A stretch of DNA of 64,000 bases from positions 1 through 64,000 of the forward strand of contig CAJTDK010000013.1 in the NCBI GenBank assembly GCA_910575105.1, in the 5' to 3' direction. This document shows positions 1-64,000 of this stretch, piece after piece. A program made the translations under genes and the position numbers. Source of the DNA: Lachnospiraceae bacterium. GTDB lineage: Bacteria > Bacillota > Clostridia > Lachnospirales > Lachnospiraceae. The notes below the pieces were generated by a model, which saw only the letters and a program-made list of their open reading frames with translations, was not told the origin of the DNA and did not search any database. Each line of letters starts with the position of its first letter. Position 1 is the stretch's first letter.

Positions 1-180
1 GAATGTTGCAATTTATCAAGCGGTCTGTACATGGCATTTTAACTCCTCTGCAAGTATATTTTATAAGGTTATCTGCATGAAAAACGAATTCCAATGGTTC
101 ATTACCTTGCATTTATTATACGCCTAATTGAAAGAAAAATCAGTAAAATCAAGCATTTAAGACTTAATCAGCAGTCACTA
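1..180. other. Left edge, AT-rich, no gene seen
   Basis: No open frame with a ribosome binding site or recognisable product is visible. This stretch may hold the decayed N-terminal half of the KilA-N fragment that follows, but its translation shows nothing I could match to that family. Confidence 0.4.
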
Positions 181-648
181 TTTAAGGACTATCAGTGATT
201 AAAGAAAGACGAAGCTAACCGACTAGCGATTGGGTGGGATGCTAAGCGGGAACTTTCAAAAATAAATTATCGTATCCATACAGATGCGGTAAAGGAATTT
301 TTGATAACACCAATATTATCTCCGCAGGAAATGGCATATACATACGCATCTGAAGCAGATATTCTTAATATGGCTTTGTTTGGCAAGACGGCGGCACAAT
401 GGAGAAATGAAAAAGGAATAAGTGGGAAAACGCCTAATATCAGAGATTTTGCTTCGGCAGAGGAATTAGTTGTACTTATCAATCTGGAAGATACCAATGC
501 TGATTTGATAAGGCAAGGGTTATCTAATATTGAACGATTGAAGATATTAAGGGAAAAGGCATATCGGCAACTTGAGATTTTGAGAAAAAATAAAGATACT
601 ATTGAAACATTAAAGAAAAGTTTAATCAAAGATACAGCAAAAAATTAG
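181..648 (+). pseudogene. KilA-N domain protein, C-terminal remnant
   Basis: The frame beginning at 181 reads KDYQ, meets a TGA at 196-198 and stays open to 648. The product resembles the C-terminal half of phage or integrated-element KilA-N proteins: an LKKDEANR linker, an INYRIHTDAVKEFL stretch, LFGKTAAQWR, and a final helix NIERLKILREKAYRQL. Full-length family members carry an N-terminal DNA-binding KilA-N domain, which is missing here. An ATA-initiated or internal start near 301 would give only the tail, with no good ribosome binding site. I read this as a phage-derived gene that lost its N-terminus and gained a stop. It sits at the left of a series of decayed mobile-element genes. Confidence 0.6.
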
Positions 649-691
649 GTCTAAGTAAATTTGATTGTAATATGTTAGACTTTAATGGAGA

Positions 692-997
692 GCAGGTGAT
701 GTTTCGCTGGTCAGGGAGGAGACAGGGTTTGTGATAGAGAATCTGAGGCTTCGCGGAATCCGTCACTGGTTCATGGACAGCGTGCACGAGATTGTTTATC
801 TTTATTATGCGGACCGGTATACGGGTGAGTTATGTTCGTCAAAAGAGGGAAGGGTTTATTGGATTTCTGAAGAAGAGTCCCTTCAAAAAGAGCTGGCACC
901 GGGGATGGAAAGCGTAATAAAGCTGATCCATGATGATACACTCAGTGAATATTATTCGTGGAATGAAGACGGAATCTGGAAGGGGAAGCTGTTATAA
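692..997 (+). pseudogene. Nudix hydrolase C-terminal fragment
   Basis: The frame 692-997 reads VREETGF at 710-730, which is the second half of a Nudix box (the full form is GX5EX7REUXEEXGU), then LRLRGIRHW and a strand-rich C-terminal half ending in WKGKLL. This matches the C-terminal part of MutT/8-oxo-dGTP-diphosphatase-like proteins, but the N-terminal half and the first glycines and glutamate of the Nudix box are absent. An internal GTG at 731 would start after the catalytic helix. Without the whole Nudix box the fragment cannot be active. The identification is good; the former substrate is unknown. Confidence 0.65.
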
Positions 998-1241
998 ATT
1001 GTCCGGCGTATTTTATCATCTGCAATACAGCAATTCGCACATTGGAACACTTCCTGCTTTTATGGTATGTTTAGCAGAAATAAATCTACGGGAAGGGTGA
1101 AAGTATGAGGTCATTTTCTGGAAGATATGCTGTTCAGGTTTTGGAACGGATGCCGTGCAGGTGTATAAAGATGCAGAAACAGCATCAGGCCGTCAGAATA
1201 TTGCAGAGGGAATTCACTGCTGCAGGTGGGATGGAGGTGTC

Positions 1242-1592
1242 ATGGAAGGAATGAAGCTGAAGGATTTTACGATCTATGACACTCCCCTGTGGCTCGGCAG
1301 GCTGCTGGAGGAGCAGGAAGAAAGATGCCAGAGGGAGCTTAAAGGAGCCTCCAAAGCGTACAATGAGATATTGGAAGAGAGCAGGAAGCTTATGGATAAG
1401 TATCCGTTTATCGAGGATATAGCAGACAATAATGAGCCGCAAGGACCGCTGAAATTGTCGGGTGAAGAGGCAGAAGCTCTTACAAGGTTTATGTATCTGG
1501 AGGGCGAAAGGCGGAGCTGGGAAGGGGCAGAGCTGTACCTGATGGAATGCCACGATACACTGGGACTCCTGCAGCTGGTGGATATGCTATAA
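1242..1592 (+). CDS. Small conserved hypothetical protein (DUF6664-like)
   Basis: This encodes a 116-residue acidic, helical protein beginning MEGMKLKDF. GGAGGT at 1233-1238 sits just ahead of the ATG at 1242, which is why I prefer this to the upstream start at 1155. The sequence has a LLEEQEERCQRELK coiled-coil-like helix and a conserved-looking YLEGERRSWEGAELYLMECHD block. I recall such proteins as cargo of conjugative elements in Lachnospiraceae, possibly annotated DUF6664, but I cannot confirm the family number. There is no signal peptide, membrane segment or catalytic motif. The function is unknown. Confidence 0.55.
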   Translation: MEGMKLKDFTIYDTPLWLGRLLEEQEERCQRELKGASKAYNEILEESRKLMDKYPFIEDIADNNEPQGPLKLSGEEAEALTRFMYLEGERRSWEGAELYLMECHDTLGLLQLVDML

Positions 1593-1646
1593 AAGGTTCT
1601 GGAAGAAAACATATTTTTTTGATGTGATTTCTGGGAAGGATAAGGA

Positions 1647-1829
1647 ATGGGTTTAATGGAGGCAAGTAAGTTTTTAAGCCTGATCCTGCGCCATAAGCCG
1701 GAAGTGATCGGGGTCTCCCTGGATGAACACGGATGGGCGGAGGCGGATAAAGTTATCTTAGGGGTAGGAAGAACCAGAGAACCCGAAGGAGTTACTGAAA
1801 TTAATATTGGGATTAATCAGGATAAATAA
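1647..1829 (+). pseudogene. Truncated RNA 2'-phosphotransferase (KptA/Tpt1 N-terminus)
   Basis: The first ~48 residues ([12 protein letters not shown], then [15 protein letters not shown]) match the N-terminal winged-helix part of KptA/Tpt1, which moves a 2'-phosphate from RNA to NAD. After about residue 50 the homology stops and the frame ends at 60 codons; the family is normally about 180 residues. The NAD-binding and catalytic Arg/His residues lie in the missing part, so the product should be inactive. A ribosome binding site (GGAAGGATAAGG) is still in place upstream of ATG 1647. A strong hairpin follows at 1842. Confidence 0.65.
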
Positions 1830-1841
1830 GATGATTTACAT

Positions 1842-1882
1842 AGCCGGTTGGTTTTCAAAACGAAGACTAACCGGTTATTTTT
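1842..1882 (+). terminator. Hairpin with T-rich tail
   Basis: AGCCGGTTGGTTTTC pairs with GAAGACTAACCGGTT across a 5-base loop (two G-T pairs), followed by ATTTTTAT. This is a standard intrinsic terminator separating the KptA remnant from the conjugation genes. Confidence 0.75.
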
Positions 1883-1969
1883 ATACCCGGATATTGTTGT
1901 AAATTTTATAAATCCAAGAAAATTACTACAGAAATATCCAATTCAAGGGCAGGAAAGGAGTTGAAGATC

Positions 1970-2950
1970 ATGCCGTATATCGCACCGGATATCGTTCAGG
2001 AAGTGAAGCGGATGGACCTGCTGGCTTACCTGAAGAACTATGAACCCCACGAGCTTGTGCATTTCTCCGGCAGCACCTACACAACCAGAACCCATGACAG
2101 CCTAAAGATCTCCAATGGCAGATGGATGTGGTGGAGCCGGGGGATCGGGGGCAGGTCCGCCCTTGATTACCTCATAAAAGTGAGGGGGATCCCCTTTGTG
2201 GAGGCGGTAGAAATACTCGCAGGACGGGGCATCGCCCAACCACCGGTGCCAGTTCCTGCACGCAAAATGGAGGAGAAAAAGCTGCTCCTGCCAGCGCCGA
2301 ACCATTCCCATACGCGGGTCATTTCCTATCTGCAAAGCAGGGGGATCGACCGGGAACTGATCGATTTCTGCCTGGAAACGGGGCGGATTTACGAAAGCAG
2401 GGATCATCACAATGCTGTGTTTGTAGGGCTGGATGGAGAAGGAAAGCCGCGTTACGGGGCGCTCCGGGGGACGGGGACGGACTTCATCGGAGATGCGAGC
2501 GGGAGTGATAAGCACTATTCATTTTCCCTTCCGGCGGGAAAAATGAGCAGGGAAGTCCATCTGTTTGAATCCGCCATCGACCTGTTATCCTTCGCTACGC
2601 TGATGAAGCTGGAGGGGAAAGACTGGAGGGAAACGCACCTGTTATCCCTTGCCGGGGTCTACCAGCCGGCCAGGGAAACCGGCCGCAGCAAGGTTCCGGC
2701 GGCGCTGTCCCGGTTCCTGAAAGAGCACTCGGAAGTACGGCTTATCGCGCTGCATCTGGACAATGACCGGGCAGGGAGGCTGGCGGCGGAGGCAGTGCAG
2801 ACCGCGCTTCAGGGACAAGATAAGCAATATAAGACTATGGACCAGCCGCCGCCGGAGGGGAAAGATTACAACGATCATCTCTGTCTCCGGCTTGGGATCA
2901 GGCCGGCACAGCGGGCAAAAAAGGGCAGGGAAAGGAGGGAGGGGAGGTAA
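1970..2950 (+). CDS. DUF3991/TOPRIM-domain protein of a conjugative element
   Basis: This is a 326-residue protein. AGGAAAGGAG at 1951-1960 is nine bases from ATG 1970, a better start than the TTG at 1961. Residues ~45-95 form a DUF3991-type region (WWSRGIGGRSALDYL, then a PFVEAVEILAG helix). The C-terminal half is a TOPRIM fold with a strand-ending glutamate (LFESAIDLLSF) and an LHLDNDRAG DxD motif. Proteins of this architecture are primase-like and common in Tn1549/CTn-type elements, where they probably help process or replicate transferred DNA. The reading frame is intact although the downstream transfer genes are broken. The C-terminus is unusually rich in Lys/Arg. Confidence 0.75.
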   Translation: MPYIAPDIVQEVKRMDLLAYLKNYEPHELVHFSGSTYTTRTHDSLKISNGRWMWWSRGIGGRSALDYLIKVRGIPFVEAVEILAGRGIAQPPVPVPARKMEEKKLLLPAPNHSHTRVISYLQSRGIDRELIDFCLETGRIYESRDHHNAVFVGLDGEGKPRYGALRGTGTDFIGDASGSDKHYSFSLPAGKMSREVHLFESAIDLLSFATLMKLEGKDWRETHLLSLAGVYQPARETGRSKVPAALSRFLKEHSEVRLIALHLDNDRAGRLAAEAVQTALQGQDKQYKTMDQPPPEGKDYNDHLCLRLGIRPAQRAKKGRERREGR

Positions 2951-3255
2951 AACCAGGGAAGAAAAAGAAGAATATATTGCCCGGAGATAGCTTTGCGGGG
3001 GGAGAAATTGATGTAAGCGGGCGTATCCGGACGGGGATATGGAACACCAGAGGGGCAGGAGCAGAGGCATTTTTGAATGGGATATGCGGACAGGGGCGCA
3101 GATAGCAGGAGAAGCGGTGCAGCCATGTATATATACCAGCAAGCAACGCCTTTGGCTTGCCACACCCTCCGGGAGCGGCAGTTTGTCAGGGGCAGCCCCT
3201 GAAACCCCTGTCAGCCTGGAGGGCAGCAAGGATGGAATTGAAAGGAGGAGCAAGG
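2951..3255. other. Gap between TOPRIM gene and DUF5688 region, no firm gene
   Basis: There are short overlapping frames (for example 3039-3266) but none with a recognisable product. A GGGGCAGCCCCTG palindromic patch lies at about 3191-3203. This is probably residue of element genes. Confidence 0.3.
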
Positions 3256-3414
3256 ATGGAGCTTGAAGTAACCGGAAAAATGGAGCAGGAAAGGACAAAA
3301 CGCAGGATGGAGCGCTACATGGCGTTATCAGACAGAAAACTGAAAAGGAAAAAAGGAGGAAACAGGCATGGAAACATTACGTCAGTTTGCGGAAGAGGCC
3401 GTAGGGAAGATTAA
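3256..3414 (+). CDS. Small basic ORF, unknown
   Basis: A 52-codon frame starts at ATG 3256 behind a good AAAGGAGGAGCAAGG site and overlaps the start of the DUF5688 gene. The product is very rich in Lys/Arg (ERTKRRMERYMALSDRKLKRKK). It may be a genuine small element protein or the translated leader of the next gene. I do not recognise it, and the last 15 codons lie inside the DUF5688 frame. Confidence 0.3.
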   Translation: MELEVTGKMEQERTKRRMERYMALSDRKLKRKKGGNRHGNITSVCGRGRRED

Positions 3415-4351
3415 GGAATACCTTCCGGAAGAATACCGGGATGTGGAGTGCGGGATTGTAGAGCGGATTAAAAACAACGGCGTATACTGGACCGGGATTA
3501 GTTTCAAAAAGCCGGCAGACCCCAATTCCATGACCATATATATGGAGGATTGTTTTGGGGAGTATAAGAAGGGAATGCCCTTTGATAAGGTCATGGAGGA
3601 GATGGCAGGAAAAATAGCAGATCATCTTGGAATGGGCCCTGAGCTCTATATTGAGAGGACAGAGGATTTTGAAAGTGTCAAGGACTTCCTGGAGCCAGTC
3701 CTGATCAATACGAAGGCGAACCGGAAGGTATTGCAGGATACACCCTGTATGACGGCAGCCGACCTGTCTATTGTCTGCCGGGCCGTCCTTCCCATGAAAG
3801 ACGGACAGGGCAGTATAGAAGTAAAAGGTATCCATTTGGAAAAGTGAGGGATTGAGAAAAAACAGCTTTTTGAACAGGCGTTTGAAAACATGGAAAAGCC
3901 GGGGATGTGTACCCTGCAGAGAATGGATCTTTGTATGCTCGGGGCTATAGGAGGGACAGTGGAAGATAATCTGCTGGAAAGTCCGGAGCCCTCAATAAAG
4001 AAAGCCGGTCTGCCAAAAGACACGGCCGGGGGTGAGATGTTCGTTTTGACCAATAAGAGCAAAAGTTTTGGCGCAGCGGCGATGGTATGCCCCGGTGTGA
4101 TGGAAAAAGTGGAAAGTCTGTTCCCCGAAGGATTTTATATCCTCCCGTCGTCTGTCCATGAGTGCCTGATCATACGTAAGGATGAGCAGCTGAAAGTAAA
4201 GAAGCTTGAGCAGATGGTGTTTGAGGTCAACCGGACAGCGGTGGAGGCACACGACAGGCTGTCAGACCATGTCTACGAGTATGACCGGGAGAAGGGGAGT
4301 ATCTGCCTGGTAGCGAAGGCTTTGGAAAAGGAGAGGGGGATGGAGCGTTGA
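3368..4351 (+). pseudogene. DUF5688 family protein, split by an in-frame TGA
   Basis: Two halves, 3368-3847 and 3848-4351, lie in the same frame and together have the length and order of DUF5688 proteins: an N-terminal EYLPEEYRDVECGIVERIKN segment, a mid-region ending GIHLEK, then GIEKKQLFEQAFEN, the block MFVLTNKSKSFGAAAMVCPG, and FYILPSSVHECLII. The break is one TGA at 3845-3847, where family members have Trp (LEKWGI), so a TGG-to-TGA change explains it. The function of DUF5688 is unknown; it is common near conjugation modules. The second half has no obvious ribosome binding site, so the protein is probably lost. Confidence 0.75.
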
Positions 4352-4698
4352 GACGGAGAAATGTAGCCATCCTGTTCCGACTAACTCCCAAAGAAGCACA
4401 GTGCCTTGATGAAAAGGTAAAAAGGAGCGGCCTTAGCCGGGAGGCGTACCTCAGGCGTCTGATAAAAGGAGTTGTGCCGAGGGATGCGCCGCCGCCGGAT
4501 TACTATTCCATGATGAAGGAGCTTTACCGGGCCGGAAGCAGCTTAAACCAGATCGTGCAGAAGGCCCATGCACTGAAAGTGCTAGATGTGCACAGATATG
4601 AACGGGACATGGAGGAATTCAGGGAAACCGTAAGGAAGATCACAGAGGCGGTGGTGCTGCCCGGAAGGATTGGGGAGCAAAAAAGGGGAGGCGGATAA
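4348..4698 (+). CDS. MobC-like relaxosome accessory protein
   Basis: A 116-residue basic protein starting at TTG 4348, overlapping the previous stop (TTGA), with GGAGAGGGGG just upstream. The N-terminus (RRNVAILFRLTPKEAQCLDEKVKRSGLSREAYLRRLI) is a ribbon-helix-helix-type DNA-binding region, followed by a SSLNQIVQKAH helix characteristic of MobC proteins, which bind oriT and help the relaxase nick. It directly precedes the remnant relaxase start at 4700. The frame is intact, but its partner relaxase is gone. Confidence 0.7.
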   Translation: MRRRNVAILFRLTPKEAQCLDEKVKRSGLSREAYLRRLIKGVVPRDAPPPDYYSMMKELYRAGSSLNQIVQKAHALKVLDVHRYERDMEEFRETVRKITEAVVLPGRIGEQKRGGG

Positions 4699-4699
4699 A

Positions 4700-6010
4700 A
4701 TGGCGGTAACATCCATCTGGAGCGTGAAAGGAGGAACTACCGGAGGGGTGAAGAGCACGGCTCGGCCAGGTGGGGGGAGCCCGCGGGAGGTGAATAAAAA
4801 GTACAGTGCGAAACAGTTCTCGGAAAATAAGATCCTGACGCAACATGTCCGCATCAGCTACGACAGCCGCAGGCACCGGAGGAATCTTTTGACGCTGGTG
4901 ATCGGCGGGAGCGGCGCGGGGAAGACAAGATTTTTTGCGCGGCCGAACCTGATGCAGGCGAACACATCCTTCGTGGTGCTCGACCCCAAGGGGGAGAACC
5001 TGCGGGATACCGGGCAGCTTCTGGAGGCGAAGGGGTATGAGATCCGGGTGCTGGACCTGATCAATATGGAGAAAAGCCACTGCTATAACCCCTTTGTCTA
5101 CCTGAAGGATGATAATGACGTACAGCGGCTGGTGACGAACCTGTTCAAAGCGACGACGCCGAAAGGGAGCCAGTCCCAGGATCCCTTCTGGAATACGGCG
5201 GCGAGCATGCTCCTGCTGGCGCTGATCTTTTACCTGAAATATGAAGCCCCCGCGGACGAGCAGAACTTCCCCATGGTGATGGAGCTTTTGCGGGCGGGGG
5301 AGGTCAGGGAGGATAATGAGGAATACCAGTCCCCCTTGGACGAACTGTTTGAACGTCTGGAAATGCGGGAGCCGGAGCATATTGCGGTGAAATATTATAA
5401 GGACTACCACTCGGGCAGTGCGAAGACACTGAAATCCATCCAGATTACTCTGGCGGCGAGACTGGAGAAGTTTAACCTGTCAGGCCTTGCGGCGCTGACG
5501 GCAACGGATGAGTTAAACCTGCTGGCGCTTGGAGAGCGGAAGATGGCCCTGTTTGCGATCATACCGGACAACGATACCAGCTATAACTTTCTGGTAAGCA
5601 TCTTGTATACGCAATTGTTCCAGTAGCTTTTCTATCTTGCCGACCACAGATACGGCGGGCGCCTTCCTGTACACGTCCACTTTTTAATGGATGAGTTCGC
5701 CAATGTCAGTCTGCCGGATGACTTTGACGAGATCCTGTCGGTCATGCGCTCCAGGGAGGTAAGTGTATCCATTATACTCCAAAACCTGGCGCAGTTAAAG
5801 GCTTTGTTTGAAAAACAGTGGGAGGGTATCGTTGGAAATGTGGACGAGTTCCTCTATCTTGGCGGCAATGAGCAGGGCACCCATAAATTTGTCAGTGAGC
5901 TTTTAGGGAAGGCCACCATCGACATGAACACTTACGGGAAGTCAGGCGGGCGTTCAGGGAATTACTCCACCAACTATCAGATCTCGGGGAGGGATATGAC
6001 ATACTTGTTG
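4700..6010 (+). pseudogene. VirD4/TraG-type coupling protein, multiply broken, fused to a relaxase start
   Basis: From ATG 4700 (GGGGAGG site) the first ~11 codons, MAVTSIWSVKG, are the usual start of a MobA/MobL relaxase of these elements. The DNA then enters VirD4 sequence: RNYRRGEEHGSARWG is read in a frame one base off (about 4732-4775), and after a G6 run at 4772-4777 the VirD4 frame continues with SPREVNKKYS. The Walker A motif is GGSGAGKT, followed by VVLDPKGEN. A TAG at 5624-5626 replaces a Gln in LFQQLF; beyond it the same frame gives HVHFLMDEFANVSLP (Walker B). Homology ends near 6000 after QISGRD, losing the C-terminus. The N-terminal membrane helices are deleted. The coupling protein is certainly inactive. 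Confidence 0.85.
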
Positions 6011-6094
6011 GTGAAGAGTTCAGTTGCCTTGAATTTCACATGGACAGGGACACGATCAGCTGGATTCTGAAAAATTGAATACAGGAGGTCGCTT

Positions 6095-6421
6095 ATGGAG
6101 AAATTGCCGAAATACACGCATGAGAACGGCATTGACTATGTTCTTGTCGGGGATTACTATATCCCCATGCTGACGCTGCCGGAGGAAAACCGCCCCGGAT
6201 ATTACAGCAGCCTGCTTCTTACTGGTAAGCTGTGGACGTATCTTGCTGACCTGGATGAACAGGCGCAGGAACGGCTGGACAGGATTATGGAGCAGATGAA
6301 AGTTGCCGAGGGCGTGACGGAGAAACTGAAGGCGGATGACCAACTCAAATGGATACAGCGTATGAATAGCATCTGTAACCGAGCGGAGGAGATCATCCGT
6401 GAAGAAATGATTTACATCTAA
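6095..6421 (+). CDS. tnpV: TnpV-like transposon-encoded protein
   Basis: A 108-residue protein with an AGGAGG site six bases from ATG 6095. It matches the TnpV family found in Tn4451/Tn1549-like elements: an N-terminal [23 protein letters not shown] region, [25 protein letters not shown], and a C-terminal [27 protein letters not shown] helix. TnpV has no proven role and often lies near the recombination genes of such elements. The gene appears intact. Its start lies close behind the truncated VirD4 relic. Confidence 0.75.
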
Positions 6422-6494
6422 ATAAAAAATTCATACGGTTTCCTGGTAGGCAGGTTCCTTAAAACGTATTCCGCCGTTTTTAGGTGCTGTCTGC

Positions 6495-7541
6495 TCAGGA
6501 TTTATCCAGCAGGTCAGTCAGGATGCTGCTCTGCCGGTACAGCCAGTCCGTGAAGTCTTTCGGGCTGGCTTTTTCTGTTTTGATTGCCCGTTTCCGTTGC
6601 AGGGCTTCTTTCCGGAATGCTTCAAAGGCTGTCTGCATTTCCGTCAGCCGGTCTGCAGGGAGGGCGGGGTTTTTCTTTGCCTTGTTGATGATGTTGCGCC
6701 AGTGCTGGCATTCGTTTTTGTAGACCAGGTCATAGTTGTTATCCCTGGCTCTCTCGTCAAACTCCCTTTTGTTCTGGAGCGCCTGTGTTTTCCGGCATTT
6801 GCTACTGCACAGTTCATACCGCAGGCTTTCAGCAAGGAACAGCCGCCCGCATATTTTACATTTCCGGAAGTGTAGCCCCCAGTCACCCAGCCGGTTCAGG
6901 TAATAGGTGACGATCGGATAGAATGATGCATGAGCAGCAACGCACTCCGTGGCTTGTTTGCTGTCCGGATACCAGAGGTCAAGCTTTGTGTCTTCCGCAG
7001 GTGCGAAACCAAATACCCGGCTGGAGATATGGAAGCGTTCCGGTCTGCCCGTATCAGGGTCAAACCGGAGCGGGCTTCTTTCCTGGAACATCTGTGTAAA
7101 ACGGCTCATTTTATCCATGAAGCGGTCACAGGCTTTTTCCCTTTCCCTTGGCTCCCTTGCAAGTAAATAACCGTTCCAGATGCGGAATGCCGCATACATC
7201 CTCACCGGATCACCGGTGAGATATTTTTTTGCAAGGAATTCCCCGGCGGAGTGTTCGAGGGCAGGCTGTTTCCAGCGGTTCGAGTGCAGGGCTTCCCGCA
7301 ACGGTGCAAGGCCAAGACGGTTCCATTCCCCTTCCGGGTCATGCTCAAATTCCGCAAGGAGGGTTCCTAATGGGCGTGTCACATCGCACAGGACATCTGC
7401 ATCGGTGTTCCCATGCAGGCGGAAGCGGATTTGCAGTTCTTTCCCGATCAGGATACGTTCTTTCTTTTTTTGTCTGTCCAGTGTCAGGACAAGTAAGATC
7501 CGGTCATAACACGGCTCGTGCCGCACGAATTCCATATCCAT
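6495..7541 (-). CDS. Zinc-ribbon hypothetical protein (DUF6076-like)
   Basis: A 348-residue protein on the minus strand with GGAGA ahead of ATG 7541. The visible motif is a Cys4 zinc-binding block, CKICGRLFLAESLRYELCSSKCRK (cysteines spaced C-x2-C...C-x3-C), around residues 228-251, followed by a charged helix FDERARDNNYDLVYKNECQHWRN. I recall close relatives annotated DUF6076 on Lachnospiraceae mobile elements. The fold recalls CGNR-type zinc fingers at the C-terminal end of regulators, but no catalytic function is evident. There is no signal peptide. It lies opposite to TnpV, with 73 bases between the two stops. Confidence 0.6.
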   Translation of the reverse strand: MDMEFVRHEPCYDRILLVLTLDRQKKKERILIGKELQIRFRLHGNTDADVLCDVTRPLGTLLAEFEHDPEGEWNRLGLAPLREALHSNRWKQPALEHSAGEFLAKKYLTGDPVRMYAAFRIWNGYLLAREPREREKACDRFMDKMSRFTQMFQERSPLRFDPDTGRPERFHISSRVFGFAPAEDTKLDLWYPDSKQATECVAAHASFYPIVTYYLNRLGDWGLHFRKCKICGRLFLAESLRYELCSSKCRKTQALQNKREFDERARDNNYDLVYKNECQHWRNIINKAKKNPALPADRLTEMQTAFEAFRKEALQRKRAIKTEKASPKDFTDWLYRQSSILTDLLDKS

Positions 7542-8016
7542 GTTTATCTTCTCCTACAGTTTTATGGTAATTTTAAAATTTAGTAATATCTGTTACACCC
7601 ATAGTATCGCAGAAGTATTGTGCCTGTCAAGGGAAATCCGATATGATGATTGCACGTGGTAATTTCGTACCATGCAGTACATTGACAGGTAAATGACCGT
7701 CTGACAGTGATATGACCGTGAGGGGAAGCAGCGCCGGGAGCCGAAAAACGGGGAGCGTGCCAATACGGGATACGCCGCAGGAATTGGGCTTTGAGGATAA
7801 CGGCTGGCAGGCAGAACGGCGATAGGAAATATTCAAAGGAAGAACAGGATTTTAAGAGTTTAATAACTTCTCGGAATCTCAATGAATGAGATTCCAACTG
7901 AAAATTGACAACTGAATATCGTGCAGGAAAAGAAATTGGAGAAAAATGGACATAAACGTTGGACATAGTGGTACTATGCTTTGAAAAATCATATGGAATC
8001 GATTAAGATATCATTA
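7542..8016. other. 475-bp gap between DUF6076-like gene and transposase
   Basis: No credible coding frame is present. It should contain the promoter of the minus-strand gene ending at 6495 and one end of the insertion sequence, but I could not identify terminal inverted repeats by eye. Confidence 0.4.
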
Positions 8017-9508
8017 TTAGGCGGTGAATCCTAATAATGATTCTTGAAATGCCTTAGTCGATGGCATTTCCCAGGCATCAAGATGTTGTAGCATCATGAT
8101 GCCGTAGAGGCGGCAGTACCACATCTTAGTCGAGCGGTGCCTGCCGTCTTCTAATTTATAGTCCTCTTTCTCGCGCTTGTTGGAGCGTTCCACGGAAGTT
8201 CTTCTGTCATATTCCTTTTCCCATGCTTTAGAGTTCCTTGGCGGTATGTTAAATAACCTTGGATTGTCAATCGGTAACGATATGTACGGTCCTGCCGTAT
8301 TTAGCCGGTGAACAGGGATGCTCGCAGAAGCAGCCACGTTTACGGTTGGACTTAGGACACCGGTATTTTGCCCGGTGTTTGGCAGCTTCATATCCATCTT
8401 TATGCATACGTAAGCCCAACTTACAGACAGGGACACCATCGTCATCGATTGTGAAATCGTCCTTATAGGTAAAATGCCCGGTATGTCCGGGATTGAGGTC
8501 GATAAACGGTGTGATATCTTCCCGTCTGCAGTATTCATAAACAGGGTAAGCGTCGTGTGCGGAATCCAGAAGGAGCTTTTCAATCTGGAATTCCGGAAGA
8601 TACGCTTTCATGGTGAAAAAGGAATGGAGAAAGGAAAGCATATCATGCCTGGAGGCACGTTCTAAAAGAGGGAATACAGGGAGGTCATTGTAGGAATCGG
8701 AAGCCACATACATGTAGAGGTGGTAGCCGAAGAAATAACATTCCCGGTGAGAGTCCCATCCCCAGTTACAGTGGGGCTGGGAATAATGGCGTTTACAGTT
8801 ACAGGAAGAACAGCCTTTCTCCTTACAATGGCAAATGCGCTTTTTCCGCTGCTGTGCGGCAGTACGGACAGGGGTGCCGTCACCGGCAAGAGCCAGGTGC
8901 CGGGGATTAACCAACCCCCTGTGGATGGATTGGTCCAGAAACTGCTGATGATAAAGCCGGAAAATAAGGAAGAAGGGATTTTGCGGTTTTAACTGCCAGT
9001 GTTCCAGCAGGGGAAGAAGCCTGGAAGCCATGCCGGAAGAGTCGCAGGGAGTCTTATCGACTTTCTTTTTGCCTTTGGGAGTTTTCTTTATCTTAGGGAA
9101 CCGGTCTTTCGGGGAAAGGTTGTTGGAGTCATCCTGCCAGATGCGGGAAAAGAAATCATAAAAAGTACCGACACCAGGGGTATCCCCGAAAGAGAAACCG
9201 CTGAGGATGGCATAAAGGGGAGTTTCCTTAAGCATGCGGCACCAGACAGTGATGGAAGTAACTTTCAGTTTCAAAGCAAGCAGATAGGAGCGCAGCATGC
9301 AGGAAGGGAGCCTTGGTTCCGGGCCAAAAACAGAATAGCATTCCTGCAAAATAGAATCTGTCTTTGAAAGATCAAGATACCAGAACTGCACGATATAATC
9401 CCAGGTGCCTTTGGGAAGAACAAAGGGGTCGGGGTAAAACTTAAGGAACTGGGATACGAAAGTATCCTGAAAGGCGGCATGACCGCCAGGGTTACAAGGT
9501 AACATCAA
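8017..9508 (-). pseudogene. DDE transposase (IS1182-like), frameshifted
   Basis: The minus-strand frame from ATG 9508 runs 413 codons to 8267 and the remaining ~80 codons to 8017 lie in another frame. Typical features are an N-terminal QFWYLDLSKTDSILQECYSVFG region, LALAGDGTPV (first Asp), LLLDSAHDAYPVYEY (second Asp) and DNPRLFNIPPR plus RTSVERSNKREKEDYKLE (Glu-containing YREK-like block). At the join the sequence reads ACC GAT T GAC AAT; removing one T restores TDDNPRLF, so a single-base insertion causes the break. The catalytic Glu lies beyond it. Family assignment as IS1182-like is tentative; the IS ends were not found. Confidence 0.7.
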
Positions 9509-9822
9509 AAATCGCCTCCAATCAAAAAATGTACTTATTGATCAAGGGGCGCGAAGCGCCGCACTTTTTGACTGGTTTGTCAAGTGTTTTTGGAAAAAAA
9601 GTGGGTGATTTTTAAAAAACAGGTTCTGAAAGCCCCATGAAATAAGGGCTGAAGATTCCGAGAAGTTATGAATATGGTGTGGAGGTAACAATGGGCTGAG
9701 CCGGCAGCCGCCTGTACAGCCGGAAGGTGAAAATGGCGAAAAAGTGAGATCAGCGGTTGCGGACGGAAGGGAAAGTGTATTATACTGAGAAAAGATACTG
9801 GAACTGACGGAGGTATCCCTAT
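9509..9822. other. Gap between transposase and AraC gene
   Basis: Holds the upstream end of the insertion sequence, including a small GGCGCGAAGCGCC palindrome at about 9547-9559, and the promoter of the AraC gene. No coding frame is supported. Confidence 0.35.
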
Positions 9823-10647
9823 ATGGAGTATTCCCACGAACTGATCATACCGAATGACGACATCCCTTTCCGCTTGTTCCTTTTTGAGGGGAAGGACGGG
9901 CATTACGTCCGGGAAAAGCACTGGCACCGCTCGGTTGAGATCTTCGCGCTCTTCGAGGGCGGGATTGATTTTTACATCAATAATTCATGCTATCCCTTAA
10001 AGCCGGGAGAGTTTATGCTTGTGAATTCCAATGAGATACATTCCGTCCATGCGCCGCAAGAGAACAAGACAGTCGTCCTGCAGATTCCGCTGTCAACTTT
10101 TGAAAAATATTACACAGATGAGAGATTCATCTATTTTTCCAACAGCAGCCTGATCCAGGACGGGGAGGTCATGGGACTGATCAAAGAAATCTATGACATC
10201 TATATGAAAAAGGGATGCGGCTATGAGCTGAAGGTGATGGGAGAGTTCTATCTGCTGCTCTATCTTCTTGTCACAAAATACCGTATGCCGAAGGCGGATG
10301 CACAGCTTGTCCGGCAGCACAAAAAGCTGGACAGCCTTTCTTCCATAACTTCCTATATAAAAGAGAATTATACGGCGGAGCTGTCCTTAGAGAGCGTAGC
10401 GGATGCCTTCGGCTATTCGCCCGCCTACTTTTCGCGGATGTTCTACAAGTATACCGGGATTAACTATAAGAGCTATCTCGACAATCTCCGGTTGGCATAC
10501 GCCTATAAAGACCTGGCTAATTCGGATGCGTCCATCGGCGACATAGCGGCGAATAACGGGTTTGCCAGCAGCAGGTCACTGGCAAAGCTGTTCAGAAAAA
10601 AATACGGGATTTTGCCGAGCGAATTCCGGAAGGAGAAGAAGGGATAG
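9823..10647 (+). CDS. AraC family transcriptional regulator with cupin sensor
   Basis: A 274-residue protein; GGAGG is eight bases from ATG 9823. Residues ~15-110 form a cupin-like sugar-sensing fold (HWHRSVEIFALFEGG, YPLKPGEFMLVNSNEIHSV). The C-terminal ~100 residues carry two helix-turn-helix motifs (SLESVADAFGYSPAYFSRMFYK and SIGDIAANNGFASSRSLAKLFRKKYG). It lies 67 bases upstream of the GH3 gene on the same strand, so it is probably the activator of the GH3/isomerase/kinase locus in response to a plant-derived sugar. The ligand cannot be told from sequence. Confidence 0.85.
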   Translation: MEYSHELIIPNDDIPFRLFLFEGKDGHYVREKHWHRSVEIFALFEGGIDFYINNSCYPLKPGEFMLVNSNEIHSVHAPQENKTVVLQIPLSTFEKYYTDERFIYFSNSSLIQDGEVMGLIKEIYDIYMKKGCGYELKVMGEFYLLLYLLVTKYRMPKADAQLVRQHKKLDSLSSITSYIKENYTAELSLESVADAFGYSPAYFSRMFYKYTGINYKSYLDNLRLAYAYKDLANSDASIGDIAANNGFASSRSLAKLFRKKYGILPSEFRKEKKG

Positions 10648-10714
10648 CAGGCAAGGAAAAGACAGCGGGAAAGGATAGCGGCATCAAAATATAAAGATAA
10701 AGGAGTATATGGCT

Positions 10715-13171
10715 ATGGGACAATTTTACGCACGGAAAACAAATGAGGTTACCGCACTTGAGCGGGAGAATCAGCAGGAGGTAAGAAAACTTGCCGGGGA
10801 GTGCATGGTTCTTCTGGAAAATGACGGGGCGCTGCCCTTAAGAAGCGATGAGAAAAGAATCGCACTGTACGGAAACGGGGCGCGGCATACCGTAAAGGGC
10901 GGCACCGGCTCTGGTGATGTGAATACAAGAGAGAATATCCATGTGGAGCAGGGGCTTTTGGATGCCGGGTTCGATATCGTGAGCGGAGAATGGCTTGACC
11001 GCTTTGATGCAGAACTTTCCAGGGCAGAAGAGGAGTATATGGAGAGTGTGGAAAGAGAAGTGAAAGAGCGGGGAGTGCCGGTGCATATGGTGCTTTTCGA
11101 GCGGCCGTTTGAAGACCCGCAGGCTCCTCTGATCGACAGGAAGGAGGACGCCGACGCAGCCGTCTACGTGCTGTCGAGGAATTCCGGGGAAGGGAAGGAC
11201 AGGGAGTACAAGAAGGGCGATTACCTTCTTACAGACCGTGAACTTGACAATATCCGCTTTCTGGCAGAGAACTACGAAAAGACGATCCTTATGTTAAACA
11301 TCGGCGGAGTGATCGACACGGCGCAGATCAAGGAGATCAAGGGGCTTAATGCCATTGTCCTTATGGGTCAGCTTGGGAATATCGGCGGCTATGTGGCGGG
11401 GGATGTGCTGGCAGGAAAGACTTATCCTTCCGGCAGGCTTACCGATACATGGGCGAAAGATTACTATGATTATCCCTCTTCCAGGGATTTCAGCCATAAT
11501 AATGGAAATGTGGATGATGAGTATTACACGGAGGAGATATTTGTGGGCTACCGTTACTTTGATACCCACAAGATTGAGCCGTCCTACTGTTTCGGATACG
11601 GGAAGAGCTATACTCAGTTCGCGGTGAAGACGGAAAAGCTGTCTATAGGGGATGAGGGCGGGATATCGCTTGAGATCGCCGTGACCAACACCGGCACGGA
11701 ATTTCCGGGCAGAGAGGTAGTGCAGGTATACTATTCTGCGCCGGAGGGTGAGCTTAGCAAGCCTTATCAGGAGTTAGCCGCATTTGCCAAGACCAGGCTC
11801 CTTAAGCCGGGCGAGACGGAGAGGCTTGCGGTATCCTTTAAGCGTGCGGATATGGCATCCTACAGCACGGCGGACGCGGCGTGGGTGTTAGAGCCTGGCG
11901 AGTATACCATCCGTGTAGGGACAGACTGCGCCCACACAGGTGCGGCGGGAACGGTGAGGGTGGAAGAAAAGACTGTCACAAGCCAGCTTACGAACCGCCT
12001 GACCGAAGACAGCGGCGGAAAGGACGGCGGCGGAAGGTACAAGGAACGCCCGGCCCTTGAAGACAAACGTCCGAAGGAGCATCTGATGCTTTCAGATGTG
12101 AAGGAAGGAAAGGCGTCGATCGAAGAATTAGCGGCACAGCTCACCCTGGAGGAGATGGCGGAATTATGTGTAGGCATCGAGAGACGGGCAAAGAACGGGA
12201 CGCAGGTGGTAGGCAATGCGGCCGTACTGGTGCCGGGAGCAGCCGGGGAGACAAGCTCCGCGCTTCTTCGCGACAGAGGCATATTCCCGCTGATTCTCGC
12301 AGACGGGCCGGCAGGGTTAAGGCTCCAGCCGCATTTTAAGGCGACGAAAGATGGGGAGATCCTGCCGGGCGGGGAAGTGTTCGGTATGAACCGCATGCCG
12401 TTTCCGGAGGATACCCCGGAAGGAGCAGTAGATTATTACCAATTCTGTACGGCTATCCCTATCGCTACAACACTGGCCCAGTCCTGGGACATGGACCTTA
12501 TGGAGAAGATGGGCAGAATCGTAGGGAAAGAGATGAAAGAGTACAACATCCACCTGTGGCTTGCGCCGGGCATGAACATCCACCGGAACCCGTTGTGTGG
12601 GAGGAACTTTGAGTATTATTCCGAGGATCCGCTGCTTTCAGGCAGATGTGCCGCTGCGGATACAAAGGGCGTACAGAGCTTTGGCGGCCAGGGGACGACC
12701 ATCAAGCATTTTGCAGCCAATAACCAGGAAGATAACCGGATGTTTACCAACGCCCATATCAGCGAGCGGGCGCTTCGGGAGATCTATCTTAAGGGTTTCG
12801 AGATCGCGGTGAAGGAAGCCAAGCCTTATTCGATCATGACCTCCTACAACCTGATCAACGGAATTCACACGGCCAACAGCTATGATCTTCTGCAGGCAGT
12901 GGCGAGAGACGAGTGGGGATTTGACGGCGTGATCATGACAGACTGGTGTACCTCCCAGGATACAAGCTACATGGGGCTTTCCTCCGACAAGTACCCGTGG
13001 TCTTCAAGCGAATGGTGCATCAAGGCGGGCAACGACCTGCAGATGCCGGGCTGCGAGGAGAATATCGCAGATATCGTTGACGGCGTGAAGGGCGGGGAGA
13101 TCATTACCCTCGGCGACCTGCAGTTCTGCACCTGCAATCTGCTTAGGGTCATACTTAGATGTATGGCGTAA
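10715..13171 (+). CDS. GH3 glycosidase with reversed domain order
   Basis: About 818 residues. I prefer ATG 10715, nine bases from AGGAG, to ATG 10709. The domain order is the reverse of usual GH3: the (alpha/beta)6 sandwich domain comes first (GSGDVNTRENIHVEQGL; NSGEGKDR holding the likely acid/base Glu), then a fibronectin-III-like domain (EVVQVYYSAP...LEPGEYTIRVG), then the (alpha/beta)8 catalytic barrel (LILADGPAGLR, GRNFEYYSEDP, KHFAANNQE). The nucleophile is the Asp in VIMTDW, about residue 743. Such enzymes in rumen and gut Firmicutes act as beta-glucosidases, xylosidases or arabinosidases. No signal peptide, so it works on imported oligosaccharides or glycosides. Confidence 0.9.
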   Translation: MGQFYARKTNEVTALERENQQEVRKLAGECMVLLENDGALPLRSDEKRIALYGNGARHTVKGGTGSGDVNTRENIHVEQGLLDAGFDIVSGEWLDRFDAELSRAEEEYMESVEREVKERGVPVHMVLFERPFEDPQAPLIDRKEDADAAVYVLSRNSGEGKDREYKKGDYLLTDRELDNIRFLAENYEKTILMLNIGGVIDTAQIKEIKGLNAIVLMGQLGNIGGYVAGDVLAGKTYPSGRLTDTWAKDYYDYPSSRDFSHNNGNVDDEYYTEEIFVGYRYFDTHKIEPSYCFGYGKSYTQFAVKTEKLSIGDEGGISLEIAVTNTGTEFPGREVVQVYYSAPEGELSKPYQELAAFAKTRLLKPGETERLAVSFKRADMASYSTADAAWVLEPGEYTIRVGTDCAHTGAAGTVRVEEKTVTSQLTNRLTEDSGGKDGGGRYKERPALEDKRPKEHLMLSDVKEGKASIEELAAQLTLEEMAELCVGIERRAKNGTQVVGNAAVLVPGAAGETSSALLRDRGIFPLILADGPAGLRLQPHFKATKDGEILPGGEVFGMNRMPFPEDTPEGAVDYYQFCTAIPIATTLAQSWDMDLMEKMGRIVGKEMKEYNIHLWLAPGMNIHRNPLCGRNFEYYSEDPLLSGRCAAADTKGVQSFGGQGTTIKHFAANNQEDNRMFTNAHISERALREIYLKGFEIAVKEAKPYSIMTSYNLINGIHTANSYDLLQAVARDEWGFDGVIMTDWCTSQDTSYMGLSSDKYPWSSSEWCIKAGNDLQMPGCEENIADIVDGVKGGEIITLGDLQFCTCNLLRVILRCMA

Positions 13172-13218
13172 GATGTCAAAAAAATACCATAAACTTCATA
13201 AATTTTTGAACGCATTCT

Positions 13219-13259
13219 GCCCTGAAAATTGGTATGATATAAATATCATTTTTCAGGGC
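13219..13259 (+). promoter_or_regulatory. Inverted repeat upstream of the DUF4867 gene
   Basis: GCCCTGAAAA at 13219-13228 is perfectly complementary to TTTTCAGGGC at 13250-13259, enclosing TTGGTATGATATAAATATCAT, which contains a TATGAT -10-like box. It lies 25 bases before the start codon at 13284. It could be an operator over a promoter, or an RNA hairpin; it lacks a T-run beyond the stem, so I do not read it as a simple terminator. Confidence 0.5.
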
Positions 13260-13283
13260 AGCAGTAGATAAAGGAGGATGACT

Positions 13284-13910
13284 ATGGAGATCAAAAAAGT
13301 GACAGACGCTTCTTTTTCGGCTTATGGAAAGGTTCTTGACGGGTATGATCTTTCGGGGCTTTTAAAGGCGGTGAAGGATGCACCTCTTCCAGAGGATGTG
13401 ATCTATGTGCCGGAGGACGAGAGACTTATGGCAGAGCCTGAGACAGATGTGCTTAGGCGGAAGGCTTACGGCGGTCTGCCCATACAGGTGGGCTACTGCA
13501 ACGGGCATAATCTGAAGCTGAACGCGCTGGAATATCACCGCTCATCGGAGGTAGACATTGCCGCCAGCGACCTGATCCTGCTTCTCGGAAGGCAGCAGGA
13601 TATCCGGGAGGATCTTACCTACGACACGGAAAACGTGGAGGGGTTCTTCGTCCCGGCGGGGACAGCGGTGGAGCTTTATGCCACTACCCTGCACTATGCG
13701 CCGTGTCAGGCGTCGGCAGAGGGCTTCCGCTGTGTCATCGTGCTTCCGGCAGGGACGAACCATGAGCTTGACTTTGCCGTGGGCGCCGAGGGAGAAGAGA
13801 AGCTGATGACGGCGAAGAATAAATGGCTGATCGCCCATGCTGATGCGAAGATCGAGGGCGCTTTTTGCGGGCTGAAGGGTGAAAATATCTCGCTGCAGGA
13901 TAGGCCGTAA
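13284..13910 (+). CDS. DUF4867 family cupin-like protein
   Basis: A 208-residue protein; AAGGAGG is six bases from ATG 13284, so this start is preferred over ATG 13278. It matches DUF4867: an N-terminal KVTDASFSAYGKVLDGYD, a beta-rich core with LNALEYHRSSEVDIAASDLILLLG and GFFVPAGTAVELYATTLHYAPC, then NKWLIAHADA. The HRSSE and TLHYAP segments look like cupin metal-binding positions. The family is found beside sugar isomerases and kinases, and may be a sugar-acid or sugar-phosphate isomerase; the activity is not established. It sits between the GH3 and isomerase genes, supporting a role in the same pathway. Confidence 0.75.
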   Translation: MEIKKVTDASFSAYGKVLDGYDLSGLLKAVKDAPLPEDVIYVPEDERLMAEPETDVLRRKAYGGLPIQVGYCNGHNLKLNALEYHRSSEVDIAASDLILLLGRQQDIREDLTYDTENVEGFFVPAGTAVELYATTLHYAPCQASAEGFRCVIVLPAGTNHELDFAVGAEGEEKLMTAKNKWLIAHADAKIEGAFCGLKGENISLQDRP

Positions 13911-14028
13911 GAAGGGAAAGGAGCCTTTGGCCGGCCCGCAGGCAGTGAGAGATAGGACGAAAATGTATAGCATGATACCAGAGCCAGCAGGCATTCAGAC
14001 TCTGGCGTCATAGTAAAAGGAGGTTTTT

Positions 14029-15516
14029 ATGATGAGCAACATGCCAGAGGTAAAAATTGGAGTAGTGGCAGTAAGCCGCGATTGTTTCCCGGAGAGTCTT
14101 TCTGTGAACCGCAGAAAGAATCTGATAAAGGCGTATACGGACAAATACGGCGCGAAAGGGATCTATGAATGTCCGGTCTGTATCGTGGAGAGCGAGATTC
14201 ACATGGTGCAGGCGTTAGAGGATATAAAAAAAGCAGGATGCAATGCCCTTGTGGTATATCTTGGCAACTTCGGGCCGGAGATCTCAGAAACATTGCTCGC
14301 AAAGCATTTTGACGGGCCGAAGATGTTCATCGCGGCGGCAGAGGAGTCCGGGGACAATCTGGTGCAGGGCAGGGGCGATGCATACTGCGGGATGCTGAAT
14401 GCAAGCTACAATCTTAAGCTGAGAAATGTGAAGGCTTATATTCCGGAATATCCGGTAGGCGACGCGGAGGAATGTGCGGACATGATCCACGAGTTCATCC
14501 CTATCGCCAGGGCTGTCGAGGGGCTTAACCATTTAAAGATCATCAGCTTTGGGCCAAGGCCGCTGAATTTTCTGGCGTGCAACGCGCCGATCAAGCAGCT
14601 TTACAATATCGGCGTAGAGATTGAGGAAAACTCGGAGCTTGACCTTTTTGAGGCGTTCAATAAGCATCAGGGCGACGAGCGGATTCCTGCTGTCGTGAAG
14701 GAGATGGAGGAAGAGCTTGGCGAAGGGAATAAAAAGCCTGAGATCTTAAGCAAGCTTGCCCAGTATGAGCTGACGCTTAAGGACTGGATCGAGGAGCACA
14801 GAGGATACCGCAAATATGTGGCGGTCGCCGGAAAGTGCTGGCCTGCTTTCCAGACCCAGTTCGGCTTCGTGCCGTGCTACGTTAACAGCCGTCTGACGGC
14901 CCAGGGCATCCCGGTATCCTGCGAGGTGGATATCTACGGGGCGTTGAGCGAGTTCATCGGAACGGTAGTAAGCGGGGACGCGGTAACGCTTCTTGACATT
15001 AACAATACTGTACCGAAGGATATGTACGAAAGCGAGATCAGGGGCAGGTATAACTATACACAGAAAGATACCTTTATGGGCTTCCACTGCGGCAATACCG
15101 CGTCCAAGAAGCTATCCTCCTGCGAGATGAAATATCAGATGATCATGGCGCGCGCACTGCCGGAGGAAGTAACACAGGGGACGCTGGAGGGCGATATCGT
15201 TCCGGGCGATATTACCTTCTACCGTCTGCAGAGCACGGCAGACAATATCCTGCGCGCTTACATTGCCCACGGCGAGGTGCTGCCGGTGGCGACCAGGTCT
15301 TTCGGTTCTGTAGGCGTGTTTGCGATTCCTGAGATGGGAAGATTCTACCGCCATGTACTGATCGAGGGGGGTTATCCCCATCACGGCGCGGTTGCTTTCG
15401 GGCATTTCGGGAAAACGTTGTTCGAGGTGTTTAAGTATATCGGCATCCCGGTGGAGGAGATCGGTTATAACCAGCCTGCAGGCGTAAGGTATCCTACGGA
15501 GAATCCCTGGGGATAG
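14029..15516 (+). CDS. L-fucose/L-arabinose isomerase family protein
   Basis: A 495-residue ketol isomerase-like enzyme with GGAGG ahead of ATG 14029. The C-terminal half carries the expected metal and catalytic residues: Glu in VSCEVD (about residue 299), Asp in LLDINN (about 323), and the histidines in GGYPHHGAVAFGH (about 451-459). The N-terminal half is a Rossmann-like substrate domain (VVYLGNFGPE, FGPRPLNF). The family interconverts aldoses and ketoses; with a xylulokinase-like gene downstream, a pentose such as arabinose or xylose is more likely than fucose, but the substrate is inferred. It is 118 bases from the DUF4867 gene. Confidence 0.85.
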   Translation: MMSNMPEVKIGVVAVSRDCFPESLSVNRRKNLIKAYTDKYGAKGIYECPVCIVESEIHMVQALEDIKKAGCNALVVYLGNFGPEISETLLAKHFDGPKMFIAAAEESGDNLVQGRGDAYCGMLNASYNLKLRNVKAYIPEYPVGDAEECADMIHEFIPIARAVEGLNHLKIISFGPRPLNFLACNAPIKQLYNIGVEIEENSELDLFEAFNKHQGDERIPAVVKEMEEELGEGNKKPEILSKLAQYELTLKDWIEEHRGYRKYVAVAGKCWPAFQTQFGFVPCYVNSRLTAQGIPVSCEVDIYGALSEFIGTVVSGDAVTLLDINNTVPKDMYESEIRGRYNYTQKDTFMGFHCGNTASKKLSSCEMKYQMIMARALPEEVTQGTLEGDIVPGDITFYRLQSTADNILRAYIAHGEVLPVATRSFGSVGVFAIPEMGRFYRHVLIEGGYPHHGAVAFGHFGKTLFEVFKYIGIPVEEIGYNQPAGVRYPTENPWG

Positions 15517-15522
15517 CACGCG

Positions 15523-15650
15523 AATATTAAGTAATCGGCAGTTTGGCTTGCCTATTTTCCTGAGAGCACTACTTCCCAAGCCCCGACGTAGCTACCGCTA
15601 CGCCTGCGTTTGTGAAGCAGCACTCTCAGATTAATATTCTGCGTCAAACT
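15523..15650. repeat. Palindromic intergenic element with a CGTAGC/GCTACG core
   Basis: A ~130-base structured element between the isomerase and xylulokinase genes. Paired arms are CGTAGC (15587-15592) with GCTACG (15597-15602) over a TACC loop, CTGAGAG (15560-15566) with CTCTCAG (15623-15629), CTTC (15572) with GAAG (15614), AGTTTG (15540-15545) with CAAACT (15645-15650), and AATATTAA (15523) with TTAATATT (15631). It has no coding frame and looks like a dispersed palindromic repeat or an RNA structure in the operon. Confidence 0.55.
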
Positions 15651-15710
15651 ATCCAAAACCTAATTTTCGCTGTACTAGTGAAAAAGCAGTTAATAGTTAA
15701 GGAGTAAGAG

Positions 15711-17168
15711 ATGTTATATATAGGTGTAGATTTGGGAACCTCTGCGGTGAAGCTTCTGCTGATGGACGGACAGGGAGAGATCAAAAAGATCGTATCAAAA
15801 GAGTATCCGCTCTTTTTCCCTCATCCGGGCTGGTCGGAGCAGGATCCTGAGGACTGGTTTCATCAGTCCATGGAAGGGATCAGGGAGCTGACTGCGGATT
15901 GTGAAAAGGAACAGGTGGCCGGGATCAGCTTTGGCGGGCAGATGCATGGGCTTGTGGCGCTGGATGATGGGGACAGAGTGATCCGTCCGGCGATCCTTTG
16001 GAATGATGGCAGGACCGGGGAAGAGACAGATTACCTGAACGAGGTGATCGGAAAAGACAGACTTTCGGGCTATACGGCAAATATTGCATTTGCAGGGTTT
16101 ACGGCGCCGAAGATTTTGTGGCTGAAAAAGCATGAGCCGGAGAATTTTGCGAAGATCTGCAAGATCATGCTGCCGAAGGATTTTCTGGCGTACCGGTTGT
16201 CCGGCGTTTTTTGTACAGATGTGTCGGACGCGTCAGGGATGCTCCTGATGGATGTGAAAAACCGCTGCTGGTCGGAAGAAATGCTGGAGATCTGCGGGAT
16301 CAGGAAGGAGCAGCTCCCGAAGCTTTATGAGAGCTATGAGGCAGTCGGGACACTGAAGGCGGATATCGCAAAAGAGCTTGGCTTGCCGCCGGAGGTAAAG
16401 GTCATTGCCGGAGCCGGGGATAATGCCGCGGCGGCAGTAGGAACCGGAACGGTCGGCGACGGGATGTGCAACATATCCCTCGGGACGTCAGGAACCATAT
16501 TTATCTCAAGCAAGAATTTCGGCGTGGATGAGCATAATGCGCTCCATTCCTTTGCCCATGCGGACGGAAGGTACCATCTGATGGGCTGTATGCTCAGTGC
16601 GGCGTCCTGTAATAAGTGGTGGAACGAGGAGATACTAAAGACCAGTGACTTCGGCGCGGAGCAGGCGGGGATCAGTAGGCTTGGTGAGAACCAGGTGTTC
16701 TATCTTCCATATCTTATGGGGGAGCGTTCCCCGCATAATGATCCGGATGCGCGAGCTATGTTTATCGGGATGTCCATGGATACCACAAGAGAAGAGATGA
16801 CCCAGGCCGTTTTAGAGGGCGTTGCCTTTGCGCTCCGGGATTCCCTGGAGGTGGCAAGAAGCCTCGGAATTCAGATAGAGCGGACGAAGATCTGCGGCGG
16901 CGGGGCAAAGAGCCCGCTGTGGAAGAAGATGATCGCCAATATTATGAACCTGAAGGTGGATGTCATCGAGAGCGAGGAAGGCCCGGCTCTTGGGGGCGCT
17001 ATGCTGGCGGCTGTCGGGTGCGGCGAGTATCCGAATGTGGAGACTATAGCGGCAAAGCTTGTGAAAGTGGTGGATACCGTGGAGCCGGAAAAGGAGCTGG
17101 TAGCAAAGTATGAAGAGAAGTACCAGAGGTTTAAGAAGATATATCCGGCGGTAAAGGGGTTGTTCTGA
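15711..17168 (+). CDS. xylB: Xylulokinase (FGGY family)
   Basis: A 485-residue FGGY carbohydrate kinase with AAGGAG before ATG 15711. The N-terminal nucleotide/sugar-binding strand is YIGVDLGTSAVKLLL, and the sugar-specificity region HPGWSEQDPEDW and GISFGGQMHGLVALD is that of xylulokinases. The catalytic Asp is in WNDGRTGEE-type context, and the C-terminal ATP-binding glycines are in KICGGGAKSPLWKKMIANI. It phosphorylates D-xylulose to xylulose 5-phosphate, feeding the pentose phosphate pathway. It closes the GH3/isomerase locus and is followed by a terminator at 17228. Confidence 0.9.
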   Translation: MLYIGVDLGTSAVKLLLMDGQGEIKKIVSKEYPLFFPHPGWSEQDPEDWFHQSMEGIRELTADCEKEQVAGISFGGQMHGLVALDDGDRVIRPAILWNDGRTGEETDYLNEVIGKDRLSGYTANIAFAGFTAPKILWLKKHEPENFAKICKIMLPKDFLAYRLSGVFCTDVSDASGMLLMDVKNRCWSEEMLEICGIRKEQLPKLYESYEAVGTLKADIAKELGLPPEVKVIAGAGDNAAAAVGTGTVGDGMCNISLGTSGTIFISSKNFGVDEHNALHSFAHADGRYHLMGCMLSAASCNKWWNEEILKTSDFGAEQAGISRLGENQVFYLPYLMGERSPHNDPDARAMFIGMSMDTTREEMTQAVLEGVAFALRDSLEVARSLGIQIERTKICGGGAKSPLWKKMIANIMNLKVDVIESEEGPALGGAMLAAVGCGEYPNVETIAAKLVKVVDTVEPEKELVAKYEEKYQRFKKIYPAVKGLF

Positions 17169-17227
17169 TGTAGTAATTGAAATCTTTTGATGCATTAGAA
17201 AATTCCCCCTTTGACTGCCGTGGGATG

Positions 17228-17281
17228 GAAAAGAGTAGCTGCTTATGCCTTCTTTAGGAAGGCGGGCGGTTACTCTTTTTT
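17228..17281. terminator. Bidirectional terminator between xylB and the GNAT gene
   Basis: AAAAGAGTA at about 17228 pairs with TACTCTTTTTT at the right end, enclosing a second stem GCCTTC/GAAGGC. Runs of A on the left and T on the right let it stop transcription from both converging genes. Confidence 0.85.
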
Positions 17282-17782
17282 GGGTCTTATGACCGAACCA
17301 AGCTCACATGCCCAGATCTCCTGATGGATCTTCCGGCTTTCGTCCCATTCATTGTAAAATTCGCTGCCCGTCCGCTGAAAGCCGAATTTTCTGTAGAGGT
17401 GCCGTGCCGGCTTCAAGATATCGAGTGTAGACAAGGAGAGGTGGATATATCCTTTTTCCCGGCAAAAATCCAGGGCTGTTGTAAGCAGCCTGCTGCCTAA
17501 GCCCTGGCCCTGCAGGCTGGCGCCCACGCCGAACCACCGGAGCCTGGCGCTGTCCGGCCCCTTTTTGATGACGGCAATGTCCCCGACGATCTTTCCGTCC
17601 AGCTCGGCGATCCACATCTGGCTTCCCTTCAGGTCATCGTAAAGCTCGGCCATACCGCCCAGCATCTCTTTTTCATAAAATCCGTTAAAATGATACTGCT
17701 CTTCGTAGAGCTTGTACTGAAAGTAGCAGACCAGACTGGGGTCGCCCGGATGGTAAGTGCGGATAGTGATCTCATCCTTCAT
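17270..17782 (-). CDS. GNAT family N-acetyltransferase
   Basis: A 170-residue protein, GGAGGAG upstream of ATG 17782, overlapping the MarR gene by 4 bases, so the two are translationally coupled. It has the GNAT acetyl-CoA loop GASLQGQGLGSRLL (a Q/R-x-x-G-x-G/A form) around residues 96-110 and ends with the usual ARHLYRKFGFQ motif. The substrate is unknown. Pairing of a MarR repressor and a GNAT enzyme is common and suggests self-regulated resistance or metabolite acetylation. Confidence 0.85.
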   Translation of the reverse strand: MKDEITIRTYHPGDPSLVCYFQYKLYEEQYHFNGFYEKEMLGGMAELYDDLKGSQMWIAELDGKIVGDIAVIKKGPDSARLRWFGVGASLQGQGLGSRLLTTALDFCREKGYIHLSLSTLDILKPARHLYRKFGFQRTGSEFYNEWDESRKIHQEIWACELGSVIRPKKE

Positions 17783-18261
17783 TCAGTATCTCCTCCTTTT
17801 GCGTCATTGCCGCGCAGAAAATTTTGACAGATGTCATTATCGCGCAGTGTATTTTCGATAAATGTCATTGCTTCACAAAGCTTTTCACAGGTCTCGCTGT
17901 CTATGGCCGAGAGCTTGTCTATGATCTGCCGGGTGCCGCTCATGTCGATGTTTTCGGCCTCTTTTTTGCCCGCTTTCGTTAGCCACAGCTTTTTTAAGCC
18001 TTTGCTGCCCGGTACCAGCTCCCGGGTGATCAGCCCGTGCCTTTCAAATTTCCTGAGGATTCTGCTGACGTAGCTTTTATCCATGTTCAGACGCCCGCAG
18101 ACCCCTGTTGCGCTGATGCCCTGACAGAGGTAGATCTCAAACAGCACCCGTGATTCAGGCCACGAGAAATCTGTTCCCAGATAGCCTTTATTCATCACAT
18201 CCAGCCATACGGTGTAATAGCGGTTAAACTGCCGGATCCTCTTGATCATATCATTATCCAA
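17779..18261 (-). CDS. MarR family transcriptional regulator
   Basis: A 160-residue winged-helix protein. GGAGGAG at 18268-18274 (as read on the minus strand) is six bases from a TTG at 18261, which fits better than the in-frame start at 18333 or the ATG at 18249. The recognition region reads GISATGVCGRLNMDKSYVSRILRKFERHGLITRE, and the wing LVPGSKGLKKLWLTKAGK. It probably represses itself and the downstream GNAT gene. Ligand unknown. Confidence 0.85.
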   Translation of the reverse strand: MDNDMIKRIRQFNRYYTVWLDVMNKGYLGTDFSWPESRVLFEIYLCQGISATGVCGRLNMDKSYVSRILRKFERHGLITRELVPGSKGLKKLWLTKAGKKEAENIDMSGTRQIIDKLSAIDSETCEKLCEAMTFIENTLRDNDICQNFLRGNDAKGGDTE

Positions 18262-18577
18262 AATATCTCCTCCTTCCAGGTCAGATTGTTGTAAGTGATC
18301 AGAGTTGTAAGTGATAAGAGTGGATATTATCAACTCATATGATAGCGTAGAGAGTTGAAGATGTCAACACTTAATTTGCTGCACAGAACGTGAGAAAATG
18401 ATGCAAGGTTACTGTTCATGGTTCAGGAATGCGCACTGACTGCGCATTCCGTAAGAACATGATACAAGAGTGCAAAAATATAATAGAAAAAATCTATAAA
18501 TAAGAAAGTATATTTGCAATATCAATTATACAGCCCAATATGGAGATGCTATAATGAAAAAAATATGAAATCAGGGT

Positions 18578-19288
18578 ATGGGCATGAAGAGTAAAAAATT
18601 GTGGTCTTTTTTCGGCATTATAGTATTAGTCTTGATCTTAAATCACATATTTGGCTGGTCGTCATTCATCGGAGATCCGGATAATCTCAAATTTCTTGAA
18701 GAGATCCTGGCGGATAATCTCATCTTAGCAATGCTGATCTATATGGGCCTGACGGTCATTGGATGTGTTGTGCTTGCGCTTCCCGGCGTGACCTTTGCTA
18801 TCGTGGCAGGGTTGCTGTTCGGTCCGGTTCTCGGGACGGTCTGCTGTTCTGCGGCGACGACGGCCGGCGCTATGATCGCCTTTATCGTAGGGCGCTTTTT
18901 CTTGAAAGACAGTATAAAACCTATGGTGATGAAGAATAAATATTTAAAAAAATGGTTATTTGACGAGAAGGGGAACAATGGGATATTTATCCTGATGATC
19001 ACAAGGCTGGTTCCCATTTTCCCATACAATCTTCAGAATTTTGCCTACGGGATAACGGATATCCGGTTCGGCACCTATTCGGTGTGTTCGTTAATCTTTA
19101 TGCTCCCTGGGACTGCCATGTACACGGTAGGTACGGCGGGGCTTGCAGATAAGGAGAACAGGCTGCTGTATCTGGGGATTGCCCTTGCCCTGGCGGCAGT
19201 CGTCATGGGAATGGGCGCATATCTGAAAAAGCATTATATCAAAGAGGAACAGGTGGATGATGGAGGAACAACAGAACTGGACGATTGA
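18578..19288 (+). CDS. TVP38/TMEM64 (VTT domain) membrane protein
   Basis: A 236-residue integral membrane protein with about six hydrophobic segments. The VTT/SNARE-associated core is visible: LALPGVTFAIVAGLLFGPVLGT, then IAFIVGRFF, a charged NKYLKKWLF loop and MITRLVPIFPYNLQNFAYG. A TATAAT at 18550-18555 may be its -10. The family is linked to lipid scrambling and polyprenyl-phosphate or metal handling; the exact role here is unknown. It opens the ArsS-region gene run, overlapping the next gene by 32 bases. A second VTT protein begins at 30855. Confidence 0.8.
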   Translation: MGMKSKKLWSFFGIIVLVLILNHIFGWSSFIGDPDNLKFLEEILADNLILAMLIYMGLTVIGCVVLALPGVTFAIVAGLLFGPVLGTVCCSAATTAGAMIAFIVGRFFLKDSIKPMVMKNKYLKKWLFDEKGNNGIFILMITRLVPIFPYNLQNFAYGITDIRFGTYSVCSLIFMLPGTAMYTVGTAGLADKENRLLYLGIALALAAVVMGMGAYLKKHYIKEEQVDDGGTTELDD

Positions 19289-20243
19289 TACGTCAAAATG
19301 TGTACATTGCCATATTTGCCAGAAGAACTGTGCGTTTCTTGGCAAGTACGGCATAGATATCGGCGATACGAAGCGGCTGGACGAGCTGGCCTATCACTGC
19401 TTTCTCTGCGGGCGCTGCAGCGAGGTATGCCCGGTGAAGATCGACGGGCGCCGGGTGGTTGCAGAGATGAGGCGCAGCCGGGTGAAAGCGGACCAGGGCG
19501 CATTTGTGAATAAAAAATATAAGCGGATGATCGCGGAAAAGAAAGATTACCTGTACCGGAATTACAAGCATGCCACCGAAAAGAGCGTGCTGTTCCCGGG
19601 TTGTAACTTTCCGTCAGTCTATCCGAAGACGACAAAGAAGCTTGCAGAGCTTTTGTTGGAAAATGCAGGGATAGGGATCGTCTATGAGTGCTGCGGCAAG
19701 CCGGTGGCGGATATCGGTATGGAGGATGCGGAACGGGCGGTCATCCGGGAGATCGAGGGCCGGCTTTTGGCAAAGGGTGTAAAAGAAGTGATCCTTTTAT
19801 GCCCTAACTGTTATGCGTATCTGGGAAAGCATCTGTCTGTCAGGGTAGTCAATATCTATGAAAAATTAAGGGAATTAGGGATCGGTGAGAAGATAGCCGG
19901 CGGCGGGCGGATGTTCCGGCCGTGTCCGGACAGGGAAAAGAAGGAGTGGCTTTCGGACATTGCATATTTTATGGAGGAAAAGAGCGTGCAGATCGAGGAT
20001 GTCCAATGTTGCGGGCTTGGCGGAAACGGGGGCGTGCTTGAACCTGAGCTTGCGAAGGGATTTTCGCAGAAGCTTAAAGACGCGCCGGAGACGATCTATA
20101 CTTATTGCGGCTCATGCGCGGGCAATCTTACGCGGAATGGATGCCGGCAGGTGCGCCATGTTCTGCCTGAGATACTTGGAACCTATGAAAAGCCGGACAC
20201 GGTAAAGTCATTGATTAACCGGATGAGGACAAAGTATCTGTAA
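19257..20243 (+). CDS. Iron-sulfur protein with ferredoxin and CCG domains
   Basis: A 328-residue cytoplasmic protein starting inside the VTT gene. The N-terminus has two ferredoxin-type 4Fe-4S motifs (CVHCHICQKNC and CFLCGRCSEVCP). Two cysteine-rich CCG domains follow: FPGCNFPS...ECCGKP...CPNC, and RPCPDRE...VQCCGLGG...CGSC. This is the layout of HdrD/GlpC-like subunits, which pass electrons to disulfides or other acceptors. It has no membrane segment. In its setting it may supply electrons to the redox steps of the ArsS-linked pathway. Confidence 0.85.
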   Translation: MMEEQQNWTIDTSKCVHCHICQKNCAFLGKYGIDIGDTKRLDELAYHCFLCGRCSEVCPVKIDGRRVVAEMRRSRVKADQGAFVNKKYKRMIAEKKDYLYRNYKHATEKSVLFPGCNFPSVYPKTTKKLAELLLENAGIGIVYECCGKPVADIGMEDAERAVIREIEGRLLAKGVKEVILLCPNCYAYLGKHLSVRVVNIYEKLRELGIGEKIAGGGRMFRPCPDREKKEWLSDIAYFMEEKSVQIEDVQCCGLGGNGGVLEPELAKGFSQKLKDAPETIYTYCGSCAGNLTRNGCRQVRHVLPEILGTYEKPDTVKSLINRMRTKYL

Positions 20244-20299
20244 GGAATTGTTAAATAAGCTCTTAACAGTCCGGAATACCAGAAAGGAACAAAGATAAG

Positions 20300-21661
20300 A
20301 TGGAAAAAAGAGCACTGATCATATTTACCCGTGTGCCGGTTCCGGGGCAGACGAAGACGAGGCTGATGCCTTACTTTACGCCCCGGCAGTGCGCGAAGCT
20401 GCACACCTGTTTTCTGAAGGATATAGCGGCCGAATGCAAAAGGGTAAGGGCGGATCTTTACGTATGCTTTACCGGGGAGGACAGCCGGTGCGGGTGCCCT
20501 TCGGAGGATAAGGGAAATATGCTCTATCGGATATTCGGAGAGTGCGCAGGATATATTCCCCAGGAGGGCGCGGATCTTGGACAGCGGATGTACCGAGCGA
20601 TCGGGCAGGTGCTGGCAAAGGGATACGCTTCCTGTGTCCTGATGGGGACTGATGTGCCGGAGGTGCGCAGCGGGGATATCCATCAGGCATTTGATCTGCT
20701 TAAGACTAAGGACATCGTGTTCGGTCCTACGGCTGACGGGGGCTATTATCTTATCGGCATGAAAAAGGCAAGAAAGGAAGCATTTGAAAAGCAGACATAT
20801 GGCCACGGGAAGGTTCTTCAACATACGGTCCGCGGGCTGAAAAGCAGGAATCTGTCGGTCGGGTTAGGAAAAAAGCTTCACGACATCGATACGAGGGGGG
20901 ATATCGCCGGCTACAGGGACAGGCAGAGATCTGACAGACGCCTCCAGAAGACAGAGACAGGAAAGTATCTGATGCGGACATGCAAGGTCTCCGTGATCGT
21001 ACCGATCTATAATGAAGAAAAAGTGATCGGAGATCTTCTTGAGAGCCTGAGAAGGATAAAAGACCGTTGTGAGGTCATCCTGGTAGACGGGGGAAGTACG
21101 GACAGGACGCTGGACTATATTGATTCCGGGTTTAAGCTCCTGCATTCCCCCAAGGGGAGGGCGCATCAGATGAACCTGGGCGCGGAAGAGAGCACTGGGG
21201 ATATTCTCTTTTTCCTGCACTGCGACAGTGAGCTGCCAAAAAAGCCGTTGGAGCAGATCCGTTATGTGATGAAGGATTACCGGGTGGGATGCTTTGGGAT
21301 CGCGTTCCATTCCGCTAATTTTTTTATGCTCACCTGCCGTCTGATCTCCAATCACCGGATCAAGGACAGAAAGGTGGTGTTCGGCGACCAGGGCATTTTT
21401 ATTGACCGGAAGCTGTTCTTCGATGCGGGAATGTTCCCGGAGCTTCCGGTTATGGAGGATTACCAGTTCTCGCTGAACTTAAAGTCAAGGGGAGAGAAGA
21501 TCGGGATCACGAAAAGCAGGATCTATACATCCGACCGGAGGTTCCCAGAAGGGACGGTTCCCAAATTGCGCGAGATGTGGAAGATGAACCGGCTGCGGAA
21601 AAAATACCGGGACGGCGTGGATATCGAAGAGATCGCAGATATGTACGCGGATGTGCGGTGA
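20300..21661 (+). CDS. Fused rSAM/selenodomain-associated transferases (TIGR04282-TIGR04283 type)
   Basis: A 453-residue two-domain protein. Residues 1-200 match the DUF2064/TIGR04282 nucleotidyltransferase-like fold (FTRVPVPGQTKTRL, MGTDVPEV, FGPTADGGYYLIG). Residues ~225-450 are a GT2-type domain of the TIGR04283 kind (VSVIVPIYNEEKVIGDLL, VDGGSTD, HCDSELP, FGDQGIFI). In many genomes these are two adjacent genes that co-occur with ArsS-type radical SAM proteins; here they are one chain. The likely role is activating and transferring a modified sugar. Start at 20300 follows AAAGGA. Confidence 0.85.
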   Translation: MEKRALIIFTRVPVPGQTKTRLMPYFTPRQCAKLHTCFLKDIAAECKRVRADLYVCFTGEDSRCGCPSEDKGNMLYRIFGECAGYIPQEGADLGQRMYRAIGQVLAKGYASCVLMGTDVPEVRSGDIHQAFDLLKTKDIVFGPTADGGYYLIGMKKARKEAFEKQTYGHGKVLQHTVRGLKSRNLSVGLGKKLHDIDTRGDIAGYRDRQRSDRRLQKTETGKYLMRTCKVSVIVPIYNEEKVIGDLLESLRRIKDRCEVILVDGGSTDRTLDYIDSGFKLLHSPKGRAHQMNLGAEESTGDILFFLHCDSELPKKPLEQIRYVMKDYRVGCFGIAFHSANFFMLTCRLISNHRIKDRKVVFGDQGIFIDRKLFFDAGMFPELPVMEDYQFSLNLKSRGEKIGITKSRIYTSDRRFPEGTVPKLREMWKMNRLRKKYRDGVDIEEIADMYADVR

Positions 21662-21696
21662 ATATTATTGAATATCAGAAGAAAAGGAAACAGGAT

Positions 21697-22764
21697 ATGG
21701 ACAGGATCAAAGGATTAAAGGAATATGTACAGGTGGGCGCTTACCGGGAGGCGTTGGAGCTGCCCGGGGAGGCCTGCGAGGAATATAAGCTGCTGGCCCA
21801 GGGAGAATACAATATCAATTATATCTTTACCCACCCGATAAATGGGAAGAAATTGCTTCTGCGGGTAAACTGCGGGAGCCAGATGCATCTGGAAGACCAG
21901 ATCGGATATGAATATCATGCATTGGAATTACTGGAAGGTTCGCAAAGGACGCCGAAGGTATATTATGTAGACGGGGGGAAAGAAATGCTGGATCACGGCG
22001 TGCTTGTGATGGAGTATCTTCCGGGCGTAAGCCTTGACTACCGCAGGGATATGGTGCTTGCGGCTCAGTGCCTTGCGGATATCCACAGCGTACCTATCCC
22101 CGAAGGTTCGGGGCTTTTATGTCCGGGGAATCCGCTGAAAGCCATTCTGGAGGAATGTGAGGAGATGGTGAAGGTATATATGGATTCGCCCTTAGGAGAT
22201 GAGGGGACAAAAAAAAGGATACGGATCCTTCTTGATGCCGGCTGGGAGCGGATCAGGACGATAAAGGATCAGGACGTATACAAGTGCTGTATCAATACCG
22301 AGCTTAATTCGACGAATTTCCTGATCAACGGAGAGGGAAGAGGAAACTATCTGATCGACTGGGAGAAGCCGCTTTACGGGGATCCGGCACAGGATCTGGG
22401 GCATTTCCTGGCGCCGACGACTACATTCTGGAAGACAGATGTGATATTGAAGCCGTCGCAGGCCGATGCTTTTCTGGAGGAGTATATAGGGGCGGTGAAT
22501 GGGAGATTTTCTGTAGAAGGGCTGAAGGAGAGAGTCTATACCTTTATCCCCATTACTTGCCTAAGAGGAGTGACCTGGTGCGCTATGGCATGGGTTCAGT
22601 ACCAGCAGCCGGATAAGTTGATCTTTAACGAATCTACCTATAAAAAGCTTGAGGCATATCTGTCCCATGATTTTTTAGAGATGATATCCCGGGATTACTT
22701 CGGGGAGCAAGGCAGCCTGCGGCCAGAGGCGGCCAAAGACGGGAAGCCGGAATGGAACAATTAG
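21697..22764 (+). CDS. APH/choline-kinase-fold phosphotransferase with altered catalytic loop
   Basis: 355 residues from ATG 21697 (AAAAGGAAACAGG upstream). The fold is that of aminoglycoside/choline phosphotransferases: an ATP-binding N-lobe (LLLRVNCGSQMHLEDQIGYEYHALELL), hinge VLVMEYLPG and a LIDWEKPLYGDPAQDLGHFL metal-binding segment. The catalytic loop, normally HxDxxxxN, reads NTELNSTN, so the general-base Asp is Glu and the His is Asn. It may be a specialised small-molecule kinase with this change, or have lost catalysis. It follows the fused transferase by 36 bases. Confidence 0.7.
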   Translation: MDRIKGLKEYVQVGAYREALELPGEACEEYKLLAQGEYNINYIFTHPINGKKLLLRVNCGSQMHLEDQIGYEYHALELLEGSQRTPKVYYVDGGKEMLDHGVLVMEYLPGVSLDYRRDMVLAAQCLADIHSVPIPEGSGLLCPGNPLKAILEECEEMVKVYMDSPLGDEGTKKRIRILLDAGWERIRTIKDQDVYKCCINTELNSTNFLINGEGRGNYLIDWEKPLYGDPAQDLGHFLAPTTTFWKTDVILKPSQADAFLEEYIGAVNGRFSVEGLKERVYTFIPITCLRGVTWCAMAWVQYQQPDKLIFNESTYKKLEAYLSHDFLEMISRDYFGEQGSLRPEAAKDGKPEWNN

Positions 22765-22832
22765 ATATGGTAAATGTTATAAAATATAATAATGTGGCAA
22801 AAATATATAAAAATCCAAGGAGGGTGAATCGT

Positions 22833-24362
22833 ATGAAAAGAAATGCGCTGATCATGCTTCTGCTGTCGGCTGTCCTGGTGCTTGGCGGATGCGGCAAGGG
22901 CGAGGAGAAAGCAGCAGAAGACGAACCGAAGACAGAAGATGCTACACCAGAAGAAACCGTGTCAGATGAGGCATCCGAAGAAGATGTGCTGGCTTATATC
23001 AAGGATACAGATGAGAACACAGTCCTTGTAGATGCAAGGAGTTCCGATGCTTATCAGGGTTGGGCGCTTGATGGAGTATCTGGGGGCGGCCATCTTGAAA
23101 ATGCGGTGAATATCTCCGCCCAGTGGCTGGACTGCGAGTATTCGTCCAATGAAAAAGAGAATAAGACCCGCGAGGAATCGATTCAGAAAGAGCTGGACGC
23201 TAATGGAATGACTACGGAGAAATCCTACATTATCTACGATACAAATGGAAAAGATGCCGCTGCGGTAAAAGAGTATCTTGAGAAAAATGGTTATAAGAAC
23301 CTTTCTACCTTCAATGCCGCAGAGCTTATCAACGCCGGCTCGCAAAAGCTTGTAAGCTATGATAATTATAATATGTACATGCCTGCCGAGATTGTCAAGA
23401 ATATCTCCGATCATATCGTGGACGGTGCAGAGCTAGAGGGGCAGGCGGCTGAGATCGTCAAGGATTCCCCGGTTGTCCTTCTGGATGTATCCTGGGGAGA
23501 CGAGACGAATAATGAAGAGACGGGCTCTGGCTACGAAGACGGCCATGTCCCGGGTGCAGTTCATGTCAATACGGACGAGTACGAGACGCCGAAGGTATAT
23601 GTTGAAGAGAAGGATGAAGATTACCGGAGTGAATGGCGTCTGATCTCTGACGATGAGCTTATCGCGCTTGCTGAAGCGAAGGGTGTAACGAAGGACAGCT
23701 GTGTCGTTATCGTTGGAGCTGAACCTATGGCAACGACACGAATGGCGGTCATCCTTAGATATCTGGGCTGTGAGAATGTCCATGTCATGAGCGGGGGATT
23801 AGTCGGCTGGAATGCAAAAGGCTATGAGATGCAGACGGGCATTATCACGCCGGAAAAAGCGGATTTCGGCACAGACAAGCCGCAGAATCCTGATCTGATC
23901 GACACCATTGATGAAGCGGCGGATAAGCTTAAGAATGACCCGGATTATCAGTTGATTGACACACGTACGCTTGAAGAATGGAACGGCGAGGATTCCGGAT
24001 ATGATTATCATGAGCTGATGGGAAGGATCGACGGTACGATCCATTCTGAATCGGGAGTCGGATATTCAAGCTCTATGTATTATTACCGGAACCCGGATAA
24101 GTCCATGAGGAGCAAGGAGATCCTGGAGGCCATGTGGAAGGAGCAGGGAATTGACACAGGTAAGCATATGGCATTCTTCTGCGGCAGCGGCTGGAGAGCG
24201 GCGGAGGAAGCGTGGGATGCGATGGTGCTCGGATATACCGACGTGTCTCTTTACAGCGACGGCTGGATCGGATGGAGCAATGAGGGACATCCGTATATTG
24301 ACAAGGACGGGAATACGGTTCGGTATGATAAAGAACAGAACAAAGTCGTTCCGGCTAAGTAG
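22833..24362 (+). CDS. Lipoprotein with three rhodanese domains
   Basis: 509 residues. AAGGAGGG precedes ATG 22833, giving a lipoprotein signal peptide with lipobox LGGC (Cys20) and an acidic linker to ~50. Three rhodanese-like domains follow at ~50-165, ~205-335 and ~350-490. Only the third has a catalytic Cys (FFCGSGWRA, Cys450); the first has DTNGKDA and the second VGAEPMA at that place, so they should not carry persulfide. Rhodaneses transfer sulfane sulfur (or related chalcogens). The protein is anchored on the outer face of the membrane. It is closely similar to the C-terminal part of the Big2-rhodanese protein downstream. Confidence 0.85.
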   Translation: MKRNALIMLLLSAVLVLGGCGKGEEKAAEDEPKTEDATPEETVSDEASEEDVLAYIKDTDENTVLVDARSSDAYQGWALDGVSGGGHLENAVNISAQWLDCEYSSNEKENKTREESIQKELDANGMTTEKSYIIYDTNGKDAAAVKEYLEKNGYKNLSTFNAAELINAGSQKLVSYDNYNMYMPAEIVKNISDHIVDGAELEGQAAEIVKDSPVVLLDVSWGDETNNEETGSGYEDGHVPGAVHVNTDEYETPKVYVEEKDEDYRSEWRLISDDELIALAEAKGVTKDSCVVIVGAEPMATTRMAVILRYLGCENVHVMSGGLVGWNAKGYEMQTGIITPEKADFGTDKPQNPDLIDTIDEAADKLKNDPDYQLIDTRTLEEWNGEDSGYDYHELMGRIDGTIHSESGVGYSSSMYYYRNPDKSMRSKEILEAMWKEQGIDTGKHMAFFCGSGWRAAEEAWDAMVLGYTDVSLYSDGWIGWSNEGHPYIDKDGNTVRYDKEQNKVVPAK

Positions 24363-24379
24363 ACAAATTGAACAAGAAC

Positions 24380-24417
24380 GTAAAGGGGAGAATGGAATTG
24401 TCTGTTCTCCTTTTTAC
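24380..24417 (+). terminator. Terminator after the three-rhodanese lipoprotein
   Basis: GTAAAGGGGAGAA pairs with TTCTCCTTTTTAC over a short loop, ending in a T run. It separates the lipoprotein transcript from the Big2-rhodanese gene. Confidence 0.8.
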
Positions 24418-24537
24418 AGTGTGGCCAATATATAGAAATATTCAATAAATGAATGTATATATCGAAGGAAATGATTGGACGGAAACCATGCGATAAAATA
24501 TAATATTCATAATATATCATACGAGGAGGATAAAGTC

Positions 24538-26751
24538 ATGAAAAAAATGAAAAGACTTGTTGCAGCTATGATTGCTCTAATTGTTGTTGCAACAGCCGCA
24601 GGGTATAGTGTTCCCGCAGAGGCGGCAGCAAAAGCACCGAAAAAGATTACCCTGACGACTACGGCCAAGACAGTAGACATCAAAGGAAAGGTAACAGTTT
24701 CTGTAAAATCGGTGAAACCGTCGGATGCGAGTAAATCAGTAAAATTCAAATCCAGCAACAAAAAGATAGCTACGGTATCCTCAAAAGGAGTAGTTACAGG
24801 TAAGAAAGCTGGAAAGGTTACGATCACAGTTACATCCAAAAAGAACAAAAAAGTGAAAAAATCGATCAAGCTTACGGTAAAACAGTTAAAACCGGCAAGT
24901 CTTCGTCTGAGTGCGTCTGAGCTTGCTCTGAATGCTGGGGGTCAGGAGACGGTAACAGCAAAAGTAAAGCCGGCAGGAGTGTATTGTCCGGTTTCCTACC
25001 AGTCAAGCGATACGTCCGTAGCAACTGTTGATGCAAAAGGAAAGGTTACAGCAAAGAAAGAAGGAACGGCTGTTATCACGGTAAAGACAAAGGAGAAGAC
25101 AGCGAAAAAGAAATATTTGTCAAAGACCTGTAAAGTTACAGTGACCAATAAGCAGAATGGATTTCCGTCTGCAACGGACGAACAGGTTAACAGCTATATT
25201 GGAGACAGTGATGCCAATACAGTTCTTGTCGATGCAAGGCTTGCGGATGTATATCAGGGCTGGGCGCTTGAGGGTGCACAGAGAGGAGGGCACCTTAAAA
25301 ATTCCGTGAATATTTCCGCGCAGTGGATCGATTGCTCCTGGTGGTCAAATAAAAAAGAGAATAAGACACGTGATGAAGTAATCCGGCAGGAATTAGATGC
25401 AAACGCGATGACAGCGGGAAAGCAGTACATCATTTATGATACAAACGGCCAGGATGCCGTAAAGGTTGCAGAGTATCTGAATGAAAAAGGATATAAGAAT
25501 CTTTCCGTATACAATGCGGCAAATATGATCAATTCTGGTTCTGCCGAACTTGTAAGTTATAAGAATTATGATCTTTATGTACCGGCAGAGATTGTAAAGA
25601 ATATTTCTGACCATGTGGTTAATGGGACAGCACTTGTCAGCCAGGCAGAAGCGGTCGTAAAGGGAGCCCCGGTTACTCTTCTTGATGTATCGTGGGGAGA
25701 TGAGACGAATGACCCCAACAATGGCTCAGGTTATGTGGATGGGCATATTCCAGGGGCCGTCCATGTCAATACAAATGAATTTGAGACACCAAAGGTATAT
25801 GTGCCAGAGAAGGATGAGGCTTACAGAGAGGAATGGCGTCTGAATTCAGATGAAGAGCTTATTAAGCTTGCCGGCGATAAAGGCGTTACAAAAGATAGCT
25901 GTGTTATTATCGTTGGAAGTGATTCACTGGCAACAACCCGTATGGCAGTAATCCTGAGGTATTTGGGCTGTGAAAATGTTCATGTCATGAGCGAACGTTT
26001 AGTTGGCTGGAATGCCAAGGGGTACGCGCTGGAAACAGGAATTAATAAGCCTGTAAAAGTCGACTTTGGCGTTACTCAACCGCAGAATCCTGACTTGATC
26101 GATACCATTGAGGAGGCGAAGGAAAAATTAGCGAAGGATACAGATTATCAGTTGATTGATACCCGTACGATCGAGGAATGGAACGGAACAAGCTCCGGGT
26201 ATAGTTATCATGATCTGATGGGAAGAATTCCAGGAACGATTCATTCACCATCGGGAACAGGATATTCCAGTTCTATGCTTTACTATGAGAATCCGGACAG
26301 ATCTATGAGAAGCAAAGAAATCCTGGAAGCGATGTGGAAAGCTCAGGGTATTGATACAAGCAAGCATATGTCATTCTTCTGCGGAAGCGGATGGAGAGCT
26401 GCCGAAGAAGTATGGGATGCTTTAGTGCTTGGATATGAGAAGGTGTCATTGTACAGTGATGGCTGGATTGGCTGGAGCAATGAAGGTCATCCTTATGTTG
26501 ACAAAGATGGCCGGACAGTTTTCTATGACAAAACACAGAATAAAGTGGTAGAAGCAGCCGCAGTAAGCCAGAATATGGAAGATCAGGCAGATACAGAAAA
26601 AGCTTTATTAGACGGACAGGCTGTTAAAGCAGCGGAGGAAGCAGCAACGCAGGGACAGGATGCAGCTTTAGAAGCGGCAGATGGTGCAGAGGCAGACGAT
26701 GCTTCAGAAGATACCGGCGATATGAGAGAAAACACTGATTTGGCAGAATAG
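24538..26751 (+). CDS. Secreted Big2-rhodanese fusion, three rhodanese domains
   Basis: 737 residues; ACGAGGAGGA precedes ATG 24538. A Sec signal peptide ends near AEA (about 30). Two lysine-rich Big2 (bacterial Ig-like group 2) domains occupy ~35-125 and ~130-215, then three rhodanese domains (~225-655) nearly parallel to the lipoprotein at 22833. Again only the last has Cys (FFCGSGWRA, Cys615). An acidic Ala/Asp/Glu-rich tail ends the protein without an LPXTG motif, so it may bind the wall through Big2 charge or be released. Codons look more AT-rich than those of the preceding lipoprotein. Confidence 0.85.
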   Translation: MKKMKRLVAAMIALIVVATAAGYSVPAEAAAKAPKKITLTTTAKTVDIKGKVTVSVKSVKPSDASKSVKFKSSNKKIATVSSKGVVTGKKAGKVTITVTSKKNKKVKKSIKLTVKQLKPASLRLSASELALNAGGQETVTAKVKPAGVYCPVSYQSSDTSVATVDAKGKVTAKKEGTAVITVKTKEKTAKKKYLSKTCKVTVTNKQNGFPSATDEQVNSYIGDSDANTVLVDARLADVYQGWALEGAQRGGHLKNSVNISAQWIDCSWWSNKKENKTRDEVIRQELDANAMTAGKQYIIYDTNGQDAVKVAEYLNEKGYKNLSVYNAANMINSGSAELVSYKNYDLYVPAEIVKNISDHVVNGTALVSQAEAVVKGAPVTLLDVSWGDETNDPNNGSGYVDGHIPGAVHVNTNEFETPKVYVPEKDEAYREEWRLNSDEELIKLAGDKGVTKDSCVIIVGSDSLATTRMAVILRYLGCENVHVMSERLVGWNAKGYALETGINKPVKVDFGVTQPQNPDLIDTIEEAKEKLAKDTDYQLIDTRTIEEWNGTSSGYSYHDLMGRIPGTIHSPSGTGYSSSMLYYENPDRSMRSKEILEAMWKAQGIDTSKHMSFFCGSGWRAAEEVWDALVLGYEKVSLYSDGWIGWSNEGHPYVDKDGRTVFYDKTQNKVVEAAAVSQNMEDQADTEKALLDGQAVKAAEEAATQGQDAALEAADGAEADDASEDTGDMRENTDLAE

Positions 26752-26765
26752 TTACATAAGTGATT

Positions 26766-26796
26766 AAAAGAGGGACTGGTAACTTCAGTCCCTTTT
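26766..26796 (+). terminator. Terminator after the first Big2-rhodanese gene
   Basis: AAAAGAGGGACTG pairs with CAGTCCCTTTT; a compact stem with a T-rich right arm. Confidence 0.8.
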
Positions 26797-26860
26797 AAGT
26801 AATAGTTTTCTTATTTTACGGTAAAGCTAATGAGACAGCAGGAGCTGGGTGGAAGGAATT

Positions 26861-28513
26861 ATGGAAGATAAAAGAAAACTTGCAGACAGCAAAGAGATAT
26901 GGGTGATAAAAGCAGGATTTCCGGATACTCCTGCCAAAAAAAACTGGTCGGATTATGCCTTCGCACATTCGCTGAAAAAATATCTGGAAAGGCTGGGCCA
27001 TTATGTCCGGATAGAATCCTGCGACGAATGGCTGAACAATGATGACGCAGATGTTGTAATTGTCTTGAGAGGCACAAAGAGGTATATACCGGACAGGACG
27101 CTTGACGGGCGGATCTATGTGATGTGGAACTTAAGCCATCCAAGCCAGGTTACGGACGAGGAATACAGTTCTTATGACCTGGTGTGCATAAGCTCTGAAC
27201 CATACGGGGAAAAAGTGCGGGAGAGAATCCATGTTCCGGTAAAGGTTCTTCCTATGTGTGCAGATACAGAGATCTTTTATCCGGACAGCGGCTCCTGCCG
27301 GGAGAAGGAATACGATTGGGTATTTGTAGGGAATTCAAGGCATATGCACAGGAAATGCGTCACATGGTCGGTCAGGCACGGCATCCCGCTGAAAATCTGG
27401 GGCGCGGACTGGGAAAAGTTCGTGCCGGACAGTGAGAGATATGTGGTGGCAGAAAATATGCCCAACGATGAGCTTCCGGATCTCTATCGGAATGCAAAGG
27501 TTACCGTATGCGATCATTATGAAGATATGATTGAGAATGGATTTATCAATACAAGGATCGTCGAGGCGTTTGCCTGCGGCCTGCCGGTGATCTCCGATTA
27601 CTCCGAGGTCCTCGAAAAGATGTTCGGCGATGCGATTCTATGCTATCGCGATGAGGAAGAGTTCGCAGAGCAGACAGAGCGTATCGTCAATGAGTATGAA
27701 GTGATTCAGGAAAAGGTGCGGTCTTTGTGGCCGGTGATCAGAGAAAAATATTCATTTCAGGCATGCGCGCAGCAATTGGACCGATTTGCAGCGCAGCTTC
27801 GGCAATACAGGGAGAGCTGCAAAGAACAGGTGCAGGCTCTCTCCAGAGACTGCTGTTTCGGAGGCCAATATGAAGATCCCGGCATCATGGCACCTCAGGA
27901 CAGGATAGGGAGGGTATACCGAAGCTTTTATGAGCTGTCCCTCATGATGGCTTCTGTGGGAGAAGGGCTGCAGGATGAGGAAAGATCCTATGGCGTACTG
28001 GCAGACAGACTGTATGGCCTGCGGAAGGAATACGGGAAATTAACTTTTATGGAGCAGCAGGCATTTAAAGAGCTGACAGGAAGGGCGAGGCTCGGATTTG
28101 AACTCTGCGTACAGTCGGGGGCAGGCGCGCCCTGTGAAGCCGGAGCGGCCTGTACCGAAGTATTATATGAAGAGCTTGAACAGGCAAAAGAGAAACTTAG
28201 AGAGCTTGAACAGGCAAAAAAGAAGCTTATAGAGCTGCAGCTTGAAAAGGATAAGCTAAGAGACAGGCTCAGTAAGGCCAGTGAGGAGAAAGCTGAGATC
28301 AACCGGAAGCTTCAGCAGACCTATAAGGAGAAATCCGAGATCAACCGGAAGCTTCAGATAACCTACGGAGAAAAATATGACCGGGGACTTCAGATAAAGA
28401 GTCTGGAGAAGGAATTGGCGGCGGTCAAAAGATCCCGCACTTACCGCCTTGCCAGGATCATCGGATTCCCGGTGCGCATGCTGAGAAAGCTAAGGAAAAG
28501 GATGAAGGAGTAA
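26861..28513 (+). CDS. GT-B glycosyltransferase with C-terminal coiled coil
   Basis: 550 residues; GGAAGG precedes ATG 26861 (GTG 26849 is too close upstream). The first ~320 residues resemble CgeB/glycosyltransferase family 1-type enzymes: YDLVCISSEPYGEKV, YDWVFVGNSRHMHRK, the nucleotide-binding motif ENGFINTRIVEAFACGLPVISDYSEV. From ~430 there is a long Glu/Lys coiled coil (KLRELEQAKKKL and repeats of EINRKLQ-TY). The last ~30 residues, SRTYRLARIIGFPVRMLRK, recur at the end of the next, unrelated-fold transferase. Cytoplasmic, perhaps membrane-associated through the basic tail. Confidence 0.8.
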   Translation: MEDKRKLADSKEIWVIKAGFPDTPAKKNWSDYAFAHSLKKYLERLGHYVRIESCDEWLNNDDADVVIVLRGTKRYIPDRTLDGRIYVMWNLSHPSQVTDEEYSSYDLVCISSEPYGEKVRERIHVPVKVLPMCADTEIFYPDSGSCREKEYDWVFVGNSRHMHRKCVTWSVRHGIPLKIWGADWEKFVPDSERYVVAENMPNDELPDLYRNAKVTVCDHYEDMIENGFINTRIVEAFACGLPVISDYSEVLEKMFGDAILCYRDEEEFAEQTERIVNEYEVIQEKVRSLWPVIREKYSFQACAQQLDRFAAQLRQYRESCKEQVQALSRDCCFGGQYEDPGIMAPQDRIGRVYRSFYELSLMMASVGEGLQDEERSYGVLADRLYGLRKEYGKLTFMEQQAFKELTGRARLGFELCVQSGAGAPCEAGAACTEVLYEELEQAKEKLRELEQAKKKLIELQLEKDKLRDRLSKASEEKAEINRKLQQTYKEKSEINRKLQITYGEKYDRGLQIKSLEKELAAVKRSRTYRLARIIGFPVRMLRKLRKRMKE

Positions 28514-28517
28514 AGAG

Positions 28518-30716
28518 TTGGAAAGCAATAAGAATACAGACATATCAGTGGTCATGCCCGTGTATAACAGCGGCGCTTACCTGAGAGAAGCGCTTTGCGG
28601 TCTGGTGAAGCAGACATTGAAAGATATAGAGATCATCTGTGTCGACGACGGTTCTGTGGATGATTCCCTGCAGATCCTGGACGAATTTGCAAAGGCGGAC
28701 GAAAGGATACGGATCCTTAACAGGGAGCATACCGGGGCAGGGGAGGCGAGAAACGCAGGCTTGGCGGAAGCATCAGGGGAGTACGTCTTGTTTTTGGATT
28801 CGGACGATATATTCGATGAAACGCTTCTGGAAAAGATTTTCCGGAAAGGAAAGAAGACAGAGGCGGATGTTGTCTTGTTCGGCGCAAAGAGATATGACAA
28901 CAGGACCGGTCAGGTGGTAAATGCGCCCAGATATCTTTGGAGAAAGCTAATCCCGGAAAAAGAAGTCTTTTCGCGGAAGGATATGGATGGCAGGCTGTTC
29001 GGGCTGACCATCACATCACCGTGGACAAAGCTGTTCAGGCGGGAATTTGTATTGGAGCACAAGATCAGTTTCCAGAACCTTCCCAACAGCAACGATGTGC
29101 GGTTTGTCCTTGTTGCCATGGCAGAGGCCGGGCGCATCAGCATCGTGCGGGAGGATCTGGTATACTACCGGGTGTTTCGCAAGGGCAGCCTTCAGAATAA
29201 GAAGGATAAAGATCCCCTTTGCTTTTTGACGGCATATGCGGATACCTACGATGAATTACGCAGGAGAGGGATTTATGAGGACGTCAGGAGAGGGTTTGCG
29301 GATCTGGTGCTCTCCGGGTGCGTGTTCAATCTCAACACCGTCCAAAGCGAGGAGGCGCGCTGGACGGTCATACAGGCGCTGTGCAGTGAACGTTTTCTGC
29401 GCATGAAGCTTCTTGAGCTTCCAGAGGATGAGTACGATATGCCGCAATATTTCCATAAGATCAAGGGACTTCCCTATGCGCTCGGCGTGCGTGAGGAGTT
29501 GAAGAAAAAGGAAGATCCCCCGTCGGAAACACGGATAGCGACAGGCAGCCGGGAGGCGGTAGCCGAAGCTGAGCCCAAAGTCTCTGTGATCATTCCGGTC
29601 TATAACACGCAGGCGTACTTAGCGGAATGTCTGGACAGCATCACCGGGCAGACGCTGAAAGAGCTGGAGGTTATCTGTATCGACGACGGCTCTAAGGACA
29701 GCTCCTTTGACCTGCTGCTTTCCCGGGCGGAGAAGGACAGCCGGATAAGGGTATACCGGCAGGAAAACTGCGGGCTGTCGGTGACACGCAACCGGGGACT
29801 TTCCCACGCTTCGGGTGAATACGTCTATTTTATGGACAGTGATGATACCTTGAGGAAGGACGCCTTAGAGAAGCTGTATGAAAGAAGCCGGGAGAATGGG
29901 CTTGAGGTACTGTATTTTGACGGCATGGATGTCTACGAGCGGGAGGAGCTGCGAAACCAGCATCCCGAATTTCAGGACTTTTATCTTCGGAAGGGCGATT
30001 ACCCCGTGGTTTGCGCGGGTACGGAGATGTTCATGCAGATGCGGGGCGCCGGCGAGTACCGGACGAATGTGGGCATCGCCTTTTTTCAAAGGGCGTATCT
30101 TGTGAATAATGATCTTGCCTTCGAGCCGGGGATCCTCCATGAGGACAATGATTTTACATTCAGAGCCATGCTTCTGGCGGAGCGGGCAGGCTATGTGAAG
30201 GAGACGCTTTTTCAGCGAAGGATCAGAGAGGCGTCGATTATGACCGCGGATACTGGATTCAGGGGAAGCTATGGCTATTTTAAGGGATTTCTGAATATGC
30301 TCGCTTTTCTGAATGCCCACAGCTTCCCAGAGGAGATGACAGAGCTTCTTTGCGAGACGCTGTGTGCTGTCCTGGATCATGCGAAGATCCGGTACTCGGC
30401 GCTTTCCGGGGCGGAGAAATGTGCATCTATGGGGCTTTTTGGAGCCGAACAGATCGCTTACCGGATAGTTGTAGAGGGCGAGGCGCTGACCCATGCGAAG
30501 ATGAAGCGGGCATTTCAGGAGAAATCGGAGATCAACAGTAAGCTTCAGATCACCTATCAGGAAAAATACGACAGGGGGCTTGAGATCAAGCGCCTGAAAA
30601 AGGAGCTGGAGGCAATAAAGAGTTCGGAGACGTACCGGCTGGCCAGGGTGATCGGATTCCCCGTCAGGGCTTTGCGCAGGGCGCTGAGAAGGCTGAAAGG
30701 ACAGGAAAAGCCATAG
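28518..30716 (+). CDS. Tandem GT2 glycosyltransferase (two GT-A domains)
   Basis: 732 residues; TTG 28518 is preceded by GAAGGAG, four bases after the previous stop. Two GT2 domains lie at ~8-230 (VVMPVYNSGAYL, VDDGSVDDS, FLDSDDIFD) and ~352-580 (VSVIIPVYNTQAYL, IDDGSKDSS, FMDSDDTLR), each with an intact DxD motif. A tail repeats the coiled-coil and TYRLARVIGFPVRALRR module of the upstream transferase. Two active sites in one chain suggest it adds two sugars or makes an alternating polymer. Cytoplasmic. Confidence 0.85.
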   Translation: MESNKNTDISVVMPVYNSGAYLREALCGLVKQTLKDIEIICVDDGSVDDSLQILDEFAKADERIRILNREHTGAGEARNAGLAEASGEYVLFLDSDDIFDETLLEKIFRKGKKTEADVVLFGAKRYDNRTGQVVNAPRYLWRKLIPEKEVFSRKDMDGRLFGLTITSPWTKLFRREFVLEHKISFQNLPNSNDVRFVLVAMAEAGRISIVREDLVYYRVFRKGSLQNKKDKDPLCFLTAYADTYDELRRRGIYEDVRRGFADLVLSGCVFNLNTVQSEEARWTVIQALCSERFLRMKLLELPEDEYDMPQYFHKIKGLPYALGVREELKKKEDPPSETRIATGSREAVAEAEPKVSVIIPVYNTQAYLAECLDSITGQTLKELEVICIDDGSKDSSFDLLLSRAEKDSRIRVYRQENCGLSVTRNRGLSHASGEYVYFMDSDDTLRKDALEKLYERSRENGLEVLYFDGMDVYEREELRNQHPEFQDFYLRKGDYPVVCAGTEMFMQMRGAGEYRTNVGIAFFQRAYLVNNDLAFEPGILHEDNDFTFRAMLLAERAGYVKETLFQRRIREASIMTADTGFRGSYGYFKGFLNMLAFLNAHSFPEEMTELLCETLCAVLDHAKIRYSALSGAEKCASMGLFGAEQIAYRIVVEGEALTHAKMKRAFQEKSEINSKLQITYQEKYDRGLEIKRLKKELEAIKSSETYRLARVIGFPVRALRRALRRLKGQEKP

Positions 30717-30854
30717 CTATAGATAGCGCCTATATACATATTGAAACAAACAATTATACAGATAAAAACCGTAATGTTATAATAATATTTAGTAATTATT
30801 ACCAAATATCAGGCGGCAGAATTCGATACATTATAGTTTAGGAGATAGGGAAAT

Positions 30855-31571
30855 ATGGAGAAAAAGAAGACAAATAAATGGGCGGGGAAAATTGCAATTA
30901 TCGTGCTGGCGGCGGCGGCCTTTCTTGCATACTATTTTATCCCGTCGGTGAACAGGGTGATGAAGGAGATACTGGCGGCCTTTGCAAGCGGTGACTTTAC
31001 TGTAGTGGGCGAATTCGTACAGTCATATGGAATATACGCTGCGGCAGTGTCGTTTCTGCTGATGATCCTGCAGTCGATCGCGGCGCCGCTGCCTGCGTTT
31101 CTTCTGACCTTTGCCAATGCCAACCTATTTGGCTGGTGGAAGGGCGCGATTCTTTCCTGGTCCAGTGCCATGGCGGGAGCGGCAGTCTGCTTTTATATCG
31201 CAAGAATCCTCGGGAGGGATGTGGCAGAGAAGCTGACCAGCAGGAGCGGTCTGAAGCAGATCGACGAGTTTTTTGAAAAGCACGGAAGAATGAGTATACT
31301 GATCGCAAGGCTTCTGCCTTTTATCTCCTTCGATATCGTAAGCTACGCGGCGGGACTGACGTCCATGTCCTTCGGAAGCTTCTTTATCGCTACGGGAATC
31401 GGGCAGCTTCCGGCGACGATCATTTACTCTTATGTGGGAAGTATGCTGACAGGGGGAGCAAAGCTGTTCGTCACAGGACTTCTCCTTCTGTTCGCAATAT
31501 CGGCATTGATTGTTTTATTTAAGCAATTATACAGTGAAAGGCAAAAAAAGAAGAAGGAGGAGATTCAGTAA
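30855..31571 (+). CDS. Second TVP38/TMEM64 (VTT domain) membrane protein
   Basis: A 238-residue membrane protein; TAGGAGATAGGG precedes ATG 30855. The VTT core is seen in APLPAFLLTFANANLFGWWKGA, MAGAAVCFYIARILGRD, and LIARLLPFISFDIVSYAAGLTSM. It ends with a basic tail. It directly precedes the two-rhodanese lipoprotein (5 bases), so the pair is co-expressed. The first VTT gene at 18578 heads a similar set of genes. Confidence 0.8.
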   Translation: MEKKKTNKWAGKIAIIVLAAAAFLAYYFIPSVNRVMKEILAAFASGDFTVVGEFVQSYGIYAAAVSFLLMILQSIAAPLPAFLLTFANANLFGWWKGAILSWSSAMAGAAVCFYIARILGRDVAEKLTSRSGLKQIDEFFEKHGRMSILIARLLPFISFDIVSYAAGLTSMSFGSFFIATGIGQLPATIIYSYVGSMLTGGAKLFVTGLLLLFAISALIVLFKQLYSERQKKKKEEIQ

Positions 31572-31576
31572 CTGGT

Positions 31577-32515
31577 ATGAAAAAGAAGATGAGATGGTTT
31601 GGTGTTGTACTTATGGCGGCCCTGCTTGCGGCAGGCTGCGGAAGCAAAAATGAGGGAGTGTCCGATGATGAACTGGTGTCTAAGGATACGTTCGAGGGCC
31701 AGTATCTTATGACAGCCGAAGAGGCAAAGGGAAAGATCGGCGATGAGAATGTGCTTTTTGTTGACTGCCGGGGAGTGGATAAGGCAAAAAAAGAGACGAT
31801 CGAGGGCGCTGTTGCAACGGACTGGAAAGAGCTTTGCACATGTGACGACAGCTATGGAAAAGAGGGCGACGAAGGCTGGGGAAAGATTCCGGAGGCTTCT
31901 GAGCTTGCAAAGAGGCTTGGGAAGCTTGGAATGACGAAGGACAAAGAGCTTATCCTGCTTGGGGAGACCCTGGACGGCTGGGGAGACGACGCGAGAGTGC
32001 TGTGGGAGCTGGCGGCCGCCGGCTATACGGATGTCCGGATGGTAGACGGAGGTTATTCCGCGCTCAAGGAGGCAGGCGCTCCTACGCAGAAAGGCGCTTC
32101 CGAACCGAAGGAAGCAGAAGTATCCATTGATTCCATAGACATGACCCATGTGATGGAGACGGAGGAATTGATGAATAATTATGATTCCTACAAGGTGGTA
32201 GATGTCCGCACAGATGAGGAGTACGAAGGAGCGGTCAAGTATCATGAAGCGCAGGGAGGACATCTTCCCGGGGCGATCCATATCCGGTATACGGACCTGT
32301 TCCGGGAGAACGGGACGTTAAGATCCAAGGCGGATATCGAGAAAGTGCTTACCGATGCCGGTATCTCAAAAGAGGACAAGATCGTAACCTACTGTACCGG
32401 AGGAATCCGTTCCGCATATTCCCAGCTTGTCTTTGAGATGACGGGCTATGAGAACACCTGGAATTACGACCAGTCCTACTGGAGATGGGCAGTGGCCGGA
32501 GAAGTGGAAAAATAA
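31577..32515 (+). CDS. Lipoprotein with two rhodanese domains
   Basis: 312 residues; AAGGAGGAG upstream of ATG 31577, spanning the end of the VTT gene. Lipobox LAAGC (Cys21). Domain 1 (~40-170) lacks the catalytic Cys (LLGETLDGWGDDAR in its place); domain 2 (~195-310) has CTGGIRS with Cys273, and the entry loop GGHLPGAIHIRYTDLF. This inactive-plus-active arrangement is typical of tandem rhodaneses such as thiosulfate sulfurtransferases. The pair resembles the central two rhodanese domains of the next protein. Confidence 0.85.
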   Translation: MKKKMRWFGVVLMAALLAAGCGSKNEGVSDDELVSKDTFEGQYLMTAEEAKGKIGDENVLFVDCRGVDKAKKETIEGAVATDWKELCTCDDSYGKEGDEGWGKIPEASELAKRLGKLGMTKDKELILLGETLDGWGDDARVLWELAAAGYTDVRMVDGGYSALKEAGAPTQKGASEPKEAEVSIDSIDMTHVMETEELMNNYDSYKVVDVRTDEEYEGAVKYHEAQGGHLPGAIHIRYTDLFRENGTLRSKADIEKVLTDAGISKEDKIVTYCTGGIRSAYSQLVFEMTGYENTWNYDQSYWRWAVAGEVEK

Positions 32516-32587
32516 AATTCAGCCTGTACACAATATGCGGGATGCAATTTTATTTATAAAAAATCATATGACAAAAGGAGGAGAAAC

Positions 32588-35362
32588 ATGAGAGTAACAA
32601 AGAAACTGGCTGCAGTTATGATTGCGTTGGTAACAGTCATAGCGGTTGCAGGGACAAGCATTCCTGTAGAAGCGGCAGCAAAGGCACCAAAAAAGATTAC
32701 TTTAAAGACTACTGCGAAGACAGTAGATATTAAAGGAAAAGCAACGATCTCTGTAAAATCCGTATCACCGAAGGGTGCGGACAAAGGAGTGAAGTATCAG
32801 TCCAGCAACAAGAAGGTTGCGACGGTGTCTTCTAAAGGTGTGGTAACAGGTAAGAAGGCCGGAAAGACGACGATTACCGTAACATCTAAGAAGAACAAAA
32901 AGGTAAAAAAGAAAATCACGATCACGGTAAAACAGCTTAAGCCGACCAGCATCAGCCTGACGTCAGCGGTATCCTTGAAGGCAGGCGGCAAGCAGGCGCT
33001 TAAAGCGACAGTTAAGCCGGCAGGAGTATATTGCCCGGTTGCATGGAGTTCCAGCGATGCTTCGGTAGCTTCCGTTGACAGCAAGGGAAATGTACAGGCA
33101 AAGAAGGCCGGAACTGCAGTGATTACTGTGAAGGCAAAAGAGAAGAATAAGAGCGGCAAGTATATTTCCAAGACCTGTACAGTGACGGTTGCGGCGGATG
33201 CGGCAGAGCCGGAATATAATTATGTTAAGAGTGCAAACTTATTAGCAAATAGGGATCAGTTTATCGTTCTTGATACCCGTCCGGATACGTTTGATGATGA
33301 AGCTGTTGGTTATGATGATGGACATATTGAGGATTCAATATGGGTACCTTCATGGCCGGTTAATACAAAAGAAAAAGAAGATATGTTAAAGTCCAAGGGA
33401 CTTTTGCAGCAGCTCAAGAGCAATGATAAAAAGATAGCAATTGTCTGCAGATCAGGGCAAGGAGGAGCTAAAAACGCAATCAAAATTTTAAGTGGTCAGG
33501 GGATTCCGGTTTCCAGACTGTTTATTTTAGAAGGTGGTGGAAGAGAACTACTTAAGAACTATAAGAATGAATTGGTAAAAGTAACAGAGACAAGTCTTAC
33601 CGGGAAGTACGTGATCAGTGCTACCGAAGCAAAAGCTAAGATTGATGCAGGCGCCATAGTGGTTGATGCAGACTACAATTCAGGTGAAACCGTTAAAGGT
33701 GCGATTTCCCTGAAGTGGAAAGAAATCTCTCAGTCTGATAAGCAGCAGGATGAGGCTAACAAAAAGAATATTGGAGACCAGGGATTTGCAAGAACTTTGG
33801 ATAAAGATGCGATAAGCAAGGTTCTGAGTACAAAAGGCCTCGGAATTAATGATGAGATTGTTGTATTCGGTAGAGGCCATGAAAATGGCGGCTGGGGCGA
33901 TGATGGCCGTATCGTATGGCAGTTGAACCAGTGTGGATATACGAATGTACATATGGTAAACGGTGGATTTAACGCATTGGCGGCAGCAGGAGTCGCTAAA
34001 GATAATAAAACGTCTGATCCACAGCCCAAATCTGTAACAGTGGCAGAAGTTGATACAAAATCACACGATATTACAACAGAAGAATTATTGGCGGATTTTG
34101 ATCAGTATAAGATTATCGATGTACGTGATAATGAAGAGTATGAGGGCGCTACGCTTCACGGTGAAGCATCTGGCGGACACATTCAAAAAGCTATACATAT
34201 CCGTTTTAGTGATTTGTTCAAATATGACGGAACGCTTAAGGGTGAGACAGAACTTAGGAAGATATTTGAGGCAAAAGGCCTTGCGAAGTCAGATAAGATT
34301 GTTACCTACTGTACAGCAGGAATCCGCTCCGCATATATGCAGCTTATACTTGAGATGCTTGGCTATGAGAACACTTATAACTATGCCGAGTCTGCGTACA
34401 GATGGTCCAACACAGCAAGCGCCGGAACAGCGGCACGCTGGGATGATCCGAAGAATGATATTGCATTTGGAAGAGAGAAGATTTCAATAGATGCAGACGG
34501 ACACAGACTGACAGCAGAAGGCGCTGTAGCAGATACGAATACGCTGAAAAATCCGTCAGGCTTGAAGGTTACCTATGCATCTTCCAATACAGAGATTGCT
34601 ACAGTAGATAATAACGGTAAGGTAACAGTTGGAACAAAAAGAGGTGATGTAATAATCACTGCAACAGCAAGTAATGGAAAACAGGCAAGTTATACGGTTG
34701 TAACAACAGACCGAGCAAATGATCCTATTGACTGGGACAGCAGGGCAAAATCTTCAGAAGATGTGATTAACGAAGCGGCGGCAGGCACATTGATTGTATT
34801 AGATACCCGTCCAAAGAATATTCCGATGGATGCAGGTTCTGCAATTCCAGATGTAGGATATGAAGCAGGCCATATTAAAGGCTCTATATGGCTTGAGTCT
34901 TGGCCTGTTAGTAAAAAGGAACAGGAAGACCGACTGAGAGCTAAAGCAGACGAATTAAATGCGACAGGTAAACCTATTGCAATTATTTGTCGGTCTGGTG
35001 CAGGTGGTGCAAAGCATGCAATATCTGTGTTGAAAGATGCAGGAATTGACGTATCGAGATTGTTTATCCAGACGGGCGGCGGAACGGATTTAATTAAAAA
35101 CCACCTCGACAAACTTGAAGTAGGTACAGGCGTTTCCGCACAGGCTGCAACTGTTGAAGAGGAAAAAGACATAACAGTAACAAGTCAGGGAGAAGCATCC
35201 GAAGCGGCTGATGAAGCATCCGATACTGACAAAGCATCCGAAGATGAGAATGCGGATGTCCAGGAGGATGAAGTATCCGGCGATAGCACAGGTGTTGACG
35301 AAACAGCAGAAGAAGGTTACAATGGTGAGCAGACACCAGATGCAGAGCCTTCAGCAGAGTAA
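32588..35362 (+). CDS. Secreted Big2-rhodanese fusion, four rhodanese domains
   Basis: 924 residues; AGGAGGAG precedes ATG 32588. Signal peptide to ~29 (VEAAAKAP follows). Two Big2 domains (~30-210) nearly match those of the 24538 protein. Rhodanese domains: 1 (~215-330) with CRSGQGGA (Cys287); 2 (~345-480) without Cys (GRGHENGGWGDDGR); 3 (~495-615) with CTAGIRS (Cys575). A third Big2 (~630-715) precedes domain 4 (~725-850) with CRSGAGGA (Cys801). An acidic tail rich in EAS/D follows, without LPXTG. Three active sites in one exported chain is unusual. Several segments use AT-rich codons. Confidence 0.85.
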   Translation: MRVTKKLAAVMIALVTVIAVAGTSIPVEAAAKAPKKITLKTTAKTVDIKGKATISVKSVSPKGADKGVKYQSSNKKVATVSSKGVVTGKKAGKTTITVTSKKNKKVKKKITITVKQLKPTSISLTSAVSLKAGGKQALKATVKPAGVYCPVAWSSSDASVASVDSKGNVQAKKAGTAVITVKAKEKNKSGKYISKTCTVTVAADAAEPEYNYVKSANLLANRDQFIVLDTRPDTFDDEAVGYDDGHIEDSIWVPSWPVNTKEKEDMLKSKGLLQQLKSNDKKIAIVCRSGQGGAKNAIKILSGQGIPVSRLFILEGGGRELLKNYKNELVKVTETSLTGKYVISATEAKAKIDAGAIVVDADYNSGETVKGAISLKWKEISQSDKQQDEANKKNIGDQGFARTLDKDAISKVLSTKGLGINDEIVVFGRGHENGGWGDDGRIVWQLNQCGYTNVHMVNGGFNALAAAGVAKDNKTSDPQPKSVTVAEVDTKSHDITTEELLADFDQYKIIDVRDNEEYEGATLHGEASGGHIQKAIHIRFSDLFKYDGTLKGETELRKIFEAKGLAKSDKIVTYCTAGIRSAYMQLILEMLGYENTYNYAESAYRWSNTASAGTAARWDDPKNDIAFGREKISIDADGHRLTAEGAVADTNTLKNPSGLKVTYASSNTEIATVDNNGKVTVGTKRGDVIITATASNGKQASYTVVTTDRANDPIDWDSRAKSSEDVINEAAAGTLIVLDTRPKNIPMDAGSAIPDVGYEAGHIKGSIWLESWPVSKKEQEDRLRAKADELNATGKPIAIICRSGAGGAKHAISVLKDAGIDVSRLFIQTGGGTDLIKNHLDKLEVGTGVSAQAATVEEEKDITVTSQGEASEAADEASDTDKASEDENADVQEDEVSGDSTGVDETAEEGYNGEQTPDAEPSAE

Positions 35363-35397
35363 TTAGTTAATGTAAAATAGTAATAGTCATATAAGGT

Positions 35398-35437
35398 ATT
35401 CCCCCTTTGCAAGTGGAGTAAAGGGGGATGCTTCTTT
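35398..35437 (+). terminator. Hairpin with T-rich tail after the four-rhodanese gene
   Basis: ATTCCCCCTTT pairs with AAAGGGGGAT around a ~11-base loop, followed by GCTTCTTT. It lies 20 bases before the ArsS partner gene; incomplete termination could allow read-through. Confidence 0.65.
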
Positions 35438-35457
35438 ATCTATAAGGAGGACAGACA

Positions 35458-35790
35458 ATGAACACATATTACAATCCGGAGGATCTGGCAAAATTTGGTA
35501 CAATGGGAGAGGAAGCGCCGCAGCTTTGGGAGAATTTTATGCAGTATTACGGCTCAGTATTCGCAGAGGGCGCGCTGACAGCCAGGGAGAAATCCCTGAT
35601 CGCACTGGCGGTGGCACATGCGGTCCAGTGTCCGTACTGTATTGATTCCTATACCAATGACTGCCTGTCAAAGGGAGTTGACGAAGAGCAGATGACAGAG
35701 GCGGTTCACGTTGCGGCAGCGATCAGAGGCGGCGCAACGCTGGTTCACGGCGTTCAGATGAAAAATATCGTAAAGAAACTGGAGCTTTAA
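35458..35790 (+). CDS. Arsenosugar-associated peroxidase-like protein (AhpD/CMD fold)
   Basis: A 110-residue protein with AAGGAGG ahead of ATG 35458. It is a carboxymuconolactone decarboxylase/AhpD-type domain with the redox motif CPYC (Cys58 and Cys61) in VAHAVQCPYCIDSYTNDC, and the usual EAVHVAAAIRGGATLVHG helix. This exact type is the small partner encoded beside ArsS radical SAM proteins. It is separated from arsS by two bases, implying co-translation. A disulfide-reducing or peroxide-scavenging role is inferred from the family. Confidence 0.85.
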   Translation: MNTYYNPEDLAKFGTMGEEAPQLWENFMQYYGSVFAEGALTAREKSLIALAVAHAVQCPYCIDSYTNDCLSKGVDEEQMTEAVHVAAAIRGGATLVHGVQMKNIVKKLEL

Positions 35791-35792
35791 TT

Positions 35793-36770
35793 ATGGACGC
35801 AAGAGAAGAATTTAAAAAATTAGTGCAGATTCCTGAGTTTGAAGACAGTGTGAAAGAGAAAGAATTATTAATGACAGATAAGATGTCAGTGCTGCAGATC
35901 AATGTAGGAAGGCTTTGCAACCTTGCCTGTAAGCACTGCCATATGGAGGCAGGGCCGAACCGCACGGAAGTGATGGGAGAAGATGTGCTGAAGGACTGCC
36001 TTAAGCTTTATCAGCAATGGGGCTTTGATACGATCGACATCACCGGAGGCGCGCCGGAGATGAATCCGCATTTCCGCTGGTTTGTAGAAGAGGCAGTGAA
36101 AGTGTGCAGCAAGGTGATGGTCCGCAGCAACCTGACGGTCATGCTGGAGGACGGATACGAAGATCTGCCCGAATTTTATGCGGCAAATAAAGTGACGGTG
36201 ATCTGCTCGCTTCCCCACTACAAGGCAAGGAATTCCAATAAGCAGCGCGGGGAAGGTACATTTGAAAAATCCATCCAGGTGCTGAAAAAGCTGAACGAGC
36301 TTGGATACGGCCAGGATCCGGAGCTGACCCTTAATATGGTATTTAACCCGGGAGGTGCGTTCTTCCCGCCGGAGCAGGCGGCGATGGAAAAGGAGTATAA
36401 AGAGCATCTGGGAAGTGAGTACGGCATCGTGTTCAACAATCTGTTTACGATCACCAACAATCCGATCGGCAGATTCGGCAATTTCCTGGCCCGGACCGGC
36501 AATATGGAAGGATATCTCACCAAGCTTTATGACGCCTTCAATCCAGGGGCAGTGGCAGGCATGATGTGCAGAAGCCAGCTGTCTGTAGGCTGGGACGGGC
36601 AGGTTTACGACTGTGACTTTAACCAGGCTGTGGATATGCCGGCAGAAGGTGGGGCGAAGATTGAAGATCTGGTCAAAAGGCCATATGAAAAGAGGAAGAT
36701 CTGCTTTGACAAGCACTGCTATGCATGTACGGCAGGGCAGGGGTCGAGCTGCGGCGGAAGCACAGCGTAA
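35793..36770 (+). CDS. arsS: ArsS-type radical SAM enzyme
   Basis: 325 residues. The radical SAM cluster motif is CNLACKHCHMEAGP (Cys42, Cys46, Cys49), with TGGAPEMNP (GGE-like SAM-binding strand) and the C-terminal Cys-rich motif CYACTAGQGSSCGG that defines the radical SAM/selenodomain family. In the family, ArsS joins 5'-deoxyadenosyl to trivalent methylated arsenic to make arsenosugar precursors. All Cys positions here are TGC/TGT, so no selenocysteine is encoded. No ArsM methyltransferase lies nearby, so the substrate in this organism may not be arsenic. Confidence 0.85.
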   Translation: MDAREEFKKLVQIPEFEDSVKEKELLMTDKMSVLQINVGRLCNLACKHCHMEAGPNRTEVMGEDVLKDCLKLYQQWGFDTIDITGGAPEMNPHFRWFVEEAVKVCSKVMVRSNLTVMLEDGYEDLPEFYAANKVTVICSLPHYKARNSNKQRGEGTFEKSIQVLKKLNELGYGQDPELTLNMVFNPGGAFFPPEQAAMEKEYKEHLGSEYGIVFNNLFTITNNPIGRFGNFLARTGNMEGYLTKLYDAFNPGAVAGMMCRSQLSVGWDGQVYDCDFNQAVDMPAEGGAKIEDLVKRPYEKRKICFDKHCYACTAGQGSSCGGSTA

Positions 36771-36882
36771 CAGTGAATCCGGCCTTTTGTTTTAGCAAAT
36801 ACTTAACCGGCTTAAATATATCGCGGGGCCAAAGGTTCCTTGGCCCTGTCAGCATACAAGATGAAAGATAGGGAGAGAGGAA

Positions 36883-37326
36883 ATGGATACGAAACAGATT
36901 GCAGAAGAATTTATCAAGGGCTATGACTGCTCGCAGGTAGTTTTGAGACATTTTGCAAATAAACTTGGAATTACGGCAGACGAGGCAAACCGTGTGGCGG
37001 CCTGCTTTGGCGGCGGTATGATGCTTGGGTCTGTGTGCGGGGCGTATACAGGAGCTTTGATGGCAATCGGCTTAAAGTACGGGCACAGTGATCCTGACGG
37101 CCTTTTGCAGCAGAAGGATATAATGATGGCAAAGACCGCTCAGTTTAAGGAGAAATTTGTAGAAAAATTCGGCACGGTAGAGTGTAAGGAGCTGATCGGC
37201 TATGATGTGTCTACGCCCGAGGGGCTTAAAGACGCCCTGGACAGCGGAAAGCTGCTGGAATATTGTCCGGGGCTTGTCGATCAGGTAATCGGGATGGCGC
37301 AGGAGGTTCTTGACGGGGAAGCGTAG
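36883..37326 (+). CDS. C_GCAxxG_C_C family redox protein
   Basis: 147 residues; GGGAGAGAGG precedes ATG 36883. The family signature is present: Cys17-type YDCSQ near the start, ACFGGGMMLGSVCGAYTGALMAIGL in the middle, then Cys in VECKELIGYD and YCPGLVDQV. Such proteins are predicted to be redox-active, often with metal or Fe-S ligands, and are frequently encoded near selenium or radical SAM genes. No signal peptide. It follows arsS by 112 bases and probably acts in the same pathway. Confidence 0.8.
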   Translation: MDTKQIAEEFIKGYDCSQVVLRHFANKLGITADEANRVAACFGGGMMLGSVCGAYTGALMAIGLKYGHSDPDGLLQQKDIMMAKTAQFKEKFVEKFGTVECKELIGYDVSTPEGLKDALDSGKLLEYCPGLVDQVIGMAQEVLDGEA

Positions 37327-37369
37327 CGCTTCAACAGGTTAGGACAAAAGGGCGGGATGGACGGTTTAT

Positions 37370-38515
37370 ATGGTGAAAGTGTCAATTATTATACCAGTAT
37401 ACAATGTAGAACGGTATCTTGAAGAATGTATGGAAAGCGTCCTTGGACAGACGCTTAAGGAGATAGAGATTATTTGTGTCAACGACGGCTCCAGTGACGG
37501 TTCGCCCGGCATACTCAAGGAATATGCGCGGCGGGATAAGCGGGTGATCCTGATCGATCAGGAGAACTGGGGATACGGCTATGCCATGAACCGGGGAATC
37601 GAACGTGCGTCAGGGGAATATATCGGGATCGTTGAGCCGGATGATTATGTGTCCCTGAGCATGTATGAGGAGTTGTACCAGAAAGCAAAAGAATACAGCC
37701 TGGATCTGGTAAAGGCGGATTTTTACCGCTTTAAGCGGGACCGCAGCGGGAGCATGCAGCTTTATTATAATCATCTTTCCCCGGATATCCGGGATTATCA
37801 CAAGGTATTTAATTCCAGTACAGACCCAGATACGCTCCGGTATATCATGAATACCTGGAGCGGAATCTACAGGCGGGAATTTATCGTGCAGAACCATATC
37901 CGGCACAATGAGACTCCCGGAGCGTCTTTTCAGGACAACGGATTTTTCTTCCAGACCTTCATCTATGCCAGGCGGGGGATGATTCTTGACCGGCCTTATT
38001 ACATGAACCGGAGGGATAACCCGGATTCCTCCATCAACAGCCCGGAAAAAGTGTACTGCATCAATGTGGAATATGATTATATCCGGAAGCTTCTGCTTAA
38101 GGATTCTGAGATCTGGGAGCGGTTCAAATATATGTACTGGTTTAAAAAATACCACAATTATATGGGAACCTTGCGGCGGATAAAGGAAGAATATAAGCGG
38201 GAGTATCTCCTGCGCTTCAGTGAAGAGCTTAAGCGGGGTATGGCGCTCGGGGAGCTGGATAAGCATTTATTTTCCAAGGCTTCCTGGAGGAATATCCAAA
38301 GCATTACCGCAGCCCCCGAGCAGTATTATCTTACGAGAGTCTATCCGGAGACAATGAACCGAAAGGTATTTGAAGAGATGGAGGCGCTGGCGGTACAGAA
38401 CCAGAAGCTTAAAGACGAGATCGCAAGTATCCGCCGGTCTAAGACCTTCCGTATAGGTAAACTGTTTACGTCCGTTCCGGGGAAAATGTTAAGGCTGATG
38501 GGCAGGAGGAGATGA
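37370..38515 (+). CDS. GT2 glycosyltransferase
   Basis: 381 residues. GT-A fold: VSIIIPVYNVERYL, VNDGSSDGS, then YIGIVEPDDYVS, where the usual DSDD metal motif is EPDD, a common variant in this branch. A C-terminal helical part ends in RSKTFRIGKLFTSVPGKMLR, the same type of basic tail as in other transferases of this region. First of three GT2 genes that overlap or abut; transfers an unknown sugar in the cytoplasm. Confidence 0.85.
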   Translation: MVKVSIIIPVYNVERYLEECMESVLGQTLKEIEIICVNDGSSDGSPGILKEYARRDKRVILIDQENWGYGYAMNRGIERASGEYIGIVEPDDYVSLSMYEELYQKAKEYSLDLVKADFYRFKRDRSGSMQLYYNHLSPDIRDYHKVFNSSTDPDTLRYIMNTWSGIYRREFIVQNHIRHNETPGASFQDNGFFFQTFIYARRGMILDRPYYMNRRDNPDSSINSPEKVYCINVEYDYIRKLLLKDSEIWERFKYMYWFKKYHNYMGTLRRIKEEYKREYLLRFSEELKRGMALGELDKHLFSKASWRNIQSITAAPEQYYLTRVYPETMNRKVFEEMEALAVQNQKLKDEIASIRRSKTFRIGKLFTSVPGKMLRLMGRRR

Positions 38516-38516
38516 G

Positions 38517-39497
38517 ATGGCAGCTTGCAAGGTATCGGTGATCATCCCGGTCTATCAGGCCCAGAGATATCTGCGCCAGTGTCTTGACAGTGTCACTGGG
38601 CAGACGCTTAAGGAGATAGAGATCATCTGTGTGGATGACGGCTCTGTCGATGATTCGGCGCGGATCCTTGAGGAATATGCGGCCAGAGACGATAGGATCC
38701 GGGTTATCTCCCAGGAGAACGCGGGAGCCGGGGCGGCAAGAAACAGAGGGCTTTCAGAGGCTTCCGGGGAATATCTGTCCTTTCTGGATGCCGATGATTT
38801 TTTTGAGCCGGATATGCTTATGCGGGCGTATGAAAAAGCCAGGATAAGTGCGGCGCAGATCGTGGTGTACGGCGCCGACCGTTACAGGGACGATACGGGA
38901 AGCTTCCAGAAGATGTCCTGGTCGCTCCGTAAGAATGCCCTGCCCCCGTACCGTCCCATGGATTGCCGCACGTTTACGGATAATGTATTCAAGGTGTTCG
39001 TCGGATGGGCGTGGGATAAGCTTTTTGAGCGGGAATTTATCTTGAGGCACGGGCTTTTGTTTCAGGAGCAGCGGACGTCCAACGATCTGCTGTTCGTGTT
39101 CATGGCCATCGTTCTGGCAGAGCGGATCGAGACAGTGGATGAAGTTCTTGCCCATCAAAGGTGCCAGAACCCGGATTCACTTTCCAGTACAAGGGAGAAG
39201 TCCTGGCAGTGCTTTTACGAAGCGCTGCGGGCGCTTAAGGAGCGTCTGGAGCACTTCGGGAGATACCGGGAGCTTGAGCAGGACTATGTTAATTATGCCC
39301 TTCATTTTTCCCTGTGGAACCTGCATACGATACAGGGGGAGAAAAAGCGGGAGCTTTATCAGAGATTAAGGAAAAAGTGGTTTAAGGATCTTGGAATTGC
39401 GGGGCGTCGGAAAAGTTATTTTTACGATCTGGGAGAATACCGGCAATACGTGAAAATCATGAGGACAAGCTGGAGAAGATATGAAAAAAGCGAGTAA
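38517..39497 (+). CDS. GT2 glycosyltransferase
   Basis: 326 residues; AGGAGGAG ahead of ATG 38517, one base after the previous stop. GT-A motifs VSVIIPVYQAQRYL, VDDGSVDDS and FLDADDFFE are intact. Its sequence is close to domain 1 of the tandem GT2 at 28518. No membrane segment or coiled-coil tail. The 3' end overlaps the next gene by 17 bases. Confidence 0.85.
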   Translation: MAACKVSVIIPVYQAQRYLRQCLDSVTGQTLKEIEIICVDDGSVDDSARILEEYAARDDRIRVISQENAGAGAARNRGLSEASGEYLSFLDADDFFEPDMLMRAYEKARISAAQIVVYGADRYRDDTGSFQKMSWSLRKNALPPYRPMDCRTFTDNVFKVFVGWAWDKLFEREFILRHGLLFQEQRTSNDLLFVFMAIVLAERIETVDEVLAHQRCQNPDSLSSTREKSWQCFYEALRALKERLEHFGRYRELEQDYVNYALHFSLWNLHTIQGEKKRELYQRLRKKWFKDLGIAGRRKSYFYDLGEYRQYVKIMRTSWRRYEKSE

Positions 39498-40644
39498 TAA
39501 AACAGCGAATAATAAAACAGGAAGAAGATCAGGAGATAAGCCGTTGGTATCAGTGATCGTGCCGGTATATAACGGGGAAAAGTATTTGAAAGAGATGCTG
39601 GATTCTGTCCGGGGACAGACTCTTAAGGAGTTGGAGGTGCTCTGTATCAATGACGGTTCAGAAGACCGTTCAGGAGATATCATACAGGATATAGCGAAAA
39701 GAGACCGGAGAGTCAGGTATCTTGAGCAGGAGCATGCGGATGCGGGGGCGGCAAGAAACCGGGCGCTTAAGATGGCGCAGGGCAAATATGTGGTGTTCTG
39801 GGATGCCGACGACAGATTTGACCGGTATGCGCTGGAGAGGATGTGCCGGAAGATGGAGAGGCGCAGGGCGGACGTCTGTGTGTGCGGCGTCTGTGAATTT
39901 ACGGATACGGGAAAGGTATATGAGGCGGAGGGGTATCTGAGGATGGATATGCTGCCGGATAAAGACCCGTTCAATAAATTCGATATCCGGGAGCGCCTGT
40001 TCTGGTTCGGCTCTAATGTTCTGTGGAATAAAATGTTCCGCAGGCAGTTTATTCTGAAAGAGAAGCTGCAGTTTCAGAGCATTCCTCAGGCAAATGACAC
40101 GGCGTTTGTCATGCTTGCCATGTATCTGGCTTCTGCGATTACCTGTGTGGATAAGAAGCTGGTATATTATCGGACCAATAATGCCGACAGCCTTACCGGC
40201 AGATCCTCGCAGACGGCATTCTGCCCGTACCAGTCTTTTTTGTATACCTTCGGGAAGCTGAGAGAATATCCGAACTTCGGGAAGTTTAAAGGCAGCTTTT
40301 GCAGTAAGGCGGCCAGAGGCATATTCCGGGGGATGAATAACCAGACCTCTTTTGACGCGTATGCGCAATTATATGATTTTCTGAAGCGAGAAGGTCTTGC
40401 TGCTCTGGAACTTGATGAGTGCCGGGCGGAGGATATGGAGGAGAAGTGGATCTATGAGGATCTGGAGCGGATGAAGACATTTTCCGCGGGAGATTTTCTT
40501 CTCTATAAGACCAATGAAAGAAGAATGGACAGGGATCAGCTTAAGCATACCCTTCGGAGAGTGAGGAAAAAGCTGGCGGTGCTGCTGGCAGTGAATGAGC
40601 GGCTGAAGCAGATAAAACGATTGGCCGGGAGAAGGATGAATTAA
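39481..40644 (+). CDS. GT2 glycosyltransferase
   Basis: 387 residues, starting inside the previous gene, so translation is coupled. After a Lys/Asn-rich start it has VSVIVPVYNGEKYL, INDGSEDRS and FWDADDRFD. A basic C-terminal helix follows. It is the last gene before a strong terminator and closes the ArsS-region gene run. Confidence 0.85.
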   Translation: MKKASNKTANNKTGRRSGDKPLVSVIVPVYNGEKYLKEMLDSVRGQTLKELEVLCINDGSEDRSGDIIQDIAKRDRRVRYLEQEHADAGAARNRALKMAQGKYVVFWDADDRFDRYALERMCRKMERRRADVCVCGVCEFTDTGKVYEAEGYLRMDMLPDKDPFNKFDIRERLFWFGSNVLWNKMFRRQFILKEKLQFQSIPQANDTAFVMLAMYLASAITCVDKKLVYYRTNNADSLTGRSSQTAFCPYQSFLYTFGKLREYPNFGKFKGSFCSKAARGIFRGMNNQTSFDAYAQLYDFLKREGLAALELDECRAEDMEEKWIYEDLERMKTFSAGDFLLYKTNERRMDRDQLKHTLRRVRKKLAVLLAVNERLKQIKRLAGRRMN

Positions 40645-40667
40645 AGCTTTCGCTGAGAACTTAAGAT

Positions 40668-40709
40668 AAAAAAAGTATCAGGCCGGGGAAACCAGCCTGA
40701 TACTTTTTT
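40668..40709. terminator. Bidirectional terminator between the GT2 genes and argG
   Basis: AAAAAAAGTATCAGGC pairs with GCCTGATACTTTTTT around a CGGGGAAACCA loop. A tracts and T tracts on the two sides make it work in both directions for these converging genes. Confidence 0.9.
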
Positions 40710-40796
40710 GAGGATATCCATAAACGGTTCAGTTATCTTCTCAGTTATATCACTTTACTATACTATACTTTAGGAGTTGTCTGTTTTACTTATGGT

Positions 40797-42020
40797 TTAG
40801 TTATCCTTCGCCGCTTCCTGCATCTTCATCGCGCGGACCTTGAGCGGCAGTCCGAACAGATTGATAAATCCGTCCGCGTCGTGATGGTCGTAAAGGTCTC
40901 CGGTAGTAAAGCTTGCCAGCGACTCACTGTACAGGGAATACGGAGAGGCGGTTCCTGCCTTGATGATATTGCCTTTATACAGCTTGAATTTCACTTCACC
41001 GGTCACATACTCCTGGGTGCTCTCGATAAATGCCTGTACAGCCTCGCGAAGCGGTGTGAACCATTTGCCTTCGTACAGGATCTGGGAAAGCTTGTTGCCC
41101 ATCTCTTCCTTCACTTCATATGTAGCACGGTCCAGGACAAGCTCTTCTAACTGCTGGTGCGCCTCGTAGAGGATCGTTCCGCCGGGCGTTTCGTAGATGC
41201 CGCGGGACTTCATGCCGACTACACGGTTTTCCACGATATCACAGATACCTACGCCGTGCTTCCCGCCCAGCTCATTCAGCTTGCGGATGATATCGGATAC
41301 CTTCATCTCTTCGCCGTTGATGCTCTTAGGTACGCCCTTTTCAAATGTCATAGTCACATATTCTGCTTCGTCGGGAGCCTTCTCCGGGGAAACGCTCATG
41401 ACAAGCAGGTGGTCATAGTTCGGCTCCAGGGACGGATCCTCAAGCTCAAGCCCTTCGTGGCTGATGTGCCAGAGATTGCGGTCGCGGCTGTAGCTGTGGC
41501 TGGCATCGAAAGGGAGGTTGATGCCGTGGGCCTTGCAGTATTCGATCTCGTCCTCACGGGACTGCATAGTCCATACGTCAGTCATACGCCACGGAGCGAT
41601 GATCTTGATGTCCGGAGCCAGCGCCTTGATGCCAAGCTCAAAACGGATCTGGTCGTTGCCCTTGCCGGTAGCGCCGTGGCAGATGGCCGTAGCGCCTTCC
41701 TTCCTTGCGATATCTACAAGGCATTTGGCGATAGCCGGACGCGCCATGGAAGTTCCGAGCAGGTATTTGTTCTCATAGATCGCGTGGCCCTGGATACAGG
41801 GTACGATATAGTTGTCACAGAAATCATCTACCACATCTTCAATGTATAATTTGGATGCGCCGGAGAGCTTCGCGCGCTCTTCAAGTCCTTCAAGCTCCTC
41901 GCCCTGGCCGCAGTCAACGCAGCAGCAGATGACCTCATAATCAAAATTCTCCTTTAACCACGGGATGATGGCTGTAGTATCAAGCCCGCCGGAATATGCT
42001 AATACAACTTTTTCTTTCAT
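40797..42020 (-). CDS. argG: Argininosuccinate synthase
   Basis: 407 residues; GGAGG is nine bases from ATG 42020, better than the TTG at 42026. The ATP-binding P-loop is AYSGGLDTTAI near the start; GHGATGKGNDQ-type and citrulline/aspartate-binding segments (ICHGATGKGNDQIRFELG, LPFDASHSYSRDRNLWHISHEG) follow. It joins citrulline and aspartate to form argininosuccinate, the step before arginine. argH is not in the window. Its promoter carries a palindrome like that of argC. Confidence 0.95.
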   Translation of the reverse strand: MKEKVVLAYSGGLDTTAIIPWLKENFDYEVICCCVDCGQGEELEGLEERAKLSGASKLYIEDVVDDFCDNYIVPCIQGHAIYENKYLLGTSMARPAIAKCLVDIARKEGATAICHGATGKGNDQIRFELGIKALAPDIKIIAPWRMTDVWTMQSREDEIEYCKAHGINLPFDASHSYSRDRNLWHISHEGLELEDPSLEPNYDHLLVMSVSPEKAPDEAEYVTMTFEKGVPKSINGEEMKVSDIIRKLNELGGKHGVGICDIVENRVVGMKSRGIYETPGGTILYEAHQQLEELVLDRATYEVKEEMGNKLSQILYEGKWFTPLREAVQAFIESTQEYVTGEVKFKLYKGNIIKAGTASPYSLYSESLASFTTGDLYDHHDADGFINLFGLPLKVRAMKMQEAAKDN

Positions 42021-42088
42021 CTTCAATATCCTCCTCAGTAATATATCATTTTATAATCAGAAATGTTATTTTCTTAACCGCAAGGACT

Positions 42089-42117
42089 ACTATACACCAT
42101 ATCTTATAATTATGCAA
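42089..42117 (-). promoter_or_regulatory. argG promoter with ArgR-like box
   Basis: Read on the minus strand: -35 TTGCAT, 17-base spacer, -10 TATAGT. The -35 lies in CTTGCATAATTATAAG, which shares CTTGCATAATTATA with the palindrome over the argC promoter. An ARG-box-like operator is inferred. Confidence 0.6.
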
Positions 42118-42297
42118 GAAAAAAATGAAAAATAATTAAAAATATACGAAATATACAATTGTTATGCATAAAGAAGTGGGTATATATAAGAAATGTATAG
42201 TTGCTGGACTGCTGTAAATGGGGCGGGAGTCGTACGGGCTGCGGATTTCGCATTTTGCATTCCATATTTTATATTTTGCATTTTTTGGAATTTGCGG

Positions 42298-42359
42298 TTG
42301 ACTTATGTAGGAAATCTATATATAATGTAGATAACCGATATATAGATGAACTACATAAG
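42298..42359 (+). promoter_or_regulatory. Consensus promoter inside a 58-bp dyad (probable PadR operator)
   Basis: -35 TTGACT (42298-42303), 17-base spacer, -10 TATAAT (42321-42326). CTTATGTAG (42302-42310) is the exact inverse of CTACATAAG (42351-42359), and ATCTATATAT (42314-42323) of ATATATAGAT (42338-42347); both pairs share the centre 42330.5. The dyad covers the promoter, as a repressor site would. A PadR gene lies 3 kb downstream in the same direction. Confidence 0.65.
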
Positions 42360-42374
42360 AGGGAGGGATACAGG

Positions 42375-43423
42375 ATGAAGATCATAGTCAGGATAGTTAA
42401 AAGCAGCATAAGAAGGTGCCTGCCGTGCTTGATGAGTGTCATACTGGTGTCGGCCGCATTGTTCTTATTTGAAGGGATCAAGGAGATGTTTCTTGGAATC
42501 ATGAGCAAAGCAGAGAGGCTTAGGTCCTCTCTTGGTATATCCGCCCATCTGTATATCTATGTACTGCTGTTTATCGGCATTATCCTGATCCTTTATACGG
42601 TGAATAATTACAGCAGGATCAGGCTGCGGGATTACGGGACGCTTTTGGTGCTTGGCAGCGAGAAGGGCGCCGTTATCCGAATGATGCTCGCAGAGTACGG
42701 GATGATCAGCGCGGTTTCTTATGCGGGGGGGATGTATATGCGGGACGATTTCCCTGTTTGCAGTAAGAGCCGTGATTCTTTCGGAGGGCATCCATATGGT
42801 ACTGGACGGGCAGATGTATCTGTGCGTCGTGTTCAAGACCCTGTTTTACATGCTGGTGGTGTATGGAGCCGCAGTGTTTATGAATATGGTGTATCTGCAG
42901 GGCAGTTCGCTGGCCGCTTTGATGAGCTATGACAAGAAAAAGAGCAGGCTGCTTTCCGCAAAAGCAAGTATGGCCGGTACGTTATTCCAGGGCGGAACTG
43001 ATGCTGCGGGACAGGAAGGAAGATATCATGCCACTGATCTTTTACCTCTGTATGGGTATATTTCTGCTGATCAGCAATATGGCGGTCCTTTCGGTCAGGA
43101 TGTGGACAGAGATTCCGGTGCTCAGCGGCAAATACGGTTTCCTCAGAAAGCTCGGGATGGATGACGGGGATATAAAGAGCAATGTGAAGGGCGAGCTTTC
43201 CGTCTGTATGACGTTTCCCTTCGTGCTGTCATCCGTCATGGGGATATGGGCGCTTATAGGGCTGTTTGGCAGCGGAGGATACAGCCTGGATCTGAGGATT
43301 ATAGCCGTGTTTGCATCGCTGGTTTTTGTGCAGGGAGGCATGGTCGCCGGCATAAAAAATTATGGGTATCGTTTGGTTAAGGACAGGATAGAGGAAGGAA
43401 ACGGGGTGATGGTATGGAACTGA
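42375..43423 (+). pseudogene. FtsX-like ABC permease, two frameshifts
   Basis: From ATG 42375 the frame encodes MKIIVRIVKSSIRR, a first transmembrane helix, a long loop and two more helices, as in BceB/MacB-type permeases. At a G7 tract (42725-42731) the homology moves to the next frame (CGTISLFAVRAVILSEGIHM...), and near GGG 42991-42993 it moves again (AELMLRDRKEDIMPLIFYLCMGIF to the end at 43423). Removing one G at each place restores one ~350-residue permease. The broken reading frame implies a lost transporter, unless the extra Gs are sequencing errors. The ATPase partner follows and is also broken. Confidence 0.75.
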
Positions 43424-43953
43424 ACAGAGCAGAAAAGGTGATCAAAAATTATCCGGATACGGAAGTGCTAAAGGGCATGGACCTGACGGTCAGGGAGGGA
43501 GAGTTTATCGGGATAATGGGTAAGTCCGGGAGCGGGAAGACGACGCTTCTTAAGGTCATGGGGATGATCGAACCGGTGACGGACGGAAAGGTTTTCTATG
43601 AGAAGGATAATGTGGAGAGGATCTCCGGCAGGGAGGCGGCAAGAATTCGGCGGGAGGAGCTGGGATTTATCTTTCAGGAATTTTTCCTGATGGACAGCTT
43701 AACCGTCCTGGAAAATGCGATGTTGCCCCTGCTGATCGGGAAAAAGGCTGATACGGCCGGGAAGGAGAGAGCCAGAGGGTTTATCCGCAAATTTGGCATA
43801 GAAGGGCTTGAGGAGAAGATGCCGTCTGAGCTGTCAGGCGGAGAACGCCAGAGAACTGCCATATGCAGGGCGGATGATCGACCTGTAAGACGGGATAGCA
43901 AGGCGCAGAAAGACAGGATAAAAAGCCTAATAAGACGGGATAGCAAGGCATAG
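43414..43953 (+). pseudogene. ABC transporter ATPase, truncated after the signature motif
   Basis: The N-terminal part is a normal MacB/BceA-type ATPase: LKGMDLTVREGEFIGIMGKSGSGKTTLL (Walker A), Q-loop IFQEFFLMD, signature LSGGERQRTAICRA. There the homology stops: the Walker B, D-loop and H-loop are missing, and the remaining ~25 residues come from a 19-bp direct repeat (43886-43904 and 43931-43949) encoding RRDSKA twice. It cannot hydrolyse ATP. It overlaps the broken permease by 10 bases, so the two formed one exporter operon under the dyad promoter. Confidence 0.8.
43886..43949 (+). repeat. 19-bp direct repeat at the ATPase breakpoint
   Basis: TAAGACGGGATAGCAAGGC occurs at 43886-43904 and 43931-43949, 45 bases apart, exactly where the ATPase homology ends. 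It may be the scar of a deletion or insertion. Confidence 0.7.
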
Positions 43954-43969
43954 AAGGAGGGAGACGGGA

Positions 43970-45286
43970 ATGAACAGACAAGAATATATGGAGATTCTTA
44001 GCGGGCAGATCCGCTGCAGGCAGGCGGTTCCTCTGGTGATTAAGGAACTGGAGGTACATATCGAGGAGCAGAAGGCGGATTTCCTGGCGGAGGGGATGCC
44101 GGAAAGTGAGGCGGAGGAAATGGCGGTTAAGGAGATGGGAGACCCGGTGGAGGTCGGCATCTGGATGGATGGAATCCACAGGCCGAAGATGAACTGGGGG
44201 ATTATCCTTCTCATCGGCCTGTTAAGCGCGGCGGGGCTTATGGCGTGGTACGGCTTAAATATCCGGGCCGCAGGAAGCGCAGGGCAGACGGCAGGCAGTA
44301 CCGGTTATTTGTTTATCCGGTATCTGGCTTACACGGCAGCAGGATTTCTGGCTATGGTGGGGATTTGCTACATGGATTACACCTGGTTTGCAGCAAGGGC
44401 GAAAAAGATCATGCTTGTATATTGCGGGGTGATTTTGTTCTACCTGTTCTTTATTGACTTTGGCCGGTTAGGAGACGTTTTTGCAGATGGAATCCGGGAT
44501 GCGGTGTGGCTGATGGCTTTTCTTTTTCTTCCGCTGTACTGCGGGGTGCTCTACAGCTACCGGGGCCAGGGGATTTTGGGGTTTGCTAAGGGCGCTGCGT
44601 GGATGATTCCCATCGTGGTATCTCAGTTGATTTACCGAAACAGGCTGGAGATGCTTATCTTTGTCTTCGTGCTGGCGGTGGTACTTTCTTATGCGGTGGG
44701 CACAGGGACGTTCTGCATCCCGGTGAAGCGCACGCTTTTGGGAATCTGGACTGCGGCTGCGCTTTTGTCGGCAGGGATCATGGGGACTGACGGGCTGACG
44801 AGCTATGGGATCATACCGGAAATGTACGGAGATTTCATGGCACACAGCCAGAGCATGCTGCGGGAAATCCTGGCAGGCAGCCGTGCTCTGGGAAGTGCAG
44901 GGGAAAACATGAGCATACAGGGAGAATTGCTGGAGGTTACCGAGATCTTTCCGGTGGGCAGCGAATTTTTGCTGACTTATACGGCGGTGCATTTCGGGAT
45001 ATTTGTATCTGCTGTGGCAATCCTGGTGACCGGGGCGCTGCTTCTTAGGCTTCTTTTGCTGTCGGTGAAGCAGAAGAACCGTCTGGGGAGACTTATGGGG
45101 TTTGGGTGCGGCATGATGCTTCTTGTACATGGAGCCGGATACGCGCTGGGGAATATGGGCGTTATCATGCCGGAGAAGGTGTACTGCCCGTTTGCCATGG
45201 ACAGACTGGGCGTGATCGTAACTTATGTGTTATTTGGAATTATGCTGAGTATCTACCGGTATCAGAACATATCGGAGGCATATTAG
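43970..45286 (+). CDS. Membrane protein: prefix domain plus FtsW/RodA-like body (copy 1)
   Basis: 438 residues; AAGGAGGGAG ahead of ATG 43970. Residues 1-75 are a cytoplasmic helical prefix (MEILSGQIRCRQAVPLVIKELEVHIEEQKADF and EMAVKEMGDPVEVG), the HAAS/permease-prefix domain usually found with PadR regulators. The rest has about nine hydrophobic segments with features of the SEDS family (FtsW/RodA/SpoVE), including a C-terminal YCPFAMDRLGVIVTYVLFGIMLSIYRYQN end. The canonical SEDS PFxSYGG motif is not conserved. Function unknown; possibly membrane stress or envelope-related. Confidence 0.65.
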   Translation: MNRQEYMEILSGQIRCRQAVPLVIKELEVHIEEQKADFLAEGMPESEAEEMAVKEMGDPVEVGIWMDGIHRPKMNWGIILLIGLLSAAGLMAWYGLNIRAAGSAGQTAGSTGYLFIRYLAYTAAGFLAMVGICYMDYTWFAARAKKIMLVYCGVILFYLFFIDFGRLGDVFADGIRDAVWLMAFLFLPLYCGVLYSYRGQGILGFAKGAAWMIPIVVSQLIYRNRLEMLIFVFVLAVVLSYAVGTGTFCIPVKRTLLGIWTAAALLSAGIMGTDGLTSYGIIPEMYGDFMAHSQSMLREILAGSRALGSAGENMSIQGELLEVTEIFPVGSEFLLTYTAVHFGIFVSAVAILVTGALLLRLLLLSVKQKNRLGRLMGFGCGMMLLVHGAGYALGNMGVIMPEKVYCPFAMDRLGVIVTYVLFGIMLSIYRYQNISEAY

Positions 45287-45309
45287 TATAAAAAAGGAGG
45301 TAATTAAAG

Positions 45310-45672
45310 ATGGCAGTTGATAAAAGTCTGGTTTCGGGGAGCACGTCGATGCTGATATTAAAGCTCTTATCGGAGAAGGATATGTACGGGTATGAGATGA
45401 TCGAGACCCTGAGGGAGAAATCGGAGAATGTGTTCGAGCTTAAAGCCGGGACACTTTACCCGCTCCTTCATTCTATGGAAGAAAAAGGATTTTTGGAGGC
45501 GTACGAACAGGAGGCAGTCGGGAAGGTACGCAAGTATTACCACCTGACGAAAGCCGGAAAAAAGCAGCTTAAGCTTAAGGCGCAGGAGTGGAAGGAGTAT
45601 TCCCATGCGGTGGTAAATGTTATGGGAGCTATGGGGGTTGACGGAGGGAGTGCATGTTATGGACAGGCGTAA
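45310..45672 (+). CDS. PadR family transcriptional regulator
   Basis: 120 residues; AAAAGGAGG precedes ATG 45310. Typical PadR winged helix: LKLLSEKDMYGYEMIETL, FELKAGTLYPLLHSMEEKGFLEAY, YYHLTKAGKKQLK. It lies between two prefix-SEDS-like membrane proteins and overlaps the second, as PadR genes often do with HAAS-domain partners. Its likely target is the dyad promoter at 42298. Confidence 0.9.
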   Translation: MAVDKSLVSGSTSMLILKLLSEKDMYGYEMIETLREKSENVFELKAGTLYPLLHSMEEKGFLEAYEQEAVGKVRKYYHLTKAGKKQLKLKAQEWKEYSHAVVNVMGAMGVDGGSACYGQA

Positions 45673-47035
45673 TTATCTGGAGATTTTGTCAGAACAGATC
45701 CGCTGTAAACGGGCGCTTCCCCTTGTGACGGGAGAGCTGGAAGTCCATATCGAGGAGCAGAAGGCGGATTTCATGACGGAAGGGATGACAGAACGGGAAG
45801 CGGAAGAAGCGGCCGTCCGGGAGATGGGCGACCCTGTTGCGGTGGGCGTGGAGATGGACCGGATCCACAGGCCGAAGATGAACTGGCGGCTGATCTTTGG
45901 GATCGGCGCCGTCAGCCTGCTGGGGATGGTGTTTTTGTGCATGCTTGATGTGGCTGTTGAATCGAAGGATATGCCGTTTTTTTATCTGGCGGGCCATTTG
46001 TTTTATCTGGTCATCGGGTACGGGGCGATGATCGTGATCTGTTACGTTGACTACACCTGGATCGCCCGGAGGGCGAAGGGGCTTCTGGTTGGATATATCC
46101 TGCTGCTGGTCGTGGGGACATCCGTCTTTGGAACGACAATTAATGGGGCGAGGTTTTTTGTGAATTTCTTTGGACTGGCGCAGGTCAATATCAATCAATG
46201 GATGCTCCTTTTGATCCCGCTGTGCTGCGCGGTGCTCTACAGCTACCGCGGGCAGAGCTTTTGGGGGCTGGTAAAGGGAGTCTTGTGGATGGCTCCTGTG
46301 GTTATTGCGCAGCTGATTTTCCGTGCGGCAGGGATCATCGTGCTGATTCCTGCGCTGGCGGTGATCCTGTCTGTGGCGGTCTGGAAAGGGTATTTTCAAG
46401 TGCATGTGGGAAAGACCCTTGCAGCAATCTGGGGCGTGACGGCTTTGTTTCCCTGCGGGCTGTGTCTGTGGCTTCTGCGCTCTGGCGCCGGGTATCAGAC
46501 GAGGCGGATCGAAGCTATGTTTAACCCGGGGAAATACGCGCAGGCGGAAGGCTACCAGCTCCATTCGCTGAGAAAACTGTTAGAAGGGAGCAGATTTATC
46601 GGAGAGGGGAAGAATTTTGCCGAGTACTCAGGCATGGTTCCGGACAACTCAAGCTTTGCGCTGGCCTATATCATGTCCTGTTTTGGCATACTGGCAGCAG
46701 TCTGTGTCATCAGCATGATCGCCATACTGGTGTTTAAGCTGACGGCCGTGACGGTCAGGCAGAAAAACCGGCTGGGATGCTTGATGGGCGCAGGGTGCGG
46801 CGTGACTATCGCTTTGCAGGCGGTCTGGTATGTGATGACGAATCTTGGGCTTGTGTTGGTTGGGCCTGTCTATTGCCCATTTATTACAAGAGGAGGCAGC
46901 GGGATGGTCATTACTTACATTCTGTGCGGGATCATGCTCAGTATATACCGGTATCAGAATGTGGCGGCGGAAGTGCCGTTGAAGAAAGATACTTTGCTGC
47001 ACTTTAAAGGCTTAAATAATATAAATCACAATTGA
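45659..47035 (+). CDS. Membrane protein: prefix domain plus FtsW/RodA-like body (copy 2)
   Basis: 458 residues from ATG 45659, which lies inside the PadR gene 12 bases after GGAGG. It parallels copy 1: prefix IRCKRALPLVTGELEVHIEEQKADF, EAAVREMGDPVAVGVEMD, then ~9 membrane segments. Its C-terminal region NLGLVLVGPVYCPFITRGGSGMVITYILCGIM is closer to the SEDS PF-x-GGSG signature than copy 1. The duplication must be old, as identity is moderate. Its role is unknown; coupling to PadR suggests signal-dependent expression. Confidence 0.65.
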   Translation: MDRRNYLEILSEQIRCKRALPLVTGELEVHIEEQKADFMTEGMTEREAEEAAVREMGDPVAVGVEMDRIHRPKMNWRLIFGIGAVSLLGMVFLCMLDVAVESKDMPFFYLAGHLFYLVIGYGAMIVICYVDYTWIARRAKGLLVGYILLLVVGTSVFGTTINGARFFVNFFGLAQVNINQWMLLLIPLCCAVLYSYRGQSFWGLVKGVLWMAPVVIAQLIFRAAGIIVLIPALAVILSVAVWKGYFQVHVGKTLAAIWGVTALFPCGLCLWLLRSGAGYQTRRIEAMFNPGKYAQAEGYQLHSLRKLLEGSRFIGEGKNFAEYSGMVPDNSSFALAYIMSCFGILAAVCVISMIAILVFKLTAVTVRQKNRLGCLMGAGCGVTIALQAVWYVMTNLGLVLVGPVYCPFITRGGSGMVITYILCGIMLSIYRYQNVAAEVPLKKDTLLHFKGLNNINHN

Positions 47036-47091
47036 AAAAATAGAACATATGTGCTAGAATCAAGTTATTATTGACGGATTGAAGAACAGAT

Positions 47092-47460
47092 ATGAGTGGA
47101 ATAAAAGTGATCGTTATTCCGGATGGAAAAATATGTGATTATATAAACGGCAAATTCCGTAATGATACCCCAGAGGAACATGTCAGGCAGACGATTGAAA
47201 AGCGTCTCGTTAATGAACATAAATATTCGCCGTCGCAGATTTTTATTGAATACACTTTACAGCTAGGCTCGCGAAAGCCCCGGGCAGATATCGTTATTTT
47301 TGATAAAGACTGCACCAGCCCGACACAGGAGAATGTCAAGCTTATCATCGAATGCAAAAAAGAGACTGTTGATGCCCGGAATGCAAAAGATAGTGTAGAA
47401 CAATTAAAGTCATATATGTCAGCGTGCCCGAATTGCGAGTGGGGGATGTGGACGAGTTGA
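47092..47460 (+). pseudogene. HsdR N-terminal-type nuclease domain fragment
   Basis: 122 codons matching the type I restriction enzyme R protein N-terminal domain: VRQTIEKRLVNEHKYSPSQIFIEYTLQLG, then the nuclease motif PRADIVIFD...LIIECKKE (D...ExK) and a C-terminal CEWGMWTS. Full HsdR has a helicase after this, or the domain is part of a methylase-linked protein. Here the sequence joins directly to an HsdS-like piece in another frame, so it is a deletion remnant, though the nuclease domain itself looks whole. Confidence 0.55.
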
Positions 47461-47461
47461 A

Positions 47462-47709
47462 GATTCTAGAGTTAGTAAAGCTGTCATTTTAACAGGCAGA
47501 TTTAAGCGTATATATGTAGAAGAGGGATATGGACGTGTATTTATTGGCGGAAAGCAGCTCGGAGAATTGGACCCGTCTAATAAAAAATATTTATCGCCTG
47601 TACATCATGGGAATAGAATTTCCGAACAATTAGAGCTGCATGAAGACATGACGCTGATAACCTGCAGCGGTACGATTGGGAAAGTTACTTTAGTTGGGAG
47701 GCAGTGGAT
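47462..47709 (+). pseudogene. Type I specificity-subunit-like (HsdS) fragment
   Basis: The frame 47462-47709 encodes SKAVILTGRFKRIYVEEGYG, FIGGKQLGELDPSNKKYLSP and LELHEDMTLITCSGTIGKVTLVGRQW, a typical half target-recognition domain with the TCSGTIGKV strand. It has no start of its own and stops matching at the Trp near 47707, where the convergent ATPase gene begins. A fragment of a lost restriction-modification system. Confidence 0.6.
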
Positions 47710-47723
47710 CACACCACTGCCTC
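47698..47723. other. Perfect hairpin at the junction with the ATPase gene
   Basis: GAGGCAGTGG (47698-47707) pairs exactly with CCACTGCCTC (47714-47723). It includes the ATPase stop codon and the end of HsdS homology. There is no T run, so it may mark a recombination boundary rather than a terminator. Confidence 0.5.
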
Positions 47724-49295
47724 TATCAGTATATGGCCATTCAGCTGAATCTCCTTCACGCCAGTCTGTTTTTTCTTTTCATAATTGAAGCTGAGCATAT
47801 AGCCCTTCTGCAGATGATAATACTCCAGATAGTCAAGAAGCTGCTCCTCGCCTCTTGTGTGGTATGCATTTCCACGCCAGACCTTAAGCTCCACGATGAA
47901 CTGTTCCTCGCCGTAGTCAATGATGATGCCTGTGCGCTCCGTATCGCGGGTGCAGGATTCGATATAATAATTTCCTCCTCCGTTGATGATCGGCTTCAGG
48001 TACAGCAAAAATAGCTTGCGTCCCTCCTCTTCGTAAAAGGTCTTGTCCTTATCCCCGTAAAGCTCATCAAAATGCACCGTGAACCGTTCAAGGATCAACT
48101 GCATATTCAGCCGTCCGCCTGAGATGAACTGGCTTTTGCTCTGGAGGGCGGCCTTGTACAGATCGGTATTCTGCATATCCGTCGTTGTGAGGAAATAGTT
48201 GTACACCCTTGTCTCAAATATTCTGTTGGCGATCACGACCTTATTATCCACGATCTTGATAAAACCGAACATAAGTGCCATGTCGATCAGGCTGTCGTCC
48301 GGATTGTATACGATATTCTGCCCGTAGAACAGCAGGGCGTGCAGGGTGGATTTAAGCTCCGGATAGTCTCGGAGCTTTCCGATTACCGATTCAAACAGCG
48401 GCGTCTTCTCGGCCAGCAGCATATTCACCGCTTCGGAGATGCCTCTTTTTGTCCAGACACTGCTCCTGTCCGGGAATCCGGGCCTTCCTGCCGTCTGTTC
48501 ATCCAGCAGCTTGCACAGCTTTGAGACGAGGAACGGATAGCCGGAAGTGTAGTCATAGAGAAGCTCTGCGATCTTTGCGGTGTCCATCCCGGTGTGGTAA
48601 TCCTGCTCATATTCATCCAGCATCCCCTGGATATCTTCTGCGGAAAAATTCAGGTCGATCAGGAAGTCAGCAGCGATGTTCCATGGGCTGTTCGCCTTGT
48701 GCCCGTCATTGGTCACAAATTTCCTCTTCATATTCTGGATATCATAAACGCCCGTAAGGATGACGGAATGGAAGGCCGCCTTTTTCTTCTGGATATAATA
48801 ACCCCGAAGCTGGGTGAGGAAATCAAGGAATACCTGGTTGTTGGCCGCACTGTCGATCTCGTCGATCATCAGCACGATCCGCCTTGCGGAGAGCTCGCAC
48901 CACTTGCTCAGGCAGCGGAACAGCCGGGAAAGACGCGCGTTTTCCAGCCTGCCGCCGGCAAACTGTTTCAGCCGGTTTTCAATCTCCGCCGGAAGATCAT
49001 CTGTACCGCAGACGGAATCTAAGATCTCCCCGGAAAATGCTTCCACAAAGGTGTGCTCGTTTTCAAAATCTGCCGAGCTGAGCAGTTGGAAGTCAAGGTT
49101 AATGACGATATAGTCTTCTTGCAGATATTTTTCCAATGCGTGCAAGGTTGTAGTCTTTCCGTACTGGCGTGCGCGGTTGATCGTAAAATACTGGCCCTTG
49201 TCCACCATCTGGCCGATGGCCTTAAGCCTGGAGCTGATATCGACCATATAGTGGATCTCGGGGTTGCAGTCAGCATTTATATTGAATGTTTTCAT
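47709..49295 (-). CDS. AAA ATPase with C-terminal PD-(D/E)XK nuclease-like domain
   Basis: 528 residues; AAAGGAG lies ten bases before ATG 49295. The N-terminal AAA domain has a variant P-loop NRARQYGKTTTL, Walker B IVLMIDEID and a SVILTGV sensor. The C-terminal ~120 residues form a PD-(D/E)XK fold (TGIIIDYGEEQFIVELKVWRGN, then GEEQLLDYLEYYHLQKGYML). This is the large AAA-ATPase-like/DUF1703-type family of gut bacteria, with no settled function; defence or DNA repair roles are guesses. It is convergent with the restriction fragments. Confidence 0.75.
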   Translation of the reverse strand: MKTFNINADCNPEIHYMVDISSRLKAIGQMVDKGQYFTINRARQYGKTTTLHALEKYLQEDYIVINLDFQLLSSADFENEHTFVEAFSGEILDSVCGTDDLPAEIENRLKQFAGGRLENARLSRLFRCLSKWCELSARRIVLMIDEIDSAANNQVFLDFLTQLRGYYIQKKKAAFHSVILTGVYDIQNMKRKFVTNDGHKANSPWNIAADFLIDLNFSAEDIQGMLDEYEQDYHTGMDTAKIAELLYDYTSGYPFLVSKLCKLLDEQTAGRPGFPDRSSVWTKRGISEAVNMLLAEKTPLFESVIGKLRDYPELKSTLHALLFYGQNIVYNPDDSLIDMALMFGFIKIVDNKVVIANRIFETRVYNYFLTTTDMQNTDLYKAALQSKSQFISGGRLNMQLILERFTVHFDELYGDKDKTFYEEEGRKLFLLYLKPIINGGGNYYIESCTRDTERTGIIIDYGEEQFIVELKVWRGNAYHTRGEEQLLDYLEYYHLQKGYMLSFNYEKKKQTGVKEIQLNGHILIEAVV

Positions 49296-49460
49296 GAGCG
49301 GACATCTCCTTTCGTCTCGTGCCAATCTCTGTATGTTTTGCGATATTCTAGTGCCGCATTTATCTGTTGCTGGTCATTCCGTGATCAGTAACATTTATTT
49401 TACTATAATATGGCGGATTTTTCAATAGAACGAGAATTTTCAAGAAAATAGGCAATAAAA

Positions 49461-49577
49461 TTGTACACATACAACTATGGCGACAAGTAAATATCAAGTT
49501 TTAAATTTGCACAAAAAGTTGTACTCATATTTGTGACATATTACGTCTTGAAAATCAAAAATTTGTACAGTACAATA
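49461..49577 (+). promoter_or_regulatory. Promoter and AraR-type operators of the sugar ABC transporter
   Basis: -35 TTGAAA (49548-49553), 17-base spacer, -10 TACAAT (49571-49576). TTGTACAGTACAA (49563-49575) is a perfect dyad over the -10, and close to the ATTTGTACGTACAAAT box of Bacillus AraR. A second dyad TTGTACACATACAA lies at 49461-49474 and a half site TTGTAC at 49519. Repression by the AraR-like protein downstream is inferred. Confidence 0.7.
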
Positions 49578-49633
49578 TTTATATCAAATAAAGATGTTTG
49601 AAAGAAAAAAGCATCAAAAAGGAGGTAGAAAGG

Positions 49634-50737
49634 ATGAAAAAAAGGATTCTCAGCGTGGCTCTTATTGCGGTCATGATGCTTTCTTTCACACTTGCAGGAT
49701 GTGGAAGCGATAGTTTGAGTGACGGTGGGGAAAAACAGGGAGGAACAGGGAGAAAGGTCGGTGTGGCCATGCCGACGCAGAGTTCGGAAAGGTGGATTAA
49801 GGACGGCAGCAATATGAAAGAAAGGCTGGAGGAGATGGGATACGAGGTGTTCCTTCAGTATGCAGAGGATGATGTACAGGTACAACTTGCGCAGATCGAG
49901 ACGATGATCGCTAAGGACGTGGACTGCCTGGTAGTGGCGGCAGTAGATTCCTCCGCCCTGATCAACGCTTTGCAGACAGCCAGAGATGTAGGCATTCCGG
50001 TCATTTCCTACGACCGTCTTCTGATGAACACTGATGCGGTCAGCTATTACGCATCCTTTGACAATGAAGGAGTCGGAAGGAAGATCGGGGAATACATCGA
50101 GGAGAAGGCCGGCCTCAAGGACGCGAAGGAACCGCAGACTATCGAGTTTTTCATGGGATCGCCTGATGATAACAACGCAGTCCTTTTATACAAAGGCGTG
50201 ATGAGCGTGCTGCAGAAATACCTGGACGACGGGACCCTGGTATGCAAGTCAGGGAGGACGTCTTTTGACGATACTTGTATCCTGAGATGGTCCCAGGAGG
50301 TAGCGCTGCAGAACTGCGAAAATTATCTGTCGGGCTTCTATTCGGATGACAAACTGGACATCTGCTGCTCCGCATTTGACGGATTTGCCTACGGGATCAA
50401 GGCGGCGCTTGAGGCAGCCGGATATACGGAAGAGGATTGGCCGATCATCACCGGGCAGGACGCGGAGGTCATGGCGGTAAAGAATATTATCGAGGGCAAG
50501 CAGACGGCCACGATCTTCAAGGACACCGGGCTCCTCGCTGAAAAGTGCGCGGGCATGGTGAAGGCGGTCAGCGAAGGCAGCGAGCCGGAGATCAATGATA
50601 CGGAAACCTATGATAACGGGAAGATGGTCGTACCTTCCTATCTGTGCGAGCCATTGTCACTGGATAAAGAGAATTATAAAGAGCTGGTCGTCGACAGCGG
50701 CTATTATAAAGAAGAAGAGATCATGAATGCAGAATAA
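49634..50737 (+). CDS. chvE: Multiple-sugar ABC transporter substrate-binding lipoprotein
   Basis: 367 residues; AAGGAGG precedes ATG 49634. Lipobox TLAGC (Cys23). The mature part is a type-1 periplasmic-binding fold of the CUT2/ChvE group: VGVAMPTQSSERWIKDG, VDCLVVAAVDSSALINAL, ISYDRLLMNTDAVSYYASFDNEGVG, and a C-terminal VPSYLCEPLSLDKENY. ChvE-type proteins bind xylose, arabinose, glucose or galactose. It begins an operon with ATPase and permease. The symbol is a family name; the sugar is inferred. Confidence 0.85.
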   Translation: MKKRILSVALIAVMMLSFTLAGCGSDSLSDGGEKQGGTGRKVGVAMPTQSSERWIKDGSNMKERLEEMGYEVFLQYAEDDVQVQLAQIETMIAKDVDCLVVAAVDSSALINALQTARDVGIPVISYDRLLMNTDAVSYYASFDNEGVGRKIGEYIEEKAGLKDAKEPQTIEFFMGSPDDNNAVLLYKGVMSVLQKYLDDGTLVCKSGRTSFDDTCILRWSQEVALQNCENYLSGFYSDDKLDICCSAFDGFAYGIKAALEAAGYTEEDWPIITGQDAEVMAVKNIIEGKQTATIFKDTGLLAEKCAGMVKAVSEGSEPEINDTETYDNGKMVVPSYLCEPLSLDKENYKELVVDSGYYKEEEIMNAE

Positions 50738-50755
50738 AGGAAAGGAGTTGAAAAA

Positions 50756-52309
50756 ATGTCTGATTATATTCTGGAGATGAACCATATTGTCAAAGACTTT
50801 TCGGGCGTAAAAGCATTGAATGATGTCAACCTGAAGGTAAAGCGCGGCGAGATCCATGCACTCTGCGGCGAGAACGGCGCCGGGAAATCAACGCTGATGA
50901 ACGTGCTGTCCGGAATCTATCCGTTTGGTACATACACTGGGGATATCGTATACAACGGGGAAGTGGTCAAGAACCGCAACATTAAAGACAGTGAGAAAAA
51001 AGGGATCGTCATTATCCATCAGGAGCTGGCGCTAAGCCCCTATCTGTCAGTCGCGGAAAATGTATTTCTGGGCAATGAGCAGATGACCATAAAGGGGGTC
51101 ATTGACTGGACGCAGACCCGCAACAAGGCTCAGGAGATGCTGGAGAAAGTAGGACTTGGCAGTGAGAACCTGGACGCGCCGGTCAACACCTTAGGCGTCG
51201 GCAAGCAGCAGCTTATTGAGATCGCGAAGGCGCTGGCGAAAAAGGTAGACCTGCTGATCTTAGATGAGCCTACGGCCGCCCTCAATGACGAGGAGAGCGC
51301 CCAGCTTTTAGAGATCATGCTCAAACTAAAGAAGCAGGGGATCACCAGCATCATCATTTCCCATAAGCTCAATGAGATCAGCTATGTGGCGGACGCTATT
51401 ACCGTTATCCGCGACGGGCAGACCATCGAGACACTGACCAAGGGCGCGGATGATTTTTCCGAGGATCGAATCATCAAGGGGATGGTCGGCCGTGAGCTTA
51501 CGAACCGCTATCCGGAGCGCGTAGACTGCCCTATAGGCGATGTGGTGTTGGAGGTGAAGGACTGGAATGTATACCATCCGGAGGATCCCCACCGCCAGGT
51601 GCTTAAGAATATCAATATCAAAGTGCGTGCAGGCGAAGTGGTAGGGCTTGCGGGACTGATGGGCGCCGGGAGGACGGAATTTGCCATGAGCTTATTCGGG
51701 CAGCAGTACGGGCAGAAGATCTCCGGGGAGATCCTGATGCACGGCAGGCAAGTGAAGATAAAGAGCGTGAAGGATGCCATCGACCATAAGATTGCCTACA
51801 CCTCCGAGGATCGGAAAAATTACGGGCTTATCCTTTTTAATGACATCAAGTGGAACATGTCGCTGGCCGCCCTTAGAAGCTACTTCTCTCAGAATGGTGT
51901 GGTGGACGCCAACAAGGAGGTTATGGAGGCCGAAAAATACAAAGAGCTGATCAACATCAAATCCAATTCCGTACATCAGGCGGTGGGAAGCCTGTCGGGA
52001 GGAAATCAGCAGAAGGTGATCCTGGCAAAATGGATGCTCACAGAGCCGGACGTACTGATCTTAGATGAGCCAACCCGCGGTATCGACGTGGGCGCCAAAT
52101 ATGAGATATACTGCGCGATCAACGATCTGGCAAAGTCCGGTAAGGCGGTCATCGTCATATCCTCCGAGATGCCGGAGATCCTTGGCACCTGCGACCGGAC
52201 CTATGTGCTCAATGAAGGCCGGATCGCCGGTGAGATCGATAGAGAGAACTTATCTCAGGAAAGAATTATGAAATGCATTATGCAGGATAATAACAGGAAA
52301 GGGGAATAA
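50756..52309 (+). CDS. mmsA: Sugar ABC transporter ATPase (CUT2, double cassette)
   Basis: 517 residues with two ATP-binding domains. Domain 1: [24 protein letters not shown] and a [16 protein letters not shown] signature region. Domain 2: [12 protein letters not shown] (degenerate Walker A), [27 protein letters not shown]. This two-cassette form is typical of XylG/RbsA/MmsA proteins that power pentose and hexose uptake. AAAGGAAAGGAG precedes ATG 50756, 19 bases after the previous gene. Confidence 0.9.
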
Positions 52310-52311
52310 CA

Positions 52312-53481
52312 ATGGAAAAGAAAAAAACGGTAAATCTTAGTTTAAAGCAATACGGCATGGTCTTTGCGATGCTGATCATCTTTATTATATTCTACGCACT
52401 GACCGGAGGCGTCAATGCTACGCCGATGAACATGAACAACCTGATCATGCAGAACAGTTATGTTATTATCCTGGCGACTGGTATGCTGCTGTGTGTACTG
52501 ACCGGTAACGTAGACTTAGGCGTCGGCTCCTACGTGGCGCTGTGCGGCGCGGTTGCGGCAAAGCTGATTGTAGAGCAGAATATGAATATCGTACTCGCAT
52601 TTATCATCACGATTCTGGTGGGCGTTGCATTCGGCGCGTTCAACGGCTTTTTCATCGCCTATTTAGGCATACCGCCGTTCGTTGTGACACTGGCGGGCAT
52701 GCTGATCGGCCGCGGACTTACCTACACGCTGCTGGAATCTAAGACGGTCGGCCCGCTTCCGGGAGCCTATGTGAAGGTTGGGGCAGGGTTCTTCCTGACC
52801 AATAAGATTGAGTTCGGGTCCGGCACACTCGACCTGATCACTATCCTCGTAGCAGTAATCGCGACTGTCCTGGTGCTGGGCGCAGAATACCGGACCATTA
52901 AGACACAGCAGAAATACGGCTTTGCCATGGTCCCTACATGGCAGACGGCGATCAAGCTGGTTGCTACCCTGGGCATTCTCTGGTTTTTCTTCTTTAAGAT
53001 TGCCGCGTACAACGGTATCCCGATCATTCTGATCCTTATGGCAGTGATCGTGGGCGTTTACCACTTTATCACGAGCAAGACTGTTGCCGGGCGTCAGGTG
53101 TACGCGCTGGGCGGCAATGAGAAGGCTGCAAGGCTTTCTGGTATTGACACGAAGAAGGTGTATTTCTGGGTATATACCAATATGGGCTTTCTTGCCGCTA
53201 TCGCAGGTATTGTGCTGTCAGCAAGAAATGCCTCTGCCACACCGAAGGCCGGCGACGGCTTCGAGCTTGACGCGATCGCTGCCTGCTATATCGGTGGGGC
53301 TGCCGCATCAGGCGGTGTGGGTACGATAGTCGGAGCAGTGATCGGAGCATTTGTTATGGGCATATTAAATAACGGTATGTTCCTGATCGGATTACCCACA
53401 GATCTTCAGAAGGTGGTAAAGGGACTTGTCCTTCTCGGAGCAGTTACCTTTGACGTATTATCAAGCAAAAAGAAAAATTAA
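52312..53481 (+). CDS. mmsB: Sugar ABC transporter permease (CUT2)
   Basis: 389 residues with about ten membrane helices. It shows the BPD_transp_2 features: GNVDLGVGSYVALCGAVAAKL, FGAFNGFFIAYLGIPPFVVTLAGMLIGRGL, and GGNEKAARLSGIDTKKVYFWVY, ending in a GGAAASGGVGTIVGAVIGAFVMGIL region. Starts two bases after the ATPase gene. XylH/MmsB-type. Confidence 0.9.
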   Translation: MEKKKTVNLSLKQYGMVFAMLIIFIIFYALTGGVNATPMNMNNLIMQNSYVIILATGMLLCVLTGNVDLGVGSYVALCGAVAAKLIVEQNMNIVLAFIITILVGVAFGAFNGFFIAYLGIPPFVVTLAGMLIGRGLTYTLLESKTVGPLPGAYVKVGAGFFLTNKIEFGSGTLDLITILVAVIATVLVLGAEYRTIKTQQKYGFAMVPTWQTAIKLVATLGILWFFFFKIAAYNGIPIILILMAVIVGVYHFITSKTVAGRQVYALGGNEKAARLSGIDTKKVYFWVYTNMGFLAAIAGIVLSARNASATPKAGDGFELDAIAACYIGGAAASGGVGTIVGAVIGAFVMGILNNGMFLIGLPTDLQKVVKGLVLLGAVTFDVLSSKKKN

Positions 53482-53497
53482 CTGGATACTGGATATT

Positions 53498-53540
53498 AGC
53501 TGCCGGCTGTTGCCCGTATGGGAACAGCCGGCAGCTTTTT
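53498..53540 (+). terminator. Terminator after the sugar transporter operon
   Basis: AGCTGCCGGCTGTT pairs perfectly with AACAGCCGGCAGCT over an 11-base loop, followed by TTTTTC. Confidence 0.95.
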
Positions 53541-53725
53541 CTATACGCCGCATGGTGTGTTTTTGTGGGATGAAGCGTCTTTGGAGGATGCGGGAATATG
53601 TATATCTACACAAAGCTTGTATATGTTTTTTGGTACATTTTACGGATTGTAAAAGGTAAAGTTGTATTGTATATTAAGGAATAGTTGTTTGGTATGCATT
53701 ACAATTAAAGTTTGGAGGCGGATAT

Positions 53726-54844
53726 ATGGATGAACCAGTTGCAAAGTATAAGGAGATATGCCTGTGGGTGAAGAGACGCCTTGACAGCGGTGAATTAAGG
53801 CCGGGGGATAAGGTGGAGTCGGAGTACAGGCTGTGCGAACAGTTTAAAGTCAGCAGGCAGACGGTGCGGCACGCGATCGCCGTGCTTGAGGAAGAGGGGA
53901 TCGTGAAGAGGTACCGGGGGAGCGGAACCTACATCAGCGAGGGGCAGCAGGCCGCCCCTCAGAGGGAAAAGACGATGCAGATCGCGGTGATGACTACATT
54001 TGTACAGGAGTACATCTTTTCTGCGATCATCCGGGAGCTGGAGGCACAGTTTTCCGGCGCAGAGTACAGCCTGCAGATTTTTGTCACGAATAATTCGGTT
54101 GAGAAGGAACGGCTGATCCTGAAAAATATCCTGAATAAAAATACTGTGGACGGACTGATCGCCGAGACGACGAAAAGCGGTCTTCCTAATCCTAATCTGG
54201 ACATTTACCGCAGGATCATGGAGCAGGGGGTTCCGGTGCTTTTTATCAACAGCTATTATCCCCGGTTAGATGCGCCGCATGTCAGCCTTGATGACAAGAT
54301 GGCGGGAAAGCTGGTGACCAATTACCTACTGCAGTGCGGGCATCGGAACATCGCCGCAGTTTTTAAGGGAGACGACGGCCAGGGACACCAGCGCTATGCG
54401 GGATATCTGGAGGCACTGATGGAGTCTAATGTAAAGATCAATGACCGGTGGGTCGTATGGGTGGACACGGATATGGTGACGGACCTGCTGTCTGATACCG
54501 GCCAGGGCGCCGGGTGGCTTTGCCGGAGGCTTAAAGGCTGTACGGCCTGCGTATGCTACAATGATGAGGTGGCCAGTAAGCTTTTGGCTGTCTGCAAGGA
54601 AAATGAGATCAGTGTGCCGGATGACCTGTCGTTGATCAGCATCGATAATTCTGATCTTGCAAGCTACAGTGAGGTGCCCCTTACCTCTGCCAACAATCCG
54701 ATACGGGATATGGCAAGGATTGTGGCCCTGCAGATGCTGGATATGATCGGAGGGGATAAGAAGCCTGAGTCAACGGAGCTGGAAGCACAGATCGTAGTCC
54801 GGGATTCGGTGGCAGTGCTGGAGGCGGCCGAAAAGATATTTTAG
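53726..54844 (+). CDS. araR: AraR-type repressor (GntR HTH plus LacI-type sugar domain)
   Basis: 372 residues; TTGGAGGC ahead of ATG 53726. Residues 1-75 are a GntR winged helix (YRLCEQFKVSRQTVRHAIAVLEEEGIVKRYRGSGTYI). Residues ~80-370 are a LacI/periplasmic-binding sensor (QIAVMTTFVQEYIFSAIIRELE, LISIDNSDLASYSEVPLTSANNP). This hybrid is the AraR architecture, whose effector in Bacillus is L-arabinose. The AraR-like TTGTAC boxes over the transporter promoter upstream support that assignment; the ligand here is inferred. Confidence 0.85.
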   Translation: MDEPVAKYKEICLWVKRRLDSGELRPGDKVESEYRLCEQFKVSRQTVRHAIAVLEEEGIVKRYRGSGTYISEGQQAAPQREKTMQIAVMTTFVQEYIFSAIIRELEAQFSGAEYSLQIFVTNNSVEKERLILKNILNKNTVDGLIAETTKSGLPNPNLDIYRRIMEQGVPVLFINSYYPRLDAPHVSLDDKMAGKLVTNYLLQCGHRNIAAVFKGDDGQGHQRYAGYLEALMESNVKINDRWVVWVDTDMVTDLLSDTGQGAGWLCRRLKGCTACVCYNDEVASKLLAVCKENEISVPDDLSLISIDNSDLASYSEVPLTSANNPIRDMARIVALQMLDMIGGDKKPESTELEAQIVVRDSVAVLEAAEKIF

Positions 54845-54849
54845 AAAAC

Positions 54850-54896
54850 ACTTGCATAATATACAGAAAGGATGTATAATTATGCAAGTGTTTTTC
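54850..54896 (+). promoter_or_regulatory. argC promoter inside a long palindrome (ARG-box pair)
   Basis: -35 TTGCAT (54852-54857), 17-base spacer, -10 TATAAT (54875-54880). The two elements lie in TTGCATAATATACA and TGTATAATTATGCAA, mirror images that form a near-perfect dyad; flanking AAAACAC/GTGTTTT extends it, so it could also end transcription of araR. Two ArgR-like boxes are inferred. Confidence 0.65.
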
Positions 54897-54993
54897 TTAT
54901 ACGGCAATATCCCCTGGTTATGCTTTACAACTTTATCGAAAAGGTTTATGATAACCGGGTATTGTGCTGATCAATATTATGGAGGCTGAAGAG

Positions 54994-56034
54994 ATGATAA
55001 AGGTTGGAATTATCGGGGCGACAGGCTATGCAGGAGGCGAGCTGGTAAGACTTCTTGCGGGTCACAGGGAAGCTGAGATTGTATGGTACGGCTCCAAAAG
55101 TTACATAGACAAAAAATATGCGGATGTATATCGGAATATGTTTGAACTTGTGGAGGACAGTTGTCTGGATGACAACATTGAGGAGCTGGCGAAAAGAGCG
55201 GATGTGATCTTTACCGCTACACCTCAGGGTTTCTGTGCATCGGTGATGAGTCAGGAGATCCTGTCGCAGGCGAAGATCATCGATCTGAGTGCGGACTACC
55301 GGATCAAGGATGTTTCCGTCTATGAGAACTGGTACGGGATAGTGCACAAAAGCCCGCAGTTTATCAAGGAAGCGGTCTACGGGCTCTGCGAGGTGAACCG
55401 GGACGCGGTGAGAGGGGCCAGGCTGGTGGCTAACCCGGGCTGCTATACGACCTGTTCCATCCTAACGGCGTACCCACTGGCGAAGGAAGGCATGATCGAT
55501 ATGAATACGCTGATCATAGACGCTAAGTCGGGAACCTCCGGGGCAGGCAGGGGGGCGAAGATTCCCAACCTGTTCTGTGAGGTAAATGAGAATATCAAGG
55601 CGTACGGCGTGGCGTCCCACAGACATACGCCGGAGATCGAGGAACAGCTTGCTTACGCGTCCGGGGAAGATACGGTGATCAGCTTTACGCCCCACCTTGT
55701 ACCTATGAACAGAGGGATACTTGTCACAGAATACGCGTCCCTTAAGAAAGCAGTGACATACGAGGAAGTGAAAGCGGTTTACGATCATTATTATAAAGAA
55801 GAGACCTTTGTCAGAGTGCTGGAAAAGGATGTCTGCCCGGAGACAAAGTGGGTGGAGGGAAGCAATTACGTGGACATTAGCTTCAAAATCGATCCCAGGA
55901 CGAACCGCGTCATTATGATGGGGGCCATTGACAATCTGATAAAGGGAGCGGCCGGCCAGGCGGTCCAGAACATGAATATCCTGTTCGGGCTTAAGGAGAG
56001 CGAAGGGTTGAAGCTTGTCCCTGTGTTCCCGTAA
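54994..56034 (+). CDS. argC: N-acetyl-gamma-glutamyl-phosphate reductase
   Basis: 346 residues; GGAGG lies eight bases before ATG 54994. The NADP-binding loop is GIIGATGYAGGELVRLL, the catalytic Cys is in ANPGCYTT (about residue 145), and SHRHTPEIEEQL is the substrate region. It reduces N-acetylglutamyl phosphate to the semialdehyde, third step of arginine synthesis. First gene of argC-GNAT-argJ-argB-argD. A 9-bp stem (CCTGGTTAT/ATAACCGGG, about 54913-54959) lies in its leader. Confidence 0.95.
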   Translation: MIKVGIIGATGYAGGELVRLLAGHREAEIVWYGSKSYIDKKYADVYRNMFELVEDSCLDDNIEELAKRADVIFTATPQGFCASVMSQEILSQAKIIDLSADYRIKDVSVYENWYGIVHKSPQFIKEAVYGLCEVNRDAVRGARLVANPGCYTTCSILTAYPLAKEGMIDMNTLIIDAKSGTSGAGRGAKIPNLFCEVNENIKAYGVASHRHTPEIEEQLAYASGEDTVISFTPHLVPMNRGILVTEYASLKKAVTYEEVKAVYDHYYKEETFVRVLEKDVCPETKWVEGSNYVDISFKIDPRTNRVIMMGAIDNLIKGAAGQAVQNMNILFGLKESEGLKLVPVFP

Positions 56035-56074
56035 TGGAGCAAGGCTATGCGAAAAGGATAGAGGAGAAGACCAT

Positions 56075-56518
56075 ATGTTAAGGATAATGACAATTGATGA
56101 TTATGAGCAGGTCTATGCGCTCTGGAGGCAGATTCAGGGCTTCGGCATCCGCAGCATTGATGATTCCAGAGAGGGTATAGAGAGGTTTTTGCGGCGGAAT
56201 CCGGACACCAGCGTTGTAGCTGTGGAGGACGGAAAGATCGTAGGCGCGATCCTCTGCGGCCATGACGGCAGGCGCGGCTGTCTGTACCACGTATGCGTGG
56301 ACGAGGCTTACCGTATGCGAGGGATCGGGAAGTCCATGGTGGTCTTTGCTATGGAGGCGCTCAAAAGAGAGCAGATCAGCAAAGTTTCTCTGATCGCATT
56401 TATGAAAAATGATATGGGCAATGCATTCTGGAAGGAGATTGGCTGGACAAAGAGACAGGATCTGAATTACTATGATTTTACGCTGAATGAAGAGAATATC
56501 ACGGCATTCAACCAGTGA
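56075..56518 (+). CDS. GNAT acetyltransferase inside the arg operon
   Basis: 147 residues; GAGGAGA precedes ATG 56075. GNAT loop DEAYRMRGIGKSMVVFA (R-x-x-G-I-G) around residues 75-90; the C-terminal FWKEIGWTKRQDLNYYDFTL is typical of YpeA-type proteins. It lies between argC and argJ. It could acetylate glutamate as a backup to ArgJ, or another amine; the position is the only clue. No amino-acid kinase domain is fused, so it is not a classical ArgA. Confidence 0.75.
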   Translation: MLRIMTIDDYEQVYALWRQIQGFGIRSIDDSREGIERFLRRNPDTSVVAVEDGKIVGAILCGHDGRRGCLYHVCVDEAYRMRGIGKSMVVFAMEALKREQISKVSLIAFMKNDMGNAFWKEIGWTKRQDLNYYDFTLNEENITAFNQ

Positions 56519-56636
56519 CCGCGGTGAAGCAGAAGGTTAAGCGTTACCGTTCATGGAGCGGACAGCAGCGGGTAAGCAAAAGAAAGTGAATAACGGCGGA
56601 AAGGATAAGACAAAATTTAGAAAGGAAGCGGATAAG

Positions 56637-57860
56637 ATGAAACAGATAAAAGGCGGAGTAACGGCGGCAAAGGGATTTGAGGCGGCAAGCACGGCAGCAG
56701 GAATCAAATACACAGGACGGACGGATATGGCGCTGATCTACAGCCAGATGCCGTGCGCAGCGGCAGGGACATTTACGACGAATGTAGTAAAGGCGGCCCC
56801 AGTAAGATGGGACCAGCAGGTAATCGCAGGGGGCGGGCCGGTTCAGGCGGTCGTGGTCAATTCAGGGATTGCCAATGCGTGCACGGGCAAAGAAGGCTTC
56901 GCATGCTGCCAGAATACGGCAGAGGCCGCAGCCAGGGTTCTTGATATCCCGCCGGCAGGCATCCTGATCGGCTCCACGGGAGTCATCGGAAAGCAGATGC
57001 CTGTTGATAAGCTGACGGCGGGAATCCAGGTGATGGCAGAGAAGAAGGGTGCTTCACTGGAGAGCGGTACGGAGGCGGCCAAAGCCATTATGACGACGGA
57101 TACCTGCGTTAAGGAGCTGGCGGCTGAGATCGAGATCGGCGGGAGGACCGTTACCATCGGCGGCATGGCTAAGGGATCGGGGATGATCCACCCTAACATG
57201 TGCACTATGCTGGCATTTATCACCACAGACGCAGTGATCTCCAAAGAAGCGCTGCAAAAGGCGCTCAGCGAAGATGTAGGCGATACGTATAATATGATCT
57301 CCGTAGACGGGGATACGTCCACCAATGATACGGTGGTCCTTCTGGCAAACGGCATGGCCGGTAATCCGGAGATTACATACGGCAGCGCAGATTATCAGAA
57401 GTTTGCAGAGGCGCTTCATGCCATCAATGAGTATCTGGCGAAGAAGATCGCCGGGGACGGAGAGGGAGCTACCGCGCTTTTTGAGGCGAAGGCGGTCAAC
57501 TGTGGGGACAAAGAGCAGGCGAAGACCCTGGCAAAGTCCATCGTATGCTCTAACCTTACCAAGGCGGCGATCGCCGGACACGATGCCAACTGGGGAAGGA
57601 TCCTGTGCGCGATGGGGTATTCCGGCGCGCAGTTTGACCCGGAGAAGGTGGATCTGTATTTCGAGAGCGAAGCCGGAAGAATCCAGATCATTGAAAATGG
57701 AACGGCGCTTTCTTACAGCGAGGAAGAGGCCACAAAGATCCTGTCAGAGCCTTATGTTACAGCGGTTGCGGATGTGAAGATGGGAGATGCCTGGGCAGCC
57801 GCGTGGGGATGCGACCTGACCCACGGTTATATTGATATCAATGCGGACTACCGGAGCTGA
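56637..57860 (+). CDS. argJ: Glutamate N-acetyltransferase / ornithine acetyltransferase
   Basis: 407 residues from ATG 56637 (AAAGGAAG upstream), preferred over the 56553 start because family proteins begin with GGVTAAKGF. The autocleavage site is at the Thr in NMCTMLAF, about residue 195. GKEGFACCQNTAE and KGSGMIHPN are further conserved stretches. ArgJ recycles acetyl from acetylornithine to glutamate, and some forms also use acetyl-CoA. Confidence 0.95.
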   Translation: MKQIKGGVTAAKGFEAASTAAGIKYTGRTDMALIYSQMPCAAAGTFTTNVVKAAPVRWDQQVIAGGGPVQAVVVNSGIANACTGKEGFACCQNTAEAAARVLDIPPAGILIGSTGVIGKQMPVDKLTAGIQVMAEKKGASLESGTEAAKAIMTTDTCVKELAAEIEIGGRTVTIGGMAKGSGMIHPNMCTMLAFITTDAVISKEALQKALSEDVGDTYNMISVDGDTSTNDTVVLLANGMAGNPEITYGSADYQKFAEALHAINEYLAKKIAGDGEGATALFEAKAVNCGDKEQAKTLAKSIVCSNLTKAAIAGHDANWGRILCAMGYSGAQFDPEKVDLYFESEAGRIQIIENGTALSYSEEEATKILSEPYVTAVADVKMGDAWAAAWGCDLTHGYIDINADYRS

Positions 57861-57943
57861 TGGGGCAGAAGGGTATCGGCCTTGGGCAAGATGTGCTGCA
57901 GCAGAGACAGAGATAAGATATAGGAGGAAAGAGGTTAAGAGCA

Positions 57944-58843
57944 ATGAATAAAGATATGCAGAAATACCTGGAAAAGGCGGAGGTGCTGATCGAGGCGCTT
58001 CCCTATATCCAGCGCTTTAACCGCAGAGTCATCGTGGTGAAGTACGGCGGGAGCGCTATGGTAGATGAGCAGCTAAAGGAGCAGGTGATCCAGGACGTTA
58101 CCCTTCTTAAGCTGGTGGGATTTAAGCCCATCATCGTCCACGGGGGCGGCAAGGAGATCAGCCGCTGGGTAGGCAAGGTGGGTATGGAGCCTCAGTTTGT
58201 GAACGGCCTGCGTGTGACGGACGAGGCGACCATGGAGCTTGCGGAGATGGTTCTCGGTAAGGTGAATAAAGGGCTTGTCCAGCTTGTGGAAAGTCTCGGT
58301 GTGCGCGCCATCGGCATAAGCGGTAAGGACGGAAAGCTTCTTTCGGTCAGTAAAAAACTTTCCGGGGGAAAGGATATCGGGTTTGTGGGAGATGTGAAGC
58401 ATGTAAACGCAAACATCCTGTATGACCTGCTGGAAAAGGATTTTCTGCCCATTATCTGTCCCGTCGGCCTGGATGACGATTATCATACTTACAATATCAA
58501 TGCAGATGATGCGGCTTGTGCCATCGCAAGAGCCATGAGGGCGGAAAAGCTTGCATTTCTGACGGACATCGAGGGCGTGTATAAGAATCCGGATGATCCC
58601 TCGACGCTGATCTCGGAGCTAAAGGTCTCTGAGGCCAGGGATCTGATGAATGAAGGCTATATCGGCGGCGGGATGCTGCCGAAGCTTCACAACTGCATCT
58701 CTGCTATCGAGCACGGTGTGGCCAGGGTGCATATTCTGGACGGGAGGATCCCGCACTGCCTGCTTCTTGAGATATTTACCAATAAAGGGATCGGGACGGC
58801 CATTATCAATGACGGCGAACCGAGGTTTTATCTGGGCGAGTAG
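57944..58843 (+). CDS. argB: Acetylglutamate kinase
   Basis: 299 residues; AGGAGGAAAGAGG precedes ATG 57944. The amino-acid kinase core has [18 protein letters not shown] and a C-terminal [10 protein letters not shown] segment. An N-terminal helix, [19 protein letters not shown], is present; this extension is characteristic of arginine-inhibited hexameric forms, so feedback control by arginine is likely. Phosphorylates N-acetylglutamate. Confidence 0.95.
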
Positions 58844-58883
58844 CCCCGGAAGATTAAAGTAACAGCGAAAGGGATGGTGAAAT

Positions 58884-60077
58884 ATGACACCGAATGAATA
58901 TATGCAGACAACGGACCGTAATCTTGTGCATACCTACAATCGTTTTCCGGTAACCCTGGATCGGGGGGAAGGTGTATACCTTTATGATACGGAAGGAAAA
59001 AAATACCTGGACTTTGCGGCAGGAATAGCCGTGAGCGGCCTCGGGTACGGCAATCAGGAATTAAATTCAGCGCTAAAGGATCAGATCGACAAGCTGATTC
59101 ATTCCTCGAATCTGTACTACAATACAGCCTGCGGGGAGGCGGCAGAGGCGCTGAAGGGGGTAACGGGGATGGATCGTGTGTTTTTTACCAACAGCGGGAC
59201 AGAGGCTGTCGAAGGAGCGCTGAAGGCCGCAAGGAAGTACGCGCGGAAAAAAAAGACCGGGAGATATGCGTATATTGCCATGCAGGACTGCTTTCACGGA
59301 CGGAGCATGGGCGCGCTGTCGGTGACGGAGCATGAAGCTTACCGGGCGCCTTTTAAGCCGCTCATCCCGGGCGTTAGCTTTGCGAAGTTCAATGACCTGG
59401 ACAGTGTGAAGGAGCTGGTGACGGATGAAACCTGCGCCATTATCTTGGAGCCGCTTCAGGGAGAGGGCGGGATCAATATGGCAACTCAGGAATTTATGGA
59501 GGGCATCCGCAGGCTCTGCCATGAGGAAGGCATCCTGATGATCTGCGACGAGATCCAGTGCGGTATGGGGCGCACAGGCGAGATGTTCGCCTGCCAGTCT
59601 TACGGGGTCAGACCGGATATCATGGTTATGGCGAAGGCCATCGGAAGCGGTGTCCCGGTGGGGGCGTTTGCCATGACAGAAGACGTGGCGGAATATTCCC
59701 TGGAGCCTGGAGACCACGGCACGACCTACGGCGGGAATCCTCTTGCCTGCGCTGCAGTGGCAAAGACCATCGAGATATTTGAAAGGGAAGGGATCGAAGC
59801 TCACGTGAAGGAAGTGGGCGCATATCTGGCGGATAAGCTGGATGAGCTGGCCGAACGCTGCGATGCGGTTCTGGAAAGAAGAGGAACCGGGCTGATCCAG
59901 GGACTCCGCCTGGACCGGCCAGTCAGTGAGATTACGAAAAAAGCGCTTGAAGAAGGGCTTTTGATTATCAGCGCAAGAAGTGACGTGATCCGTCTGGTGC
60001 CGCCTTTGGTGATTGAAAAGGAGCATGTGGATGAGATGGCGGATGTGCTGGGGCGTGTGCTGGCGTCCCTGCAATAG
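58884..60077 (+). CDS. argD: Acetylornithine aminotransferase
   Basis: 397 residues, 40 bases after argB. A class III aminotransferase: FAAGIAVSGLGYGN, FFTNSGTEAVEGALK (phosphate-binding), DEIQCGMGRTGEMFA, and the PLP lysine in VMAKAIGSGVPVGAF. It makes N-acetylornithine from the semialdehyde and glutamate. Last gene of the arg operon; the convergent aroC follows 35 bases away. Confidence 0.95.
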   Translation: MTPNEYMQTTDRNLVHTYNRFPVTLDRGEGVYLYDTEGKKYLDFAAGIAVSGLGYGNQELNSALKDQIDKLIHSSNLYYNTACGEAAEALKGVTGMDRVFFTNSGTEAVEGALKAARKYARKKKTGRYAYIAMQDCFHGRSMGALSVTEHEAYRAPFKPLIPGVSFAKFNDLDSVKELVTDETCAIILEPLQGEGGINMATQEFMEGIRRLCHEEGILMICDEIQCGMGRTGEMFACQSYGVRPDIMVMAKAIGSGVPVGAFAMTEDVAEYSLEPGDHGTTYGGNPLACAAVAKTIEIFEREGIEAHVKEVGAYLADKLDELAERCDAVLERRGTGLIQGLRLDRPVSEITKKALEEGLLIISARSDVIRLVPPLVIEKEHVDEMADVLGRVLASLQ

Positions 60078-60111
60078 AGCGGCCATCTATTGATCGGATT
60101 GCCGCTATTGG

Positions 60112-61209
60112 TTATTGATAGAACTGGATTAAGCGGTCAAGCCTTGACGGCATATTCATCATGAGCAGATCCGCGACAGTCAGCGCGGCCATGCTTTCTA
60201 CCACCACCACCGCTCTGGGGACGATGACCGGGTCATGGCGTCCGGTGATGGCGATGGAAGTATTTTCACCGCAGTTAGTTACGGTGTCCTGCTCTCTGGC
60301 GATAGAGGGGGTAGGCTTTATGGCGGCGCGGATGATGATGGGACTTCCGTCGCTGATGCCGCCGAGCGTCCCGCCGGAGTGGTTCGTCTTCTTCCTGATG
60401 CTTTCCTCTTCGGCGTAAAATGCGTCATTATTGGCGCTGCCAAGGGCGTCTGCCGCCAGGAAACCGTCCCCGATCTCTACGCCTTTTACTGCGCCGATAG
60501 ACATGATGCCTGCCGCGAGGGCCGCATCCAGTTTCTGAAAGACCGGCTCACCGATACCGGCACAAACCCCGGTGATCCGGCACTCGATGATGCCGCCGGA
60601 GGAGTCTTTATTCTTCATGCATTCCTCCAGATAGGCAGAGGCTCTCTCCGCGCAGGCGTTGCTTGGCATATACAGCTTGTTTTCCGTAATACAGGAAAAA
60701 TCATATTCCTCCTCGGGAACGGTGATCTTCCCGATAGAGCGGGTGTAGGCGGTCAGGCTTATGCCGAGCTTATCAAGCAGCTTTGCGGCAACAGCTCCGG
60801 CAGCCACCCGGCCGATGGTCTCGCGTCCGGAGGAGCGCCCGCCGCCGCGGTAATCCCTGAAGCCATATTTGGCATCAAAGGTATAGTCGGCATGTCCGGG
60901 ACGGTAACAGTCCTTGATCTGGCCGTAGTCCTTAGAGCGCTGATCCTGGTTTCTCACCAGGATAGAGATGGGCGTGCCGGCAGTCTTTCCTTCGAATACG
61001 CCGGACAGTATCTCGGCCCGGTCAGACTCCTGCCTTGCGGTAGTGAACCTGCTCTGCCCCGGTTTCCTGCGGTCTAAATACTGCTGTATATCATCCTCGG
61101 ACAGAGGAAGCCCTGCCGGGCAGCCGTCGATGACGACGCCGATCGCGGCGCCGTGGGATTCTCCCCATGTGGTGATCTTAAATAAAGTTCCGTAAGTTGA
61201 ACCAGCCAT
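60112..61209 (-). CDS. aroC: Chorismate synthase
   Basis: 365 residues; AAAGGAGAG ahead of ATG 61209. The FMN/EPSP-binding signatures are all present: TWGESHGAAIGVVIDGCPAG, RPGHADYTFDAKYGFRDYRGGGRSSGRET, and the C-terminal RHDPVIVPRAVVVVESM. It makes chorismate for aromatic amino acids. It runs against the arg operon and is likely transcribed alone. Confidence 0.95.
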   Translation of the reverse strand: MAGSTYGTLFKITTWGESHGAAIGVVIDGCPAGLPLSEDDIQQYLDRRKPGQSRFTTARQESDRAEILSGVFEGKTAGTPISILVRNQDQRSKDYGQIKDCYRPGHADYTFDAKYGFRDYRGGGRSSGRETIGRVAAGAVAAKLLDKLGISLTAYTRSIGKITVPEEEYDFSCITENKLYMPSNACAERASAYLEECMKNKDSSGGIIECRITGVCAGIGEPVFQKLDAALAAGIMSIGAVKGVEIGDGFLAADALGSANNDAFYAEEESIRKKTNHSGGTLGGISDGSPIIIRAAIKPTPSIAREQDTVTNCGENTSIAITGRHDPVIVPRAVVVVESMAALTVADLLMMNMPSRLDRLIQFYQ

Positions 61210-61442
61210 AACAGTATCTCTCCTTTATAAACGATATACAGTAATGATATCACTATATGGGCCGAAAGGGTAATATTTTTTTATCATTGATATACTTGCA
61301 CAAATAAATAGGAAAATAATGTAAAAATGGTATAAAATTTACTGGTTTTCTCACAAAATGATAGTAATATTTTCCCGCGGGTGCTATAATATACTTAATG
61401 ATGAATATGCTGCAGTCAGCAGGAGAAAGGATGTGGGAGAGC

Positions 61443-61685
61443 ATGAACAAAGTAGAAGAGATCATCGCAACAACCAGATTAAATGAGTTATTGAATAAAA
61501 AGGAAGAAGAAAAGCAGGCAAAGACCGTATTGTGGATACTTGCAATTATCGGCGCTGTGGCGGCTGTAGCTGCAATCGCCTATGGAGTATACTGTTTCTT
61601 TACACCGGATTACCTGGAAGACTTCGAAGAAGACTTCGAGGATGATTTTGATGATGACTTTTTTAATGACGAGGATCAGGTTTAA
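61443..61685 (+). CDS. Small membrane protein with acidic tail
   Basis: About 80 residues from ATG 61443 (61431 is possible; both have purine-rich sites). A charged N-terminal helix (NELLNKKEEEKQ), one membrane helix (VLWILAIIGAVAAVAAIAYGVYCFF) and a tail made mostly of Asp, Glu and Phe (DYLEDFEEDFEDDF). I recall similar proteins in Lachnospiraceae with no function assigned. A terminator follows. Confidence 0.65.
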   Translation: MNKVEEIIATTRLNELLNKKEEEKQAKTVLWILAIIGAVAAVAAIAYGVYCFFTPDYLEDFEEDFEDDFDDDFFNDEDQV

Positions 61686-61708
61686 AAGACTATAATTTGT
61701 TATCGTGC

Positions 61709-61734
61709 AAAAGCAGGCTGACAGCCTGCTTTTA
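61709..61734 (+). terminator. Terminator after the small membrane protein
   Basis: AAAAGCAGGCT pairs with AGCCTGCTTTT across a two- to four-base loop. Confidence 0.85.
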
Positions 61735-61758
61735 TCATGGAGATAAGGAGTTTGGAGT

Positions 61759-62685
61759 ATGGATGGACAATGCTATGCATTACTGATTGACGCGGACAAT
61801 GTGTCGGCAAGGTATATCAAGCCTATATTGACAGAGCTGTCGAAGTATGGCAATATTACCTACAAAAGAATATACGGGGACTGGACGAATACCCAGCATT
61901 CCAGCTGGAAGGACGAGCTTTTGAAGAATTCTATCATGCCGATCCAGCAGTTCAGCTACACCCAGGGGAAGAATGCTACAGATTCGGCTATGATCATTGA
62001 TGCTATGGATATCTTGTATGCCCATGATGTGGACGGGTTCTGCATCGTATCCAGCGACAGTGATTTCACCAGGCTGGTCAGCAGGCTCAGGGAGAGCGGG
62101 AAGATGGTGATTGGCATGGGCGAGAACAAGACGCCGGAGCCATTCCGTAAGGCGTGTGATAAGTTCACGATCCTGGAAAATCTTTTGAGCGAGCAGACTA
62201 TAGGAGCTACCTCGGGGCAATCCCAGAGCGCCATCAGTAAAGAGCGCATCGAGGATGAGGTAGTGCAGATGATCCTGGAAAACCAGGACGACAACCGCCA
62301 GACCGGGCTTGGAGAGGTGGGCAGCCGCCTGGTGAGCCTTCACCCGGATTTTGACGTGCGAAGCTACGGTTATAATATGCTTTCGAAGTTTTTGGAGGAA
62401 TTCAGGCGGATCGAGCTGGTGAAAAAGGGGAATTTCGTGTCGGTTACCCTAAAAGAGGACCGGGGACGGAAGAAGGATATCGACAGATATGTCATTTCCC
62501 TGGTGAAAGAGGCCGGGAAAAACGGGATCGAGCTCAGTGTTCTTGGCAATAAGGTTTATGAGAAATACAAGGATTTTAAGATAGGAAGTTATGGATATTC
62601 TCAGTTTAACCAGTATGTGAAAAGTATCCTTCATATGCAGATTGAAAAGGACGGGACAATCCTTAAGGCGAAATATGTGGAGTAG
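61759..62685 (+). CDS. NYN-domain RNase-like protein with two LOTUS/OST-HTH domains
   Basis: 308 residues; AAGGAG precedes ATG 61759. The N-terminal NYN (PIN-like) domain shows acidic metal-binding residues in LLIDADNVSARY, ATDSAMIIDAMD and IVSSDSDFTRLV. After a linker, two OST-HTH/LOTUS domains occupy ~165-235 and ~240-305 (LVKKGNFVSVTL and KDGTILKAKYV ends). Such NYN-LOTUS proteins are thought to act on RNA. Monocistronic; partners unknown. Confidence 0.85.
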   Translation: MDGQCYALLIDADNVSARYIKPILTELSKYGNITYKRIYGDWTNTQHSSWKDELLKNSIMPIQQFSYTQGKNATDSAMIIDAMDILYAHDVDGFCIVSSDSDFTRLVSRLRESGKMVIGMGENKTPEPFRKACDKFTILENLLSEQTIGATSGQSQSAISKERIEDEVVQMILENQDDNRQTGLGEVGSRLVSLHPDFDVRSYGYNMLSKFLEEFRRIELVKKGNFVSVTLKEDRGRKKDIDRYVISLVKEAGKNGIELSVLGNKVYEKYKDFKIGSYGYSQFNQYVKSILHMQIEKDGTILKAKYVE

Positions 62686-62926
62686 GCGGCCTGAGCCGGC
62701 GGGGGCCGATGTGGAGATGAGTGAAGCAGACGACCTGCTCGGCGGGTGTTCATGTGGAGATAGGTGAAGTGGAGTACCTGTGTCAGAGGGTGTCTTTGGT
62801 AATTTATTTGTATAATGATGTCTGGGGTCAGAGGGAAGCAGAATGACAATTGTATTTATGTTGCTGTTCTGAATCATGCATCAGACCCCGTTATTGCAAT
62901 GTTCAAAAACAGAAAGGGCGGCGGTT
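62686..62926. other. Intergenic, no gene
   Basis: There is no coding frame with a ribosome binding site. TATAATGATG near 62811 could be part of a promoter for the methyltransferase gene. Confidence 0.35.
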
Positions 62927-64000
62927 ATGAAAAAGGGGAAGATATACGAGGGAGTGATAACGGCGGTTGATTTTCCGAATAAGGGAAGGATCGAGCTGGC
63001 GGATGAGGGTATAACAGTGACAGTGAAAAACGGAGTGCCGGGGCAGAGGGTTAAGTTTTCTATTAATAAGCTCCGTCAGGGAAAAGCAGAAGGAAAGATC
63101 CTTGAGGTAATTGAGCGGTCTCCGGAAGAGGTGGAGCCTGCCTGCATACATTTTGGCCAGTGCGGCGGATGCACTTATCAGAACCTTCCTTATAAAAAGC
63201 AGATTGAGTTGAAGGAAGCACAGATTAAGAAGATGATGGATGCCGCTGTTAAGGAGCCTTATATCTGGGACGGGGTGAAGGAAAGCCCGGCCAAGGAGGC
63301 TTACCGCAATAAGATGGAGTTTTCCTTCGGGGATGAGTATAAAGACGGGCCGCTTGCCCTTGGTATGCATAAAAGAGGAAGTTTTCATGATATTGTCAAT
63401 GTGGGAGGCTGTCGGATCGTAGACGGGGATTTCCAAAAGATCCTTGCCTGCACGCTGGCATTTGCGACAGAATCAGGGCTTCCCTATTATCACCGGATGA
63501 GGCATATCGGCTTTTTTCGGCATCTGCTGGTGAGAAAGGCGGCGAAGACAGGAGAGATCCTGATCGACCTGGTCACCACAAGCCAGATGGAATGCTCCTT
63601 CGGGGCGTGGACAGATGCGCTTCTGGCCCTGCCTCTTGACGGGAGGATCGCGGGCATCCTTCATACAAGAAATGACGGAGTGGCGGATATCGTTAAGGAC
63701 GAAGGGACTAGGGTTCTTTACGGGCAGGACTGTTTTTATGAGGAGCTTTTGGGTCTGCGGTTTAAGATTACGCCCTTTTCTTTTTTTCAGACCAATTCTC
63801 TCGGCGCGGAGGTGCTCTATGAGACAGTGAGGGAATATATCGGGGATACGAAGGATAAGGTGATCTTTGACCTGTACAGCGGGACCGGGACTATCGCACA
63901 GATCCTTGCGCCGGTGGCGGACAGAGTGGTCGGAGTGGAGATCGTTGAGGAGGCTGTGGAGGCGGCGAAGGAGAACGCAGGACTTAATGGGCTTGATAAC
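62927..64000 (+). CDS. rlmD: 23S rRNA (uracil-5-)-methyltransferase RlmD-type, partial
   Basis: Open from ATG 62927 to the window edge (358 codons), so the C-terminus is missing. AAAGGGCGGC precedes the start. It has an N-terminal TRAM domain (GVITAVDFPNKGRIELADEG), an Fe-S motif in CIHFGQCGGCTYQNLPY, substrate segment FRHLLVRKA, the Q in FFQTN, and the SAM-binding FDLYSGTGTIAQILA and VVGVEIVEEAVEAAKEN. It methylates uridine in rRNA (or tRNA, for TrmA-type relatives). The catalytic Cys should lie beyond 64000. Confidence 0.9.
   Translation, partial: MKKGKIYEGVITAVDFPNKGRIELADEGITVTVKNGVPGQRVKFSINKLRQGKAEGKILEVIERSPEEVEPACIHFGQCGGCTYQNLPYKKQIELKEAQIKKMMDAAVKEPYIWDGVKESPAKEAYRNKMEFSFGDEYKDGPLALGMHKRGSFHDIVNVGGCRIVDGDFQKILACTLAFATESGLPYYHRMRHIGFFRHLLVRKAAKTGEILIDLVTTSQMECSFGAWTDALLALPLDGRIAGILHTRNDGVADIVKDEGTRVLYGQDCFYEELLGLRFKITPFSFFQTNSLGAEVLYETVREYIGDTKDKVIFDLYSGTGTIAQILAPVADRVVGVEIVEEAVEAAKENAGLNGLDN

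Follow-up and report, generated by a model that had tools for sequence, protein, structure and literature searches.

Arsenosugar gene sets that combine ArsM with ArsS are found in cyanobacteria and Bacteroidota and have in common with the locus described here ArsS, its TIGR04169 AhpD-like partner, TIGR04282, and TIGR04283. According to PMC12159101 (citing Cheng 2021), ArsS adenosylates arsenic in the synthesis of oxo-arsenosugars. In the literature that we searched, we found no account of which enzymes convert the ArsS product into finished arsenosugars. Parts of the locus also recall two other systems. In AmgK-MurU, an anomeric sugar kinase of the APH type is paired with a nucleotidyltransferase, and a pair of these two kinds is present here as well, although the proteins belong to other sequence families, a Glu replaces the Asp of the kinase loop, and a fused glycosyltransferase follows. 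In Escherichia coli, the FNR-activated ydjXYZ-ynjABCD and ynjE operons share with our locus a VTT pair, a three-domain rhodanese, and an AhpD-like protein but are without ArsS, APH, TIGR04282, TIGR04283, and Fe-S/CCG proteins.

The locus lies within a 64,000-nucleotide stretch of DNA from a gut-type anaerobic Lachnospiraceae bacterium (the window), in which profile searches recovered every gene named in a first-pass annotation (Table 1). Compared with the arsenosugar sets, it is without ArsM and without a purine nucleoside phosphorylase (no match in the window), and it has in addition an APH-fold kinase, a VTT pair, an Fe-S/CCG protein, a C_GCAxxG_C_C protein, and exported multidomain rhodaneses. 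The exported rhodanese genes number four; two of the products have lipoboxes (LGGC and LAAGC), and in the other two, Sec-type signals precede the Big2 domains. Five further glycosyltransferase (GT) genes are present, one of them with two GT2 domains, and an Rfam search of the window gave no matches. The best explanation of the locus as a whole, to which we assign a probability of roughly 0.45, is that it represents an anaerobic form of the ArsS gene set that lacks ArsM, with arsenic as the most likely element and selenium or sulfur as possible ones.

Table 1. Features of the arsS locus, with positions in the window
Feature	Position	Strand	Evidence or remark
VTT1, VTT/TVP38 membrane protein	18578..19288	+	Pfam VTT_dom, 79 bits
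FeS/CCG protein, 4Fe-4S ferredoxin and cysteine-rich CCG domain	19257..20243	+	Pfam CCG, 40 bits; Fer4 matches
Fusion of TIGR04282 nucleotidyltransferase-like domain and TIGR04283 GT2 domain	20300..21661	+	NCBIfam; TIGR04282 half 193 bits (cut-off 134), TIGR04283 half 229 bits (cut-off 182)
APH-fold kinase, signature NTELNxxNF...IDWEKP	21658..22764	+	Pfam APH, 54 bits; start uncertain (GTG 21658 or ATG 21697)
RhoLP1, lipoprotein, three rhodanese domains, active-site loop CGSGWR	22830..24362	+	Domain search; coordinates start slightly 5' of the ATG
Big2-Rho1, exported, Big2 domains and three rhodanese domains, loop CGSGWR	24535..26751	+	Domain search
GT1, group 1 type glycosyltransferase	26849..28513	+	Pfam Glyco_trans_1_2, 64 bits
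GT2 glycosyltransferase with two domains	28518..30716	+	Domain search; genus-level member
Promoter-like sequence 5' of VTT2	30755..30783	+	Weak, consensus only; shuffled sequence has nearly as many such sites as the region
VTT2, VTT/DedA membrane protein	30855..31571	+	Pfam VTT_dom, 102 bits
RhoLP2, lipoprotein, two rhodanese domains, loop CTGGIR	31577..32515	+	Domain search
Big2-Rho2, exported, Big2 domains and four rhodanese domains	32588..35362	+	Domain search
Terminator-like hairpin (11 pairs) 5' of the AhpD-ArsS pair	35400..35428	+	Consensus only
AhpD-like ArsS partner, CPYC motif	35458..35790	+	TIGR04169, 202 bits (cut-off 120)
ArsS-type radical SAM enzyme	35793..36770	+	TIGR04167, 442 bits (cut-off 300)
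C_GCAxxG_C_C redox protein	36883..37326	+	Pfam, 104 bits
Three GT2 genes (37370-38515, 38517-39497, 39481-40644)	37370..40644	+	Genus-conserved, not core

The set is retained with arsS in three genomes of the same genus (G001, G003, and G005), at ~47 to 97% identity and in rearranged order, and it is found in part in L029 to L033, in Synergistota L036 and L040, and in Clostridia L136 and L140. The neighborhood comparison that had been proposed together with the original grouping found the rhodanese, VTT, Fe-S, kinase, and TIGR04282/TIGR04283 genes conserved with arsS, which they partly accompany elsewhere in the Lachnospiraceae and the Clostridia and also in Synergistota; the FeS/CCG gene adjoins VTT in other arsS loci too. 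Judged by this comparison, the gene set is more than a chance neighborhood, and the five extra GT genes are additions at the genus level. GT1 is kept in G001, G003, G004, and G005, and the late GT2 genes, already flagged by the first-pass annotation as the weakest members, proved to be merely genus-level neighbors. An upstream MarR-GNAT pair is kept in G001 but is ~17 kb off and was excluded from the set.

The ArsS protein has a radical SAM CxxxCxxC motif formed by C42, C46, and C49, a C-terminal DUF3641 domain (184 bits), and a C-terminal GSSC320. In the ArsS tree, loci like this one group apart from the ArsM-linked loci of Bacteroidota and other taxa, and the ArsS of a Lachnospiraceae genome with ArsM (G010) nests among ArsS proteins of this kind. 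Neither an ArsM above the cut-off (best match, 36 bits against a cut-off of 263) nor ACR3 was found in the whole genome, an absence that weighs against our preferred explanation; the first-pass annotation had seen no ArsM, ArsR, or arsenic pump at the locus. In one genus (G364), ArsR-ACR3 adjoins the trio of kinase, TIGR04282, and TIGR04283, and we favor arsenic because of this neighborhood and the nesting of the G010 ArsS. Purine nucleoside phosphorylase is encoded at 12 of 27 ArsM-linked loci versus 4 of 68 other loci, and an MTA/SAH nucleosidase gene is present in the genome analyzed here. The phosphorylase is missing from many ArsM-linked loci too and is not a strict criterion.

The TIGR04282 domain, whose family is named "glycosyltransferase" and which the first-pass annotation had read as part of a fused transferase, has a nucleotidyltransferase fold. 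Its AlphaFold model (pLDDT of 93) has 3cgx as the nearest solved fold (Z of 27), followed by guanylyl-, cytidylyl-, and uridylyltransferases from a Z of 21 downward, and the domain keeps the conserved KTR, D118, DGG, and DxD residues. The best-scoring characterized folds are the CofC/FbiD guanylyltransferases (7p97 and Rv2983), although identity to these is 14 to 17% and phospholactate or phosphoglycerate is not expected as the TIGR04282 substrate. We suggest that this "glycosyltransferase" is better read as a nucleotidyltransferase by predicted activity; its fold and fusions suggest that the family is misnamed. Fusion of TIGR04282 to TIGR04283 occurs in Lachnospiraceae, including the source genome, a VTT-TIGR04282 fusion is seen in L033/L143, and APH-TIGR04282 fusions are found in three related genomes, L136 (scored by NCBIfam as well), L140, and the arsS-less L182.

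The APH family is present in 7 of 9 genomes with arsS versus 8 of 382 without it (391 Clostridia; Fisher P of 8.5e-10). At 11 of 12 further APH loci, most of them in genomes without arsS, TIGR04282 and TIGR04283 are adjoining or fused. Catalytic loops of APH-type kinases are expected to read HxDxxxxN; the loop here reads NTELNSTN, with the later IDWE motif kept, and kinase activity is only putative because the catalytic Asp is a Glu. By sequence, comparison with solved structures gave weak kinase matches only, and the structure model was unusable (pLDDT of 39, from an alignment with only two full-length sequences).

Based on these fusions and neighbors, we hypothesize a three-step Leloir-type route in which the APH kinase would phosphorylate a sugar or alcohol, the TIGR04282 nucleotidyltransferase would then couple the phosphorylated compound to a nucleotide, and the TIGR04283 glycosyltransferase would transfer the activated compound to an acceptor. 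More tentatively, ArsS, characterized members of which join a 5'-deoxyadenosyl group to arsenic, may feed this trio in this genome; a nucleosidase might then strip adenine from the product and the kinase might yield a 1-phosphate, whereas in ArsM-linked clusters a phosphorylase would give the 1-phosphate directly. Candidates for redox steps are the Fe-S, AhpD-like, and C_GCAxxG_C_C proteins, and the VTT (DedA/TVP38 family) proteins and exported rhodaneses could act on the product, or on its sulfur, at the membrane and cell surface, the last two roles being guesses from family. Of the earlier proposal of a pathway for an element-bearing sugar, the activation and transfer route is supported by fusions, neighbors, and one fold, whereas an arsenic-sugar cargo is only a hypothesis because the trio also occurs in genomes without arsS. 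That many anaerobes share an undescribed module of the Leloir-type trio with YdjXYZ/YnjE-like proteins, which together with arsS would make a nucleotide-activated metalloid sugar bound to lipid or the surface, is a more doubtful proposal.

The trio and the VTT/rhodanese genes might instead form a system of their own, by which another small molecule is imported and activated, with ArsS as a co-regulated detoxifying add-on. Consistent with this, the trio is found in eight sampled Clostridia without arsS and so does not need ArsS; several genomes have a YnjBCD-type ABC transporter next to it, with relatives of YnjB and YnjD adjoining the trio in L183, L184, L190, and L192. The trio is at a locus separate from arsS in genus g191, and E. 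coli has the VTT pair, YdjY, an AhpD-like protein, YnjBCD, and YnjE with neither arsS nor the trio. However, the strong co-occurrence with arsS, the sharing of clusters across several families, and the presence of TIGR04282 and TIGR04283 within ArsM-linked arsS clusters as well make this arrangement somewhat improbable in our view. A surface polysaccharide locus with arsS present by chance, as the window's five GT genes and its exported Big2 proteins could suggest, is far less credible and was rejected, since the core recurs across families, without most or all GT genes in L031, L032, L036, L040, and L136, and the GT genes are genus limited.

ArsS could also adenosylate selenium or sulfur, leading to a seleno- or thiosugar for which the exported rhodaneses would supply or strip S or Se. 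ArsM is absent in this genus, four rhodanese genes are at the locus, YedE/YedF adjoin arsS in L032 and L033, and selD adjoins arsS in L038. Selenium genes track arsS in anaerobes: of the 12 arsS genomes tested for seleno-YedE, 11 have it and only the ArsM-linked G010 does not, and selD was found in 14 of 14 arsS genomes tested versus 36 of 98 relatives, counts whose independence is overstated by the relatedness of the sampled genomes. Seleno-YedE is, however, also present in the arsS-less G002, and the ArsS here matches the conserved residues of the ArsM-linked G010 ArsS. Further, the selenium genes may track arsS because relatives of ArsS are themselves selenoproteins (TIGR04167 is listed with the motif GxxU in PMC13188914) and because a TGA lies in frame in most of the SelD genes that were found. 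A selenium or sulfur product is unlikely on this evidence, and we retain arsenic in the ArsM-less variant as the preferred reading.

New in this analysis are the nucleotidyltransferase fold predicted for TIGR04282, the APH-TIGR04282 link, the nucleoside phosphorylase in ArsM-linked clusters, and the ydj/ynj match. The fusions provide an ordered candidate chain for the steps after ArsS and suggest that arsenic or selenium may be processed in gut anaerobes by an overlooked route. They also offer a starting point for the ydjXYZ-ynjABCD and ynjE genes of E. coli, which are induced under anaerobic conditions and are poorly understood. In the ydj/ynj match, VTT1 is 33% identical to YdjX over 216 amino acids (tblastn), VTT2 is 58 to 60% identical to YdjZ, and RhoLP1 is 29% identical to YnjE over 430 amino acids; YdjY and YnjBC had no tblastn match in the window. 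The best solved match of RhoLP1 is a 460-residue sulfurtransferase (6kvw and 6h98), which we take to be the anaerobic ergothioneine enzyme EanB; we claim no ergothioneine role for RhoLP1, as YnjE matches it as well.

All genes named by the first-pass annotation are present in the window, whose 4.24-Mb host genome looks Lachnospiraceae-like from its nearest named loci. The cluster genes lie on the same strand, their ends often overlapping or nearly touching (VTT1/FeS, −32; TIGR04283/APH, −4; AhpD/ArsS, +2; VTT2/RhoLP2, +5), with larger spacings 5' of VTT2, AhpD, C_GCAxxG_C_C and the Big2 (exported Big2-rhodanese) genes, and argG on the opposite strand bounds the set. As a terminator-like hairpin may split off AhpD-ArsS, we do not claim a single operon.

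Features of the window and of compared loci
Location	Coordinates	Feature
Window	18578-40644	Cluster genes
Window	35400-35428	Terminator-like hairpin
Window	17270-18333	MarR-type regulator and GNAT acetyltransferase, other strand, upstream; pair kept ~17 kb from the cluster in G001
L033	16327-17586	ArsR-type HTH fused to CobW, just past the arsS cluster
L033	17814-18848	ArsP-family permease, following the fusion
L038	8743-9573	selD relative directly upstream of AhpD-ArsS, Desulfuromonadales MAG
L138	8420-10480	Second frame containing ArsS, 686 aa, with an additional N-terminal half
L139 (G458)	8550-10580	ArsM-type methyltransferase and ArsS in one open frame
L182	9511-10965	Third APH-TIGR04282 fusion; genome without arsS, belonging to the family of the L136 and L140 genomes

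arsS is rare, occurring in 7/98 sampled relatives, five of them in the window's genus, and was not seen in the congener G002. The refuting condition set by the first-pass annotation, that the rhodanese and transferase genes would not be conserved with arsS, did not hold on comparing neighborhoods: the same-genus genomes G001, G003 and G005 keep VTT1, the Fe-S/CCG protein, TIGR04282/83, the APH-fold kinase, VTT2, AhpD, ArsS, C_GCAxxG_C_C, the rhodanese lipoproteins RhoLP1 and RhoLP2, and the GT1 and GT2 genes, with changed order and tighter packing in G001 and G003; G004 holds a cluster fragment. Most of the core is retained in Muricomes intestini (G043/L032) and Eubacterium sp. ER2 (L031). Further away, Synergistota L036 and L040 carry VTT, Fe-S, VTT, YdjY, AhpD, ArsS and TIGR04283 (plus TIGR04282 in L040), and Clostridia G489 (L136) carries a rhodanese, a TIGR04282-APH fusion, two VTT, TIGR04283, Fe-S, C_GCAxxG_C_C, AhpD and ArsS; G368 (L140) is similar, with VTT not detected. 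Conservation of the GT1 and GT2 genes extends across the genus and to L029; in the other genera examined, only one GT2 gene lies beside arsS (L031). Membership of the late GT2 genes had already been doubted, and both GT1 and GT2 genes are better excluded from the core.

The APH kinase, TIGR04282 and TIGR04283 form an independent unit, with ArsS a frequent but dispensable partner, since arsS is absent from 8 of the 12 genomes whose further APH loci were opened. The APH family occurs in 15/391 sampled Clostridia, including 7/9 arsS genomes, and in 11 of those 12 loci APH adjoins or is fused to TIGR04282 with TIGR04283 nearby; in the exception, G458 (L189), it adjoins a C_GCAxxG_C_C gene. Fusions of APH-TIGR04282 (L136, L140, L182), TIGR04282-TIGR04283 (Lachnospiraceae) and VTT-TIGR04282 (L033) point to an order of steps. 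NCBIfam names TIGR04282 an (arsenosugar) glycosyltransferase, a naming issue general to the family, including L020 to L031. Its AlphaFold model (pLDDT 93) best matches the structural-genomics entry 3cgx (Z 27), followed by 3-phosphoglycerate guanylyltransferase 7p97 (Z 20.8), Rv2983, IspD, GlmU and TarI; this comparison covered the families that Foldseek ranked high, and the domain may also resemble other GT-A enzymes. The conserved KTR, DGG and DxD residues fit a nucleotidyltransferase, and fold, fusions and presence without arsS together suggest one of broader use.

The VTT-rhodanese part resembles E. coli proteins: YdjZ is 58-60% identical to VTT2, YdjX 33% to VTT1, YnjE 29% to RhoLP1 over 430 residues, and YdjY 38% to Synergistota YdjY. 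YnjB and YnjD relatives adjoin the trio in L183, L184, L190 and L192, and FNR directly activates both E. coli operons, ydjXYZ-ynjABCD and ynjE (PMC3688515). Hence, this part belongs to an anaerobic system that extends beyond ArsS. The rhodaneses retain Cys loops (CGSGWR, CTGGIR, CRSG), so they could plausibly transfer sulfur on the outer side of the membrane.

ArsS neighborhoods are of two kinds. Among 95 arsS loci, which are not independent and of which the 80 fetched were nearest to the query, ArsM shares a 10.5-kb neighborhood with VTT in 0/27 ArsM loci versus 12/68 others and never with Fe-S/CCG or APH, and VTT is associated with Fe-S/CCG and C_GCAxxG_C_C. The window's own entry in this count, trimmed to 10.5 kb each side, covers just a portion of its gene set. 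On the ArsS tree, whose bootstrap had yet to converge and which has some long deep branches, VTT loci group together (3 changes versus a shuffled mean of 11.2; 0/500 shuffles as low), and the ArsM-linked loci of Bacteroidota, Nitrospira, Acidobacteriota and Planctomycetota are placed elsewhere. Clostridial ArsS enzymes are nevertheless compatible with arsenic, since G010, with ArsM adjoining AhpD-ArsS, falls within the anaerobe cluster and, in G458, ArsM and ArsS are fused. ArsM fell below the cut-off in the tested congeners, G043, L031, the Synergistota genomes and the window's whole genome, extending the earlier observation that none was seen. L030, L033 and L037 come from genomes that encode ArsM away from arsS; above-cut-off matches in the first two (L110, L111) carry a TGA in frame, and one of them a TAG as well, which may reflect selenocysteine or an error in the frame.

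Adenosylation of arsenic by ArsS is established (PMC12159101, citing Cheng 2021). In many ArsM-linked loci a purine nucleoside phosphorylase (Pfam PNP_UDP_1) is encoded, which would give ribose 1-phosphate in a single step; here, we infer that a nucleosidase and the APH kinase could together arrive at that intermediate. A TIGR01704 nucleosidase gene is present in the window's genome. In the APH loop, Glu replaces the Asp of APH kinases (invariant in 7/7 aligned members), which leaves the activity and specificity of this putative kinase as predictions from sequence.

We rank arsenic ahead of selenium as the element handled, without regarding it as shown. Counted for arsenic are the characterized ArsS, G010, G458, an ArsR/SmtB regulator with ACR3 (338 bits; cut-off, 283) that in G364 directly follow the trio and the Fe-S genes, a transporter of the ACR3 kind at the equivalent place in G467, and ArsP-type permeases near L033 and L037. 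For selenium, seleno-YedE occurs in 5/7 arsS relatives versus 10/91 others and selD in 7/7 versus 29/91, five of the seven being one genus, and YedE/YedF or selD adjoins arsS in L032, L033 and L038. Selenoproteins occur within TIGR04167 (PMC13188914), and such members may account for the selenium-arsS link.
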